Shown piece after piece: positions 1-64,000 of a stretch of DNA of 64,000 nucleotides. The DNA comes from Owenia fusiformis (taxonomy: Eukaryota; Annelida; Polychaeta; Sabellida; Oweniidae), in contig CAIIXF020000002.1 in NCBI GenBank assembly GCA_903813345.2, positions 2,458,001 through 2,522,000 of the forward strand. Reading direction: 5' to 3'. The position numbers and the translations under genes are program-made. The notes beneath the pieces are model-generated. The model ran no database searches. It saw nothing but the letters and a program-made list of their open reading frames with translations, and was not told where the DNA came from. Position 1 is the stretch's first letter; each line of letters starts with the position of its first letter.

Positions 1-670
1 GTTTTCCTGTATGATAATGTCACAGTCGCTACAATTTAAATGCAGTAATGGATCCTTTTTGTAAACGATATCACCGTCAGTCAACAATGTATTGTATCCA
101 AGTTGTAAACATTGCAATAACCAGTGTATCTTTGCATTCGTCTCTTTGTTAAACTGCATTGTACCATATCTCGCCAGTCCAGTTTTATTTGATTTAGTCC
201 CAGCAAAATAGCATCGAACATCCATAGATTTCAATTTCCGAAAACTGAACTCATCTCTGCATATAGGTAACATAATATCTGTCAAATGTTTGTTTATTTT
301 TTGGAGGGACAGTCTCATATTCCAAAACATTTTGAAATATGCCTTATCCACAAAAGTCAATATAACCAGGTTTTCTTTTGCATTGACCACGTGCTGCAAA
401 GAATCTCGAAGAGAGGATTCTTTCCTAATTGCATCTACAAAATCTAATTTGACATGGGTTTCCTTTGCATTGGCTACGCGTTGCAAATCATCTCGAAGAG
501 AGGACGAATATTTCTGATTTGTATCCACAAAACCTAGTTTGACCAGACTTCCATTTGTACTGGCAACGTGTTGCAAAGCATCTCGAATGGAAGAATACAT
601 CTGATTTGAATTATCTTTTGCATCCACCATAGTAGGTATACAAGGAATGCAAAACATATTGCTGGTATTA
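1..670 (-). CDS. Glycosyltransferase exon, nucleotide-diphospho-sugar transferase family (partial, runs off left edge)
   Basis: The minus strand is open from a splice acceptor (TTTTGCAG, + positions 671-678) to the window edge, about 223 codons without a stop. From the ATG at 629-631 the first ~95 residues contain three imperfect 29-30-residue repeats, each with an (S)LRD-LQ-V block followed by VKL-FVD or VIL-FVD. The third repeat merges into a catalytic-like domain: LVILTFVDKAYFKMFW, then about 95 residues on KIHWLLQCLQLGYNTLLTDG with DGDIVYKKDP, then CSDCDIIIQ. This order (hydrophobic strand with FVD, K-hh-hh-L-GY-hh-hD-D-hh-DP, then D-hhhQ) is that of Golgi nucleotide-sugar transferases such as the plant RG-II xylosyltransferase-like family (Pfam Nucleotid_trans). 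DGD would be the metal/sugar-nucleotide motif. The acceptor implies an upstream exon, probably carrying the cytosolic tail and membrane anchor, which I did not find. The start is uncertain because the exon is open from 670. Confidence 0.82.
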
Positions 671-705
671 CTGCAAAATAAAATCATGGAATTGTTTATG
701 TACTT

Positions 706-873
706 AAGGATTTAAGCTCATGGCTCAATGAATTGCTGCTTATTTAAAACATGCATTTTGTGTATAAAGACTTTAAATGAAGGCATTAGCTCGGAATCAC
801 AAAAGACTGCAAGGTATGTGAGTGCATTTGATCATCCACAATTCATTGGGTCGTGGGCTTGCAGTGAATTCCT
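706..873. mobile_element. Short inverted-repeat element, family M1 copy 1
   Basis: Imperfect terminal inverted repeats of ~35 bp: the left begins AAGGATTTAAGCTCATGG and the right ends in its imperfect complement near 873. The family recurs at 36440-36605, 17429-17592, 18268-18432, 41132-41300 and partly at 11007-11145. It has no coding capacity and looks like a MITE. Confidence 0.6.
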
Positions 874-1141
874 TTCATCTACTGCAAAATATTTTGTATA
901 GCACTACAGAAATAAAAAGGAATTCAACCAGATTTTTGGAGGAATTTGCAAGATAAATGCCATTTTGCTGTACATTATCCTACTTTGCAATGTACGGTCT
1001 AACAAAAGTATATCAATAAAATTTGTATTTGTAATGAATAATGTTTTGCAATGCTATTTTCACTGGAAGTATTTTTTATGAAGTTCAATCGTTCAAAAAA
1101 TGTTAAACATTGAAATGCGTGCAAATGTGAAACCAATGCAT

Positions 1142-1340
1142 ATTTCTACTTTGCTTTAGTCTTCGTTAAACTCTAGTAGGTCATTATGCTTATTTCTTGC
1201 TGTTTTGGGTTCAACGCTCCCAAACCCAAAACAGCAAGAAATAAGCATAATGACCTACTAGATAACTGACCAGTCTTTTTAAGTATGACAAATTAATGGT
1301 TTTTTGTGCAGTTTAACGAAGACTAAATCAAAGTAGAAAT
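1142..1340. mobile_element. Nested hairpin MITE
   Basis: The outer inverted repeat (about 31 bp, ATTTCTACTTTG type) spans 1142-1172 and 1310-1340. Inside it a 39-bp perfect hairpin has arms 1172-1210 and 1224-1262 and a 13-nt loop. The paralogous copy at 36878-37062 keeps the outer arms but has lost most of the inner right arm. Confidence 0.7.
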
Positions 1341-1627
1341 ATGACCTTCGAAATTGACCTTCGAATCTTTGTTAGATTCTTACTAATTGTCGACAGAGAC
1401 CAGTATAGTTCTTTTTAAAATACAGTTGAATTATTTTCTAGTAGTAATAACGTTATTATCAAATTCGGAAGCTTTGAAATTTAGTAAGTAACCTGAAATG
1501 TTACCAAGAAATACCAAGAATTAGCATGATATATTTTAACTTAAAAATGCTAGACAAAATAAACCGCGATGACAATATCGAGTCAACCACTCTTCTAAGT
1601 TAATTAATATATCATGACAATGAATTC

Positions 1628-2130
1628 CATTCCATTGCTTTGCTTTTATTTTTCTGCAGAAATTTTGTTTGCAGGGAGACTTGATCCAACGGGAAGTTTC
1701 CAACTGGAAAACGAAAACTCTGAAATGTTTTTTCACTATTATAACTATCTACAAAATTTACACTGGGTCCAAATATATTCGTGGGATATTCATTCGTCAA
1801 TCTGTGGAGGCTTCCTTTTCCTGTGAAGGATTTAGCTAAAGTCCCCAATCAAATCATCGCTAGTGCCATCTATCGTACTCTTATTTAACAATTATTGGTG
1901 CAATAATTTTAACTTTGAGTAGTGGGGCTCTTGAAAGCCCATGCTTTTATTTTTCTGATGCAATTTTGTTTACAAAATTTACACTGCCTTCAAATATATC
2001 CGGGATATTCATTCGTCAATCTGGAGGCTTCCTTTCTTGTGGAGTAACTATAAGTCCTCAATCAAATCATCAGTATCATATATCATCGTACCCCGATATA
2101 ACAATTATTGGTGCAATAAGTTTAGCTTCA
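1628..2130. repeat. Tandem direct duplication, two diverged ~250-bp units
   Basis: Unit 1 (about 1628-1908) and unit 2 (about 1927-2130) share ordered blocks: CTTTTATTTTTCTG, ACAAAATTTACACTG, GGATATTCATTCGTCAATCT, CAATCAAATCATC and AACAATTATTGGTGCAATAA. The short ORFs in it are not conserved between units, so I do not call genes. The second unit is absent from the paralog at 37.6 kb. Confidence 0.7.
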
Positions 2131-2453
2131 CCGACACATCCGATTTTAATAGCGAAATAGGGCACATAGGTTAACATTTTTAGGTAAAATTTTGAGCAAG
2201 TATGCTCAACCGAAAAGAGTAGGACATGGTATTTCGATTCTCTAAGATGTTACCCAGGTAAAGCGATCTATGTGGTTATATAACTGAACACAATAGATAC
2301 AAGGCAGCGTACAAGTCCGCATTAAATATTCGGGTCGTTCTTTCCCCGCGCGCTGAGTCTAATTATACATGTTATAAACTACCTCTCTTTTGAGAAGCGA
2401 AGTCAGACGAACGCAAAGGGTAGGTCGTTCTGTTTGCCTAAGCTCACTGCCTA

Positions 2454-2951
2454 ATGGCCTAGTCACATAGCCCGGCCGATGAGGTTCCGATGAGCCAGCG
2501 ATGCAATTTTCACCGAACTCGGCCGAACACCGGCCGGACACCGGCCGGACATCCGTGGCGTTTGTTGCTTAAAGCCGCATCGGTGGCAGCTCGGTGAAAT
2601 TTTAACTTTGGAGTTAAATTTCACCGGGCTCTCACCGAGCTCCCTCATCGCAGCCCCATCGTAACCACATCAGAACACACGTCGGCCGGTGCACGGCCGA
2701 GTATCGGTCGGTGTCCCGTGCATCTGAGACAACCAGAGGACGAGGTTTTTTTAACGGACACCGGCCGAGCTCCGACCGAGCTCCGGCCGATGCGGGACAG
2801 AGCCTTGGAAAGTATAGTACCTGAAGATGTCCGGACGGAGTCCGTTCACGTCACCGAGCTCTGCTTCCGATGAGGAGAGCTCGGTGGCACCAAAAAAATC
2901 CACCGAGCTCTACCGATGCCGGACATCGGCCGGGCTATGTGACTAGGCCAT
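2454..2951. mobile_element. GC-rich foldback element with TA flanks
   Basis: A 498-bp element whose ends are inverted (ATGGCCTAGTCACATAG and its complement) and flanked by TA on both sides (2452-2453, 2952-2953), so it is compatible with Tc1/mariner-type insertion. The interior is far richer in GC than its surroundings and full of CCGGCCG/CACCGAGCTC motifs that allow many alternative stems. The ORFs in it are by-products of composition. Confidence 0.75.
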
Positions 2952-3039
2952 TAATTACAATATCAGTTGTTTTTATCAATATACGTATGTGTACAACTAT
3001 ACTCAGTGGCGTAGCCAGCAAATGGTGACCAGGGGTTCA

Positions 3040-3763
3040 TCGGTGTACCTCACATAAAAGCATTTTTTGTATTTGTCATACATACAATGTACACCCCTCC
3101 AAAAGTTTGGCAACAATTTGATTTTCTATGTTGAAATAGTTTTTGATGAATCTTTTACTGAAAAGATATTGAAATCTGGTAGCAAAATCATACATTTAGA
3201 TTTAACATGCACTTGTTTAATTGTTCAATGGAATCCAAATCAAGGGTTAGCAAACATTGAGCCAACTTTTGTTAAGGGCAAATTATAACATATCTAAGGG
3301 ACATGTTTTTGAAGAGCTACCATTGATAAATCGTCAATCCCAATTCATGCTTTAGAGTTCATTCAAAGATTGCAGACACATGCTATTTTCCCACACTTTT
3401 AGATGATTTTTGAAAAGAATCCAAATCAAAAGAATTTTATTTGATATTTCATTTTGTAATATCTCATGAACTTACAGCTATTTACTTTAAACTAGTATAT
3501 TCAATAGCAAATATTTTTGAAGAATGTAATACTAATTTAATCATGGCGCACAATAAAAGTCGTAATGGCTGCACGAATACTCTCAATTGGTACTGACGAT
3601 AAAAGTGAGAGATGACAAATAGTATTGTATTACATATGGAATGAAACATTCGATCACCGTTCCGCTGTTTTTATCATTAATGACGAGAATCATGAATGTT
3701 TTTAGAAATGAAAACAGTTTAGATGAACTTGTGAATCATTATAAACTTTGATTTGTTTTTTTA
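3040..3763. repeat. Inverted duplication B, left part
   Basis: Matches 39640 down to about 39060 on the opposite strand. The match resumes at 9397, showing that 3764-9396 is an insertion. Relative to the inverse copy, an extra piece begins near 3090 with a Tc1-like end (CACCCCTCCAAAAGTTTGG). No gene is seen. Confidence 0.75.
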
Positions 3764-4961
3764 GGTCAGCAGCTGAGCAAATTTTAAAAAATAAGTTTGT
3801 CCCCTAGGTTTCTCACTGGATTCATGTAGAGCAATGTCTTGGGCTTATTTTGAGCTTGGGTTCTCGGTTCTAGCCCCGTCAACGAATGTGAAAATTGGTC
3901 CTATAGGTTGCGCCCCCTACAATTTACCCCCAAATTTAAAACTAATTATTATTTTCATAACTGAAATAATAAAACATCTCAAATAGCTTTAACTGATCAA
4001 TGGTACATTAAATTATGCATTAAATTTTTTTCAATGTGTAAAAATCATAATTTATGGAGAAAGAGTTGATTGACCCCTTAAAACGCACCCTATTTTAAAG
4101 GGGGGACTTAAGTTAACTTCCGTAACTTTTGTGTTATTTAGCATTTGGGCTTAAAAATATTCCTGAATATGTGCAATTATAGTGTTGAGAGACTGCAGTA
4201 ACCCTATGTTCATAGCTTTATCACTTTTTGAGAAAAAAATAAAACGTATATCCATATAATTTGGTTTCGTATTATTTTCAGATAAACCATCATCTATACT
4301 TTTTAATTTACTTCCCACACCTTATACCAATGCATAGTATTAATACTTTTCTTTCATTTTAAACCAATATAGATGACTGTAGTTCATATAAAATAAATAA
4401 TAATAAAAAAATTCAGCAGAAATTATTGATTTACCCCTTATATAGGGGATACGGTAGCGGGGATACATACACTATAGCTTCTATAACTCACTGTAACTTA
4501 TGTTTCGTTCAAGATTTAGGCTTGAAAATATCATTGAATTTGTAGACTTGTGTGTGTGGGAAACTTAATAGTTAACCTTTGCTCCTAAATAAATAAATAA
4601 TTTACCATATGCTGTTGTCTTTGTAAATTATCTCAAATTCAGATTCTGTTGTCATTGACGATATCAAAGACGCTATATTGTGACGATTCACGACTCCATT
4701 TGATAGAAATTTGGATTTCATATAAAACATCATTAGCATAATACATGCACAGAATTAGTGATGATAAAATCCCATGAGAAACGAGGACTAAGTGATTAAA
4801 GAGTTGAAGCGACAGTTATGTCCGCCGTTTTTGACAACGGTATCTGACTTTATCAAATACTCAGCTTGACCCATTGGAATATGGCTTCATTCTTGAAAAT
4901 GATCTTGCCACAAAGGATATTCCGTATATCACCTTATGATCTTATTTTACAATGTAATAAA

Positions 4962-5390
4962 CCAGATGCGAATAGGCAGTTACCAGTTTCACCGCCAGGA
5001 GGCTAATTCAGGGCCGATAACATGGCAGGGTATTAGAAAGTTCTCCTATACTTGAATATTCATCCGCTTTAATATTTCAATTTTCATATTACCCTTATGT
5101 ATCTGATAGTTATACACTGTTCAAATTAAAAGAAAATATTATCTGTCCAATACAAGCAAAGATATTTCACTTCTTGTGATTTTATTAACGTGGGGTCTAT
5201 GGGGAATCTCTTCGACCTAGAAATTGCATTTTCAAAGAAAATTAAATTTTCAAAGTTGCAAAAACACATTATTTAGATGTAATTTTACATGTAGATTTCA
5301 AATATGATATCCTTTTGACTGAAGTTTGAATTGTTAATGGCGCAAATCAAGATTATTTCTACTTCCATCTAATTTATTATAGAAGTGTGG
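4962..5390 (+). repeat. Interspersed ~430-bp module S, copy a
   Basis: Shares ordered blocks with 12246-12700 and 57846-58090, including CAGATGCGA, AGTTACCAGT, TTCAATTTTCATAT, GAAAATATTATCTGTCCA, TTTTTGTGATTTTAT and TGGGGTCTATGGGGAATCTC. It could be a SINE or a piece of a larger element. The ORF at 5387-5572 just after it has no recognisable protein. Confidence 0.65.
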
Positions 5391-5654
5391 TACAGAACAG
5401 ATTATGTAAACTGAACAAAATTAATTGTTGCATGTTTTGTAAGTGCAAGGGAAGTGGTAACTGTAATTACCATCTAATCAAGCTTTTAGAAAGTATTGTA
5501 AGTAATTCAAGAACTTATCAATCTGATGTCACTGTGATACTGTATGTATGTTTTTTCGAAGAATCATCATAACACAACCAGCAGAAAGTTTTTTCTTCAT
5601 ATGTTGTATCTTCGTATCTATTGGTCAGGAGGACGAGAAATAATATATATATTT

Positions 5655-5765
5655 GTTTAAGTGTACATGCATTAATATTTCTCCATATAAAGGTATTTAT
5701 TGGTTGTGTTGCGGTAATTGTGCCAGCACAACCCAGTCAATTAGGTCAGCACAATAAAAAAAATA
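5655..5765. repeat. Inner inverted repeat of the 5.6-kb foldback, left arm
   Basis: Complementary to 7532-7643 (blocks ATATTTCTCCATA, GGTTGTGTTG and TGCCAGCACAA). A diverged direct copy lies at 8335-8405. Together they make a second, smaller stem within the foldback. Confidence 0.65.
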
Positions 5766-5879
5766 TTACACTTACCATATCCCGAATTGGTTTTCAGTAG
5801 TCTTAACTGAACCCCTAGTAAGCTAAAGACTGAAAGAGGTGCTTAAATATCCTCTTTTGGTTCTTTGGTTATTTTATAG

Positions 5880-7500
5880 CCTTAGTGCTATCATAATATG
5901 CACTGGTTGTGCCATAATACCCCAAATTTGTTTCATTATATCCCTTATCAATCCCTTAGTATACCCAGAGAGCTTTAATTAGTTTCTAAATACCCATTAG
6001 TGCTTCCTAATATGCCTTGTAGTGCTCTTTAGGGGCTAACAGAACACCATGATGACCTACTTGGAACCATCATGAGCTTTCAAGAGAAAGCCCATCGAAC
6101 CATTTAGGGTATCTAGGAAACCATGAAGGAATACTGCAGCACCACAAGGCATACCAGGGGTCTCCAAGAGCTCTGAATTTAAACACTTCCTGGGTATACT
6201 AGGGGATTGCTAGAGGCTACAATGAACCAATGTGGGTGACAAAAGCACAACAAGGGCATCTTTGGGAATCACTAATGGATATTAAAATACCAATTGTGGC
6301 TATCAAAGCACCAGCAAGGCATATTAGGGAGTACTAGGTCAGATTTAGAAACCAATAGGGATTATTAAAGCATCACTAAGCAAACTAAGGAATCACTTAG
6401 TGTTATTAAGGTACCAATTTGGGGTATCAAAGTTCACTCAGGGCATACTAGGTTATCACTATAAAAGGAACCAATTTGGGAATTTAAACCACAACCAGCC
6501 ATACTCAGTTATTGCTAAGATTATTTCATGAGTTATTTAAGCACAACCAAGCATCACAAGGGTCTTTTAGGAAACATATGTTTAAAGCACAACCAGGTTA
6601 CCAAGGAACCAATTTGGGGTACTAAACCACAACCAGGGCACACTACATGTAGGTAATTGCTAAGGCTATTTAATGAACCAATGGGGGAAATCAAAGCACA
6701 ACCAAGCATACAGAGGAATCACAAAGGTCTATAAGGGGAGGCATCAAAAGATCAATGTCTGATAGAAAACTAAATAAATCTAGTTTGGGGGGGAGGGGGT
6801 CAAAGCTATTTCAGTTTGCTATCCGACAAATTTCAACATTTAAATTTTTCGCAATTTCGACTCGAAATGCCTTGGAATGGTTTAAAAATAAAGACTTTAC
6901 CAGATGCCTTCTTCACCAAGATGCATGCAACATAGAATATTATGCCTATTGTTGTTGGCACATGTTTTAAGAATCATAAATAAGTTATAGTACTGGCCCC
7001 ATGAAAGTCCAAATTGAGTCGCTAAAACATGTGAAAAGTCCGCGATCAACTTTCATTGTATTTAGTTTTGAGGGGGAGGGGGGGGGGTCCAACTCAAAAC
7101 TAGATTTATTTAGTTTCCTATCAGACATTGAACTTTTGATGCCTCCCCTAAGGAACCATATGTCACAACCAGGATATACTAGGTTATTGCCTGTAGAGTA
7201 TTGATCCAATAAGGGTTGTTAAAGCACAACCAGGACATGCAATCTTATCACCAAGGCCATTATTAAAGCTATTAAGGAACCAATCAGGATTACTAAAACA
7301 ACACCAAACATTCTCAATAGGGGTTATTAAAGCACAACCAGACACCAAGTATTCTAAGCAGTCCCCAAGGGCTACTAAGGAATCAATAGGGGTTATTAAA
7401 GCACAACCAGTGTATACTGGTTATCAGTAAAGCTATTAAAGAATAAAAGGGGGCTATTAAAGCACCTCCATGGCATTTTAGGGAATCACCAAAGGCTATA
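5880..7500 (+). repeat. Degenerate tandem array with a CACAACCAGG core
   Basis: About twenty irregular units of 50-75 bp repeat the theme 'AACCAATTGGGG-tATTAAAGCACAACCAGG-CATACTAGG-TTATCACTAAGG-CTATTAAGGA'. CACAACCA-type cores are visible near 6490, 6541, 6586, 6630, 6690, 7165, 7222, 7330 and 7402. Stops occur in all frames, so it is non-coding. A MITE interrupts it at about 6742-7142. Confidence 0.7.
6742..7142. mobile_element. Small MITE inside the tandem array
   Basis: Inverted ends: CATCAAAAG-TCAATGTCTGATAG with AAACTAAATAAATCTAGTTT on the left and the complement on the right (about 7093-7142). It interrupts the CACAACCAGG array, which continues on both sides. It contains poly-G runs; the ORFs at 6755-7209 are incidental. 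Confidence 0.65.
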
Positions 7501-7655
7501 GAAGAGCTAATTGGGACTATCTATTTATCATTTTTGTATTGTGCTGACACAATATACTGGGTTTTGTTGGCACAATCACTACAACACAACCAGTAAATAT
7601 CTTTCTTTGTATGGAGAAATATTTATATCTGTACACTTTAACTAATATATGCATA

Positions 7656-8273
7656 CAGGGTGTTTCATATGTATACATCCCCCATAAACTCATACATGTC
7701 ATGTTGCCACACCATCATGTTATATATCATTTTGCTCCTTATGGAAAGTTAAGTAGGATTGCAAAGTTTCAGAATCCAGCAGTATCCCTGAAAGAAGAAA
7801 TACCGCATCAAAGTATGTGGGTACGGGTCATTTCTAGGAGTATTTCTGGTCAGTTTGAGGGAAATTTAAAGGGGAAATTGAGTTTCTGAATTGCAAATTT
7901 CAAGCAGTTGTCATCATGGCAGAGTACAGTGCACAAGAGTGTGACAGTTATTCGCAAAGATGTACAGATAGGATACTTGCAGTGGCTTATGGAGAGGCCA
8001 GGGACCCTGGTGCGACCTCTATCATTAAAAATGGATATGAGAAAAAGTACACAGCAGATCAGCGGCCTGTGTCAAAATATCACCAGGAATTGCCCTCTAA
8101 ATGACCCCGTACCCGCAATCTTTGATACAATGTATCTTTTTTCAGCGATACACCTGGATTCTGAAACTTTGCAATCCTCTGTAACTTTCGATATGATACA
8201 TAAAATGATAGGGTAGCAATGCTAGATGTATGAGTTTATGGGGGGGGGGGGTGCAAGGACATGAAATAGCCTG
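7656..8273. mobile_element. 618-bp TA-flanked foldback element
   Basis: TIRs begin CAGGGTGTTTCATATG and end in the imperfect complement, with TA at 7654-7655 and 8274-8275. The inverted arms run some 200 bp on each side (for example CCCCATAAACTCATACAT against ATGTATGAGTTTATGGGG). The short ORFs 7611-8216 lie in the arms and match no protein I recognise. Confidence 0.75.
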
Positions 8274-9396
8274 TATGTACATTATTACTACTCATCTTTC
8301 AGATCACTTGACGAAGCAAACAAAGACAAATAAATGTACCTCTTGATTGTGTTGACGTGAATGTGCCAGCACAATTCAGTTATTGTAACAGCACAATACA
8401 AAAAAACAATATATTTTAAGTAGTGATTGTTTTAATTACTTTACATGTTAGAAAGAAACCTGCAAGGTGCAAGGAGAGATTGAAGCTTTAATTATGTAAG
8501 CCCATACATTGGTTCATCCTCTTGGAATGCATGCTAAAGTATTTAAAACTCGGTTATTGGATTATTATAATGGATCTTGGTGAAAACATGGACTATAATG
8601 ATCGCTAGGAGATATATCAGGTTTGGGGTTGTCTCATGATGAAAAATCGATTATAATTTTGCTTTTATTCAGAAATGTTGGATGATTTACATTTGCTATT
8701 AATATTAACTCACCATTTATGAATACCAGCATATTAAAACATTCATTGTCAAACATCATAAGCTTTCAATGTATGTGAATTTCAAACATATTTCCTTCGT
8801 CTCCCACACACACCCTTTAAAATAGGGGGTATTTTAAGGGGTAAATCAATTATTTCTGCTTAAATTTTATTTTATTATTTATTATTATGAACTATGGGGT
8901 CCAGTCATCTATATTGGTCTAAAATGAAAGAAAACTATCAATAATATGCATGGGTGTAAGGTGTGGAAAGTAAATTAAAAAGTATAGATGATGGTATATC
9001 TGAAAATAATACGAAACCAAATTATATGGAAATATGTTTTATTTTTTTTCTCGAAAAGTGATAAAGCTATGAACATAGGGTTACTGCAGTCTCTCAACAC
9101 CATAATTGTTCATATTCAGGAATATTTTTAAGCCCAAATCCTAAATAACACAAAAGTTACGGAAGTTAACTTAAGTAACCCCTTTAAAATATGTTTCAGT
9201 TATGAAAATAATAATTCGTTTTAAATTTGGGGGTGAATTGTAGGGGGCGCCACCTATAGAACCAGTTTTCACACTCGCTGCCGGGGCTAGGGCAGAGAAC
9301 CCAAGCTCAAAATAAGCCCAAGACCTTGCTCTACATGAATCCAGTGAGAAACTTAGGGGACAAATTTATTTTCTAAAATTTGCTCAGCTGCTGACC

Positions 9397-10290
9397 TATT
9401 TGAGAAATCAACGTTTTATTATTTTATTCAAGAATGCTGCCAAATCCTTTTTAGACACACGATTTGAAACTTGTGGTAGGCCAATCCTCTGTCTTTCTGG
9501 GAAATACACTCCCCTCCAAAAGTTTGGCAACCTAAGCTCCCTGCCTCCTCTTTATATTTGAATTTTTATTTACATTACCTGCGGGGAAAATACTTATAAT
9601 ATTGATTAAAATGTAACTTGATTTCATTTCCAATGCCTCCAAATTTTCCCAATTTTTTTTTACTTCTTTTGTTGAATTCTTTAATCCGTTGGTGATTATC
9701 AGTGGATCAGTTTTTTAGAAAATAAAAAGTGGATCAGTTTTTTAGAAAATAAAAAGTGATTATCAGGAAGCAATTCATATTGGTACACCACGTGATTTTT
9801 TAATATTTTTTATTATGAACTTTTTCCCTTAACTGTGAGAATGTAATACTCATTCGAAATAATAAATCTAGACTTATTTGATATAATCCTCCTTACGCCT
9901 TTACTTTCCTCAGCAAAAGATGACTGCATCTGGCCTTTTTATTGGACAGAACTTTCCACTGCACGTAATGTGTATACCTTTTACACGTGTATCTAGTACA
10001 CACAGACATACTCACCTAATTGCCTCCCTTAATCCATTTATTTGCTAAACATACTATAATTAATGACATAAACGCGATCCACTAAAGCTTGATATTCTTC
10101 AAAATAGAGTAAATACTAAATACACTGAAACAGCAACAGTTTAATCTTAAAATGATCTTCGAGATGAACGTGCATCTGAAAAAAGCAAAACTGATTTTTT
10201 CGCAATCGATTTATTTTTCCTTAAAATGTGATGGATAATAAATTCGATCAAATACTTGTGTTTATAAATAATACATATGGTTTTAATAAT
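9397..10290. repeat. Inverted duplication B, right part
   Basis: Matches about 39050 down to 37600 on the opposite strand, with indels (extra sequence at about 37870-38340 in that copy). It contains a direct 34-bp duplication, AGTGGATCAGTTTTTTAG, near 9701-9760. No host gene is seen. Confidence 0.75.
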
Positions 10291-10588
10291 AACTAATTTC
10301 AAAATGTTTCTATTATTTAATATTTGCTTTTGAGGACTTGTCAGCCCCGGGGACTTAGCAAGAATTTTTTTGTTTGAAACAAAATAAAACGGAGAGGAAC
10401 AGATTTAAAAGAAAATGTGTTTTCATCAGTATTAAGACAGTTGGTTTATTTCACTGTAGATGGAGCAGCTTTTAAGTCGGAAAATAAGTTGTGCGAAATT
10501 ATTGATATCGTCATGATGCTCCGGGGTCTTCCCAAAATTAAACAATCCCACCCCGTGCCCGAGGTTGCCAATCTTTTGGAGAGAAGTG
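9507..10588. mobile_element. Non-autonomous Tc1-like element
   Basis: 28-bp TIRs (CACTCCCCTCCAAAAGTTTG and onward; right end complementary with three mismatches) flanked by TA at 9505-9506 and 10589-10590. The CCAAAAGTTTGGCAACC end resembles Tc1-type termini. The 1082-bp body has no transposase; the ORF at 10417-10626 ends at the right TIR and is not convincing. The inverted paralog contains the left end at 38929-38954. Confidence 0.7.
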
Positions 10589-10669
10589 TAAATTTACTAT
10601 TTTTATCTACTAGTCATATAAATTGAATATATGTTATTGGTTATTGCAGTGAATTTTCCACAAATATTT

Positions 10670-10735
10670 TTTGGGGGAAATCCCGACCGGGGGTTCGTCC
10701 GAACCCATCAAACCCCGCTCCCTACGGCTATAATA
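10670..10735. repeat. SINE-like fragment
   Basis: A short GC-rich stretch of the 'CCCGACCGGGGGTTCG-CCGAACCC...CCCTACGGCTA' type, seen as tails of dispersed elements in marine invertebrates. No complete element is visible. Confidence 0.35.
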
Positions 10736-12245
10736 CATTTACGCTCGCTATGGTAACCAAGTTAATGGTGCTTTGCTTCATATCATGTAAAAAGAAAACA
10801 AATTATCGACGACAATTTCCATTTCATATTAACTACCTATTCATCCTCTTTAATCAAACCAATATCTATAGTGATGCTTCTTGGTAACATTAACATCATA
10901 TTTCTATATTTTAGTTATAGCGGAGAATTATTTTATCATGTATGCCTAATTCACAGTTTATTGAATTGATATCACTTGAATACAAATGGTATAACGAGCA
11001 TATATTCAAGGATTTAAGCTATGGACTCAATGCATCGTGGACTGAATCATTCCTCTGAAGATGTTGTTTTCAAATCTTTGCATGGGCACGCAGTGGGAAT
11101 GCTAAGTTTAGGAAACAAGTAAACAACGTCAGGGTTGAATGAATCAGCCAAAATAAAAATCAAAAACACTATATTTATGAAGCTGTATATATCAAATACC
11201 CTTGATTTGCAGATAATAAAAGACAAATATAGGAGATTTATTAGAGTTTACACAAATTTAAGCATATTTAGGGTGAACATTTAGGAGTTTCAAAGGCTCA
11301 AATCATAACGTACAATACAATATTTGAAATCGAATGCAATGTACTTGGAAGAGATCTCTAGATTATAGCGAAATCCCGCTTTTGGCAGCCATTTAAACGT
11401 TTCTGAGGCACATATCAGAAAAACAAGACGATAATTGTGATATATTCTAAAATTCCTTCAATCTGAGTATAACTGTATAATATAGCCATATTCTGAAGTG
11501 ATAAGAGAACAATTGGGAAATCCCACATAAGGCGGCAATTTTGAATTTTCCGAGGCCCGAATCAGAAAAATAATACAATATTTGCAATCCACTGAAAACA
11601 TGTGGAAAAAAATTTGTTGTGAATCAACTACCTTCAAACAAAAATATTTATTACTTGAAAATGAAAAACTAAGCATAAAAATTCCCGCCATATGAAGAAA
11701 ATCCGTCATCTAGTATTCGAGTTATCTTCCGGACAAACGGATGGATAGACGGCATCAGTATTATCCTATTGTCGAACTTAATTCGTTGGCATAATAAACA
11801 TAAGCAATATTCAAAAATAGCCTTATGGTAAAACATCGCAGTTTTTCATAGAAAATCAGAAAGGTTCAGTCATTGTAAAAAGACCCACATCATATCAATG
11901 TCAAACATTTTATAAAGGCAGGACAAAACAAGTAAATGAGCCAAAAATGACATTCAACTCACCTTTTACTGTCCTACATGTATAGAAGCTAGACGCACCA
12001 ATGAAATTCTTATTTTTAGAGCCCATATCTATATTTTGAAATAGACCTAATACCTTTAACAGTTACTATACTTCGTGCAGATAGGAAATACCTGTATATT
12101 ATACTCGTCCCCGTGTGATATGATACGTGTAAACTTTCATTGAAATGATTGAACTAAACAGGTCGTCACGCCCGGTAATCGGACAAAATAAACCGAGAGG
12201 TGGAGTTTGGTACATAGTTCAACAAATATGGAAAATTATTTTTTT
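10736..12245. other. No gene seen; one partial M1 element
   Basis: AT-rich non-coding sequence. It holds the left half of an M1 element at about 11007-11145 (AAGGATTTAAGCTATGGACT). The ORF at 11458-11709 has no recognisable features. I see nothing else here. Confidence 0.5.
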
Positions 12246-12700
12246 AGTAGAATTTACAATGAATCAGATGCAAGTAGGTAGTTACCAGTTTCACCATTAG
12301 GTGGCTCGTTCAGGTCAGACAGTATGGCGGGTACAGGAGAAAGTTCCCTTTAACTTAATATTCATCTGTTTTAGCGGTTCAATTTTCATATCACTCTAAT
12401 GTATGTAATAGTTATGCAAATTAAAATATGTCCAGTTAAAGAAAATATTATCTGTCCATTACAAGAAAAGATAATAAACTTTTTGTGATTTTATAACATG
12501 GGGTCTATGGGGAATCTCCCCGAACTAGAAATTACATTTCCAAAAAAACATAATTTTCAATGATAAACAATTTCTGTAACCGTATTTCTAGATGTATTTT
12601 TACTTGTAGATTTCAAATATGATATTACTTTGACTGAATTATGAGTATTTAATGACGTAAATCAAGATTATATCTACTTGCATCTAGTCTATTGAATTGC
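12246..12700 (+). repeat. Interspersed ~430-bp module S, copy b
   Basis: The solo copy of the module also found inside both giant foldbacks. It extends to the distal block 'GATTTCAAATATGATAT...AAATCAAGATTAT-TCTACTT-CATCTA' shared with copy a. Confidence 0.65.
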
Positions 12701-13277
12701 TGGTTGAATGGATAGGCGCTATGGTAAAAGATGTTATGTCTTCCAGGATTTTTTGAAGGCTTCTAAAATACGAGATCCATTAAAAAAGGCGCAACGTCAC
12801 CAACATGTAAGAGTCCAACTTCAAAGATCGTACACTCCCCTCCACTCACGTAGTGATAATAGGAATATATCCTACACTGTAAATGAAAACAAAACTTACT
12901 GTTTCAATTTTATATTAAAAATAATACAATATTCATTTATTTCTAAAAGTAGTTGAACAAAATTTAAATATAATATTCAATTGTCAACAGAACTGTGGAA
13001 AAACAAAGTTAGTCATGTTTGCCTTTAACATGTTTTACTTCTATTTGTGTGTCACCAAGGCAACAATTAGATCCAACATTAAAATAAATTCGAACATGAC
13101 TGTATTCACGCCTTCTTAACTGTAAAAAAGACAACATTTCACCCGGGGTATATTCGCGAAGAATACCCCTGGTAATACGTGTAATGTGTGACGTCATAAC
13201 GGCGGGTCGTATTAATGGCGGACCATAATGAATATTCGAAACATTTTGGTGAGTTTTCATGTTCGAATCGTAATATA

Positions 13278-13436
13278 GACCTCAGAGTAGGGGTAATATC
13301 GTCGAATACACCCGCAGGGCTAGGCACAAACGCTTTCGAACCCGTCACTCCCTTCAGTTGTTCGGGGTATAGAAAACGTTTGTGCCTAGCCCTGTGGGTG
13401 GTATTCGACAATATTACCCCTGCTCTTCGGTCTTTA
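13278..13436. repeat. Hairpin of ~65-bp arms
   Basis: The left arm contains GGGGTAATATCGTCGAATAC and AGGGCTAGGCACAAACG; the right arm contains the complements (CGTTTGTGCCTAGCCCT, GGTATTCGACAATATTACCC). The loop is about 35 nt. The overlapping ORFs on both strands reflect this palindrome. Confidence 0.7.
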
Positions 13437-14639
13437 TTTCTTAAATAATGCCTATCAAAGTGATGTAAGTTTATTATCTAAATTTCCCAGTTTATTTGAG
13501 GATGAACTGATTCCGTAGGGGGTGGAGAGGGGGTCATGCCCACTGCCATGTGACTACATGTACAAGTAGATCCTCTCCTCAAACATAAATATCTAAGTTT
13601 TTCCACAACTTCTGTTGTAATGTTGAATGGATAAATCCCACGATACATGGACGAACGCAATACCCGCAACATAACTTTTTACCGAATACTGTTCTATCAA
13701 ACAACTAGCGTATTAAGGGGAATACTAAGCCCCGGATGTAGTTTCGTTTCGTTCGGTACATATACTAACTTACTTAGCCCCGGGTATTAACTAAACCCTT
13801 GATACGTACATGTTTTACATGTAAACTAGGACCTTTTATTACCTTGATGAGTATTTCACATTAACAACATATACTCCCTTTGTACTGGATTTATTTGTAA
13901 TGAAGCCCTGAGTATCTAATTAGAAGTAGGTACTAATCTGCATTGCCCATGGGTATTTCAGGATTGAAGTTTAGGCCAATCTGGAAGATTTCGCAAGAGG
14001 GGGGGGGGCGACTTTTGCGTATGGATGGGTTGTGTCGCCAACACACCCACGCAAAGCCTAGACGGTGCTGATCAAGCTAGGGTGTCGGTTTGAAATTTAA
14101 ACCCTCTCCGGAGCATTTCTGAGAGCCATTTGCATCATTAAATACAACTCTCTAAAAAAGAAAAGGCTTATTAAAAGCCCATGGGTTCAAATAATAAAGG
14201 GACAATATTACAAGTAAATCCAGTATCAAATAGGGAGAATTCACGATTTAACAACACAAACAGAGACCTTTAACCCGAGTGGCTCAATTAAGAATTTACA
14301 ATTAAGAATTTACAATTAAGAATTCACAATTAAGAAGTGTCAAGCATGGTCTGTAATGAGTGATGAGAATTACATTTTAAATGCATCACTGGGATGCATC
14401 AACGTGATTCAAATGATTATTGTGTGTTGAAAGATGATGTCATCATCCCTCCTATGGGTCCATACACAAGAATTCTAAAATCTTTATTACCCCTTACTGG
14501 TTTGATACTATCCTTCTATATATAGCAAAAATACACTTCAATATCAAGAAGAAATGTAAAACAAGGCACAGGACGTGAACGAGATCACACCATCAAATAG
14601 GCAGACACTATGAACCAGAAAAACTGTTCTCCTATTATG
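13437..14639. other. No gene supported
   Basis: An open stretch at 13478-13672 (-) encodes a 64-residue peptide I cannot assign. There is also a G-run near 14000 and three repeats of ACAATTAAGAATT at about 14286-14335. Nothing else is supported. Confidence 0.4.
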
Positions 14640-15208
14640 TTTACAAATTTCAAGAACAAGAAAAACAAGATGGCCGCCCAAAAGTTAATCAGCTCTAGTA
14701 CTTGATATCCTCTATCATTTGTGTAAATTTGAAGGAAATCCGATGAGCGGTTTTCCTGAAATGGCGATGACAAGATTCTTCGAAAAACCTTCAAAATGGC
14801 CACCAGAAAACAAGATGGCCGCCCAAAAGTTAATCAGCTCTAGTACTTGATATCCTCTATCATGTGTGTAAATTTGAAGGAAATCCAATGAGCGGAATTT
14901 CTGAAATAGCGAAGACAAGATTTTTCGAAAAATCTTCAAAATGGCTGCCAGAAAACAAGATGGCCGCTCAAAAGTTAATCAGCTCTAGTACTTGATATCC
15001 TCTATCATTTGTGTAAATTTGAAGGAAATCCAATGAGCGGTTTTCCTGAAATGGCGATGACAAGATTTTTCGAAAAACCTTCAAAATGGCCGCCAGAAAA
15101 CAAGATGGCCACCCAAATGTTAATCAGCTCTAGTACTTCATATGCTCTATCATCTCTGCGAATTTGGAGAAAATCTGATGAGCAGTTTTCCTTAAACGGC
15201 GATGACAA
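14640..15208. repeat. 145-bp tandem repeat array, about four units
   Basis: The block AAGATGGCCGCCCAAAAGTT recurs with TGGCC at 14671, 14816, 14961 and 15106, an exact 145-bp spacing. Units differ by a few substitutions. Since 145 is not a multiple of three, the minus-strand ORFs crossing it shift frame from unit to unit and are not a protein repeat. Confidence 0.9.
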
Positions 15209-15209
15209 A

Positions 15210-15275
15210 AAGCGGGACGATCACGATCACGACCACCATCACGACCACGATCACGACCACGACCAGTATGACGAC
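15210..15275. repeat. CAC/GAC-rich simple repeat
   Basis: An imperfect GATCAC/GACCAC hexamer array directly follows the 145-bp array. It would encode alternating His-Asp on the plus strand or Arg-Asp-Gly on the minus strand, but neither frame belongs to a supported gene. Confidence 0.75.
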
Positions 15276-15295
15276 TATATCCCACCGATGGTGTG

Positions 15296-16848
15296 ATAAA
15301 AAAAACTTGGATTTGAGCCCTATAACACCCCCTTTCCTCAGTCAACATTAATATTTGGACTCAATCCCTTTACTACATGAACTTACAAATATGATTTGTA
15401 AAACTCGTACAAAATCAATTTCTTTTTCATAATAAATTAAATACTACAGTAGTATGCGCTCAATAATTCACAATGTATAAATTCCATACATGATTTCAGC
15501 CACTGATTTCAATGGGATATAATGGACTGTAAGGGTTCACAGTCAATATGCTTATGAATGTGTAATTGGTGGTAAGAACATTCAATGAAATAAGGAGATA
15601 ATTTAACTGTAACTGCTTCTACATGTAAGCTACAATTTGCCTCCAAAAGATTCACAAAACCTCAATGAAGGCACTTGCATTGGGTTAATTTGGAATTTTT
15701 TCTAAAAAACAAATTCAAGAAGGCCCTAAATTAAGTACAAGGCATTAACATATACAATGTTACCACCTGCTATTTGTTACAGATGCCAATCACTGAACAC
15801 CAGCCACCAGATACCGTCCACAAAATATTGGAGACTATACAATTGTATAAATGTCAACACTGATCTACAATAATCGTACAGTACATTGTATCCCATGTGT
15901 GACAATACATGAATAAAACTTGGTAAATCATCTTTCAAATGAAAAGTAAGCAGATAGCGCTTTTAGTGATATCATGGACTTGAAGAAATGGATAGGATTC
16001 TTCCATTGAATCAATGGTCCTGCCCTTATTTACTCAAAAGGGGAAATCTCCAGAGTGAAATCTCTGTGATTATTTGTTCAGTCATCTCAAAAATTATGTT
16101 TTAAAGCAGAGGAAATACAATGTAATAGATGGCTATCTGTGGTTTCATTTTTGCAATGTGAGTATGTTTGTCATGAATACTGGAATATGTGAGTAAAAAA
16201 TTGTCACATTTGAATGTTGCCGTTTAATTTAGATGGCCATATTGTTTTTTCAAATGGATTAAAATGTACATGATTTTATTAAGGTATTATCGCTCATGAA
16301 CAATAAATCGTGGCTCGAAAGTGGTCCCACTCAGAAAAGAGCTTGTTTCAATGAATGTGTTATTCTATTGATTTGTAACTACTTAGATGATGCTTCGATT
16401 GATTTTACAATTTTACGTTAAACATGTGTTGCAGATTTAGAGGAACTCTAGAACAAGCCACAGAGAATTAAAAAAGATTTTATCATGGTATTTTTTTCTG
16501 ATCTTAGATAAACTTCAGATTTGTAATTGGATAAACAAAACTAAAATGGGCAAGACCAGTTTCATATAGATTCCTATATATTCCTTCATATCCATGGTGA
16601 TCAAGGTTACCTTAGTAACGGTACAATAAAATGCTGTATCCTAGGTAGGTTAGGGGTCATATCATCAGTTCAATTCCAAATTCAACACATAATCAGTTAG
16701 TGGAAGGGTTATAAGAGGCAGTTTTGTTAACCAAACAGTACAAATTTCATACCTGAATGAAGCATTTTTAACAAAACATCTTAAAGCAATGGATTATGTG
16801 GAGAATTTAGTGCGGAACTTTTGAGGTGACCCCCTATACAAAAATAAT
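15296..16848. other. Non-coding, probably 3' flank of the minus-strand membrane-protein gene
   Basis: AT-rich sequence without long ORFs or clear repeats. It lies just downstream of the terminal exon ending at 16849, so it may include the 3' UTR. I see no other feature. Confidence 0.4.
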
Positions 16849-16962
16849 CTACAATTCATTTCTAACGCCAGTTAATCGTGGGCCTTTTCTCTTTTCTTTC
16901 TTCTTTTTCTTCTTTTTTTCTTTTTCTTCCATTTGTTGTTGCTTTTTGGCCTCTTCAATCAT
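16849..16962 (-). CDS. Terminal exon of unrecognised membrane-protein gene
   Basis: Read on the minus strand, ATATATTTGCAG is followed by 37 codons and TAG at 16849-16851. The peptide starts MIEEAKKQQQMEEKEKKKKK and ends GPRLTGVRNEL. It is a charged, lysine-rich coiled-coil-like tail typical of a cytosolic C-terminus. The phase (0) agrees with the donor of the exon at 18463-18534, whose product ends KTEVNE. I infer that the two are joined. This exon has no counterpart in the duplicated copy at 40.4 kb. The long polypyrimidine tract on the plus strand (16884-16931) is simply the complement of the lysine codons. Confidence 0.6.
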   Translation of the reverse strand: MIEEAKKQQQMEEKEKKKKKKKEKRKGPRLTGVRNEL

Positions 16963-17428
16963 CTGCAAATATATGGCAACATATTATTTGGCCCACCCTG
17001 TATATTGATAAAATTATGACTGTAATAGTGTTTGTAGTTGACTCCCTAAGAGTTTTAACCTCTTGACTTCCTGGAGTGATGAAATTTCTCGTCATCTCAG
17101 AAATGATCTTGAAATCCGTGACGAAAATCTGTCACAAAAAGTTTCACTAAAATTGCTCTTATTTGAACAATTTTCAACCAATTTACACGCAAATTGTTTT
17201 ATAATGTGTAGAAACGATCTCTAATCTCGATCTCTGTCTAATTTTACTAAGACGAGCATCTAAAGTTGTATAGGTATGTAGTAAAATCTCAAAAGATGGC
17301 AAAAATGAAAAATTCTCTGGTATCAACAGATTTTAGAGCCTGGGATTCAAGAGGTTGATAATTTCCTTAAGGCTGGAGAACCAACAAGGTACCAATGAAA
17401 CCAATGTGATTAAAACCGGAGGGTTTTA

Positions 17429-17592
17429 TTTAAGGATATAAGCCCTGGACTCGGTGCAATGTGGAACCATTCCTCAAAGGTGTTGCTTTAGAAAATCTGC
17501 ACAAGATGCTTGCATCGAGTGTTAATTTTAAGAAACAATGCCTGAAAGGAATGGTCATTCCACAATGCATTAAGTCTTGGGCTTAAATTCTT
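17429..17592. mobile_element. M1 inverted-repeat element
   Basis: Left end TTTAAGGATATAAGCCCTGG, right end the imperfect complement ending near 17592. Its right end is the point from which segmental duplication copies 1 and 2 match. Confidence 0.6.
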
Positions 17593-18267
17593 TTCACACA
17601 TTTCATGTATGAAGGTAAAACCTCCCGCTGTCACCCAAAAGTAACCCGGCCATGTGACTTCCTACATGTAGCTTGCATTCCAATATCCATACTTTACTGA
17701 TGAGTCAATCCGCCATATTAAATAGCAGCCCACATTCCCTTTGCCCAATCCGCCAAATTAAATAGCCCAAAATTTACAATAGTTCATTTCACCATTTTTT
17801 AAACTTTTGAACAAATGCGTTGTCTAAGGAAGGCAAACAATGGTACCTGTTACACTACCGGGTTTAATTGTTTAGTTACGAGGCATTTTGACAATAAAAA
17901 CTTCGTAACCAATGATTTTGTGCCTGTGTAACACCTGAACATCCTTTGCTACGAAGCAATTTATCAACATGCTTCATTATGAAGCAATTAAACATGATGT
18001 GTAACTCTATATAGCTAGGCAAGGTGTGTCCGATTCAAGCCAATCTGAACACAGTATTTCACATATAGAACAGTGTGTGAAATATAAATAACACATGCAA
18101 GGTCACTAGTTAAACAGTTGTCATGGCGTCGGCGATGAATGGGCTTTTCACATTGAATTTGATGACTTGGCAACTTGACCTTTGCAAAACATTTCATTGA
18201 AAATGTGTTATTTTAGTGATTTCGTTCCTTTTGGATGATTTTGTAGAAAAACTTGCAATGTGTAAAA

Positions 18268-18432
18268 ATAATTTAAACCCAAGACTCAATGCATTGTAGC
18301 TGCTTCATTCCACTCAGGTGTTGTTTCCTAAACTTTGCATTCCTGCTGGGCGGTCATGCAAAGGTTTGGAAACAAAACCTTCATGGTATGATTCAGCAAA
18401 CAATGCACTGAGTCCAGGGCTTAAATCCTTAA
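18268..18432. mobile_element. M1 inverted-repeat element
   Basis: Left AATTTAAACCCAAGACTCAATG, with a complementary right end (CACTGAGTCCAGGGCTTAAAT). It lies in the intron between the two 3' exons of the minus-strand gene. The paralogous copy is at 41132-41300. Confidence 0.6.
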
Positions 18433-18462
18433 ACCAATGCCTTCAGGGGATATGACTATTAC

Positions 18463-18534
18463 CTCATTTACTTCTGTCTTGTGTGGATTTATATAATTTG
18501 GATCTCTTTCTACAAGCTGCAATTCTTGAGCTAC
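18463..18534 (-). CDS. Internal exon of unrecognised membrane-protein gene
   Basis: A 72-bp exon bounded by CTATTTTCCAG on its 5' side and GTAATAG on its 3' side, both good splice sites, phase 0 to phase 0. It encodes VAQELQLVERDPNYINPHKT followed by EVNE. The paralog at 41332-41403 keeps length, sites and frame with three amino-acid changes, which supports a real exon. It would follow the membrane exon at 23180-23500 and precede the lysine-rich terminal exon. LINE A inserted 26 bp upstream of the acceptor. Confidence 0.6.
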
Positions 18535-18706
18535 CTGGAAAATAGATGTTTTTCACATTTTTTTTTATATTTATTTATTTATTCATTTATATAATATAAC
18601 AGTACAATATAGTCCTGCGGCTGGGCTTAAAGCATTATTAGCCACATCTAGAATACTTATATAAAGGGGTAAAAAATAAAAATTGTAAGCCTAAATGGTA
18701 AAAGGC

Positions 18707-19579
18707 TTAAACTGCCTGGGGTCTTTCGAAACACTGTCTGATAAACAGAGCACTGGATGCAAGTATTTCATGGTTCTTACTAAGAGAAAGAGATGGGTGA
18801 CCAAAGAGAAATAAGTCAAGTTTATCTTGTCTATTTTTGCATAAATGCCTGTAGTTCGGAAGTAAATCAAAAAGCTTCTGTTCAAAGCTTATGTAGAATG
18901 GTTGTCGAATAGGACAAGAAAATATTACATGTTTTGTTGTTTCACTTTTGTCACCACATATACATTCAGGTGAGTTTACATTGACAAAGTTATGGGCATG
19001 AAGGTGAGCATTTAATATGAGGTCAACTCTTATTCTATTCAAATATATCTCGTCAGCCCTATTAATGCCCAACTCTGATGCCAATATAATATCATTATTT
19101 AAGAACAATTGACTAATATTATTCTTAAAAGTCTTGATTGTATCACAGTTTCTAATCTTGGAGCTCAATCCGTTGAACTCAGTCATACACAAGAAGGTGG
19201 GAGATCTAGAGCGTATTCTTGAGCGACGTAGTGGAACTTGAAAAGGTATTACATTACGAATATCTCTGATATTTGGTTTTTTGTATTTGTCAAAAATTGT
19301 TGAAACATAATGAGGTACATTTCCACATTGCACTTTGAACATAAATGTAAGTCTATGTATCTTTCTACGAATCTCCAACGTTGGCCAATTCAATACATGG
19401 AACAGTTTAGTAGACGAGGTTCCAGCAATTGTACCTGCACATATTGTTGCAGCTTTATAATAAAGCCTATCTAGACTCTTCAGAGTTGTTAGGTTTGCAC
19501 ATCCGTACAAAATATCATATAAATCAAAATGAGGCAGAATATAAGAGTTGAACATAAGCTTCAGATGTTTACCACCCAA
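18707..19579 (-). pseudogene. LINE A ORF2, C-terminal part
   Basis: About 290 codons downstream of the RT. They cover the thumb/connection region and a zinc-knuckle-like CICGDKSETTKHVIFSCP block, then a C-terminal tail. A frameshift separates it from the RT segment, which overlaps its start by 19 bp. Confidence 0.85.
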
Positions 19580-20322
19580 TTTCTTGATATACTTTTCAAG
19601 TGGTTTAGCAACTTATCAATTTTATTAGCTGATTCGATAATATGTGGTTCAAAGGTAAGCTGGCTATCAAAAACTAAACCAAGATGCTTGTGCATATTTA
19701 CCTTTGGAATAATGTCACCACCCAAAGACAAAGAAGGAGTAAGCAATTCTGCTTTCCTAGGGTCAAAGAAATTTAACTCAGCACTTTTACTCGCTTTGAA
19801 CTTTAATTTCCATTTGTCAGACCAATTGTAAATTGCATCTAGATCATTTTGTAATTCAGTCATCTTTATATCTATATCACCAGCTTGAAATGGCTGGTAG
19901 ATGGACGTATCGTCCGCATAGAGATAACATCTAGAGTCAATATGGTCAGTTATGTCATTGATATAGATAAGAAAAAGAAGAGGGCCTAATATTGATCCTT
20001 GGGGAACTCCAGAGTTGATGTAACTTTCTTTTGACCATTCAGAACTTTGGCCATCGATGACAGCTTTGACCCTGCGATTAGTTAAGTATGATCTCAACAA
20101 AGAGCATACATCAGGACCGAAGCCATAACTAGGAAGTTTATTCAAAAGAAGGTTATGAGGAATTGTGTCAAACGCGGCCGAGATGTCCAAAAATGCCGCT
20201 TTTACATTAAATCCTGCATCTAAATGCTCAGTCAAGTAATCAATTATTGTCAGTAACTGAAATTGAGTACTGTGGCCAGGTAAAAACCCACTTTGTAGAT
20301 TATATAATAAATTCTGATCCAC
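19561..20322 (-). pseudogene. LINE A ORF2, reverse transcriptase core
   Basis: RT fingers and palm with FLDISAAFDTIPHN, SGVPQGSILGPLLFLIYIND, catalytic YADDTS and a KHLGLVFDS block. RNA-templated DNA synthesis at a nicked target is the family's function. It is out of frame with the upstream segment, so this copy is dead. Confidence 0.9.
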
Positions 20323-20378
20323 AAGAAATTTAAAAACCTTATTAAATAAGATTCTCTCAGTAACTTTTGAAAGACAGC

Positions 20379-21137
20379 TTAAAAGTGTAATTGGCCTATA
20401 ATTTGATGGAGTATTTTTGTCACTTTTCTTATGAATGGGAACAATGTTACCAAGTTTCCAGCATTGAGGGAAACAGTTTGTTGCAAAAATCTTGTTGATA
20501 AGTTTAGATAATGGTTGAGAGAGAGAGCGGGGGCTGCCAGTTTTAGCATTTTATTACTAATTTGGTCTGGTCCAGAGGCCTTATTTACATTTAAATTCAC
20601 CAACGTTTCGAAAACTTCATTGTTATTTGTTGACAGCATGTTGATTGACTCATTTGTACAAAGATGTAAAAAAGCATTATCAACAGGCCCTTCAAAATGA
20701 AAACTTTTAATAAAATGATTCAGGAAAATATTGGCTTTATCTTTGCCTGACCTGACAGTATTACCCAGATCGTCAACAAGAATAGGTATTGAACTAGATC
20801 GACTGTTTGAAAATAATTTAGATGTGATGTTCCAGTAAGATTTTGAACCAAAATGTTGTGTTTCCATTTTACTAATTATCCGCTTTTCATGTTCGAGTTT
20901 CGCTTGAGTAATGGCATTATCTACAATTGTGCACTGGGCAAGATATCTATCAAATTGTTCAGGTTTGTTAGAATGGCGAAATGCATAGTGACATTTGTTC
21001 CTTTTGTTGATTAATGTTCTGATTTTGTCAGTAAACCATGGCTTGTCATTTGATTTTACTCTTATTTGTTTATTTGGAATGCAAGAACAAAAAATATCGA
21101 ATAATGAACTGGTGAACTCTTTCCCAATGTTGTTCAA
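20379..21137 (-). pseudogene. LINE A ORF2, region between endonuclease and RT
   Basis: 252 codons including KPWFTDKIRTLINKRNK, the basic linker before the RT, and NKASGPDQISNKMLKL, the start of RT. A frameshift near 20380 breaks it from the core. The insertion truncates it upstream of residue 1, near 21268. Confidence 0.85.
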
Positions 21138-21677
21138 GTCATTTGAGTCTTCAATTATATTACAAAGTCGCGAGTGACGAATTGAGTTATTCAGAGTGGA
21201 AACATTAACATTGTCGTATTTCCATACCCTACGTAGAAAAGATGGATTTTTTGTAATCCCAATAAGGATTCACATTTACGAGGGGCATTTGAAAAGTTCC
21301 TTTCTTTTTGCTCTAAAAATATGAGGAATGATCAGAACAAGACAAAACTTTTAGAATGTATAGTTCGACTATTTATGATTAAGCTGTGAGAATTATAGCG
21401 TGTAATATATTATAGCCACAGTTAAACATCCGTTTGAAATATACTTGTCTCGATACCGCGGAGCAGTTTGAATATGGATACTTTTAAGTCACAATCAATG
21501 TATCCAACCATAATGTGCAGTCCATGGACCTATCTTATCTTTGCCACAACATTAAGCCAGTGGGCCTAAGCCAGGGCTCTATATCTCCTTCGAAGTATTC
21601 TCTCCCAAATATAATTCACTTTCTAAACCTCCGTATCCAATCCATATAGGCATTTTCCTGTGCAATTATTGCCTTCA

Positions 21678-22091
21678 CTAAAATAATCCATAATTAAAAT
21701 ATTTGCCACTTATTTTCAGCTTTATCCAAACGTTTCCAAGAATGTCATTCATAAGATCATGAATTATTTCAGATTCAATTGAGTTATGAACATAAATAAT
21801 TAATCCACGGTTTTTATTAGTATAATAGAGGATTTGAAAATCATTGAAAATCAAGGAGTTTTCCACATCATTTTTTGTGAGATTTCCCACTTCGCAGAGA
21901 CCAATTACTTTTATGTCATGTTGCTTAACCCTAAATTTAAGGGCTTCAAATCTTGATAAGTAATTTGCTTTAAGACTATTTATGTTAGAAAATAGGATAG
22001 GTAACTCATTTATAGTGTTTTCAATATGCGGTCCGGGATTTGATTCAATATCCCCGCTGAGTTTCAGTATAAATGTGCAATCAACTAGGTA
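21678..22091 (-). pseudogene. LINE 5' fragment: 2A-like peptide and endonuclease start (copy 1)
   Basis: Encodes LVDCTFILKLSGDIESNPGP, then about 110 residues that look like the first half of an APE-type endonuclease (LFSNINSLKANY, VIGLCEV with the catalytic-type Glu, and RGLIIYVHNSIE). GDIESNPGP fits the 2A/StopGo consensus D-x-E-x-N-P-G-P known from the N-termini of several invertebrate LINEs. The palindromic mariner element interrupts it at 22091; the first residues continue at 23118-23152. It stops at 21678 after KYFNYGLF and the rest is missing. Confidence 0.75.
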
Positions 22092-23117
22092 CAGGGTGAC
22101 CGGAAAAAAAGGAGACCATTGAAATAGGCAATATCTCCTAAAATAGTGACCATTGAAGTAATCAATTTCTCCTAAACTAGACAAGTGACATCAATGAAAT
22201 TTTGCATACATCAGAACAGTTCTATGGAAATTTGTTCCTGAAAGTGTCAATACAAGCAGTCAACTGGTTCAGGAGCTATGATCATTTACATAACATGCTC
22301 CAAATAGGCGCAATTGAGACCAACGCAGAGCTGGATACATTTGGCAAATACCCTTACATATTCCGACCTTGTTATGGCATTACATTTAGCATTTATTGCC
22401 ACCTTTAGGTCAGCAATTGTCTCAGGATTGTTTTGGTACACATTGTCTTTCAAATTGCCCCACAAAAAGAAATCAGGTGGATTCAAATTTGAGGTGTATG
22501 GAGACGAAGCTTATCTGACCTATGGCTTCTGACTCAGTGGTCCCACTCAGTTACAGTATCATCCTAAGGAGGTTTTGGGCAGCCCTTGGTTTTCATATGG
22601 GATTTAATTGTGCCATATAGTGGTTTTAGTAACATGGCACTATGCCCAATACCTAAAGTGACTCTTAAGATTTGGTAAATCAGCACTTAAGCAACAGGAT
22701 GATGAACCACATGTCAGATAACCCTTCATTGCCATTACAGCCTAGACTTGAATCCTGCTGATTTCTTTTTGTATGGATATTTGAAAGACAATCTATACCA
22801 AAACAATCCTCAGACTATTGTTGACCTAAAGAAGGCAATCACTGCTATATGTAATGCCATAATAATGCCATAGAGGGCAGAACATGTAAGGGTAGTTTGC
22901 CATATGAATCCAACTCTGCGTTGGTCTCAATTGTGCCTATTTGGAGCATGTCATGTAAATGATCATAGCTCCTGAACCAGTTGAATGCTTGTATTGAAAC
23001 CTTCAGTAACAAATTTCCATATAACTGTTCCAGTGTATGCAAAATTTCATTGATGGCACTTGTCTAGTTTAGGAGAAATTGATTACTTCAATGGTCTCCT
23101 TTTTTCCGGTCACCCTG
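22092..23117. mobile_element. Palindromic mariner-like element with two transposase 3' ends
   Basis: A 1026-bp insertion with TIRs CAGGGTGACCGGAAAAAA, flanked by TA (22090-22091, 23118-23119). The paralog at 42241 has the single TA empty site. The ~375-390-bp arms (22092-22480 and 22745-23117) are inverted copies of one transposon 3' end, and each encodes a transposase C-terminus. On the minus strand (left) this is NPPDFFLWGNLKDNVYQNNP; on the plus strand (right), from about 22748, NPADFFLYGYLKDNLYQNNP. This is the IS630/Tc1/mariner signature after the last catalytic acidic residue. No catalytic core remains, so it needs help to move. Confidence 0.9.
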
Positions 23118-23179
23118 TACATCAAAAGTGGTGAACCTGGAAAAATAGTCATAATACAGAGTATTCTGTGGAATCTCAC

Positions 23180-23500
23180 ACTGAAAAGAATATACGATTT
23201 AGTCCAAGATGACCAAGCAATAGCATAAATACAGTATACAAGAAATGGGCCAATAACTGAATGATATAATACACATAGGAGCATAATTTGAAGTTTCCAG
23301 AAACGTTCTGCTTGGATGTTAATTTTCAGTAAAGTGAGAATCAGAATGAAAAAATATATCATAAGAAAGATGAAACCATCATATTTCAGTGCTCTGATGT
23401 TTGATTTCCACTCGTCAGGTTTGCTATCATTTCTTAAATACACTTTATATACATTGAATAAGCCAATGATAGCCCTCCATGTGACTTGTTCACTTGGCAT
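23180..23500 (-). CDS. Unrecognised multi-pass membrane protein, first coding exon
   Basis: The ATG at 23498-23500 follows an in-frame stop (TGA) a few codons upstream. 107 codons run to ...YILFS and the donor GTGAGATT (23171-23178), phase 0. The product starts MPSEQVTWRAIIGLFNVYKV and has at least two hydrophobic stretches: DGFIFLMIYFFILILTLLKI at residues 42-61 and, near 72-95, LQIMLLCVLYHSVIGPFLVY. Without splicing the frame stays open through the mariner insertion. Joining to 18463-18534 and 16849-16962 would give about 168 residues with a lysine-rich cytosolic tail. Exon linkage is inferred from phase and collinear duplication. I do not recognise the family. The start lies divergently 1.1 kb from the transporter start. 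Confidence 0.5.
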
Positions 23501-23971
23501 TAACCCTCACCTTTCCTCAGTGATCTCCAAAGGCAATCAACTAGACCCAACCAAACAATAAAAGGAATAGCACACAATTTAAGAGCAGGAGCTGGGCAAA
23601 GTTAAAACCAGAAAAATGTGACATTTCAATTGAAACAATTTTAAAAAATGCAAAGAACAAGTACAGTATTTAATACATGAAGCACATGCTTATAAGCATC
23701 AAGTAGCTTTGATATATAATTATTTACAATTGAATTCATAACTCTAAATGGAACTCAACAGTAAAAGGAAAACAGCTTGTTATCAGGTTTGTCAATCAAA
23801 ACTGTAACTGTGTCAGGTAATATGAATGTGTGGCACTGAATACACCAGGCGACCTTAAATTAATCAGCAAACTATATATACTATCTATTTAATGTTCGTT
23901 ATGCTTCTTAGTCAAACAGAAAAGTGAGCGTTACCACTGGTGATTCGCTCGATTACGCTGGTTACCACATG

Positions 23972-24420
23972 GTCTCAAAATGTCGGAACGTCGAAGGTAC
24001 GATTTTTCTTTTTTTCCTTATTTCACGAGTCGTAGGCAGAATCCCCACGACATCTTTTCTCACAAACGTGTATCAGTATCATATGTTTTAGAAAATGTAC
24101 ATGATTGCGAAAAAATAGCTCAGAAGACAACAGAATCGTCTATATAATTCCTCACTTAAGTTACACAAACGTAGGGGTTAAAAGTGCAGATCTTAACTGT
24201 TTTTCGAAATACCGTTTATGTAACTTAAGTGAGGAATTAAATCGACGATTCCGATGTCTTCTGAACTATTTGTTCGAATTTGCAAATGTGTACATTTTCT
24301 TAAACATATGATACTGATACACGTGTGTGATAAAAATGGCGTGGGAATTCTGCCTACAACGTGTGAAAAAAGAAAAATCGTACCTTCGACGTTCCGACAT
24401 TTTGTTACCGAAACGGTTTG
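23972..24420. repeat. Long hairpin element H, copy 1
   Basis: Arms of ~210-230 bp fold around a short loop near 24165-24215. Outer blocks are AAAATGTCGGAACGTCGAAG with the complement at 24380-24405; inner blocks are CCTCACTTAAGTTAC and its complement. Copies 2 and 3 are at 43107 and 52405. Short ORFs inside are arm sequence, not genes. Confidence 0.85.
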
Positions 24421-24641
24421 ATTTGGTGAATCTATACAAACTTAAAAAGTTGATTTTCAAAAGAGTAATATGACGAATCGACGATGATTAATTGCTCCTT
24501 CAATAACACATCACATTCGCAAAGCCATCTTTTTTCAGTGTATAGCTGCCTTAGAGTCTATAAAAGCCGTTCAAATGAAAATTGAATTGAATTGAAAATG
24601 AATATTGTTGCATATTACACTCTCAATAAGAAGTTGATGTA

Positions 24642-25240
24642 ATGAACAGCGAGGACCAAGGCCGTGATGATATTATAGTAGATACTCAAAAAGGAATTGG
24701 TGGAGTGAACAGTAAGAGTCAAAGCCGAGCTGATATTAAAGTAGATACTCAAGAAGAAGTCGATGAAATGAACAGCGAGAGTCAGAGACGTGGTTATATT
24801 ATAGTAGATACTCAAGAAGAAGTCGATGAAATGAACGGCGAGAGTCAAAGCCGAGCTGATATTATGGTGGATACTCAAGAAGAGCTCGGTGGAGTGAACA
24901 GCAAGAGTCAGAGACGTGATGATATTATAGTAGATACTCAAGAAGAAATCGATGAAATGAACGGCGAGAGTCAAAGCCGAGCTGATATTATGGTGGATAC
25001 TCAAGAAGAGGTCGGTGGAGTGAACAGCAAGAGTCAGAGACGTGATGATATTATAGTAGATACTCAAGAAGAAGTCGGTGAAATGAACAGCGAGAGTCAA
25101 ATCCGTGATGGTTTTATGGTGGATAACAAAGAAGAGGTCGGCGCAGTGAACAGCAAGAGTCAACGCCGTGATGATATTATGGTGGATACTGAAGTAAAAG
25201 TCGATGAAATGAACAGCGAGAGTCAAAGCCGAGTTGATAT
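24642..25240 (+). repeat. 63-bp coding minisatellite
   Basis: About nine and a half units; unit boundaries fall on GTNGATACTCAAGAAG. The unit length is a multiple of three, so gain or loss keeps frame. Copy 3 retains only about four units (52937-53194), so the array has changed in length between paralogs. The opposite strand is also open for 203 codons, a consequence of the repeat. Confidence 0.92.
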
Positions 25241-25346
25241 TTCAGCTGTTAAAGTGGATACTCAGGTTGATAGATCTGGCACAACACTAGCAGAAAATCT
25301 AAAGTGGCCCACTACGTTACTGATATTTCTTGCTGCTTTTGGTTCG
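24642..25346 (+). CDS. MFS transporter (MFSD4B/NaGLT1-like) copy 1, exon 1 with 21-residue repeats
   Basis: 235 codons from the ATG at 24642 to a GTAAAT donor at 25347, phase 0. Residues ~13-200 are nine tandem 21-residue repeats (VDTQEEVDEMNSESQSRADI plus one residue), encoded by a 63-bp minisatellite in which 'DEMNSES' and 'GGVNSKS' units partly alternate. They are acidic and hydrophilic, predicted disordered and cytosolic. The exon ends NLKWPTTLLIFLAAFGS, the first half of TM1, which continues in exon 2 (GMVYYIFGPTLLDL). A decayed repeat with a stop (CAA TAA GAA) lies just upstream, so the array has eroded at its 5' end and the start may be secondary. The repeat tail is unlike the short N-termini usual for the family. 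Assignment to this gene rests on matching phase, TM1 completion and conserved order. Confidence 0.62.
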
Positions 25347-27229
25347 GTAAATATAGTTTATTGAAGTATTTTTTTCAAATTGACTTCGTTAAATTTTTTT
25401 TGATGCGTTCATTTGTGTACCTCGAGGTTCGGAGGTTGATTTCGTGGATGTTCAGCTTTAGATCATAAAACATTGTCATATCAGACTTTTAAAAAATTAG
25501 TTTATTCGTTTATTATGTTAATAGGGAGTTTAAGCTTGCATATAAAATCGAAACGCCAACCTATACGTATGACCAATCGCTCACACAAATGCATCGCTTA
25601 AATATTTTCCGTTCACCTTTAGGCTATGAAAAACATTGCAAGCTCATCTCCCTTTTATTTAGAATTTTTGACTTCCCTGAACCACTTTCTGAGCTAACAC
25701 ATGATGTTATTTCTATCCGATATTTTTTAACCAATCGTACAATTCTTTTCAACATAAACTAAATTAGCATGCATGCTATCTATTAGTGTGAATTATTACT
25801 TATTGATAACAATGTATTACAACTAACCCCCCTATCACACCAAACTAGTTCTTACCCGTTCTTGTCAGTCCTACGAAAACGTCGTAAAACGGGCTCAATC
25901 TGGCTGTGGTCGGGAAATATGTCTAAAATAATTAGCTACTTCGTTCATAAATAGTCTTCAATACGTCCATCTCATTCGCATTTCGTTCAATCGCATCACG
26001 TCGGTGTGCAACGTCGTATAACGCGTCCCTTAGTCTAGAAGGTCATCATGACCTGATAAAAGAACGGTATAGTCGCCATCGAATTTTGAATCAATTCAAA
26101 ATTCTAAATCACATTCCCCGTCCGGGAAAGTCCATGAATTTCGTAAACAGACCGTAGAACGTTGTAGGTACGTTCATTCAGTTCGCACACAGTTTAAAAC
26201 CGATTCGGCAACGTTTTGACGATCACCAGAAAATTTTGAGCATGCTCTAAGTTTTGGAGGACCTACTCGTTCGAGTAGTTTCATGAAGTTTGTAAACAGA
26301 TCCTAAACGGTTCTTAGTGGGTTCTTTGTACGTCAAATCCGTTAGTGCACGGTTTAAGCCCGTTTTCGAGAACATAGTGAGAACTAGTTTGGTGTGATAG
26401 TAGGGTAAAAGATTATTTGAAATGAGTTCACAATTTTTAACTTTTTGAAATTGAAATAAAAGTTTCATATATCACATTTTGATAACATTGGGTAATACTG
26501 CAACATTATCCTACATAGGCGTAGCCAGGGGCGGGGTGCCCCCTCATATCAATAAAAATAAAACCATGAGAAAGAAGAAGAAAAGAGCTTGAAAATGATC
26601 AATTCTTGTAAAATTAAAATTAAACTTATTTTTGGCTTGTTTATGCCACAATCGCACCCCTCCGGCTGAAAACCGAAATAATTTTGGTGATCGCACCCCC
26701 CCCCACTGACTGAAAGCTGGCTACGCCCCTGTCCTATGTGGTTTAATCTTTACCTAGGGCTTTTAAATTATTTTAAAACTTACTAATGAAACAAAGGGTG
26801 CGTCCAGTATGTCAAAACTAAAATGCAACAAATAGAAGGAATTACATTTGTTTTACATCATTTGATACCCTCTGCTATGGGATCATTTGAGCTTCTCCCC
26901 CCCCCCCTCTCTGGTCAACATAAGTCTATTGACGCTAGAGTCAAAAATTAAAAAGGCAAAAAAACATCGAATTACAAACTCATTTAGGACAGAGGTATTC
27001 CATCGGCAACATATTGCACTTTTTTATTGCAAAGCAAAACTGCATATTTCGAATTCTTTGATATAGACTTTAGTATTGAAGTATGTGAGTTGCATACTTT
27101 ATTAATTATTATTGAAAAATGTTAACATTTTCATGAAACATTTCCCCGGATATTGTTGTGACATGTTACTATGGCAACCGTTACTCTACATGTGCTTCGT
27201 TTTTTAAACTTTACTGTTTTAACTGCAAT
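25347..27229 (+). other. Transporter copy 1, intron 1, 5' part
   Basis: Matches copy 3 at 59815-60605 and 62249-63087. From 26075 it also matches copy 2 at 43946-45033. No exon is evident. It contains the small MITE at 26511-26745 and a poly-C run near 26900. Confidence 0.75.
26511..26745. mobile_element. MITE with CGTAGCCAGGGGC ends
   Basis: The left end CATAGGCGTAGCCAGGGGC is inverted against GCTGGCTACGCCCCTGTCCTATG at the right. Copy 2 (44388-44535) carries an internally deleted version and copy 3 (about 62455-62600) only the right part. The element therefore predates the duplications. Confidence 0.7.
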
Positions 27230-27820
27230 TTATTTATTTATTCAGAAAAAATGTATATACAATAATAATACATGACTAATACTGACACCAAATGGCATAT
27301 AAAAGTATAATGTCAAGTATCAAAAAAAGTATCACTAGCAAATATAAAAAAAAAAAATATATATATAGTCTAACTAGTTAACAAGGGTATATAGGTATAT
27401 GCGTTTCATATATACAAGTATTTACATGATATGACATAGTACAATGCATACACTAAGCATGTATGTACGTTGTGTTTAAATGATTTGCCATGACTATTGT
27501 AATATACAATGCGTGGATAGTAAATAAAAATGTTTAATAAGACAGATTTTTTATAAGTAGCTTGACAAGAGGTCAGATTTGTAGGCCTTTTTAAAGGAGA
27601 TTATAGATTTTGACATTTTTGTGGAATGTTAAAGAGAATTCCATAGTGAAGGCCCATTTCGTTTTATGAAAAATTTGTTCGCATGTTCAATATATATATA
27701 TATATATTTTTTCATGTTCAGTATGGAAGTTGTCACATTGGCGGGTATTATAACTATGTGTATCGCAGTTTATTTGGAAATTTGTATCGAGTAGAGAATT
27801 TAGTATTTGGTCACCATCTT

Positions 27821-28550
27821 TTACTTGGTACATGAAATTGCTGTATACAGCTTATCTATATCATAAATATTCAGAAGATTAAGTTCTTTGAATAATTGAG
27901 CTGTATGATCAACGTATTTTTTTCCAAAAACAATGCGAACAAATCGTTTTTGAATCATGTAAATTTTATCAAGATAAGATTTGTAGTTGTTACCCCAAAT
28001 AATATTGCAGTAATTGAGTTGAGAGTGAATAAGAGAGTAGTATATACTATAAGCAAAGCACTTTTTGTTAAAAAAATATGGACTCCATACAAGACCCCAA
28101 TGCATCTTTTTTTCTTAGTTTTTGATATGCTCTTTGAAAGTTAAATTGGCATCAATAGCTATTCCTAAGAAAGATATAGTGATGTCTTGCTTGAGTTTGA
28201 TGTCATTTATTTTGAGAAAGTGATTGTTAGAAGTTTTACCTGGTCCAAAGAGAATCCATTTAGTTTTGTCAATGTTTAAAGAAAGTTTATTGGCAATGAT
28301 CCAGTCACTGAGCTTTGAAAGTTCTTCATTTGCGGTGACAAATAGAGTGGGTAAATCTTTGTGAGAGGCCAAGAGATTGGTATCATCAGCAAATAGGATG
28401 AATTCAAAGAAATCAGATTTGTAGATGTCATTTATGTAAAGAAGAAATAAAATAGGACCAAGCACTGAACCTTGAGGGACACCATGAGATAATGAGGTTT
28501 GTTTCGATTTACAGCCATTAGAAATAACAGTCTGATGATGTTGAGTTAAG
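27821..28550 (-). pseudogene. LINE B RT, second half and C-terminus
   Basis: Contains GVPQGSVLGPILFLLYINDI and the catalytic variant FADDTN, then the SLNIDKTKWILFG and ISFLGIAIDANLTFKEH blocks. A frameshift near 28110 leads to SLIHSQLNYCNIIWGNNYKS and onward. The first half of RT lies across LINE C at 32161-32358. Inactive. Confidence 0.85.
28514..28550. repeat. Unusually long (37-bp) target-site duplication of LINE C, left copy
   Basis: GCCATTAGAAATAACAGTCT and 17 further bases are repeated at 32124-32160 with a single mismatch, immediately outside both ends of LINE C. Confidence 0.88.
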
Positions 28551-28873
28551 TTTTAGTTTAGTTTAATAATAGTTTATTTCTGTGTCACAGGTTTACTAAA
28601 ATATTACAAGTAAAATACATGTATTAAAAAACCCAACAGCCGACATCGGCTTACGAGACACCATATAAATATACAAAATAGTCAATAGAAAAATATAGCA
28701 TCTGTATGTCGAATAATATCACAGAGGATGTAGATTAAGTTTGCAGAGTGTGAACAATTCACAGACAAAATGACTAGAGTTAAATAACATACAATATAAA
28801 CATGTGATTTCAAAATGCAATAAATGAGAATACAGTAATTATGACTGGTTGATAATATTGCACATATTTAATA

Positions 28874-29435
28874 TCACAAACGTTCCAGGTTAAATAAACG
28901 TTTTGAGAACATTTTGTAAAGAGTAGCAGCAAGGCAGCTTTGAATGTTCTTTGCATGTAGTAATGGGATCATAATTAAGGTTGGATTGGCACTTGAAGTA
29001 TTTAAATAAGGTACTTTAACTTTGGCTTCCTGATACAACATGTCTCTTAATTCTGTATAATGTGAACATTTAACAAGAAAATGTAATTCATCTTCAACTT
29101 CATTTGAGTCACACAGTTTACACTTCCTTTCCAATAGAGGTGTGTTATTATACCTTTGTCTCTCAACATTAAGTTGAAGGGACCCAGTTCTAAAGCTAGC
29201 TAGAATTTTCCTTTGATGTCTTGGCATGTAAATGTTATTATAATGTTCAGTTACTACTCCGTACTTGAACTGTCTATATGTCCTCAGTTTATTACCATTG
29301 ACTAGGTTATGTTGATCATTCCAAATATTTGTAAGAAATGGATCAGTTTGTTGAAAATAATCACTAATTTTTTCATGAAGGGTTTACATGGGGTTTGTGT
29401 CCCTAAATGTTGTTCAAGGCATGCTAGTTGTATTA
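28874..29435 (-). pseudogene. LINE C ORF2, C-terminal part after the MITE
   Basis: Continues the ORF beyond the MITE: QHI is followed by QLACLEQHL when the MITE is ignored. It ends with a zinc-finger-like CKLCDSNEVEDELHFLVKC block and a short tail (NIQSCLAATLYKMFSKRLF). The C-x2-C...H-x4-C spacing is common at LINE C-termini. Confidence 0.8.
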
Positions 29436-29939
29436 CTGTACGCCCGGTATTATTCGCGAGATTTAATTTCGCGAATTTTGCGAAAACACGATTTCGCGGC
29501 TATTAAATTTCGCGAATTTCACTTACTTGTACTAGTAATTGGAACTTAGACACTAGTAGATGTCATTTACGTTCATCATTTCACAGCAGTCCCTACCCAT
29601 AATGCACTACTAGTATATTTAACAAGCCACCGAAATCATTTACTCAGACAGAGGGAAACGTCATCAATTGGCCACGAAAATCAAATGAGACCTGGCATTG
29701 TTGGTAGTAGTTGGCCTGACTAGCCAACGTAAAATAGACATGTTGGTGGAAATCATCCAATTATCGCCCAATAACACTAGACGAAACGTTTTATACAAAA
29801 CGAAATGCATCATAGCCCCGGGTAAAAACAAATTCCCGGGGATTTAATTGGCAATTTCGCGACGATAATTTTTCGCGATTTTAACACCCTCGCGAAAAGC
29901 GCGAAACTAAATCGCACGCGAATAATACCGGGCGTACAG
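29436..29939. mobile_element. MITE inserted in LINE C
   Basis: 504 bp with TIRs CTGTACGCCCGGTATTATTC at both ends, flanked by TA (29434-29435, 29940-29941). The ends are rich in TTCGCG blocks. Its insertion truncates the LINE ORF, which then reads a few spurious residues into the MITE. Confidence 0.85.
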
Positions 29940-29941
29940 TA

Positions 29942-32123
29942 TGTGCTGTGTTCTGGAATCCCAGCTTGAGCGTCTTTTTAGAGACCATTTGTAGATCTTA
30001 TGGTTCAATCTGTTGGGGTTCATGTTTCTGAGTCTAATAAGGTGGCGTACACATTCAATTTTCTGTTTATCTTTTGCTTGTGTCCAGCCTAAATCCCCTC
30101 TTACTGCTTCATTGCTGGTCTTTGCTCCAACACCCAGGAAAAATTTTCCAGCTCTATTTTGCACTTTGTTAATACAGCTATGTTCTGACAGCCCAACAAT
30201 TGAGCATCCATAGTTAATAATAGGCTGAACCATGGTGTCATACAATTTGTTATACACTGAGAGATCCATGCCACCTAACTGTTTATACTTAGAGATTATA
30301 ACTCCAAGGGCACGATTTGCTGACTTGGCTATTTCTTTTGCAGTTTTATTGTAATTGATATGTTCATCTAACCATATACCAAGGTATTTATAGGTGCTGG
30401 CATATGATAATTCCATGTTGCCACAGTTGAATTGATGATTACTACGGGGTTTTGAAGGTGGGCGATAATGTACAATTTTGGACTTTCTCTGGTTGATTTT
30501 CATTCTCCACTTCCTGCACCATGTATTTACAGTGTCAATCATTCTCTGAAGGTCTTCTGCAGAGCTGGCTATGAGGGCTATATCGTCAGCATATAAAAGT
30601 ATTGAGACATTTGTGTTGTCTATATTTATCCCACAGTTCAATTGTTTTACTTCTGCGGCTAGGTCATTCACATAGATTGCAAATATTGTCGGAGATAACA
30701 GACAGCCTTCCTTCGAACCCTTGCTGATGGTAAACCAGGGTGTTAAATATCCATTGACACGAATGGCTCCAGATACATCCTGATATAATGATTTAGTTGC
30801 ATTGAATATTTTGCCCTTGACTCCAATGCGGTTTAATTTTAGCCACATACAATCACGATTTAGACCACTAAAAGCTTTCGTTGCGTCGACATAACAAACA
30901 AATGTCTCGAGTTTAGCCAACTTACGATTATTAACTATTGAGTGGAGGCTGTGGGCATGATCTAAACAGCTGCGCTTTTCACGAAATCCATTTTGCTCAT
31001 CAACCAATAAGTTGTTGCTCTCAAGGAACTTTGTAAGGCGCTTGTTAAGAATATCACAGTATATTTTACATGGCACTGAGATTAGGCTGATTGCTCTGTA
31101 GTTAAGTGGGTCACGGTTGTCGCCATCCTTGAAAATTGGATTAATTATGGTCTGCATCCACTTTTGGGGGACAATTCCACTATCAAAGCATTCTATGATA
31201 ATTTTATACAACATATTTATACAGGTTGGGTTTTTCAATACTTCTGCTGGGATTGAGTCAATGCCCACGGCTTTGCGAATTTTGGCTCGATGAACTGCAT
31301 TAATGACTTCCTGTAGGGTTATGTCCTCATTAAGTGGTGCACTTAGTGGGTCAACATTATCATTTTCAATATGGGAGAGTTCTTCCTTGACTTGTTTCAA
31401 GTGATTCTCATCAAAGTTGACATTGTCCTCTTTTTCTGAATATAATTTATTGTATGAGTTGGCCCAATAATTTAAGACTTCTTGTTTTTCTGTTGATACA
31501 GTTTTGTCTGGTTTTAAAATTTCCCAAGGAACTTCCTGTTTTCGGTCTGAGGCGATACCAATTTTTCCAATTTTATCCCAAAAGTTCCTAGAATTTGGTT
31601 CAATATATATATCCAATAGATGTTGTTGTTCTTGTTTCTGGAATTGTCGCTTTATTCTGCGATGGATTCTGTCAAAGGTTCGTCGTTCTATCTTGTAAAG
31701 TTCTTTCAAGTTACGTTTTTGGGTGGATTTACATTTCAGCCAGGCAGATTCAGATGCAGACACTTTATTCCATTGTGTTTGTAGTTCATCACACCAGTAT
31801 GGCTTTCTGAATGACTTAGGTTTTTTAGCAGTGGCCTTCACTGTGACTGGTTGGAACACTTTACTCATTTCATTGTCAATAGCTGAGACAAACTCATTGT
31901 ACATACAATTGATACGCTCAGTGGTATTAGTTGTTCTTGAGATACGATCTAAAGTTTTATTAATTTGTGTTATTAGGTTATTATCTAACATAAAGTTATC
32001 GGGCACCTTGTTTATCCTATATTTTTTGTGTTTTAAGTTATCTTCAGTTGGGCATTGTTCTTCATTTGGTGAATACCATTCATAGTCCAAAGGAAGAATT
32101 AAATCACAGCTCAGGATACAATG
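29942..32123 (-). pseudogene. LINE C ORF2: pre-RT region and reverse transcriptase
   Basis: About 725 codons open without stops. Order: remnant of the endonuclease end; basic linker (KPYWCDELQTQW, RIHRRIKRQF); RT start RKAVGIDSIPAEVLKN; DEQNGFREKRSCLDHAHSLH; YVDATKAFSGLN; KGSKEGCLLSPTIFAIYVND; catalytic LLYADDIALIA; KYLGIWLDE; and IINYGCSIVGLSEHS. The upstream end is fused in frame to LINE B residues (MRGVTLSLFQSYLTQRHQTV), so an ORF caller reports a 762-residue chimera. The clade is uncertain; the RT is unlike LINE A or B. Confidence 0.88.
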
Positions 32124-32358
32124 GCCATTAGAAATAACAGTCTGATGACGTTGAGTTAAGTAACTTTGAAACAATGAAAGGGTAACACCACGCATTCCGT
32201 AGTGTGAGAGTTTATCTAATAATATATTATGATCAATAGTGTCAAATGCTTTTGAGAAGTCTAATGATATCCCTAGTGAAGGAATTTTGCTTTCATTTGC
32301 ACATCTTATCTTTTCAATAAAAGTTAGAAGTGGAATGTATGTAGACTTTTTCTTCTCA

Positions 32359-32574
32359 CAATGATGATCTTCAGATCAACCATGTATCATGTGAATCCCT
32401 GACCATCCAGCTTACCAACTCAAAAAATAAAAACATCCTAATCTCAATTATATATAGGAATTCAATACTGATCTTCAAGCACTTCTTGATACTATCTCCA
32501 AGGAAAAAACAGTGTATATTCTTGGTGATTTTAATTGTGACCTTTTGAAAGCAGAAAGCAACCATGCTACAATT
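32359..32574 (+). pseudogene. Inverted 5' piece of LINE B (endonuclease domain)
   Basis: Plus-strand codons read CESLTIQLTNSKNKNILISI with IYRNS, then after a small internal deletion LLDTISKEKTVYILGDFNCD. IYR and GDFN are landmarks of APE-type endonucleases. The orientation is opposite to the rest of LINE B. Confidence 0.82.
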
Positions 32575-32594
32575 TGCAATACTTAAATACAGTA

Positions 32595-33381
32595 CACACA
32601 CCCGGGATTTTCGCGTCATAATTATTCCTCCGCTAGAGGCGCTGCGAGCGCGCAGCCATTTTGCCGGTCAATTCGGGTCAAATATTGTCCAACTTTACAC
32701 ACGATTTTCTAGTAGTTGATGATGCCCTTTAACGTATGTAATGGTTTGTATATAAAGCTTACATGTATCTGGATTAATATATTTTTATCCTGTGCAGTTT
32801 AAACAATTCGTTTTCTTCCAACTCTATAAGGAATTACATCATATTTTTTTCGAAAATCAGCGGTAAAACTTGACACATGTTAGCTATTTTTTCTCTAATT
32901 GTAATTTGAATTTTAAAATTCCGCCTCGGCCAAGACACAATTTGTATATTTAGCTCAAACATGTTTCAAATTTGATAAAGATTCATCCATAAATGAAAAA
33001 ATGCCACCGGCGCAAAAAATGTTGTGCTTTCGTCAAATCTTTGCTGACGATGCGGTTTTTAGTTTACGAAGAAATTGCCCCTCCATAGTGAAGCCGTAAC
33101 TTTACTAATATTGAACCTATCAACTTGAAATAAACAGGATTAAAATAAGCAATTCTTTAGAAACACGATGATATGTATCATGCCTATCTAACAATATATA
33201 TTATGAAAGAAAATCATAGTTTAAAACACCTATCTGAATAGAAAATTTCATTGCAAACATGAAAAACTGACGGGTTGTACTTATACGTCCGCGCGATGTT
33301 TATACACGTTGCATAGGACGTTGCTATGCACAACAGCGCACCAAGCGGAGGAATAATTATGACGCGAAATTCCCGTGTGTG
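32595..33381. mobile_element. MITE in transporter intron, confirmed by empty site
   Basis: About 787 bp with ~40-bp TIRs, CACACACCCGGGATTTTCGC on the left and its imperfect complement on the right, followed by shared GTCATAATTATTCCTCCGC. Copy 2 reads CAGTACAATATATACTC straight through. The target duplication is short and ambiguous (TA or AC type). No ORF. Confidence 0.82.
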
Positions 33382-33611
33382 ACAATATATACTCCTAAAA
33401 GTAAGAGTTCAACATTTGCAGGCTTTTATATGCTTTCAAATGTATACTTTCGATTGCCAAACATTTGTATTATAAATATAGCGCAAGTTCCATCTTGCTT
33501 AGTTTCCATCAAAGACAAGGGAAATGGTTCCAAATGTTTTGGCCTCTTTCTTAAAGCATATGCAAATTTATGAAAATTGTGACCCATATTGTATCTTGTT
33601 TAATATTCCAG

Positions 33612-33897
33612 GGTATGGTGTACTATATATTTGGCCCCACGCTGTTGGACCTAAGACACCACCTCCAAATCAACATTACAGAAGTGTCTACCGCTTTCAC
33701 CATGATATCGGTCGGATCCCTGATTGGCGCAATAGTGAGCGGATACCTTAACGACCGCTTCAATCAAGCGCTGTCACTTGGGATAGCGATGTTGACCAAC
33801 ATGGGTCTTGTTATCGCAGTACCTTACTTCAAACATATCGCTCCTTTTCTCGTGTGCTGGGGACTGATAGGTGTCGGGGCGTCAGTCGTATATACAG
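33612..33897 (+). CDS. MFS transporter copy 1, exon 2
   Basis: Acceptor ATATTCCAG, donor ACAG|GTAATC, 286 bp, entering in phase 0 and leaving in phase 1. Encodes the end of TM1 (GMVYYIFGPTLLDL), then TM2 (STAFTMISVGSLIGAIVSGY), the loop-2 motif LNDRFNQ (the MFS signature D-R-x-G/N region), TM3 (GIAMLTNMGLVIAVPY) and TM4 (PFLVCWGLIGVGASVVYT). GPTLLDL and the DRFN loop resemble MFSD4A/MFSD4B (sodium-dependent glucose transporter 1) proteins. Confidence 0.85.
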
Positions 33898-34061
33898 GTA
33901 ATCTTATATTTATGTGAATAAAAGTAATCAATTTCAAAAATTATTTAATGATAGACAAAAGTATAGAGGTGAATATGTCAGAAATGCAAAAAATCTAGCG
34001 ATACTTATTTAACATAACAGTGAAGAATAGTCACAAACAATGTGATTTGATTTATTTACAG

Positions 34062-35095
34062 TACTGGTCGTGTTTGTGATAGCCATATGGGGGAAAAGAA
34101 GCAGCCCATTCGTGCAGTTTCTACAGTTTTCAGAGGGTGTTGGAGGTTGCATCGTCCCTCTTTTGGCAAACCCTTTCCTGGCGCCAACAAAATATGTAGA
34201 CATTGAAAATAATGGAACATATTCCAACATGTCTAATGCAAGTTCTGGACCAGACAATGCATCAATGGTTGTGGAGACTACTGAAACTAACTTTCTCATA
34301 AAAGAAAACAATGATATAACGGAGTCCAGTGTCAAGTATGCTTACCTTATTGTAGCTGTGTACTATGGGGTAGTGGGTCTGCTTTTCTTTCTTATTGCTA
34401 TCAAAATGAAAACAATTCGTGCTTTGAGACAAGATGCCAAAACACTGAACAATGAGCAACCGACAGAGTCAACTAAGGCACCACTTAATAAACGCTATAG
34501 GGTCAAAATGCTGTTCTTGGTTACTTTGATCTTTTACGCACATGGTGGAGTTCAAATAACCCTTAATGGACTTATAACGACTTTCTCCGTTGAAGGACTC
34601 CAATGGACAAAATATCTTGGAACATCTATAGCGTCGGTTTCTGGAGGTGCAATTACCCTTTCATGTCTACTCGGAACTTTTGCAACTAAGATATTGTCGC
34701 AATCCCAAATGATATCAATACAGCTATTGATCATGCTCTTGTCAATGGTCACTATGGTAGTGTTTGTTCAGATGCACACTTATGTTTTATGGGTGACAGT
34801 CATTTTTACTGGATTATCAAGTGGCAGTATGAATGCTTCAATATATTCCTGGCTCCAAGAGAATGTGATGCCAGTAACGGGTATAGTAGTAAGCTGCAGT
34901 ATGGTTGGTAAATCAGTGAGTGCGATGACAGTGCCCCTGTTGGCAGCTGCTCTAATGGAGAACGTACATTTCATGTGGTTTACGTATCTGCTACTTGGTA
35001 TTGTTGTTTTGTTGGGGGTGATAGCCATATGCATATATGCATCTTTTAAAGTTCATATGAATAACCAAAACGCACAATGTGCTGTCGTGACATAA
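34062..35095 (+). CDS. MFS transporter copy 1, exon 3 (C-terminal two-thirds)
   Basis: Acceptor TTTATTTACAG; 1034 bp to TAA at 35093-35095. It completes TM4/5 (VLVVFVIAIWGKRSSPFVQF) and has an LQFSEGVGGCIVPLLANPFL segment, which corresponds to the 'LHFSFGLGA-LAPLLA' block of NaGLT1-type carriers. Then come a luminal loop with four clustered N-glycosylation sequons (NGT, NMS, NAS, NAS), TM6, a cytosolic loop (NNEQPTESTKAPLNKRY), TM7-12 and a short tail. Joined to exons 1-2 it gives a ~675-residue protein, of which ~490 residues are the 12-TM core, a normal length for the family. The likely role is solute (possibly sugar) transport across a membrane; the substrate is not predictable. Confidence 0.85.
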
Positions 35096-36439
35096 ATCTT
35101 TCATTTCCTTTTAAAATATATTGCAGATCGTTAAGCAAATTGAACGCCCGTTTTTGAGGTTGCCTCTGCCTGTTAATATTATATATCAATAGATTAAGCT
35201 TGTATTCGCGAATGCAACTAACGGCTGACGGCTATCGGATTAACCTACTATTTTATGGCCCACTCATTTAAATATGAATGGAATAATGGCAGGTATTATT
35301 CATATTTAAATGAGTTGCCCATAAAATTGTAGGTCATTCTCGATACAAGCTGAGTACAGGGTGTTCAAAAAACTCTATCTTTAGACCATGTAGTATGCAT
35401 AATTGTAGTTTGGCCATGCCCTGATAATTCAGTGGCCGTGCCTTAATAAATTCTAAACTCTACAGCTCTATTATGTTTCATCACATAACTTGTTAACGGG
35501 CACGGGAAACAATTCTAGAGTCTTGTTGAGCTTGCCATCACAAGATACCGTGATGCAGAGGGGGAGAAACTCCAGGATTCAAAGATAACATACGCTTATA
35601 ATGTAAATCTGTATTGAGATGACATCGTCGCTGATTGGTTTAGCGAGTCGATCGTTCATTGGTTTAAAACTAGGTCAAATCGAAAACTTTGAAAACCAAG
35701 ATGGAGGGTAAGTAGTTCCGGGAAAGGAGGTGCGCGGAAATCGTATGTCATCAATTGAATCATGGGGTTTCCCTCCTCTTCCGTGATGCATGGTTTTAGA
35801 GATAAATGAATCTGCTGGAGACAGCTACCACCTAAAAGCTGCCTGCCCTACATAGTGTCGAAAATTACTCTGAAACCTTTAGAATTCTATGTTTCAGTAA
35901 TCAAACTTGGAAATGGTCCTAATATATTAGTAATTTAATACTTACCAGACATGTCTTTAAGAATAATTCCTACCTGCTTTGTACTTTAATGATTTTATTC
36001 ACATTATCCTTTTTGCTATTTTAAACCATGTGTTTCAAATTATATTTTCAGCATTAGATTATACATCGTATTCATATTCAACTTATGTATTAGTGGTGAG
36101 GGGGTGGGCTCTTAACAACCTCCCTATCCACTCTTTATGAGCCCTAATATGTACAAGCAGCAGTGGTAGTGTACAGCTTATTATCACACTACTGGGCTTT
36201 GTATTCTAAAGCTTGTTGTTTTTAATAACACTGTTGCACTCGACGTAAATGTTTTGTGTGTGCGCAGTCAACGATAATCATTGTTTAATCCCGGTTATAT
36301 GACCTCGGCAATTATAACAAAACCGTACTAAACGAAAAAACGCAAATAAGAGAAAGCTTTCACACACATATAAAAAATGAACTAGTCTAATCCGCCAGTA
36401 TAAACTCTGTTATATACGTACCCAGGTCGGGCGCACACT
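35096..36439. other. 3' flank of transporter copy 1; one hairpin
   Basis: No gene is seen. A 37-bp hairpin (arms 35242-35279 and 35298-35334, CCTACTATTTTATGGC against its near-complement) and an isolated mariner-type end (TACAGGGTGTTCAAAAAACT near 35355) are present. Confidence 0.5.
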
Positions 36440-37582
36440 TTAAGGATTTAAGCCCATGGCTCAATGAATTGCTGCTTATTTAAAACATGCATTTCTTGTA
36501 TCAAGACTTTAAATGAAGGCATTAGCTCGGAATCACAAAAGACTGCAAGGTATGTGAGTGCATTTGATCATCCACAATTCATTGAGTCGTGGGCTTGCAG
36601 TGAGTTCCTTTCATCTACTGCAAAATATTTTGTATAGCACTACAGAAATAAAAAGGAATTTAACCAGATTTTTGGAGGAATTTGCAAGATTAATGCCATT
36701 TTGCTGTACATTATCCTACTTTGCAATGTACGGTCTAACAAAAGTATATCAATAAAATTTGTATTTGTAATGAATAATGTTTTGCAATGCTATTTTCACT
36801 GGAAGTATTTTTTATGAAGTTCAATCGTTCAAAAAATGTTAAACATTGAAATGCGTGCAAATGTGAAACCAATGCATATTTCTACTTTGCTTTAGTCTTC
36901 GTTAAACTCTAGTAGGTCATTATGCTTATTTCTTGCTGTTTTGGGTTCAACGCTCCCAAACCATAACCATAATGACCTACTAGATAACTGACCAGTCTTT
37001 TTAAGTATGACAAATTAATGGTTTTTTGTGCAGTTTAACGAAGACTAAATCAAAGTAGAAATATGACCTTCGAATCTATGTTAGATTCTTACTAATTGTC
37101 GACAGAGACCAGTATAGTTCTTTTTAAAATACAGTTGAATTATTTTCTAGTAGTAATAACGTTATTATCAAATTCGGAAGCTTTGAAATTTAGTAAGGAA
37201 CCTGAAATGTTACCAAGAAATACCAAGAATTAGCATGATATCTTTTAACTTAAAAATGCTAGACAAAATAAACCGCGATGACAATATCGAGTCAACCACT
37301 CTTCTAAGTTAATTAATATATCATGACAATGAATTCCATTCCATTGCTTTGCTTTTATTTTTCTGCAGACATTTTGTTTGCAGGGAGACTTGATCCAACG
37401 GGAAGTTTCCAACTGGAAAACGAAAACTCTGAAATGTTTTTTCACTATTATAACTATCTACAAAATTTACACTGGGTCCAAATATATTCGTGGGATATTC
37501 ATTCGTCAATCTGTGGAGGCTTCCTTTTCCTGTGAAGGATTTAGCTAAAGTCCCCAATCAAATCATCGCTAGTGCCATCTAT
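36440..37582. repeat. Segmental duplication A, copy 2
   Basis: Direct copy of 706-1872. It includes the M1 element at 36440-36605 and the hairpin MITE at 36878-37062, whose inner right arm is mostly deleted. It abuts inverted duplication B. Confidence 0.9.
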
Positions 37583-37589
37583 TAGGCTA

Positions 37590-39640
37590 GTCACTATTCA
37601 AAGCATACACGCATGTATCATTTATAAACACAAGCATTTGATCGAATGGGTATTTATTATCCATCACTTTTTAAGGAAAAATAAATCCAAGCGAAAAAAT
37701 CAGTTTTCTTTTCAGATGCACGTTTATCTCGGAAATTATTTTAATTTAAATTGTTGCTGTTTCAGTGCATTTAGTATACGCTCTATTTTCGAGAATATCA
37801 AACTTTAGTGGATCGTGTTAATGTCATTAATTATATATATTTAGCAAATAAATGGATTAAATAACCTCACAACTTATAGGAACTGTGATAAAGAATTATA
37901 ATTATTATATACCCCTCTGCAATAAAATAACATGACCTAATTCTTGTTTGGGCACAGTAGAACTTTATTTAATCTAAATTGTTTACAAATAAACAAAGCT
38001 AGTTTCTACTCCCTACACTAAACTACAATCAGTTCTACTTGACACAGAGGCAAGCCAAAGTTCAAGGGTGAACTTGAATTATCTGTATAAAGATACAAGT
38101 GTGAGTGTCATTAACATTTAATAGGCTATAATAGAGTAAGCGTAATTGAGTACCATAAAGTAATGATTATTTGATAGTCTAAATCTAATAACCTGCAGGG
38201 AGGGTTGGGTGGTATTTAAATTAGCGAGCAAACATTTATCATTACAGCCAGTTAGCAGGCTAAGAAGCAACTGAAGGGAGCATAGACCAGAACACGTGTC
38301 TGGGAATGACATCTGTCATAGATAAGGCCAATTAAAGGCGGCAATTAGGTGAGTATGTCTCTGGTACTAAATACAAGTGTAAGCTAAAAAGTACCCACAT
38401 TACGTGCATTGGAAAGTTCTGTCCATTTAAAAAGCCAGATGCAGTCATCTTTCTGGAGGAAAGCAAAGGCATAAGAAGGATTATATCAAATAAGTCTAGG
38501 TTTATTATTTCGAATGAGTATTTTATTGTCACAGTTAAGGGGAAAAGTTCACAATAAAAAATATTTAAAAAGTCACGTAGTGTACCAATATGCATTGCTT
38601 CCTAATAATCACTTTTTATTTTCTAAAAAAACTGATCCACTGATAATCGTCACCGGATTATCGAGATTTTAAAACTTCAAAGACCCAATAACAGATGGTC
38701 AGCGGTTGAATCTAATCTACTAATTAAATATAAAGCCCATTGGTTTCCCTTGGTTTACATGGGAATGACGATTTTCAAAAATTCATCAAATAGAAGAAAA
38801 AGAATTGGGAAGATTTGTGGCATTGGAAATGAAGTCAAGTTACATTTCCATCAATATTATAAGTATTTTCCTCGCAGACTATGTAAATAAAAATTCAAAC
38901 ATAAAGAGGGGGGCTTAGGTTGCCAAACTTCGGAAGGGGAGTGTATTTGCCAGAAAGACGAGTGTATTAGCCTTGCACAAGTTTCAAATCGTGTGTCTAA
39001 AAGAATTTGACAGCATTCTTTAATAAGATAATAAAATGTTCATTTCTCAAAAACGAATTATAGTTTATAATGATTTACAAGTTCATCTAAACTGTTTTCA
39101 TTTCTCTAAACGTTCACGATTCTCGTCATTTATGATAAAAAACAGCGGAACGATGATAGAAAATGGAATGTTTTATTTTTTATTCTCAATTCAAAGAAAG
39201 AACAAATAGGTTTTTCAGCATTAGTTGTTCTTTGTTGCAAGGCATTAAAATCTAAAAGAAAAGAATGTTCAATTTGGTCTTTTTGGAATTTGGAATGTTT
39301 CATTCCATTAATACAAAACTATTTGTCATATTCTGTCACTGTGCGCCATGATTAAATAAGTATTACCTTCTTCAAAAACATTTGCCATTGAATACACTAG
39401 CATTCAGTAAGTAACTGTAGGTTCACGAGGTCATTATGAACTCCTCCTCTATAACAAAATGAAATAGCCAATTAAATTCTTTTGATTTGGAATCTTTTCA
39501 AAAATCAGCTAAAAGTGTCGGAATTGCATGTTTCAGAACTTGACATATCTGTGGATGAACATGTGAATGAAAGAATGAATTGTATGTATGACAAATACAA
39601 AAAATGCTTTTATGTTAGGTACACCAATGAAGATCAGAAT
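37590..39640. repeat. Inverted duplication B, distal copy
   Basis: Reverse-complement match to 9397-10290 and 3040-3763, uninterrupted at the site of the 5.6-kb foldback. It carries extra sequence at about 37870-38340. A Tc1-like end (complement of CACTCCCCT...TTTGG) is at 38929-38954. Small ORFs have no support. Confidence 0.75.
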
Positions 39641-39644
39641 GACG

Positions 39645-39845
39645 TTTCAGACCCATAGCCAGGATTTGCCAAGGGGTGGGTTACTTTTTTAAGAAATTCC
39701 AGGGGGAATTCACTTTTGGCAATGTTAGTTCAAAAATGGGCAAAATTATTTAAAAGGTGCTCAGTATGGGTAAAAATGCAATTTTGGTCATGGAGGGGGG
39801 GGGGGTCGCTAGAACCAATCTATCCCCCCTGTATTCGGGCCTACA
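39645..39845. repeat. SINE-like 'CATAGCCAGGATTT' element
   Basis: Begins CCCATAGCCAGGATTTGCC, ends TCCCCCCTGTATTCGGGCC, and contains the GGGGGGGTCG motif. These hallmarks are common at the ends of dispersed elements in marine invertebrates. No A/B box was identified with confidence. Confidence 0.4.
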
Positions 39846-40431
39846 TGTGCTATCTACATATTTGACAATTTGATTGACACGGTTCAAACTGGACTTTGTT
39901 AATTATTCAAACTGTTTAAAAAGAGGAATATGCATCCAAGTTAAGATCACTCGAAATCAGGGTAGATAAACCTAAGAAAAACACATTTCGTGTTTTCATT
40001 TGATCTATATCATGATCCTGTAAAAATGTCAGATTTAGCAAAATAGATAAGCGATCTCCATCTGCACACGTCTACTCATTTCGACTAAGCTATTGCCTAT
40101 ACTTACACGCACACACATACTTTTAAATTAATTTTATTTTGATAATGATTTAAAAAACACAAATTATTATTAACACGAAATTAAAATGATTGTTATATTC
40201 CAATCCTAGTAAAGTATAATTAAGCGCGACTATAGGGCATAACAACATGTCGCCGGTCTAATTATACTGTTTGTTTTGATAAGGCTGTGCAAAGAGATAT
40301 CAAAACTCTTGACACGCTCTTTACACGCGAGGTCCTTGCACCTCTTGACACGTCTTGGAATCTCTAGATACGCGGAGTTCCTAGACTATCTTTGCACGTC
40401 TAGAAATTTCTTGGAATTTCACATTTGACGC
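39846..40431. other. No gene; short degenerate repeats
   Basis: From 40290 to 40425 a CTTGACACG / CTCTTTACACGCGAGG / TCCTTGCAC motif recurs imperfectly about six times. Otherwise featureless AT-rich sequence. Confidence 0.4.
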
Positions 40432-41131
40432 AGTGTTAAGTCTAGGGCTTAAATTCTTTTCACACATTTCATGTATGAAGGTAAAACCTCCCGCTGTCAC
40501 CCAAGAGTAACCCAGCCATGTGACTTCCTACATGTAGCTTGCATTCCAATATCCATACTTTACTGATGAGTCAATCCGCCATATTAAATAGCAGCCCACA
40601 TTCCCAAATTTGCCCAATCCGCCAAATTAAATAGCCCAAAATTTACAATAGTTCATTTCACCATTTTTTTAACTTTTGAACAAATGCGTTGTCTAAGGAA
40701 GGCAAACAATGGTACCTGTTACACTACCGGGTTAAATTGTTTAGTTACGAGGCATTTTGACAATAAAAACTTCGTAACCAATGATTTTGTGCCTGTGTAA
40801 AACCTGAACATCCTTTGCTACGAAGCAATTTATCAACATGCTGCATTATGAAGCAATTAAACATGATGAGTAACTCTATATAGCTAGGCAAGGTGTGTCC
40901 GATTCCAGCCAATCCGAACACAGTATTTCACATATAGAACAGTATGTGAAATATAAATAACACATGCAAGGTCACTAGTTAAACAGTTGTTATGGCGTCG
41001 GCGATGAATGGGCTTTTCACATTGGATTTGATGACTTGGCAACTTGACCTTTGCAAAACATTTCATTGAAAATGTGTTCTTTTAGTGATTTCGTTCCTTT
41101 TGGATGATTTTGTAGAAAAACTTGCAATGTG

Positions 41132-41300
41132 TAAAAAGAATTTAAACCCAAGACTCAATGCATTGTAGCTGCTTCATTCCACTCAGGTGTTGTTTCCTAA
41201 ACTTTGCATTCCTGCTGGGCGGTCATGCAAAGGTTTGGAAACAAAACCTTCATGGTATGATTCAGCAAACAATGCACTGAGTCCAGGGCTTAAATCCTTA
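41132..41300. mobile_element. M1 inverted-repeat element
   Basis: Paralogous to 18268-18432, with the same ends and the same intronic position. Confidence 0.6.
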
Positions 41301-41331
41301 AACCAATGCCTTCAGGGGATATGACTATTAC

Positions 41332-41403
41332 CTCATTTACTTCTGTCTTGTATGGATTTATATAATATTGATCTCTTTCTACAAGCTGCAATTCTTGAGC
41401 TAC
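41332..41403 (-). pseudogene. Copy-2 internal exon of the membrane-protein gene
   Basis: Same 72-bp length, CTATTTTCCAG acceptor and GTAATAG donor as the exon at 18463-18534. Product VAQELQLVERDQYYINPYKT followed by EVNE. The partner first exon at 42304-42624 has a nonsense codon and no terminal exon is visible downstream, so the copy is likely a pseudogene. Confidence 0.6.
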
Positions 41404-41829
41404 CTGGAAAATAGATGTTTTTCACATTTACGAGGGGCATTTGAAAAGTTCCTTTCTTTTTGCTCTAAAAATATGAGGAATAATCAGAACAAGACAAAAC
41501 TTTTAGAATGTATAGTTATACTATTTATGATTAAGCTGTGAGAATTATAGCGTGTAATATAATATAGCCACAGTTTTACATCCGTTTGAAATATACTTGT
41601 CTCGATACCGCGGAGCAGTTTGAATATGGATACTTTTAAGTCACAATCAATGTATCCAACCATTATGTGCAGTCCATGGACCTATCTTATCTTTGCCACA
41701 ACATTAAGCCAGTGGGCCTAAGCCATGGCTCTATATCTCCTTCGAAGTATTCTCCCCCAAATAGAATTCACTTTCTAAACCTCCGCATCCAATCCATATA
41801 GGCATTTTCCTGTTCAATTATTGCCTTCA

Positions 41830-42276
41830 CTAAAATAATCCATAATTAAAATATTTGCCACTTATTTTCAGCTTTATCCAAACGTTTCCAAGAATGTCAT
41901 TCATAAGATCATGAATTATTTCAGATTCAATTGAGTTATGAACATAAATAATTAATCCACGGTTTTTATTAGTATAATAGAGGATTTGAAAATCATTGAT
42001 AACCAAGGAGTTTTCCACATCATTTTTTGTGAGATTTCCCACTTCGCAGAGACCAATTACTTTTATGTCATGTTGCTTAACCCTAAATTTAAGGGCTTCA
42101 AATCTTGATAAGTAATTTGCTTTAAGACTATTTATGTTAGAAAATAGGATAGGTAACTCATTTATAGTGTTTTCAATATGCGGTCCGGGATTTGATTCAA
42201 TATCCCCGCTGAGTTTCAGTATAAATGTGCAATCAACTAGGTACATCAAAAGTGGTGAACCTGGAAAAATAGTCAT
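41830..42276 (-). pseudogene. LINE 5' fragment with 2A-like peptide and endonuclease start (copy 2, uninterrupted)
   Basis: From a plausible LINE start, MTIFPGSPLLMYLVDC, through a hydrophobic stretch to SGDIESNPGP and then the endonuclease start (NINSLKANYLSRFEALKFRV, VIGLCEVGNLTKNDVENS) to KYFNYGLF and stop. A short hydrophobic leader before a 2A-like motif is known for some invertebrate LINEs, where 2A works as ribosome skipping and/or a signal sequence. The frame is continuous upstream with the membrane-protein exon, so the uninterrupted ORF appears as a 245-residue chimera starting at 42567. Confidence 0.75.
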
Positions 42277-42303
42277 AATACAGAGTATTCTGTGGAATCT
42301 CAC

Positions 42304-42624
42304 ACTGAAAAGAATATACGATTTAGTGCAAGATGACCAAGCAATAGCATAAATACAGTATACAAGAAATGGGCCAATAACTGAATGATATAATACACAT
42401 AGGAGCATAATTTGAACTTTCCAGAAACGCTCTGCTTGGATGTTAATTTTCAGTAAAGTAAGAATCCGATTGAAAAAATATATCATAAGAAGGATGAAAC
42501 CATCATATTTCAGTGCTCTGATGTTTGATTTCCACACGTCAGGTTTGCTATCATTTCTTAAATACACTTTATATACATTGAATAAGCCAATGATAGCCCT
42601 TCATGTGACTTGTTCACTTGGCAT
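42304..42624 (-). pseudogene. Copy-2 first exon of the membrane-protein gene, with nonsense codon
   Basis: Paralog of 23180-23500. The codon for Trp8 (TGG) is TGA here (42601-42603), which would end the protein after seven residues. Both splice sites and the downstream frame are otherwise conserved. Confidence 0.6.
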
Positions 42625-43106
42625 TAACCCTCACCTTTCCTCAGTGATCTCCAAAGGCAATCAACTAGACCCAACCAAACAATAAAAGGAATAGCACACA
42701 TTTTAAGAGCAGGAGCTAGGCAAAGTTAAAACCAGAAAAATGTGACATTTCAATTGAAACAATTAAAAAAAATGCAAAGAACAAGTACAGTATTTAATAC
42801 ATGAAGCACATGCTTATAAGCATCAAGTAGCTTTGATATATAATTATTTACAACTCAATTCATAACTCTAAATGGAACTCAACAGTAAAAGGAAAACAGC
42901 TTGTTATCAGGTTTGTCAAGCAAAACTGTAACTGTGTCAGGTAATATGTAAGTGTGTCACTTAATACACGCTACCTAATACACCAGGCGACCTTAAATTA
43001 ATCAGCAAACTATGTATACTATCTATTTAATGTTCGTTATGCTTCTTAGTCAAACAGAAAAGTGAGCGTTACCACTGGTGATTCGCTCGATTACGCTGGT
43101 TACCGA

Positions 43107-43505
43107 AACGGTTCGTTTCGGTCACAAAATGTCGGAACGTCGAAGGTACGATTTTTCTGTTTTCCTTATTTCACGAGTCGTAGGCAGAATCCCCACGACA
43201 TTTTTTCTCACAAACGTGTATCAGTATTATATGTTTTAGAAAATGTACATGATTGCGAAAAAATAGCTCAGAAGACAACAGAATCGTCGATATAATTCCT
43301 CACTTAAGTTACATAAACGTTGGGGTTAAAAGTGCAGATCTTAACTGTTCTGTTTTTCGAAATACCGTTTATGTAACTTAAGTGAGGAATTAAATCGACG
43401 ATTCCGATGTCTTCTGAGCTATTTTTTCGCAATCATGTACATTTTCTAAAACATATGATACTGATACACGTTTGTGAGAAAAAATGTCGTGGGGATTCTG
43501 CCTAC
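43107..43505. repeat. Long hairpin element H, copy 2 (right arm truncated)
   Basis: The left arm and centre match copy 1. The right arm stops at about 43505, in TCGTGGGGATTCTGCCTA, where a LINE 3' end follows. Confidence 0.82.
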
Positions 43506-43945
43506 TCATTTTGTATATGTGGTGCTACACAGCAAACGACACATCACTTTTTCTTAAACTGCCCTCTGCTGCAACAAGAAAGATGCACTCTCCTAGCAGG
43601 ACTAAAAACCTTAGGATTTCTCAACAGTTTCCAAAACTTAAACTCCAATACAATGAAAAAATTCAATTTTTATTATTTGGAGACAGAAATCTAACAGTGA
43701 TGGAGAATGAACAAATTATTCAAAGAGTTAGCTATTACATCTGTTTAGCTCTTGATATTTTAGATTAAACCCCCCCCCCCTCCCCAAAGGCCTCTAACAT
43801 TTTTCACCATCCATATTGTGGACCAAATCTATTGTATTTCCATTATTTCCAGTTTGACATGTTTTGTATATTGCCGACAATGTTAAAAAACTTAGGCAAT
43901 AATATTGTATTATATTTTTATATATTATATATGGAATAAATGAGA
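43506..43945 (+). mobile_element. LINE F, 3'-end fragment
   Basis: Encodes FCICGATQQTTHHFFLNCP in one frame, then after a frameshift FLLFGDRNLTVMENEQIIQR to a stop at 43768. This is the same C-terminal architecture as LINE A (CICG-x-TT-H-CP; LFLFG). It replaces the segment corresponding to 24342-26075 of copy 1, including transporter exon 1. Confidence 0.75.
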
Positions 43946-44387
43946 AATGGAAGAAATCGAATTTTGAATCAATTCAAAATTCTAAATCACAATTCCCGTC
44001 CGGGAAAGTCCATGAAGTTCGTAAACAGACCGTAGAACGTTGTAGGTACCATCATTCAGTTAGCACACAGTTTAAAACCGATTCGGCAACGTTTTTTGAT
44101 CACCAGAAAATTTTGAGCATGCTCTAAGTTCTGGAGGACCTACTCGTTCGAGTAGTTTCATGAAGTTTGTAAACAGATCCCAAACGGTTCTTACTAGGTT
44201 CTTAGTACGTCAAATCCGTAAGTGCACAGTTTAAGCCCGTTTTCGAGAACGTAGTGAGAACTAGTTTGGTGTGATAGTAGGGTAAACGATTATTTAAAAT
44301 GAGTTCACAATTTTTAACTTTTTGAAATTGAAATAAAAGTTTCATATATCACATTTTGATAACATTGGGTAATACTACAACATTATC

Positions 44388-44535
44388 CTACATAGGCGTA
44401 GCCAGGGGCGGGGTGCCTCTTATTTTTGGCTTGTTAATGCCACAATCGCACCCCTCCGGCTGAAAACCGAAATATTTTTGGTGATCGCACCCCCCCCCCC
44501 TGACTGAAAGCTGGCTACGCCCCTGTCCTATGTGG
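44388..44535. mobile_element. Internally deleted MITE (CGTAGCCAGGGGC type)
   Basis: Both ends match 26511-26745, but about 90 bp of the middle-left part is missing. Confidence 0.65.
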
Positions 44536-45311
44536 TTTAAACTTTACCTAGGGCTTTTAAATGATTTCTATTTTAAAACTTACTAATGGAACAAAGGGTG
44601 CGTCCAGTATGTCAAAAATAAAATGCAATAAATAGAAGGAATTACATTTGTTTTACATCATTTGATATTCCTACGTACCCTCTGCCATGGGATTATTTGA
44701 GCTTCTCCCCCACCTCTCTGGTCAACATAAGTCTAGTGACGCTACAGCCAAAAATGAAAAAGGCAAAAAAAACATTGAATCACAAACTTATTTAGGACAG
44801 AGGTATTCCATCGGCAACATATTGCACTTTTTTATTGCAAAGCAAAAATGCATATTTCGAATTCTTTGAGATAGACTTTAGTATTGAAGTATGTGAGTTG
44901 GATACTTTATTAATTATTATTGAAAAATGTTAACATTTTCATGAAACATTTCCCCGGATATTGTTGTGACGTGCTACTATGGCAACCGTTACTCTACATG
45001 TGCTTCGTTTTTTAAACTTTACTGCTTTAACTGCAATACTTAAATACAGTACAATATATACTCGTAAAAGTAAGAGTCCAACATTTGCAGGCTTCTATAT
45101 GCTTCCAAATGTATACTTTCGATTGCCAAATATTATAAATATAGCTTTTTACAATAGAGAATTCGCCTTCACCTGCATCGCCCGACGTCGCAAGTTCCAT
45201 CTTGCTTAGTTTCCATCAAAGAAATTGTTCCAAATGTTTTGGCCTCTTTCTCAAAGCATATGCAAATGTATGAAAATCGTGACTTATATTGTATCTTGTT
45301 TAATATTCCAG

Positions 45312-45597
45312 GGTATGGTGTACTATATATATGGCCCCACGTTGTTGGACCTAAGACACCATCTCCAAATCGACATTACGGAAATGTCTACCGCTTTCAC
45401 CATGATAGCAGTCGGAGCCCTGATTGGCGCAGTAGTGAGCGGATACTTTAACGACCGCTTCAATCAAGCGTTGTTACTTGGAATAGCGATGTTGACCAAT
45501 ATGGGTCTTCTTATCGCAGTACCTTACTTCAAACATATCGCTCCTTTTCTCGTGTGCTGGGGACTGATAGGTGTTGGGGCGTCGGTCGTATATACAG
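45312..45597 (+). CDS. MFS transporter copy 2, exon 2
   Basis: Same length and splice sites as 33612-33897. Amino-acid changes are conservative (AVGALIGAVVSGYFNDRFNQ against SVGSLIGAIVSGYLNDRFNQ). The frame is also open upstream of the acceptor to ATGs at 45225 and 45270 (MKIVTYIVSCLIFQ then GMVYY), so an unspliced start could supply a hydrophobic TM1. Exon 1 of this copy is missing. Either a new 5' end is used, copy-1 exon 1 is spliced in by readthrough, or the gene is a 5'-truncated pseudogene that has not yet decayed. Confidence 0.72.
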
Positions 45598-45759
45598 GTA
45601 ATCTTATATTAATGTGAATAAAAGTAATCAATTTCAAAAATTGTTTAATGGTAGACAAAAGTAGAGATAAATATGTCAGAAATGCAAAAAAATCTATCGA
45701 TACTTATTGAACATAACAGTGAAGAATAGTCAAAAACAGTGTGATTTGATGTTTTACAG

Positions 45760-46793
45760 TACTGGTCGTGTTTGTGATAGCCATATGGGGGAAAAGAAGC
45801 AGCCCATTCGTGCAGTTTCTACATTTTTCAGAGGGTGTTGGAGGTTGCATCGTCCCTCTTTTGGCAAACCCTTTCCTGGCGCCAACAAAATATGTAGACA
45901 TTGAAAATAATGGAACATATTCCAACATGTCCAATGCAAGTTCTGGACCAGACAATGCATCAATGGTTGTGGAGACTACTGAAACTAACTTTCTCATAAA
46001 TGAAAACAATGATATAACGGAGTCCAGTGTCAAGTATGCTTACCTTATTGTAGCTGTGTACTGTGGAGTAGTGGGTCTGCTTTTCTTTCTTATTGCTATC
46101 AAAATGAAAACAATTCGTGCTTTGAGACAAGATGCCAAAACACTGAACAATGAGCAACCGACAGAGTCAACTAAGGCACCACTTAATAAACGCTATAGGG
46201 TCAAAATGCTGTTCTTAGTGACTTTGATCTTTTACGCACATGGTGGAGTTCAAATAATCCTTAATGGACTTATAACGACTTTCTCCGTTGAAGAACTCCA
46301 ATGGACAAAATATCTTGGAACAGCTATAGCGTCGGTTTCTGGAGGTGCAATTACCCTTTCATGTTTACTCGGAACTTTTGCAACTAAGATATTGTCCCAA
46401 TCCCAAATGATATCAATACAGCTATCAACCATGCTCTTGTCAATGGCCACTATGGTAGTGTTTGTTCAGATGCACACTTATGTTTTATGGGTGACAGTCA
46501 TTTTTACTGGATTATCAAGTGGCAGTATGATGGCTTCAATATATTCCTGGCTCCAAGAGAATGTAATGCCAGTAACGGGTATAGTAGTAAGCTGCAGTGT
46601 GGTTGGTAAATCAGTGAGTATGATGACAGTGCCCCTGTTGGCAGCTGCTCTAATGGAGAACGTACATTTCATGTGGTTTACGTATCTGCTACTTGGTATT
46701 GTTGTTTTGTTGGGGGTGATAGCCATATGCATATATGCATCTTTTAAAGTTCATATGAATAACCAAAACGCACAATGTGCTGTCGTGACATAA
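45760..46793 (+). CDS. MFS transporter copy 2, exon 3
   Basis: Intact 1034-bp exon, acceptor GTTTTACAG, TAA at 46791-46793. It differs from copy 1 by about ten substitutions, such as QIILNGLITTFSVEELQW against QITLNGLITTFSVEGLQW and GSMMASIYSW against GSMNASIYSW. It keeps all TM segments, the glycosylation cluster and the C-terminal tail. The lack of stops suggests recent duplication or continuing selection. Confidence 0.75.
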
Positions 46794-46840
46794 ATCTTTC
46801 ATTTCCTTTTAAAAAGATAACGCAGATCGTTACGCAAATA

Positions 46841-47790
46841 CAATACAGAAAACTCCCATATGACTCCTGGTTCAAAAGCTCGCCTATTTTCAAAATGGCC
46901 ACCACTTTTGTCTCGCGAAATTCACTTTTGACACATTTCCTAGCTTTACAAATAATTTCAGGGGTCCTACATTGTAAAAATCCATGTCAATGTAAAGGGT
47001 AGATATATGACAAATAATTTTGTTACAAAAAATCAGCGAAAAATTATATCCATTTTTTTTGTTTTCAGCCATTTTAGTTAACATTGATTTGTCTATCTGA
47101 CTCGCGAAATCCACTCTCCGTCAATAACAGTGGCACGTTTTAAAACCTCTGTCGATAGGATTCCTGTTTTAAGTTATTTCTGTTCAACATCAATACAGAA
47201 AACTCCCCTATGACCCCTGGTTCAAAAGCTCGCCTATTTTTTCAAAATGGTCGCCATTTTTGACTCGCGAAATTCACTTTTGACCCATTTCCTAGCTTTA
47301 CAAATAATTTCAAGTGTCCTACATTGTAAAAATCCATGTCAATGTAAAGAGTAGATGTATGAAATAATTTTGATACGAAAAATTAGGGAAAGATTATATC
47401 AATTTTTTTATTTTCAGCCATTTTAGTTAACATTGATTTGTCCATCTGTCTCGCTAAATCCACTTTTGGACCATTTGCCTTAAACCCTCTGTCGATAGGA
47501 TTTCAGTTTCACGTTATTTTTGTTCAACATCAATACAAAAAACTCCCCTATGACTCATGGTTCAAAAGCTTGCCTGATTTCAAAATGGTCGCCATTTTTG
47601 TGTCGCGAAATTCAATTTTTGCCCATTTCCTAGCTTTACAAATAATTTCAAGTGTCTTGCATTGCAAAAAGCCATGTCACTGTAAAGGGTAGTTGTATGA
47701 AATAATTTTGTTACAAATAATTGGCAAAAAATTATATCCGTCTTTTTTCAGCCATTTTACTTACCATCGATTTATATTATATCCGTTTTT
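46841..47790. repeat. ~345-bp tandem repeat array, about 2.7 units
   Basis: CAATACAGAAAACTCCC starts units at 46841, 47191 and, as CAATACAAAAAACTCCC, 47531. Each unit has TTCAAAATGG-CGCCATTTT, CTCGCGAAATTCACTTTTG and a TTTTCAGCCATTTTAGTTAAC block. It starts 48 bp after the copy-2 stop codon and is absent after copy 1. Confidence 0.9.
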
Positions 47791-48156
47791 TTCTGTCACC
47801 ATGTGAGCCCAGTACCCACGGTACTTATTTTTTCTTATTTTTTAACATTCTTGTGCCAAATCTCCCCCACACATGAAACCTATTCCTAATTGTGTATCTC
47901 AGAGGAATTTCAAAGCAAGTTGAAAGAAAGTTGAAATTATTGATAAATAATTAGGTATTACGATATTTTTACGATGTTCGTTTCCACAAATGATTCTTCA
48001 TCAATATGATAGTATTTGTAGCCTCAAGTATATAAGATAAGATAAGTTTATTGTTCTTTATAGTGGTAGGTTACACAAATCAACCCAGCCCACCTGGGCT
48101 TATCAACCACTTAACAAGTTTAAACATTTTAAATTATACAATTAGTGAAATAAATA

Positions 48157-48600
48157 TCAATCTGTGTCATACATATGGTTACGTCTTTTGACAAAGCACT
48201 CCCTTACAAAATGAGCAAATTGTCTTGTCATTTTCTCAAACAGGTACTTTAACTTTTCTACATTTGTGTCAATACATTTAAAAGTGTTATCAATAAAATA
48301 CCTATGTCTAATTTCATTATAAAAATGGCAATGAAACACAAAATGTATCTCATCTTCCACACAATTTTGTTCACATAAACAGCATAATCTTTCTTCTAGT
48401 TTTTCATTCTTAAAACGACCCGTTTCTATTCTTAATGTTAAAATATCCATACGCAATTGTGCTAAAAGTGACCGTTCATATTTACTTAAATTCAATGTCA
48501 AATACTTTTCAGTTTCATAATTATTTTTAAAAGTTGCATAAGTCCTTAACTTTGGTTTTGAACTAACCATATCTGGCCATCTATTTTTATAATCATCCAT
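48157..48600 (-). pseudogene. LINE D C-terminal domain
   Basis: 147 codons with a zinc-finger-like CCLCEQNCVEDEIHFVFHC block and a basic C-terminal end. Separated from the upstream part by a frameshift. Confidence 0.8.
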
Positions 48601-49861
48601 ACGATTCAGTAAGATTACATTTCTCTAAAATGCTTTTTACAGTTTGAGACCATTTACTCTTACATTTAATATCCCATAAAAATATTTTCTTTGTCAGTCT
48701 CCCATCTTCCAGCCATGATAGACGGTTAAATAATCGAACTAATTCAATTTGCTGTTCTGAAATTAAAGGTGTCCACCCAAAATCTCCATGCAAAGCATGT
48801 AAAGGCACAAATTTGTGTACTCCTGCATAATACCTTTGTGCTCTATCATAAATTAAATTACAATATTTTAAATAATCATGTGCTCCCCATACTCCGACTC
48901 CATAATATAGCACTGGCAATACACAAGCTTTAAATAATTTTGTAAAAGTATTAAATCCTATGTCTCTATTAAACTTGCACTTATTAATTAGAGCACCTAG
49001 AGCTCTACCTGCTGAGTCAGATAGCATTTTTACAGCTTCTTCAAACTTACAATTTTCATTAAATATAACACCAAGGTATCTGTATTGATCGATCATATTA
49101 ACACTTACATCACCTAGCTTAAAATTAAAATTAGTTCTTTTTGTTTTTAATTTTCTAAAATGCACACTATTAGTTTTTGAAATGTTAACCTTGACACGCC
49201 ATTTAAAACCCCATTTATTCACAATATCTAATAGCTTCTGTAAACTCTATTCACTTTCTGCTAACAGGACTAAATCATCAGCATATGCTAAAACTGACAC
49301 TTTGGAATCTTCAATCTTCACACCATATGGACTTGAGTTTAATTCTTTTAAAAGTGTATTTATGTATATTGAAAATGATATTGGAGAAATTGTATCTCCT
49401 TGTCTCAAACCAGACTCTGTAGGAAACCAACTGGTCATAAAATTATTAAGTTTTATAGCAGACTGGGTCCCTATCAAAAATCCCTTAATAGTTTTATACA
49501 TTTTACCTTTAACACCATTGTTTAACAGCTGAAAAAGTAGCAAATCCCTGTTTAAATAATCATACGCTTTCTCTAGGTCAATAAAACAAGTAAAAATATT
49601 TCCATTCTTTTCTACTTTGTTACGTATAATGCTGTCTAATGAAAATATATGGTCAATACAGGATCTATTGGCTCTAAAACCATTCTGGGAATCCTCAAGT
49701 AAAGCGTTATCCTCACAAAACATAACAAGTCGTTTATTGATAATATTGCTATACAGCTTATAGATACATGAAAGCATGCTTATTCCTCTATAATTAAGAG
49801 GTATACGTGGATCTTTGTCACCTCCTTTAGGAATAGGGAATACAATACCTTTTAACCACAC
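48593..49861 (-). pseudogene. LINE D reverse transcriptase
   Basis: Fingers, palm (AYADD) and thumb regions. After the internal TAG the frame resumes with SLQKLLDIVNKWGFKWRVKV, YRYLGVIFNENCK and LPVLYYGVGVWGAHDY. Only one nonsense codon interrupts about 420 codons, so this is a fairly recent insertion. Confidence 0.88.
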
Positions 49862-50575
49862 GCTAGGGATAATGCTTAAATCAAAACACTTATTGAAAAA
49901 TACATGAAGTGCCCTTTTTATAACTTTATTATTTTTATTTATATAATATATCTTTTATCGAAGATTTACTACGGATAATAGGATAATTTTTCAATTTTTC
50001 CTTTTTTAATTTTTGAGCGTGCGCAGTAGCGTATTACATATCGAAATGTGCAACGAAACGAAAAAACGAAATCACAAATAATCGAAAAGTAAAATGGAGG
50101 GAATATTTGAAATTATCTAAAGTAAATACAAATTTACCTTTGCAAATTCGAAACAACAGCAACGTTCGGCATTAGAGGCGTTTATTGAGGGCAGGGACTG
50201 GAAGTCGCCATTTTCTGTAAATATCACAGGGTAATTTCGTTTTGCCATCAAAAGTTTTACATTTACCCAGTGTCAGACAGGAACTCAGTAATCCCACAAT
50301 GCAGTTCAGATTTCAAAAATCTCACAAAAATTGGAGGCTCATACATTAAGCTGAATAGTTGCAGATACATAGCATCATTTACATATATTAACCGTCAATA
50401 ACTTCGGGGAAAGTGTTTTGTCAAAAAGTCAAGAGAAGAGGTAAGGAAACTGCCTATTTATATTTGGATTTTCTACTTGAACTAAAAAGGTACCCAGGTC
50501 CACGATTAGGAATAGGTTTCATTTGTGGGGGAGATTTGGCACAAGAATGATAAAATATAAGAAAAAACGCCAATT

Positions 50576-51374
50576 CGACCCCACATTTATGGGGGTAGAA
50601 TTATCGGAATTTACTCCATTTTGGTCTGTAATGCGTTTTAGACTCGTTTTGAATAGTTACGCGTGGCTGGAACGCGTTACTACTATCCACCTTGTGTAAA
50701 GAGGCAAATATTCGACTGGTATCAATAGACGAACGGTATATACAAATGAAAAATAGATTTGTGTTTTGAAAAGGACATGCGCATGTTGCATGAATTAATG
50801 TGTCCCTGACCTGCTCCAAAATAATTTAAGTGTCATTGTCCGGTCTCCGTCACAAAAAATGAACATACCGTTTCAAAGTACTGACTTCCCTTATTAAGAA
50901 AATATTTTTTATTTTGATTGTAACGGGGGCTTTTTTCTCTAAACTGGGGTCAAACAAGGTTGCATTCTAAAAACACTTTCTTTTATATATTTTCTAAACT
51001 TACCACATAACTACACCTCAAGTATGATATCAATTGATTTGGATAAAAGTTAAGTACTTTTGATGTTTTGGTGTCAACACATTTTAAGTAATAAAAAACA
51101 CTGTTTAATGCTTGGAAAAAGGTAATGTGACACGAATAAAAAGTACAGGGTGACTAAAATGTTAGCCAAATAAATATCTATGATGGCTTAAGAATATGAT
51201 GATATCCCCGTGTTAAGCCAATAGTGTATATCCCCATGTTAAGTCAATATACCCTTGCTCAAATCCTCATTTTTTAAGTCAGTAGTTGTTTTTTTGTGGC
51301 GGACACCCGGACAACCAACTCCTTATCTAGAGCTCTTAGAGAAATCAGATCAGGGACTATAGTACCCCCACAAG
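50576..51374. other. No gene seen; short ATATCCCC-TGTTAAG repeats
   Basis: At about 51205-51265 the block 'ATATCCCCATGTTAAGTCAAT' type recurs two to three times. A mariner-like end (ACAGGGTGACTAAAATGTTA) is at 51146. Nothing else is supported. Confidence 0.4.
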
Positions 51375-52235
51375 TTTTTGATAATTATTTTGAATGATGC
51401 GTGATTTGAACACGCTAACATATACTTTTTGTTATTAAATTCAGCACACATAAACTAGAGACAATTTCCAACTTTGGATTTTTTTGTTTTTTATTTTACT
51501 TTAATAACAATAAAATACAAGCGACTGATCAAGGGTGTCATTAATGCGTTTAAACCAATTTGACGTCATAAATCAAAATTAAGAATCGCTGATTTTATTT
51601 ACTAATCACTTATTTGTACAATAACCCATTGTCAAAATCGGCCTTTATGGTATTTTTGAATAGTCTATCTGTAGTCTGTCTATAAATAGGACAGGTCCAT
51701 CAACAAGGTCTTATGTTAGAAATGTTAAACTTGCCCTAGATATCTAGTTGTCCAGTTGTTGTCATGGTTGTCATCATAAATATATGCATTGAAGCAATGT
51801 AGCAATTTAGTAAAACATTGGCCACTCTGTAGTATTTTGAAATTGAGCCAGGCCACGGGTAAAGGGGTCTTATCACAGATTTTTTAAATATTCTGATTTT
51901 TTGTTTATTTTAGAAAGCACAAAGAGACCTTTCAAATGAGCCCTGGCTTATGTCTTAACTATTTTTCCTTGCATATAGACCAGAAAGTCGGATTTGAATT
52001 TAGCACATTTTCCTCTTAATCTTGGGCACATTTTTGGCTCTGTATTACAATTCTAATTTTTGTGATAAGACCGGTTTTCCTATGGCCAGGCTCAATAACT
52101 GCCATTTAATAAGCATTATCAAACATATGGGTCAATAAAAATTTCCAATGTTGGAAATCATCTCTAGTTAATGTGTCCTAATTCTAATAACAAAAAATAG
52201 CACAGGGTGAGCTATCTATTCAAATAACGAGTCAA
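51375..52235. mobile_element. Inverted-repeat element of ~860 bp
   Basis: The left arm, about 51375-51480 (TTTTTGTTATTAAATTCAG, AACTAGAGACAATTTCCAAC), is complementary to about 52120-52235. Arms are diverged, the interior is non-coding and limits are approximate. Confidence 0.55.
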
Positions 52236-52267
52236 AGATACTACCAGAAACCTGTGTGGGGTACTAT

Positions 52268-53194
52268 ATAAGTGTGGCACTGAATACACCAGGATACCTT
52301 AAATTAATCAGCAAACTATCTATACTATCTATTTGATGTTCGTTATGCTTCTTAGTCAAACAGAAAAGTGAGCGTTACCACTGGTGATACGCTGGTTACC
52401 GAAACGGTTCGTTTCGGTAACAAAATGTCGGAACGTCGAAGGTACGAGTCGTAGGCAGAATCCCCACCGCATTTTTTCTCACAAACGTGTATCAGTGTCA
52501 TATGTTTTAGAAAATGTACATGATTGCGAAAAAATAGCTCAGAAGACAACAGAATCGTCGATTTAATTCCTCACTTAAGTTACATAAACGGTAGGGGTTA
52601 AAAGTGCAGATCTTAACTGTTTTTCGAAATACCGTTTATGTAACTTAAGTGAGGAATTAAATCGACGATTTTCGATTCCGTTGTCTTCTGAACTATTTGT
52701 TCGAATTCGCAAATGTGTACATTTTCTTAAACATATGATACTGATACACGTGTGTGATGAAAATGTCGTGGGAATTCTGCCTACAACGTGTGAAATAAGA
52801 AAAAAAAGAAAAATCGTACCTTCGACGTTCCGACATTTTGTTACCGAAACGGTTTTATTTTGTGAATCTATACAAACTTAAAACGTTGATTTTCAAAAGA
52901 GTAATATGACGAATCGTCGATGATTAATAGCCTAAAGGGTCGGTGGAGTGAAAAGCAAGAGTCAGAGACGTGATGATATTATAGTAGATACTCAAGAAGA
53001 AGTCGGTGAAATGAACAGCGAGAGTCAAATCCGTGATGGTTTTATGGTGGATAACAAAGAAGAGGTCGGCGGAGTGAACAGCAAGAGTCAACGCCGTGAT
53101 GATATTATGGTGGATACTGAAGTAAAAGTCGATGAAATGAACAGCGAGGGTCAAAGCCGAGTTGATATTTCACCTGTTAAAGTGGATACTCATG
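52268..53194. repeat. Transporter-locus duplication, copy 3, start
   Basis: Matches copy 1 from about 23830, including the hairpin element. It skips the segment corresponding to 24500-25015 and then matches the last part of the coding minisatellite until the foldback insertion at 53199. Confidence 0.88.
52405..52855. repeat. Long hairpin element H, copy 3
   Basis: The best-preserved copy. Left arm starts CGGTTCGTTTCGGTAACAAA, right arm ends in the complement, and the centre is CTCACTTAAGTTACATAAAC and its complement. Arms are ~220 bp with a ~35-nt loop. Confidence 0.85.
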
Positions 53195-53198
53195 TTGA
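52937..53198 (+). pseudogene. Transporter copy 3, exon 1 remnant (5' part)
   Basis: About four of the 21-residue repeats (IIVDTQEEVGEMNSESQIRD; VDNKEEVGGVNSKSQRRDDI). The upstream repeats and ATG are deleted; the frame begins directly after TAGCCTAAAGG. The exon is cut by the 6.5-kb foldback after VDTHV. Non-functional as it stands. Confidence 0.8.
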
Positions 53199-53879
53199 AC
53201 AGGATCTTAAGAGGTTCTGGACAAATCATTTGATTCTGGACTTGTCATATTTTTTTTTCAACGAAATCACATCCAAGGGTTGAATTTTTATTAGCTATTT
53301 AGAGAGTGAGTCCTGCCTAGTATTAATTTCAATAAAAAAAGTTAAAATAGGACCCAATTTGAGAGTCAATCTAATACTTACATAACATTGATAAATTAAG
53401 GCAAATCCTGAAATATTTTTAAAGAGCATTTTTTATGAAATATTATCCAGCAAGTATTTAGATGAAACGGTCTTATTTAAATACAAATCATAACATTATG
53501 ATATTTTTCATGAAACATTTTTCATTTTTAATTTAGGTGAAAACCCTTACATGGTGATGTGTTTTCATAACTTCTTTCATAAAATTCCATCAAGGGGTGA
53601 AGATAAAATGATCGAATTTAAGTGATTTAAGGATCACGAGAATATGTTTTCTTGGATATTTTCTATGAAATCCCATCCAATGGTCAAGGTAAAATTTTGA
53701 TTTTGATTTGGTATTAGGTCACGTGTTCCAAAGATCCATATAAGGCCCATAGAACCATATAGGAACGTCATTTTGAATGTCACGTGATAGATCCATATAA
53801 GGTTTTTAGAACCATGTCGGGAAAGATGAGGGGAAGCCCCTGACACCTGTTTCACGATTTTATCCGAACGTTGTTCGGA

Positions 53880-54300
53880 TCATTTCGGTTTTTATGCACT
53901 TCATTATTGTACCGAAGTTTGCCGATTCGATTCGTCGTATTTCGGAATCCTGGTGACAATTTTATACTCCATTTGGAGTAATTTTGATCTACTTCTTATG
54001 ACGAAAATTCCCGAACCTTGTTCGGATTAATACGGATTTTCTGACCTACTTTATCTTCCGAGATTTCACGAGTTAACATTCGTCTCATTTCGGAATCCTG
54101 GTGACAATTTTATACTCCATTGGAGTATTTTTGATCTACTTCTTATGACGAAAATTCCCGAACCTAATTCGGATTAAACCGGATTTTCTGACCTACCTTA
54201 TCTACCGAGATTTAACGAGTTACATTCGTCTCATTTCGGAATCCTGGTGACAATTTTATACTCCATTGGAGTATTTTTGATCTACTTCTTCTGGATTTTG
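53880..54300. repeat. 147-bp tandem repeats in left foldback arm
   Basis: TTCGGAATCCTGGTGACAAT occurs at 53941, 54089 and 54235 (spacing 148 and 146). The inverted counterpart lies at 58800-59215. Confidence 0.88.
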
Positions 54301-54359
54301 CCCTACTTATTATATCTTGACAACAAGCAAATCAAAAAGTTCGACATGAACGGGTCTCG

Positions 54360-54425
54360 ATCAACTAACCTATAGCGTGGAAGCCAGGCACGCTAACCAT
54401 GATGCCAACGTGCCGCCGATATGAA
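54360..54425 (-). other. tRNA-like segment in foldback arm (left copy)
   Basis: On the minus strand, TGGTTAGCGTG resembles an A box and GATCGAGACC a B box, about 35 nt apart. The right-arm copy is at about 58690-58765 (+). I could not fold a full cloverleaf with a clean anticodon stem, so this is at most a tRNA-derived remnant. Confidence 0.3.
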
Positions 54426-54744
54426 AGAACAAAAGTAATATATATTTATACCGAGCGTCAATTCAAAATGATCCCCACTTTTGACTGCACTTAAATACGA
54501 CTCGTCAGTTGTATCCAGAATAGGTAAACGCCTATGGCGCTAGTGAATAACCAAGTCCCAGGTGAGTGGTTCGTATCCCTCTGTGATATACTATTTTTGT
54601 TTTATTAAATACGACAGAAAGGAGCAAGGTGTAGCTTGAAAACAAGACGTTAGTTTGTTTCAAAACAGTTTGGAAACATTAAACATTAAACATTAATTTA
54701 AGATTTTCCACTCCTGAAGGGGCTCTAGATCTATGAAATTCATT

Positions 54745-54935
54745 AATCCACTCAGTAAAAATACGATTCCTCTGCAACCTGATGTCCAATCAAGATTATT
54801 GAAATATATATGTGTTCCTGACACGTTTGAGCGACCAGGAATAGCAAGGTCTACACAAAGTTTGCACGCGAAATTGACGTAATTCATGACTGAAATTGGG
54901 AAGACAAAATTTGAGATTCACAAACAAAATTGCTT
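54745..54935. repeat. Inner inverted repeat of the 6.5-kb foldback, left arm
   Basis: Complementary to about 55805-55990 (blocks CTCAGTAAAAATACGATT, GTTCCTGACACG, GAAATTGACGTAATTCATGA). It makes a second hairpin of ~190-bp arms around 54936-55804. Confidence 0.75.
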
Positions 54936-56619
54936 GTGAAAACAATTTACAAAAGTGTTCCAGAGACTCTAATCTACTTGGCTAAGGTTTTATCTGAAGA
55001 TTGCCTTATTAAGCAGGTAGAGGGGCATACAGAATACGGAAGCAAATGCTATGTTGAAAATGTTCTATATTTCAATTTGATACTCTTATTACATGTCACG
55101 TAGGCCAGTGTTTTATATGGGGATTATATGTACTTTACTTGTTTATATGAACGTAAATGATTACATGAAATCTGCATTCTTCCGGGTTTAATCTGGGTTT
55201 GTATTGTCTTATTGGGGCTTTTCGACTTTAAAACAAACCCTACCTAAATGGATTGTGTCTCGGGAACGTTTTTGTAAATAGTTATTGGAGAGGTTAAGCT
55301 AACGATGTTTTTCACAACGTAACCGTGAACGCAAAGTACGAAAATTAACAAAGGAATGTATCGAGCGCTCATAGTTTTATGCGCGCTTAGTCTACTTCAG
55401 ATACTCTTTCAGCTTCAGATTTTCGGGTTTAGAACGGGAGATTTGAAATTTGACGTTGGGTCAACGGGAACCATTTTACACGTGTCTATTGAACACTATG
55501 CTGTCAATTTCGATGCACAGTTGAATTCTTGCTGAACACGATGATGTATGTCATGCATGATTTAGCGCCAAAAATCTTACGAAACGAGCTCGTTTAAAAT
55601 ATGTATTAGAAAACCAGCTATAAAACCGCATCAATGACATACTATAGAATCATTACACGCTATGGTGTAGTCTAAACAAACACTGGATTTGAAGGGCTAT
55701 TTATATGAGAAGGCTACATGAATTTGTATATGGTCGAGTGATACGTACAGGTTCAGTTTCGATTATATATGCAAAGCTTAACCTCTCCACCATAAACAAT
55801 TCTGAAAGAATATCACATATTTTTGTCTTCTCGATTTCAGTCATGAATTACGTCAATTTCTCGTGCAAACATTGGGTAGACGTTGTCATACCCTGATGCC
55901 AGAACGTGTCAGGAACATATAGATACTCGAATGATGTTGATTGAACATCAGGGTGCAGAGAAATCGTAATTTTACTGAGTGGCTTCACGAAAAAATAAGC
56001 AGCACTTTAGGCCACCTTAAATACAACTCGTCAGTTGTATCCAGTTGGAATCCCAGCGTATTTTTAAAAAATTTTTTATTATATGGTTGTGCTTTGATTT
56101 TACGCTGAAAACATTTATAACTACGTCAACTTTATATTAAATCATTTATTATCTTTTCAGTTGTATTAAAATGTAAAATATGATATATGTCAGCTTATTG
56201 CTTTCTGGAGAACAGTCAAGGTTAAAATTTGGTACAATGAATCGGACACTCATGTAAATCGACATGGTTATAACATTGAGCTCAATGCAGTAAATTAGTT
56301 ATTTCTATGAATCACAGCGGGATTGGATTGGTTTGATTTTATATGATTGCCAACTCTGGCGGTATTTTTGTAAATGCTTTTGACCGCGGTAGATGTGAAA
56401 CTGATACAGTTGTGTATTATTCAATTGTTTTATGTCTTAATCACATTTGCTCCGATTTTCACTATACGACGCCCGGCCGATTGAGTATTGTGCTCAGAAA
56501 TGTATTCAATTTTTAACAAAATACTCGCAGCAAATGTGATCCAGGCATTGCGCAGCGGTATTTCGAAGATACTATTGTTGATTAACCACGACCCAGCCAA
56601 TTTTAAAATCATACTAGTA

Positions 56620-57730
56620 CCTAGATGTGACCTTGAAATAATGTTGGCCAATACACATTGACTTTGACCTTAGGTCACCTAATCATGTGTCGTCAATGGT
56701 CATTGTAGCCCTCAAGGTCCTTACAACGCCAAATACTTAGATATTTATTTTTGATCTTGAAACAAACTTGACCCAGTAACATTGGCCTTGAACTCAGTTC
56801 ACCTAATCGTTGGTTGCCAAGGGTCACAGCAGCCCAAAGGACTTTAAATCACCAAAAAACCTAGATATTGATATTTTACATAGGAATGACCTTGACTTCA
56901 GGTCACCTAATCATGCCTCATCAAGGGTCGAATCTCAGACCAAGGGTAAAAAACGCGTAAACCTAGATATTGACATTTTAAAGAGAGAATCGGATCTAGC
57001 AAGCAGTCTAACAAAAAAATTGTTTCAATTTTAGAATATTTCTGGCTTATGTCATTCCTTTTCATGTCTATTTTCTAAAAATCCCAAAAGTGCACACTTT
57101 ATTTCAGGAAAACTAAAGAGTTTACAGCAATGACTTTTGTATATTTCTTCTATAAGAATGGTTACTTATTATTTATAATTTTTCACTTTTAATCTATTAT
57201 AACTTAATCAATTTCTAACATATCGTAAATATTTTGTGAGATATTGTATTTGAGACTGTAAGGAATAGTGTACGTCAGTTGTACATGTTGCTTGTAATTT
57301 TGTCACCTCCATATATCTGATTCTGCCTTTAACCTAGAATGACTTTGACCTCTGACCTTAGTAGAACGCTCACTGGCCCATCAAGTATGAGGGCAAAAGG
57401 AGATGTCGAGACCTACTATAAAGCATGTTCGGTCTGTCTGTCATTTTGTCTGTCTGGCGGGACATCTCCTTCTACACCATTTAACCTTAGTAAGTTGGTC
57501 TCCGAAGGTCAGAGTTAAGTTCATGCAAAGGTAAACGATCAATGTCTAGGTATTTGGCGTTTGATTATACTATGGCCCTTGGCGAATTATGATTAGATGA
57601 ACCGAGGTCAACATTAATGTTTCTTGTACAAGGTCATCCCAAGCTCAAAGATAAATATTTAGGTATTTTACGTTTCAAGACCTTTGGACAAATTCGATTC
57701 AATTCAAGAATCGGTCAAGGTCAAAAAATC
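56620..57730. repeat. Degenerate 'GACCTTGACCTTAGGTCACCTAATCATG' repeats
   Basis: About four diverged units of ~120-130 bp lie on the plus strand (56630-57000), and similar ones in reverse at 57480-57700. Between them is a short AAGGAGATGTC hairpin (57397 with 57463) followed by CTGTCTGTC simple repeats. Dispersed in many molluscan-type genomes; non-coding. Confidence 0.6.
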
Positions 57731-57845
57731 AATATACGGGTATTTTGTATTTTTTTGTAAAGATGTATCAAAGTTAAAATGTATACAGAGATAAAATAGG
57801 TTAGCTCCTATCGTTTCCTTGTGTATACGTTTATGTCTCTGCGTA

Positions 57846-58090
57846 ATAACGCAGATGCGAGCAGGTAGTTACCAGTCTCAACACAAGGTGGCTCGTTCGG
57901 GTCAGATAGCATGGCGGGTATGGTAGAAAGTTCCCTTTAACTTAAAGTACATCTTTTTTCGTGGTTCAATTTTCATATCACCCTTAAAATGTATCTAATA
58001 GCAATGCAAATTAAAATATGTCCAGTGAAAGAAAATGCAATACAAAATAGATATTTCACTTTTTGTGATTTTGTAACAATGGGGTTATTT
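57846..58090 (+). repeat. Interspersed module S, copy c (truncated)
   Basis: Matches the first ~240 bp of copies a and b, from CAGATGCGAGCAGGTAGTTACC to TTTTTGTGATTTTGTAAC. It lies inside the 6.5-kb foldback. Confidence 0.65.
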
Positions 58091-58799
58091 TTTGTATAAC
58101 GCATTGAAACATCTTTAAAAAGTGAGCAATGTAAGTGTTGTGATAATAACGCCCCTCATACCTATTTATTACAGGTCGTGTAGACCATTGTTGCCTGATT
58201 TATTGCAAAAACATTGACTTTTGCACGTTGATGATGATGATGATGCGCCTTTTATAATAGATCTCAGTGTATATCAATGAAATCCAAAATGTAATATTTA
58301 GTTGATTCCACAGGCTAAAGTATGAAAATGTATAACATATATCTAAAAATTTTACACTGTCTTGATTAATGAATTTCATAGATCTAGAGGCCCTTCAGGA
58401 GTGGAAAATCTTAAATTATCAGAGATTAATGTTTCCAAACTGTTTTGAAACAAACTTACGTCTTGTTTTCAAACTACACTTTGCTCCTTTCTGTCGTATT
58501 TAATAAAACAAAAATAGTATACCACGGAGGGATACGAACCACTCACCTGGGACATGGTTATTCACTAGCGCCTTAGGGGTTCACCTATTCTGGATACAAC
58601 TGACGAGTCGTATTTAAGTGGAGTAAAAAGTGAGGATCATTTTGAATTGACGCTCGGTACAAATATATAATACTTTTGTTCTTTCATATCGGTAGCACGT
58701 TGGCCTCATGGTTAGCGTGCCTGGCTTCCACGCTATAGGTTAGTTGATCGAGACCCGTTCATGTCGAACTTTTTGATATGCTTGTTGTCAAGATATAAT

Positions 58800-59215
58800 A
58801 AGTAGGGCAAAATCCAGAAAAAGTAGATCAAAAATACTCCAATGGAGTATAAAATTGTCACCTGGATTCCGAAATGAGACGAATGTAACTCGTTAAATCT
58901 CGGTAAATAAGGTAGGTCAGAAAATCCGGTTTAATCCGAACTAGGTTCGAGAATTTTCGTCATAAGAAGTAGATCAAAAAAACTCCAATGGAGTATAAAA
59001 TTGTCACCAGGATTCTGAAATGAGACGAATGTTAACTCGTGAAATCTCGGAAGATAAAGTAGGTCAGAAAATCCGGATTAATCCGAACAAGGTTCGGGAA
59101 TTTTCGTCATAAGAAGTAGATCAAAAATACTCCAAATGGAGTATAAAATTGTCACCAGGATTCCGAAATACGACGAATCGAGTCGGCAAACTTCGGTACA
59201 ATAATGAAGTGCATA
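58800..59215. repeat. 147-bp tandem repeats in right foldback arm
   Basis: Inverted counterpart of 53880-54300 with the same unit number. Divergence between arms is low, so the arms were symmetrical when inserted or are kept alike by conversion. Confidence 0.85.
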
Positions 59216-59738
59216 AGAACCGAAATCAAAATCAAAATTTTACCTTGACCATTGGATGGGATTTTATAGAAAATATCCAAGGAAACAAATTCTCGTGATC
59301 CTTAAATCACTTAAATTCGATCATTTTATCTTCACCCCTTGATGGAATTTTATGAAAGAAGTTATGAAAACACATCATCATGTAAGGGTTTTCACCTAAA
59401 TTAAAAATGAAAAATGTTTCATGAAAAATATCATCATGTTTTGATTTGTATTTAAATAAGACCGTTTCGTCTAAATACTTGCTGGATAATATTTCATAAA
59501 AAATGCACTTTTAAAATATTTCAGGATTTGCCTTAATTTATCAATTTAATGTGAGTATTAGATTGACTCTCAAACAGGGTTCTATTTTAACTTTTTTTAT
59601 TGAAATTAATACTAGGCAGGACCCACTCTCTAAATAGCTAATAAAAATTCAACCCTTGGATGTGATTTCGTTGAAAAAAAATATGACAAGTCCAGAATCA
59701 AATGATTTGTCCAGAACCTCTTAAGATCCTGTTGTTGA

Positions 59739-59814
59739 TAGATCTGGCACAACACTAGCAGAAAATCTAAAGTGGCCCACTACGTTACTGATATTTCTTG
59801 CTGCTATTGGTTCG
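59739..59814 (+). pseudogene. Transporter copy 3, exon 1 remnant (3' part)
   Basis: Encodes RSGTTLAENLKWPTTLLIFL then AAIGS, with the conserved GTAAAT donor. It is the continuation of 52937-53198 across the foldback. Downstream exons, if any, lie beyond the window. Confidence 0.8.
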
Positions 59815-60608
59815 GTAAATATAGTTTATTGAAGTATTTTTTCAAATTGACTTCGTTAAATTTTTTTTGATGCGTTCATTGGTGTACCTCGAGGTTCGGA
59901 GGTTGATTTCATGGATGTTCAGATTTAGATCATAAAACATTGTCATATCAGACTTTTAAAAAATTGGTTTATTCGTTTATTATGTTAATAGGGAGTTTAA
60001 GTTGCATATAAAATCGAAACGCCAACCTATACGTATGACCAATCGCTCACACAAATGCATTCCGTTCATGTTTAGGCTATGAAAAACATTGCAAGCTCAT
60101 CTCCCTATTATTTAGAATTTTTGACTTCCCTGAACCACTTTCTGAGCTTACACATGATGTTATTTCTTTCCGATATTTTTGAACCAATCGTACAATTCTT
60201 TTCAACATAAAATAAATTAGCATGCATGCTATCTATTAGTGTGAATTATTACTTATTGATAACAATGTATTACAACTAACCCCCCTATTACACCAAACTA
60301 GTTCTTACCCGTTCTTGCCAGTCCTACGAAAACGTCGTAAAACGGGCTCAATCTGGCTGTGGTCGGGAAATATGTCTAAAATAATTAGCTACTTCGTTCA
60401 TAAACAGTCTTCAATACGTCCATCTCATTCGCAGTTCGTTCAATCGCATCGCGTCGGTGTGCAACGTCGTATAACGCGTCCCTAAGTCTACAGATTACAG
60501 AACGGTATAGTCGCCATCGAATCAATTCAAAATTCTAAATCACGTTCCCCGTCCGGGAAAGTCAATGAATCTCGTAAACAGACCGTAGAACGTTGTAGGT
60601 ACGTTCAT

Positions 60609-62248
60609 ATGGAATTTATTTTGTATCAAAATTGGACATTACATGATGTATGGGAAAAATCGAACTATATGATGCGATACTCGAACTATATGATTCGAAA
60701 CTCGCATCATACTATGCGAAATACGCATCATTATATGCGAAACTCGCATCATCGTATGCCATTTTCAATCCATGTTATACCAACAGTTAATTTTCTTACA
60801 TAACTTATTTTCATTCACACACGCACTGGTTGTATCATGTGTCACACAAAGAGTTGGCACTAACTCCAATCACTTTCCAAAAATCCAAAAGCAATGTTGA
60901 AATGTCACACGGATTGTGTTATAAGTTGCATAGAATACTAAAAGAATTACACATGGATCAAAGTAAATTTCGAACGAACGTGTCAATTTTACACACGCAT
61001 TGAGTTCAAACTCGCATAGGATGGTTCCCACTCGCATAGGCTGTCACAAACAAGTTGCACTTCACATAGGGTGCGATATTTGAAGTCACGTGATATTTAC
61101 ATCCTTGTTTCTACAATATGGCGCCCTCCGTTGAAATGTTATAAAATGTAAATTTTAAATTAAAAATATATAATAGGATACCCTAGGCCCTAGGCTAGGG
61201 AGACGTACAGTGGCCATTTATTGAGAAACTACAAACATCTTCCCAAGTAAAAAAATTCTAATTTAGACTTACTTTAGACCTAGTACCGCTCTAATGCCGC
61301 TCATATCCTTCTAAATTACTGGGCGGAATTGGAACGGTATTAAAATATGTTAGTACCGACTAGCTGGTACTAGAGTTATATATTGCATCGGTGTTAAATC
61401 TGTTAATACCGACTAGTCGGTACTAGAGTTATATTACAGCGGTGTTAACTTATATTTAATCTTGTTGATACAGACTGAGCGGTATAAGAGCGGTATTACG
61501 TTATAAAAAATTAGGACATCTATACTAGATCGGTGTTAAATTGATCAGTATTGGAGCTGTAATAGAGCGGTATTAAATATCCCTGTCCAATACCGATGAA
61601 TCGGTATTTGATCGGTACTTGATCGGTATTGGAGTTTCACTAAAGCCATATTAAATAGCATAGTCCTATACCGGTGCATCGTTATTAGAGCTATTTAATA
61701 TCGGTACTAGGTCGGTATTTGGTCGGTATTTGGTTAAAGCTGATTGGCTGACAGGACTTCTAAATTAGCTCATTTGCATGATAAATTTTAGAAGGATTTC
61801 ATCGGTATTAGTTCGGTATTAGACAACTACATTAGGTCGGTATAAGGTCGGTATAAGGTCGGCATTTAATATGCAACGTCCATTGGATTTTTTCACTTGG
61901 GTTTTTATCTTTTTGCCGCGCTGATGTGTTATTTCGTTTAGTGCAAAATTAACGCAAGATTTAGAACAAAATCTCGAACATCTCTAGAAAGCAATGTTAC
62001 ATCAAGGTGTGTGATCGGCACATCATGGTTTGTGAAGGGAAAAACGTTTGTGCGAGCCGCATAAGCATTTGTTCGACTTGTGTGCCCTGTTTGATGTCAT
62101 GTTTAAACAATGCATACACAAATACGCATGTACAAGTGTGATTTTACAAACATAAAGTGTGCAAACTCGAACAAACCGCGTATGAAATCACACGGATTGT
62201 GTATGCATTCTGCTAAACGCTATTCAATGTGTTAGAGATATCACATAA
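60609..62248. other. 1.6-kb block unique to copy 3: simple repeats and a palindromic satellite
   Basis: Absent from copies 1 and 2. It contains five or six ~20-bp units (CGAAACTCGCATCATTATATG type) at 60655-60765; direct repeats of TCACACGGATTGTGT at about 60903 and 62190; several 'ACTCGCATAGG' motifs near 61010-61070; and the array at 61250-61870. The ORF at 60609-60803 reads through the simple repeats and is not a gene. Confidence 0.65.
61250..61870. repeat. Array of imperfect short palindromes (TACCGACTAGTCGGTA type)
   Basis: GGTATTA / TAGTACCGACTAG-TGGTAC / TAGAGTTATAT blocks recur with ~60-70-bp spacing; GCGGTAT, TCGGTATT or TCGGTACT occurs over twenty times. Repeats are degenerate, with two flanking TTCTAAATTA-type pieces. 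Confidence 0.7.
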
Positions 62249-63087
62249 ATATTAAGTTTAAAACCAGTTTTGACGACCAAGAGAACATTTTGAGCATGTT
62301 AGTTCTAGAGGACCTACCCGTTCGAGTACGTTCGATGAAGTTTGTAAACAGACCCCAAACTGTTCTAAGTACGTCCAGTCCGTTCGTACACAGCTGAAGC
62401 CCGTTTCCGAGAACGTAGTGAGAACTAGTTTGGTGTGATAGTAGGGTTAAAATGATCAATTCTTGTAAAATTCAAAATAAATCTTATTTTTGGCTTGTTT
62501 ATGCCACAATCGCACCCCTCCGGCTGAAAACCGAAATATTTTTGGTGATCGCACCTCCCCCTGACTGAAAGATGGCTACGCCCCTGTCCTATGTGGTTTA
62601 AACTTTACCTAGGGCTTTTAAATGATTTCTATTTTAAAACTTACTAATGTGAACAAAGGGTGCGTCCAGTATGTCAGAACTAAAATGCAACAAATAGAAG
62701 GAATTACATTTGTTTTACATCATTTGATATTCCTACGTACCCTCTGCTATGGGATCATTTGAGCTTCTCACCCACCTCTCTGGTCAACATAAGTCTCTTG
62801 ACGCTAGAGCCAAAAATGAAAAAGGCAAAAAAACATCGAATCACAAACTTATTTAGGACATCGGCAACATGTTGCACTTTTTTATTGCAAAGCAAAACTG
62901 CATATTTCGAATTCTTTGAGATAGACTTTAGTATTGAAGTATGTGAGTTGGATACTTTATTAATTATTATTGAAAAATGTTAACATTTTTATGAAACTTT
63001 TCCCCGGATATTGTTGTGACATGTTACTATAGCAACCGTTACTCTACATGTGCTTCGTTTTTTAAACTTTACTGTTTTAACTGCAAT

Positions 63088-64000
63088 TTAGTTATTTATT
63101 TCTTTAGAAAAAATGTATATACAATAATAATACATGACTAATACTGACACCAAATGGCATATAAAAGTGTAATGTCAAGTATCAAAAAAAGTATCACTAG
63201 AAAAAATATAAAAAAAATATAGTCTAACTAGTTTACAAGGGTATATAGGTATATGAGTTTCATATATACAAGTATTTACATGATATAACATAGTACAATG
63301 CATACACTAAGCATGTATGTACGTTGTGTTTAAATGATGTGTCATGACTATTGTAATATACAATGCGTGGATAGTAAATAAAACTGTTTAATATGGAAGT
63401 TGTCACATTGACGGGTATTATAACTATGTGTATCGCAGTTTATTTGGAATTTGTATCGAGTAGAGAATTTAGTATTTGGTCACCATCTCTTACTTGGTAC
63501 ATGAAAATTGCTGTATTCAGCTTATTTATATCATATATATTCAGAAGATTCAGAAGATCCCAATGTACTGAGAAATATTTTTTTCTAAGTTTTTGATATG
63601 CTCTTTGAAAGTTAAATTGGCATCAATAGCTATTCCTAAGAAAGATATAGTGATGTCTTGCTTGAGTTTGGTGTCATTTATTTTGAGAAAGTGATTGTTA
63701 GACGTTTTACCTGGTCCAAAGAGAATCCATTTAGTTTTGTCAATGTTTAAAGAAAGTTTATTGGCATTGATCCAGTCACTGAGCTTTGAAAGTTCTTCAT
63801 TTGCGGTGTCAAATAGAGTGGGTAAATCTTTGCGAGAGGCCAAGAGATTGGTATCATCAGCAAATAGGATGAATTCAAAGAAATCAGAGGATTTGTAGAT
63901 GTCATTTATGTAAAGAAGAAATAAAATAGGACCAAGCACTGAACCTTGAGGGACACCATGAGATAATGAGGTTTGTTTAAAAATAACAGTCTGATGACGT
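63088..64000 (-). mobile_element. LINE B family copy in transporter copy 3 (runs off right edge)
   Basis: It shares with LINE B the insertion point (CTGCAAT then a TTTA-rich tail) and the 3' sequence, minus deletions of ~180 and ~260 bp. RT fragment 63550-63939 has GVPQGSVLGP, LLYINDIYKSSDFFEFILF and FADDTNLLASRKD. The duplication that separated copies 1 and 3 therefore took place after this LINE inserted. The window stops just before the LINE C target site. Confidence 0.88.

Follow-up and report, generated by a model that had tools for sequence, protein, structure and literature searches.

Nested-transposon stratigraphy is an approach used in plant genomes. The locus described here resembles those cases in that LINE C lies inside LINE B, which gives a relative order; unlike them, it has no LTR-type internal clock, and the ages are uncalibrated. 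The possum SINE presence/absence phylogeny (PMC9366447) reportedly uses the same type of character, a shared insertion with its target-site duplication (TSD) set against an exact empty site. In contrast to the possum work, the copies compared here are paralogues in one genome, so that conversion can move the character, and one insertion only is informative. Human segmental duplications with interlocus gene conversion are reported (PMC3790853) likewise to consist of near-identical copies with apparent exchange and with divergence that varies along their length. Our locus differs by a divergence step that sits at a palindromic repeat, beside the place where the third copy ceases to be homologous, and by having three copies only and no outgroup.

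The window, meaning the whole stretch of 64,000 nucleotides, contains copy 1 (C1, 17570-35140), enlarged by insertions, copy 2 (C2, 40436-46839) and copy 3 (C3, 52252-64000), all on the + strand. Comparison by blastn, with C1 searched against C2 and C3, agrees with the initial annotation that the three are collinear; all are in direct orientation, and their high identity extends beyond repeats alone. K2P distances by block are 1.7-4.4% between C1 and C2 and 1.8-4.9% between C1 and C3, with block E2 standing apart (24/184 differences between C1 and C3). This is probably a tandem duplication of a transporter segment of the ordinary kind, and the LINEs, MITEs and foldback would have come later. 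The window end cuts C3 inside LINE B. The visible C3 corresponds to about C1 23808-28540 only, the left end of its homology being C1 23808. The description as a three-copy transporter locus goes beyond what is shown; two transporters are visible, in the intact-gene copies C1 and C2, while C3 is a partial copy whose transporter part lies beyond the window end.

Several length differences had been overlooked. C2 has 450 bp (43506-43955, + strand) replacing C1 24358-26077, and the peptide encoded by this replacement is like a LINE 3' end, with a relationship to the C-terminal part of LINE A. C3 carries an extra stretch from 60609 to about 62257 (right limit approximate) with several tandem repeats, then the unusually diverged block E2, and lacks the equivalent of about C1 26411-26591. 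An array of 63-bp repeats that is open in frame (C1 24622-25241, + strand) has its C3 equivalent at 52939-53169 and is deleted in C2. The peptide after the array was considered as a first transporter helix on account of its resemblance; Pfam gave no match. ARAGORN (bacterial code) and Rfam (gathering scores) yielded no matches in the window.

The transporter gene is encoded on the + strand by two exons, at 33570-33897 and 34062-35095 in C1 and at 45270-45597 and 45760-46793 in C2, and its reading frame is open over 453 codons in both copies. Together with the LINEs, this split gene gives the window a eukaryotic look. Pfam MFS_1 matches the full C2 protein with 73.9 bits (gathering score 33.4) and the C1 exons with 42.8 and 40.2 bits. 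The protein may belong to the Sodium-dependent glucose transporter 1 / MFSD4-like subfamily, which it resembles; a PDB search returned a single weak match, organic cation/carnitine transporter 2 (E 0.013). Between C1 and C2, dN/dS is 0.375 (dS vs dN, p=0.003). Divergence within the gene is uneven, with a dS of 0.157 in exon 1 versus 0.034 in the remainder; a step within the gene is equalled in 15 of 500 shuffles. Among viral contigs, transporter exon 2 as query gave four pattern matches, none of them confirmed by tblastn, and P0001 (mostly LINE C) gave zero pattern matches.

LINE A, LINE B and LINE C are non-LTR retrotransposons with RVT_1, TSDs and TTTA- or TTTAG-repeat ends (+ strand). LINE A (18561-21268, - strand) is 5'-truncated, contains RVT_1 and is flanked by the TSD TTCACATTT at 18552-18560 and 21269-21277. 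LINE B (27230-32574, - strand) is flanked by TGCAAT at 27224-27229 and 32575-32580, and runs in C3 from 63088 to the window end. Its 5'-end segment (32376-32574, left limit approximate) is apparently inverted, on the + strand, and encodes the endonuclease-like peptide TVYILGDFNCDLL, which reaches E 0.092 with Pfam Exo_endo_phos, under the cut-off. Nested in LINE B is LINE C (28552-32123, - strand, RVT_1) with a 38-bp TSD at 28514-28551 and 32124-32161 that contains one mismatch; C3 ends about 10 bp short of the point where the presence of LINE C would show.

The palindromic element at 22092-23117 in C1 has the terminal inverted repeat (TIR) CAGGGTGACCGG and a TA target duplication, as in mariner/Tc1 elements. 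Two peptide fragments were searched with Pfam, and neither gave a transposase. Both arms encode NPxDFFL.G.LKD-type peptides, which resemble those of mariner, and on such features the element is called mariner-like, short of a full mariner/Tc1 assignment. The statement that the palindromic element is absent from C2 applies to this one, as a second palindromic repeat, P, is present in all three copies (C1 about 23967-24414, left end approximate; C2 to 43505, truncated; C3 about 52411-52850). A MITE at 32596-33381 in C1 has the TIR CACACACCCGGG and a TSD that is 2 bp or ambiguous; its C3 site lies beyond the window. The 6.5-kb foldback in C3 (53199-59732) has long inverted arms (53199-54756 and 58356-59732) that match over 511 bp at 96.7% and over 875 bp at 95.3%. 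It has the TIR ACAGGATCTTAAGAGG and the TSD TGTTGA, where the empty C1 site reads GGTTGA.

For five insertions, 15 bp from each side were joined to a 30-mer with one target-site copy removed and searched on both strands of all 64 kb, allowing up to 4 mismatches. All five have an uninserted counterpart in a sister copy with 0-1 mismatch. The joined flanks have a single match, in C2, for LINE A (41415, 0 mismatches), the mariner-like element (42229, 0 mismatches), LINE B (45023, 1 mismatch) and the MITE (45038, 1 mismatch). Those of the foldback match C1 at 25256 (1 mismatch) and also the foldback's own right flank at 59724 (4 mismatches). The absence of LINE A, the mariner-like palindrome and the MITE from C2, as first annotated, is confirmed by these empty sites. 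That the foldback is found only in C3 holds with respect to C1; the corresponding site is missing from C2. A deletion in C2 is ruled out for LINE A by the 9-bp TSD in C1 together with the exact joined-flank match in C2, and for LINE B by its 6-bp TSD in C1 and the match with 1 mismatch. The sites of LINE A, the mariner-like element and the MITE fall outside what is covered by C3, and with the foldback site missing in C2, four of the five insertions are not scorable in all three copies. Only LINE B therefore bears on branching.

LINE B is present at the same base in C1 and C3 and missing from C2, as had been noticed, its 3' end following 27229 in C1 and 63087 in C3. The junction common to both is the 3' one, the 5' junction of LINE B in C3 being beyond the window end. 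Where LINE B can be aligned, the C1 and C3 versions differ to the same degree as the sequence flanking them (27/871 vs 48/1711, p=0.71), which fits one inherited insertion. The clean shared insertion, set against the exact empty site in C2, indicates that at this site C1 and C3 have an ancestor in common that is not an ancestor of C2.

Divergence does not extend this relationship to whole copies. In the three-way alignment of 1147 sites, unique sites number 18, 28 and 22 in C1, C2 and C3, an excess in C2 that is not significant (p=0.20), and pooled C1-C3 divergence is not significantly below that of C1-C2 (p=0.10). These counts use trimmed alignments; before trimming, the sums for P, E1, E2 and F were 24 in C1, 45 in C2 and 49 in C3. 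An apparent excess of C2-unique sites within P (24) was mostly due to the alignment edge and fell to 11 after trimming. Under a clock, simulated power is 0.97 for an internal branch of 1% and 0.54 for 0.5%. With such power and yet no resolved internal branch, the splits appear close in time, within about 1% under a clock. Along the copies, C1-C2 divergence steps from 1.9% left of P (48/2481) to 4.0% on the right (P+E+F, 63/1568; p=1.0e-4). The change point falls at C1 23967, with support from 23874 to 24286 for non-coding sites (0/500 block shuffles) and from 23269 to 24272 for all sites (1/500). In block E2, C3 is the odd one out, with 20 of 28 variable sites unique to it. The step, block E2 and exon 1 dS do not justify a single branching order or a calibration free of an outgroup. 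The internally calibrated order of events proposed in the initial annotation was overstated, and its early branching of C2 stands at the LINE B site and not for the copies as wholes. The copies seem to be mosaic, to have exchanged DNA since duplication and to follow no single family tree.

We consider it probable (roughly 0.68) that an MFS-transporter segment was duplicated in tandem and later invaded by transposable elements, with near-simultaneous splits and copying of a flank between C1 and C2. The part from P to the gene would have become three copies almost simultaneously, and LINE B may have inserted into a precursor shared by C1 and C3 during the brief gap between the two splits. About 2.5 kb of flank left of P would later have been copied between C1 and C2, possibly by gene conversion or by break-induced copying that ran past the shared homology. 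One such event would account both for the C1-C2 divergence of only 1.9% there and for the lack of this flank in C3. LINE A and the mariner-like element presumably joined C1 after the flank copying; LINE C would be later than LINE B, and the foldback probably joined C3 independently. The flank-copying step needs a copying event, in one direction or the other, and the uneven gene divergence may require more than one exchange.

A simpler history, in which C2 as a whole split first, C1 and C3 separated later and all copies have since been independent, would let the insertions date everything. LINE B is distributed as it predicts, and the C1-C3 distance is the smallest, though not significantly (41, compared with 47 for C1-C2 and 51 for C2-C3); taken together, these distances speak neither for nor against a C2-first order. 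We regard this history as improbable, since C1 and C2 are only about half as diverged left of P as to its right, both exon 1 and E2 are deviant, and the insertions other than LINE B cannot be scored throughout. It is a little less probable still that the ancestor of all three copies already carried LINE B and that C2 regained an empty site by gene conversion from an unoccupied allele or copy, in which case the shared insertion would not make C1 and C3 sisters. Other tracts do look mosaic, and the gene just right of the site differs at 48/662 positions between C1 and C2 (including a badly aligned stretch by a gap) versus 26/1087 in the rest. However, this requires an unoccupied donor, of which none is seen in the window, and region F beside the site has an ordinary C1-C2 divergence (23/597).

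In very polymorphic animals, allelic haplotypes can differ by about 2-4% and by large insertions. The differences observed here fall within that range, as they would if two copies, with C1 and C2 the likeliest pair, were alleles of a highly heterozygous individual that had been concatenated in the assembly. Such an artefact is nevertheless quite unlikely, and of all these alternatives we give it the least credence. The window contains no N bases, blastn at E 1e-10 finds nothing in common between the two spacers (35141-40435 and 46840-52251), and the homology of C1 and C2 runs at both ends into non-aligning sequence. Moreover, a diploid cannot have three alleles, as would be needed for all three copies.

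Within the preferred history of tandem duplication and flank copying, P may have a role of its own. The C1-C2 step coincides with P, the left end of C3 homology is nearby and the C2 deletion starts inside P, all within about 600 bp, which the initial annotation had not pointed out. We find it rather unlikely, although conceivable, that P is a fragile site that steers the history of the locus, with breaks at P repaired by copying from a neighbouring copy; the association of the step with P is post hoc.

The locus offers a compact example of what shared transposons do and do not reveal about duplicated genes. A branching order can be read locally from a single clean insertion. Divergence steps suggest other histories for the adjoining stretches. 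Should P be a breakpoint that is used repeatedly, one could test directly at this locus whether palindromic repeats start copying between tandem genes.

Several LINEs with reverse transcriptases lie in the window, eukaryotic DNA that is AT-rich (G+C 35% by base counts) and contains no N bases. Scans of viral contigs with transporter exon 2 and with a query made up largely of LINE C yielded no relatives. Within the window, blastn recovers three collinear segments in direct orientation. Copy 1 (C1) aligns with copy 2 (C2) in blocks spanning C1 17570-35140 and C2 40436-46839, and with copy 3 (C3) in blocks spanning C1 23808-28504 and C3 52252-63978. The three collinear copies of the initial annotation are thereby borne out. 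Of its three-copy transporter locus, two transporters are seen, in C1 and C2; that of C3 would be out of view because the window end cuts C3 off. The C1-C2 spacer (36440-37582) and the left side of the window (704-1873) share a repeat of approximately 1.15 kb with 96.6% identity.

The transporter belongs to the MFS (Pfam MFS_1, 73.9 bits for the C2 protein of 453 residues) and may resemble the sodium-dependent glucose transporter 1 group. The gene is intact in C1 and C2 and has one short intron in each (164 and 162 bp). With 19 synonymous and 24 non-synonymous changes between these intact genes and a dN/dS of 0.375, both look selected. Between C1 and C2, dS is 0.157 in exon 1 compared to 0.034 in the rest of the gene (p=0.001); in the shuffle control, the value of this step was reached in 15/500.

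For five insertions the junctions were read, and the joined flanks were searched as a 30-mer on both window strands with up to four mismatches. LINE A (18561-21268) and the mariner-like palindrome (22092-23117) each give a single empty-site match, in C2, with 0 mismatches; LINE B (27230-32574) and the MITE (32596-33381) likewise match once, in C2, with 1 mismatch. The foldback (53199-59732) has its empty site in C1 with 1 mismatch, and the sole other match is its own right flank with 4 mismatches. All five thus have an uninserted counterpart in a sister copy and are genuine insertions. LINE C (28552-32123) is nested in LINE B, and the direct repeats of 38 bp that flank it differ at one position. 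Another LINE with RVT_1, on the minus strand at 48160-49954 in the C2-C3 spacer, has a reverse transcriptase 44% identical to that of LINE C over 213 residues. Twin priming can leave a LINE with an inverted 5' end. An endonuclease-like peptide (Pfam score under the cut-off), encoded on the other strand by a segment at the 5' end of LINE B, would fit such an inverted end.

The proposal that transposons order the copies, with C2 branching first, is retained in part. LINE B begins after the identical base in C1 as in C3, and C2 lacks it. The other four insertions do not bear on branching order, because the part of C3 inside the window does not extend to the sites of LINE A, the mariner-like element and the MITE, and C2 has no sequence at the foldback site. 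C3 also stops about 10 bp short of the point that could show LINE C, and the insertions' information on branching is limited. Divergence of LINE B between C1 and C3 is 12/302, 8/168 and 7/401 in three alignable parts, in total 27/871 without about C1 27540-27714 and 27884-28103, where C3 lacks sequence or fails to align; alignment of the whole stretch including poorly aligning places gives 38/904. The total matches the 48/1711 of the flanking blocks mini-array, D, E1 and F (p=0.71), a count that leaves out block E2 (24/184).

Pairwise divergence does not settle the order by substitutions. At 1147 three-way sites (E1, F and the palindromic repeat P trimmed of its poorly aligned edge, with E2 left out), unique changes number 18 in C1, 28 in C2 and 22 in C3, and all three copies differ at one site; the excess in C2 has p=0.20. 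Pooled, C1-C3 divergence is 94/3056 without E2; compared to the 63/1568 of C1-C2 in P, E and F, it is not clearly lower (p=0.10). A simulation that assumes a clock puts the power to detect an internal branch at 0.97 if its length is 1% and at 0.54 if it is 0.5%, and therefore the two splits were probably close in time. Block E2 of C3 (62267-62451) differs by about 13% from C1 compared to about 3% in neighbouring blocks, C3 alone differing at 20 of its 28 variable sites, and may derive from another copy outside view.

The copies also appear mosaic. Left of P, C1 and C2 differ at 48/2481 sites compared to the above 63/1568 in P+E+F (p=1.0e-4); the latter serves as right-hand figure because part of the non-coding count of 94/1955 comes from a poorly aligned stretch next to a gap upstream of exon 1. 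A change-point scan places the step at C1 23967, with support at 23874-24286 for non-coding sites (0/500 block shuffles reach the value) and at 23269-24272 for all sites (1/500; 0/500 in a first run). This position falls on P (C1 about 23967-24414). C3 homology starts at C1 23808, and the stretch missing from C2 starts inside P at C1 24358. Constraint on the less diverged side is an unlikely cause of the step, because that side is partly old LINE remnant and the four of its ORF stretches that were compared with Pfam gave no match above cut-off. A common old LINE-like remnant on the minus strand (C1 21681-22190, C2 41833-42600) carries GDIESNPGP, similar to the 2A self-cleaving peptide motif.

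In C2, a 450-bp stretch (43506-43955) replaces 1.7 kb found in C1 and largely in C3, as if an insertion had been accompanied by a deletion. Its LINE-like 3' peptide has no match in Pfam and reaches E 8e-6 against the C-terminal part of LINE A in a comparison with four sequences. Deleted in C2 is an indel-free tandem array of 63 bp (21 codons), with about 9.8 copies in C1 (24622-25241) and 3.7 in C3 (52939-53169), where the foldback directly follows it. In C1 the frame is open over 244 residues with a hydrophobic segment at the end, and the array may be a coding repeat exon.

Tandem duplication and gene conversion between duplicates are well known, as are the ordering of nested elements and the use of retroposon presence or absence as a character. 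PMC7419210, PMC9366447 and PMC3790853 are general treatments in the field of duplication, transposons and gene conversion, the second an example of retroposon presence/absence phylogeny (SINE insertions in possums), the third of interlocus gene conversion in human segmental duplications.

The simplest account of the locus is a four-stage history. The part from P to the gene would have been triplicated near-simultaneously, after which LINE B would have entered the precursor of C1 and C3. The left flank would later have been copied between C1 and C2, in either direction, and LINE A and the mariner-like element would afterwards have inserted into C1 and the foldback into C3. Within this account the copies would be truly linked, and P may have had a part in the copying.
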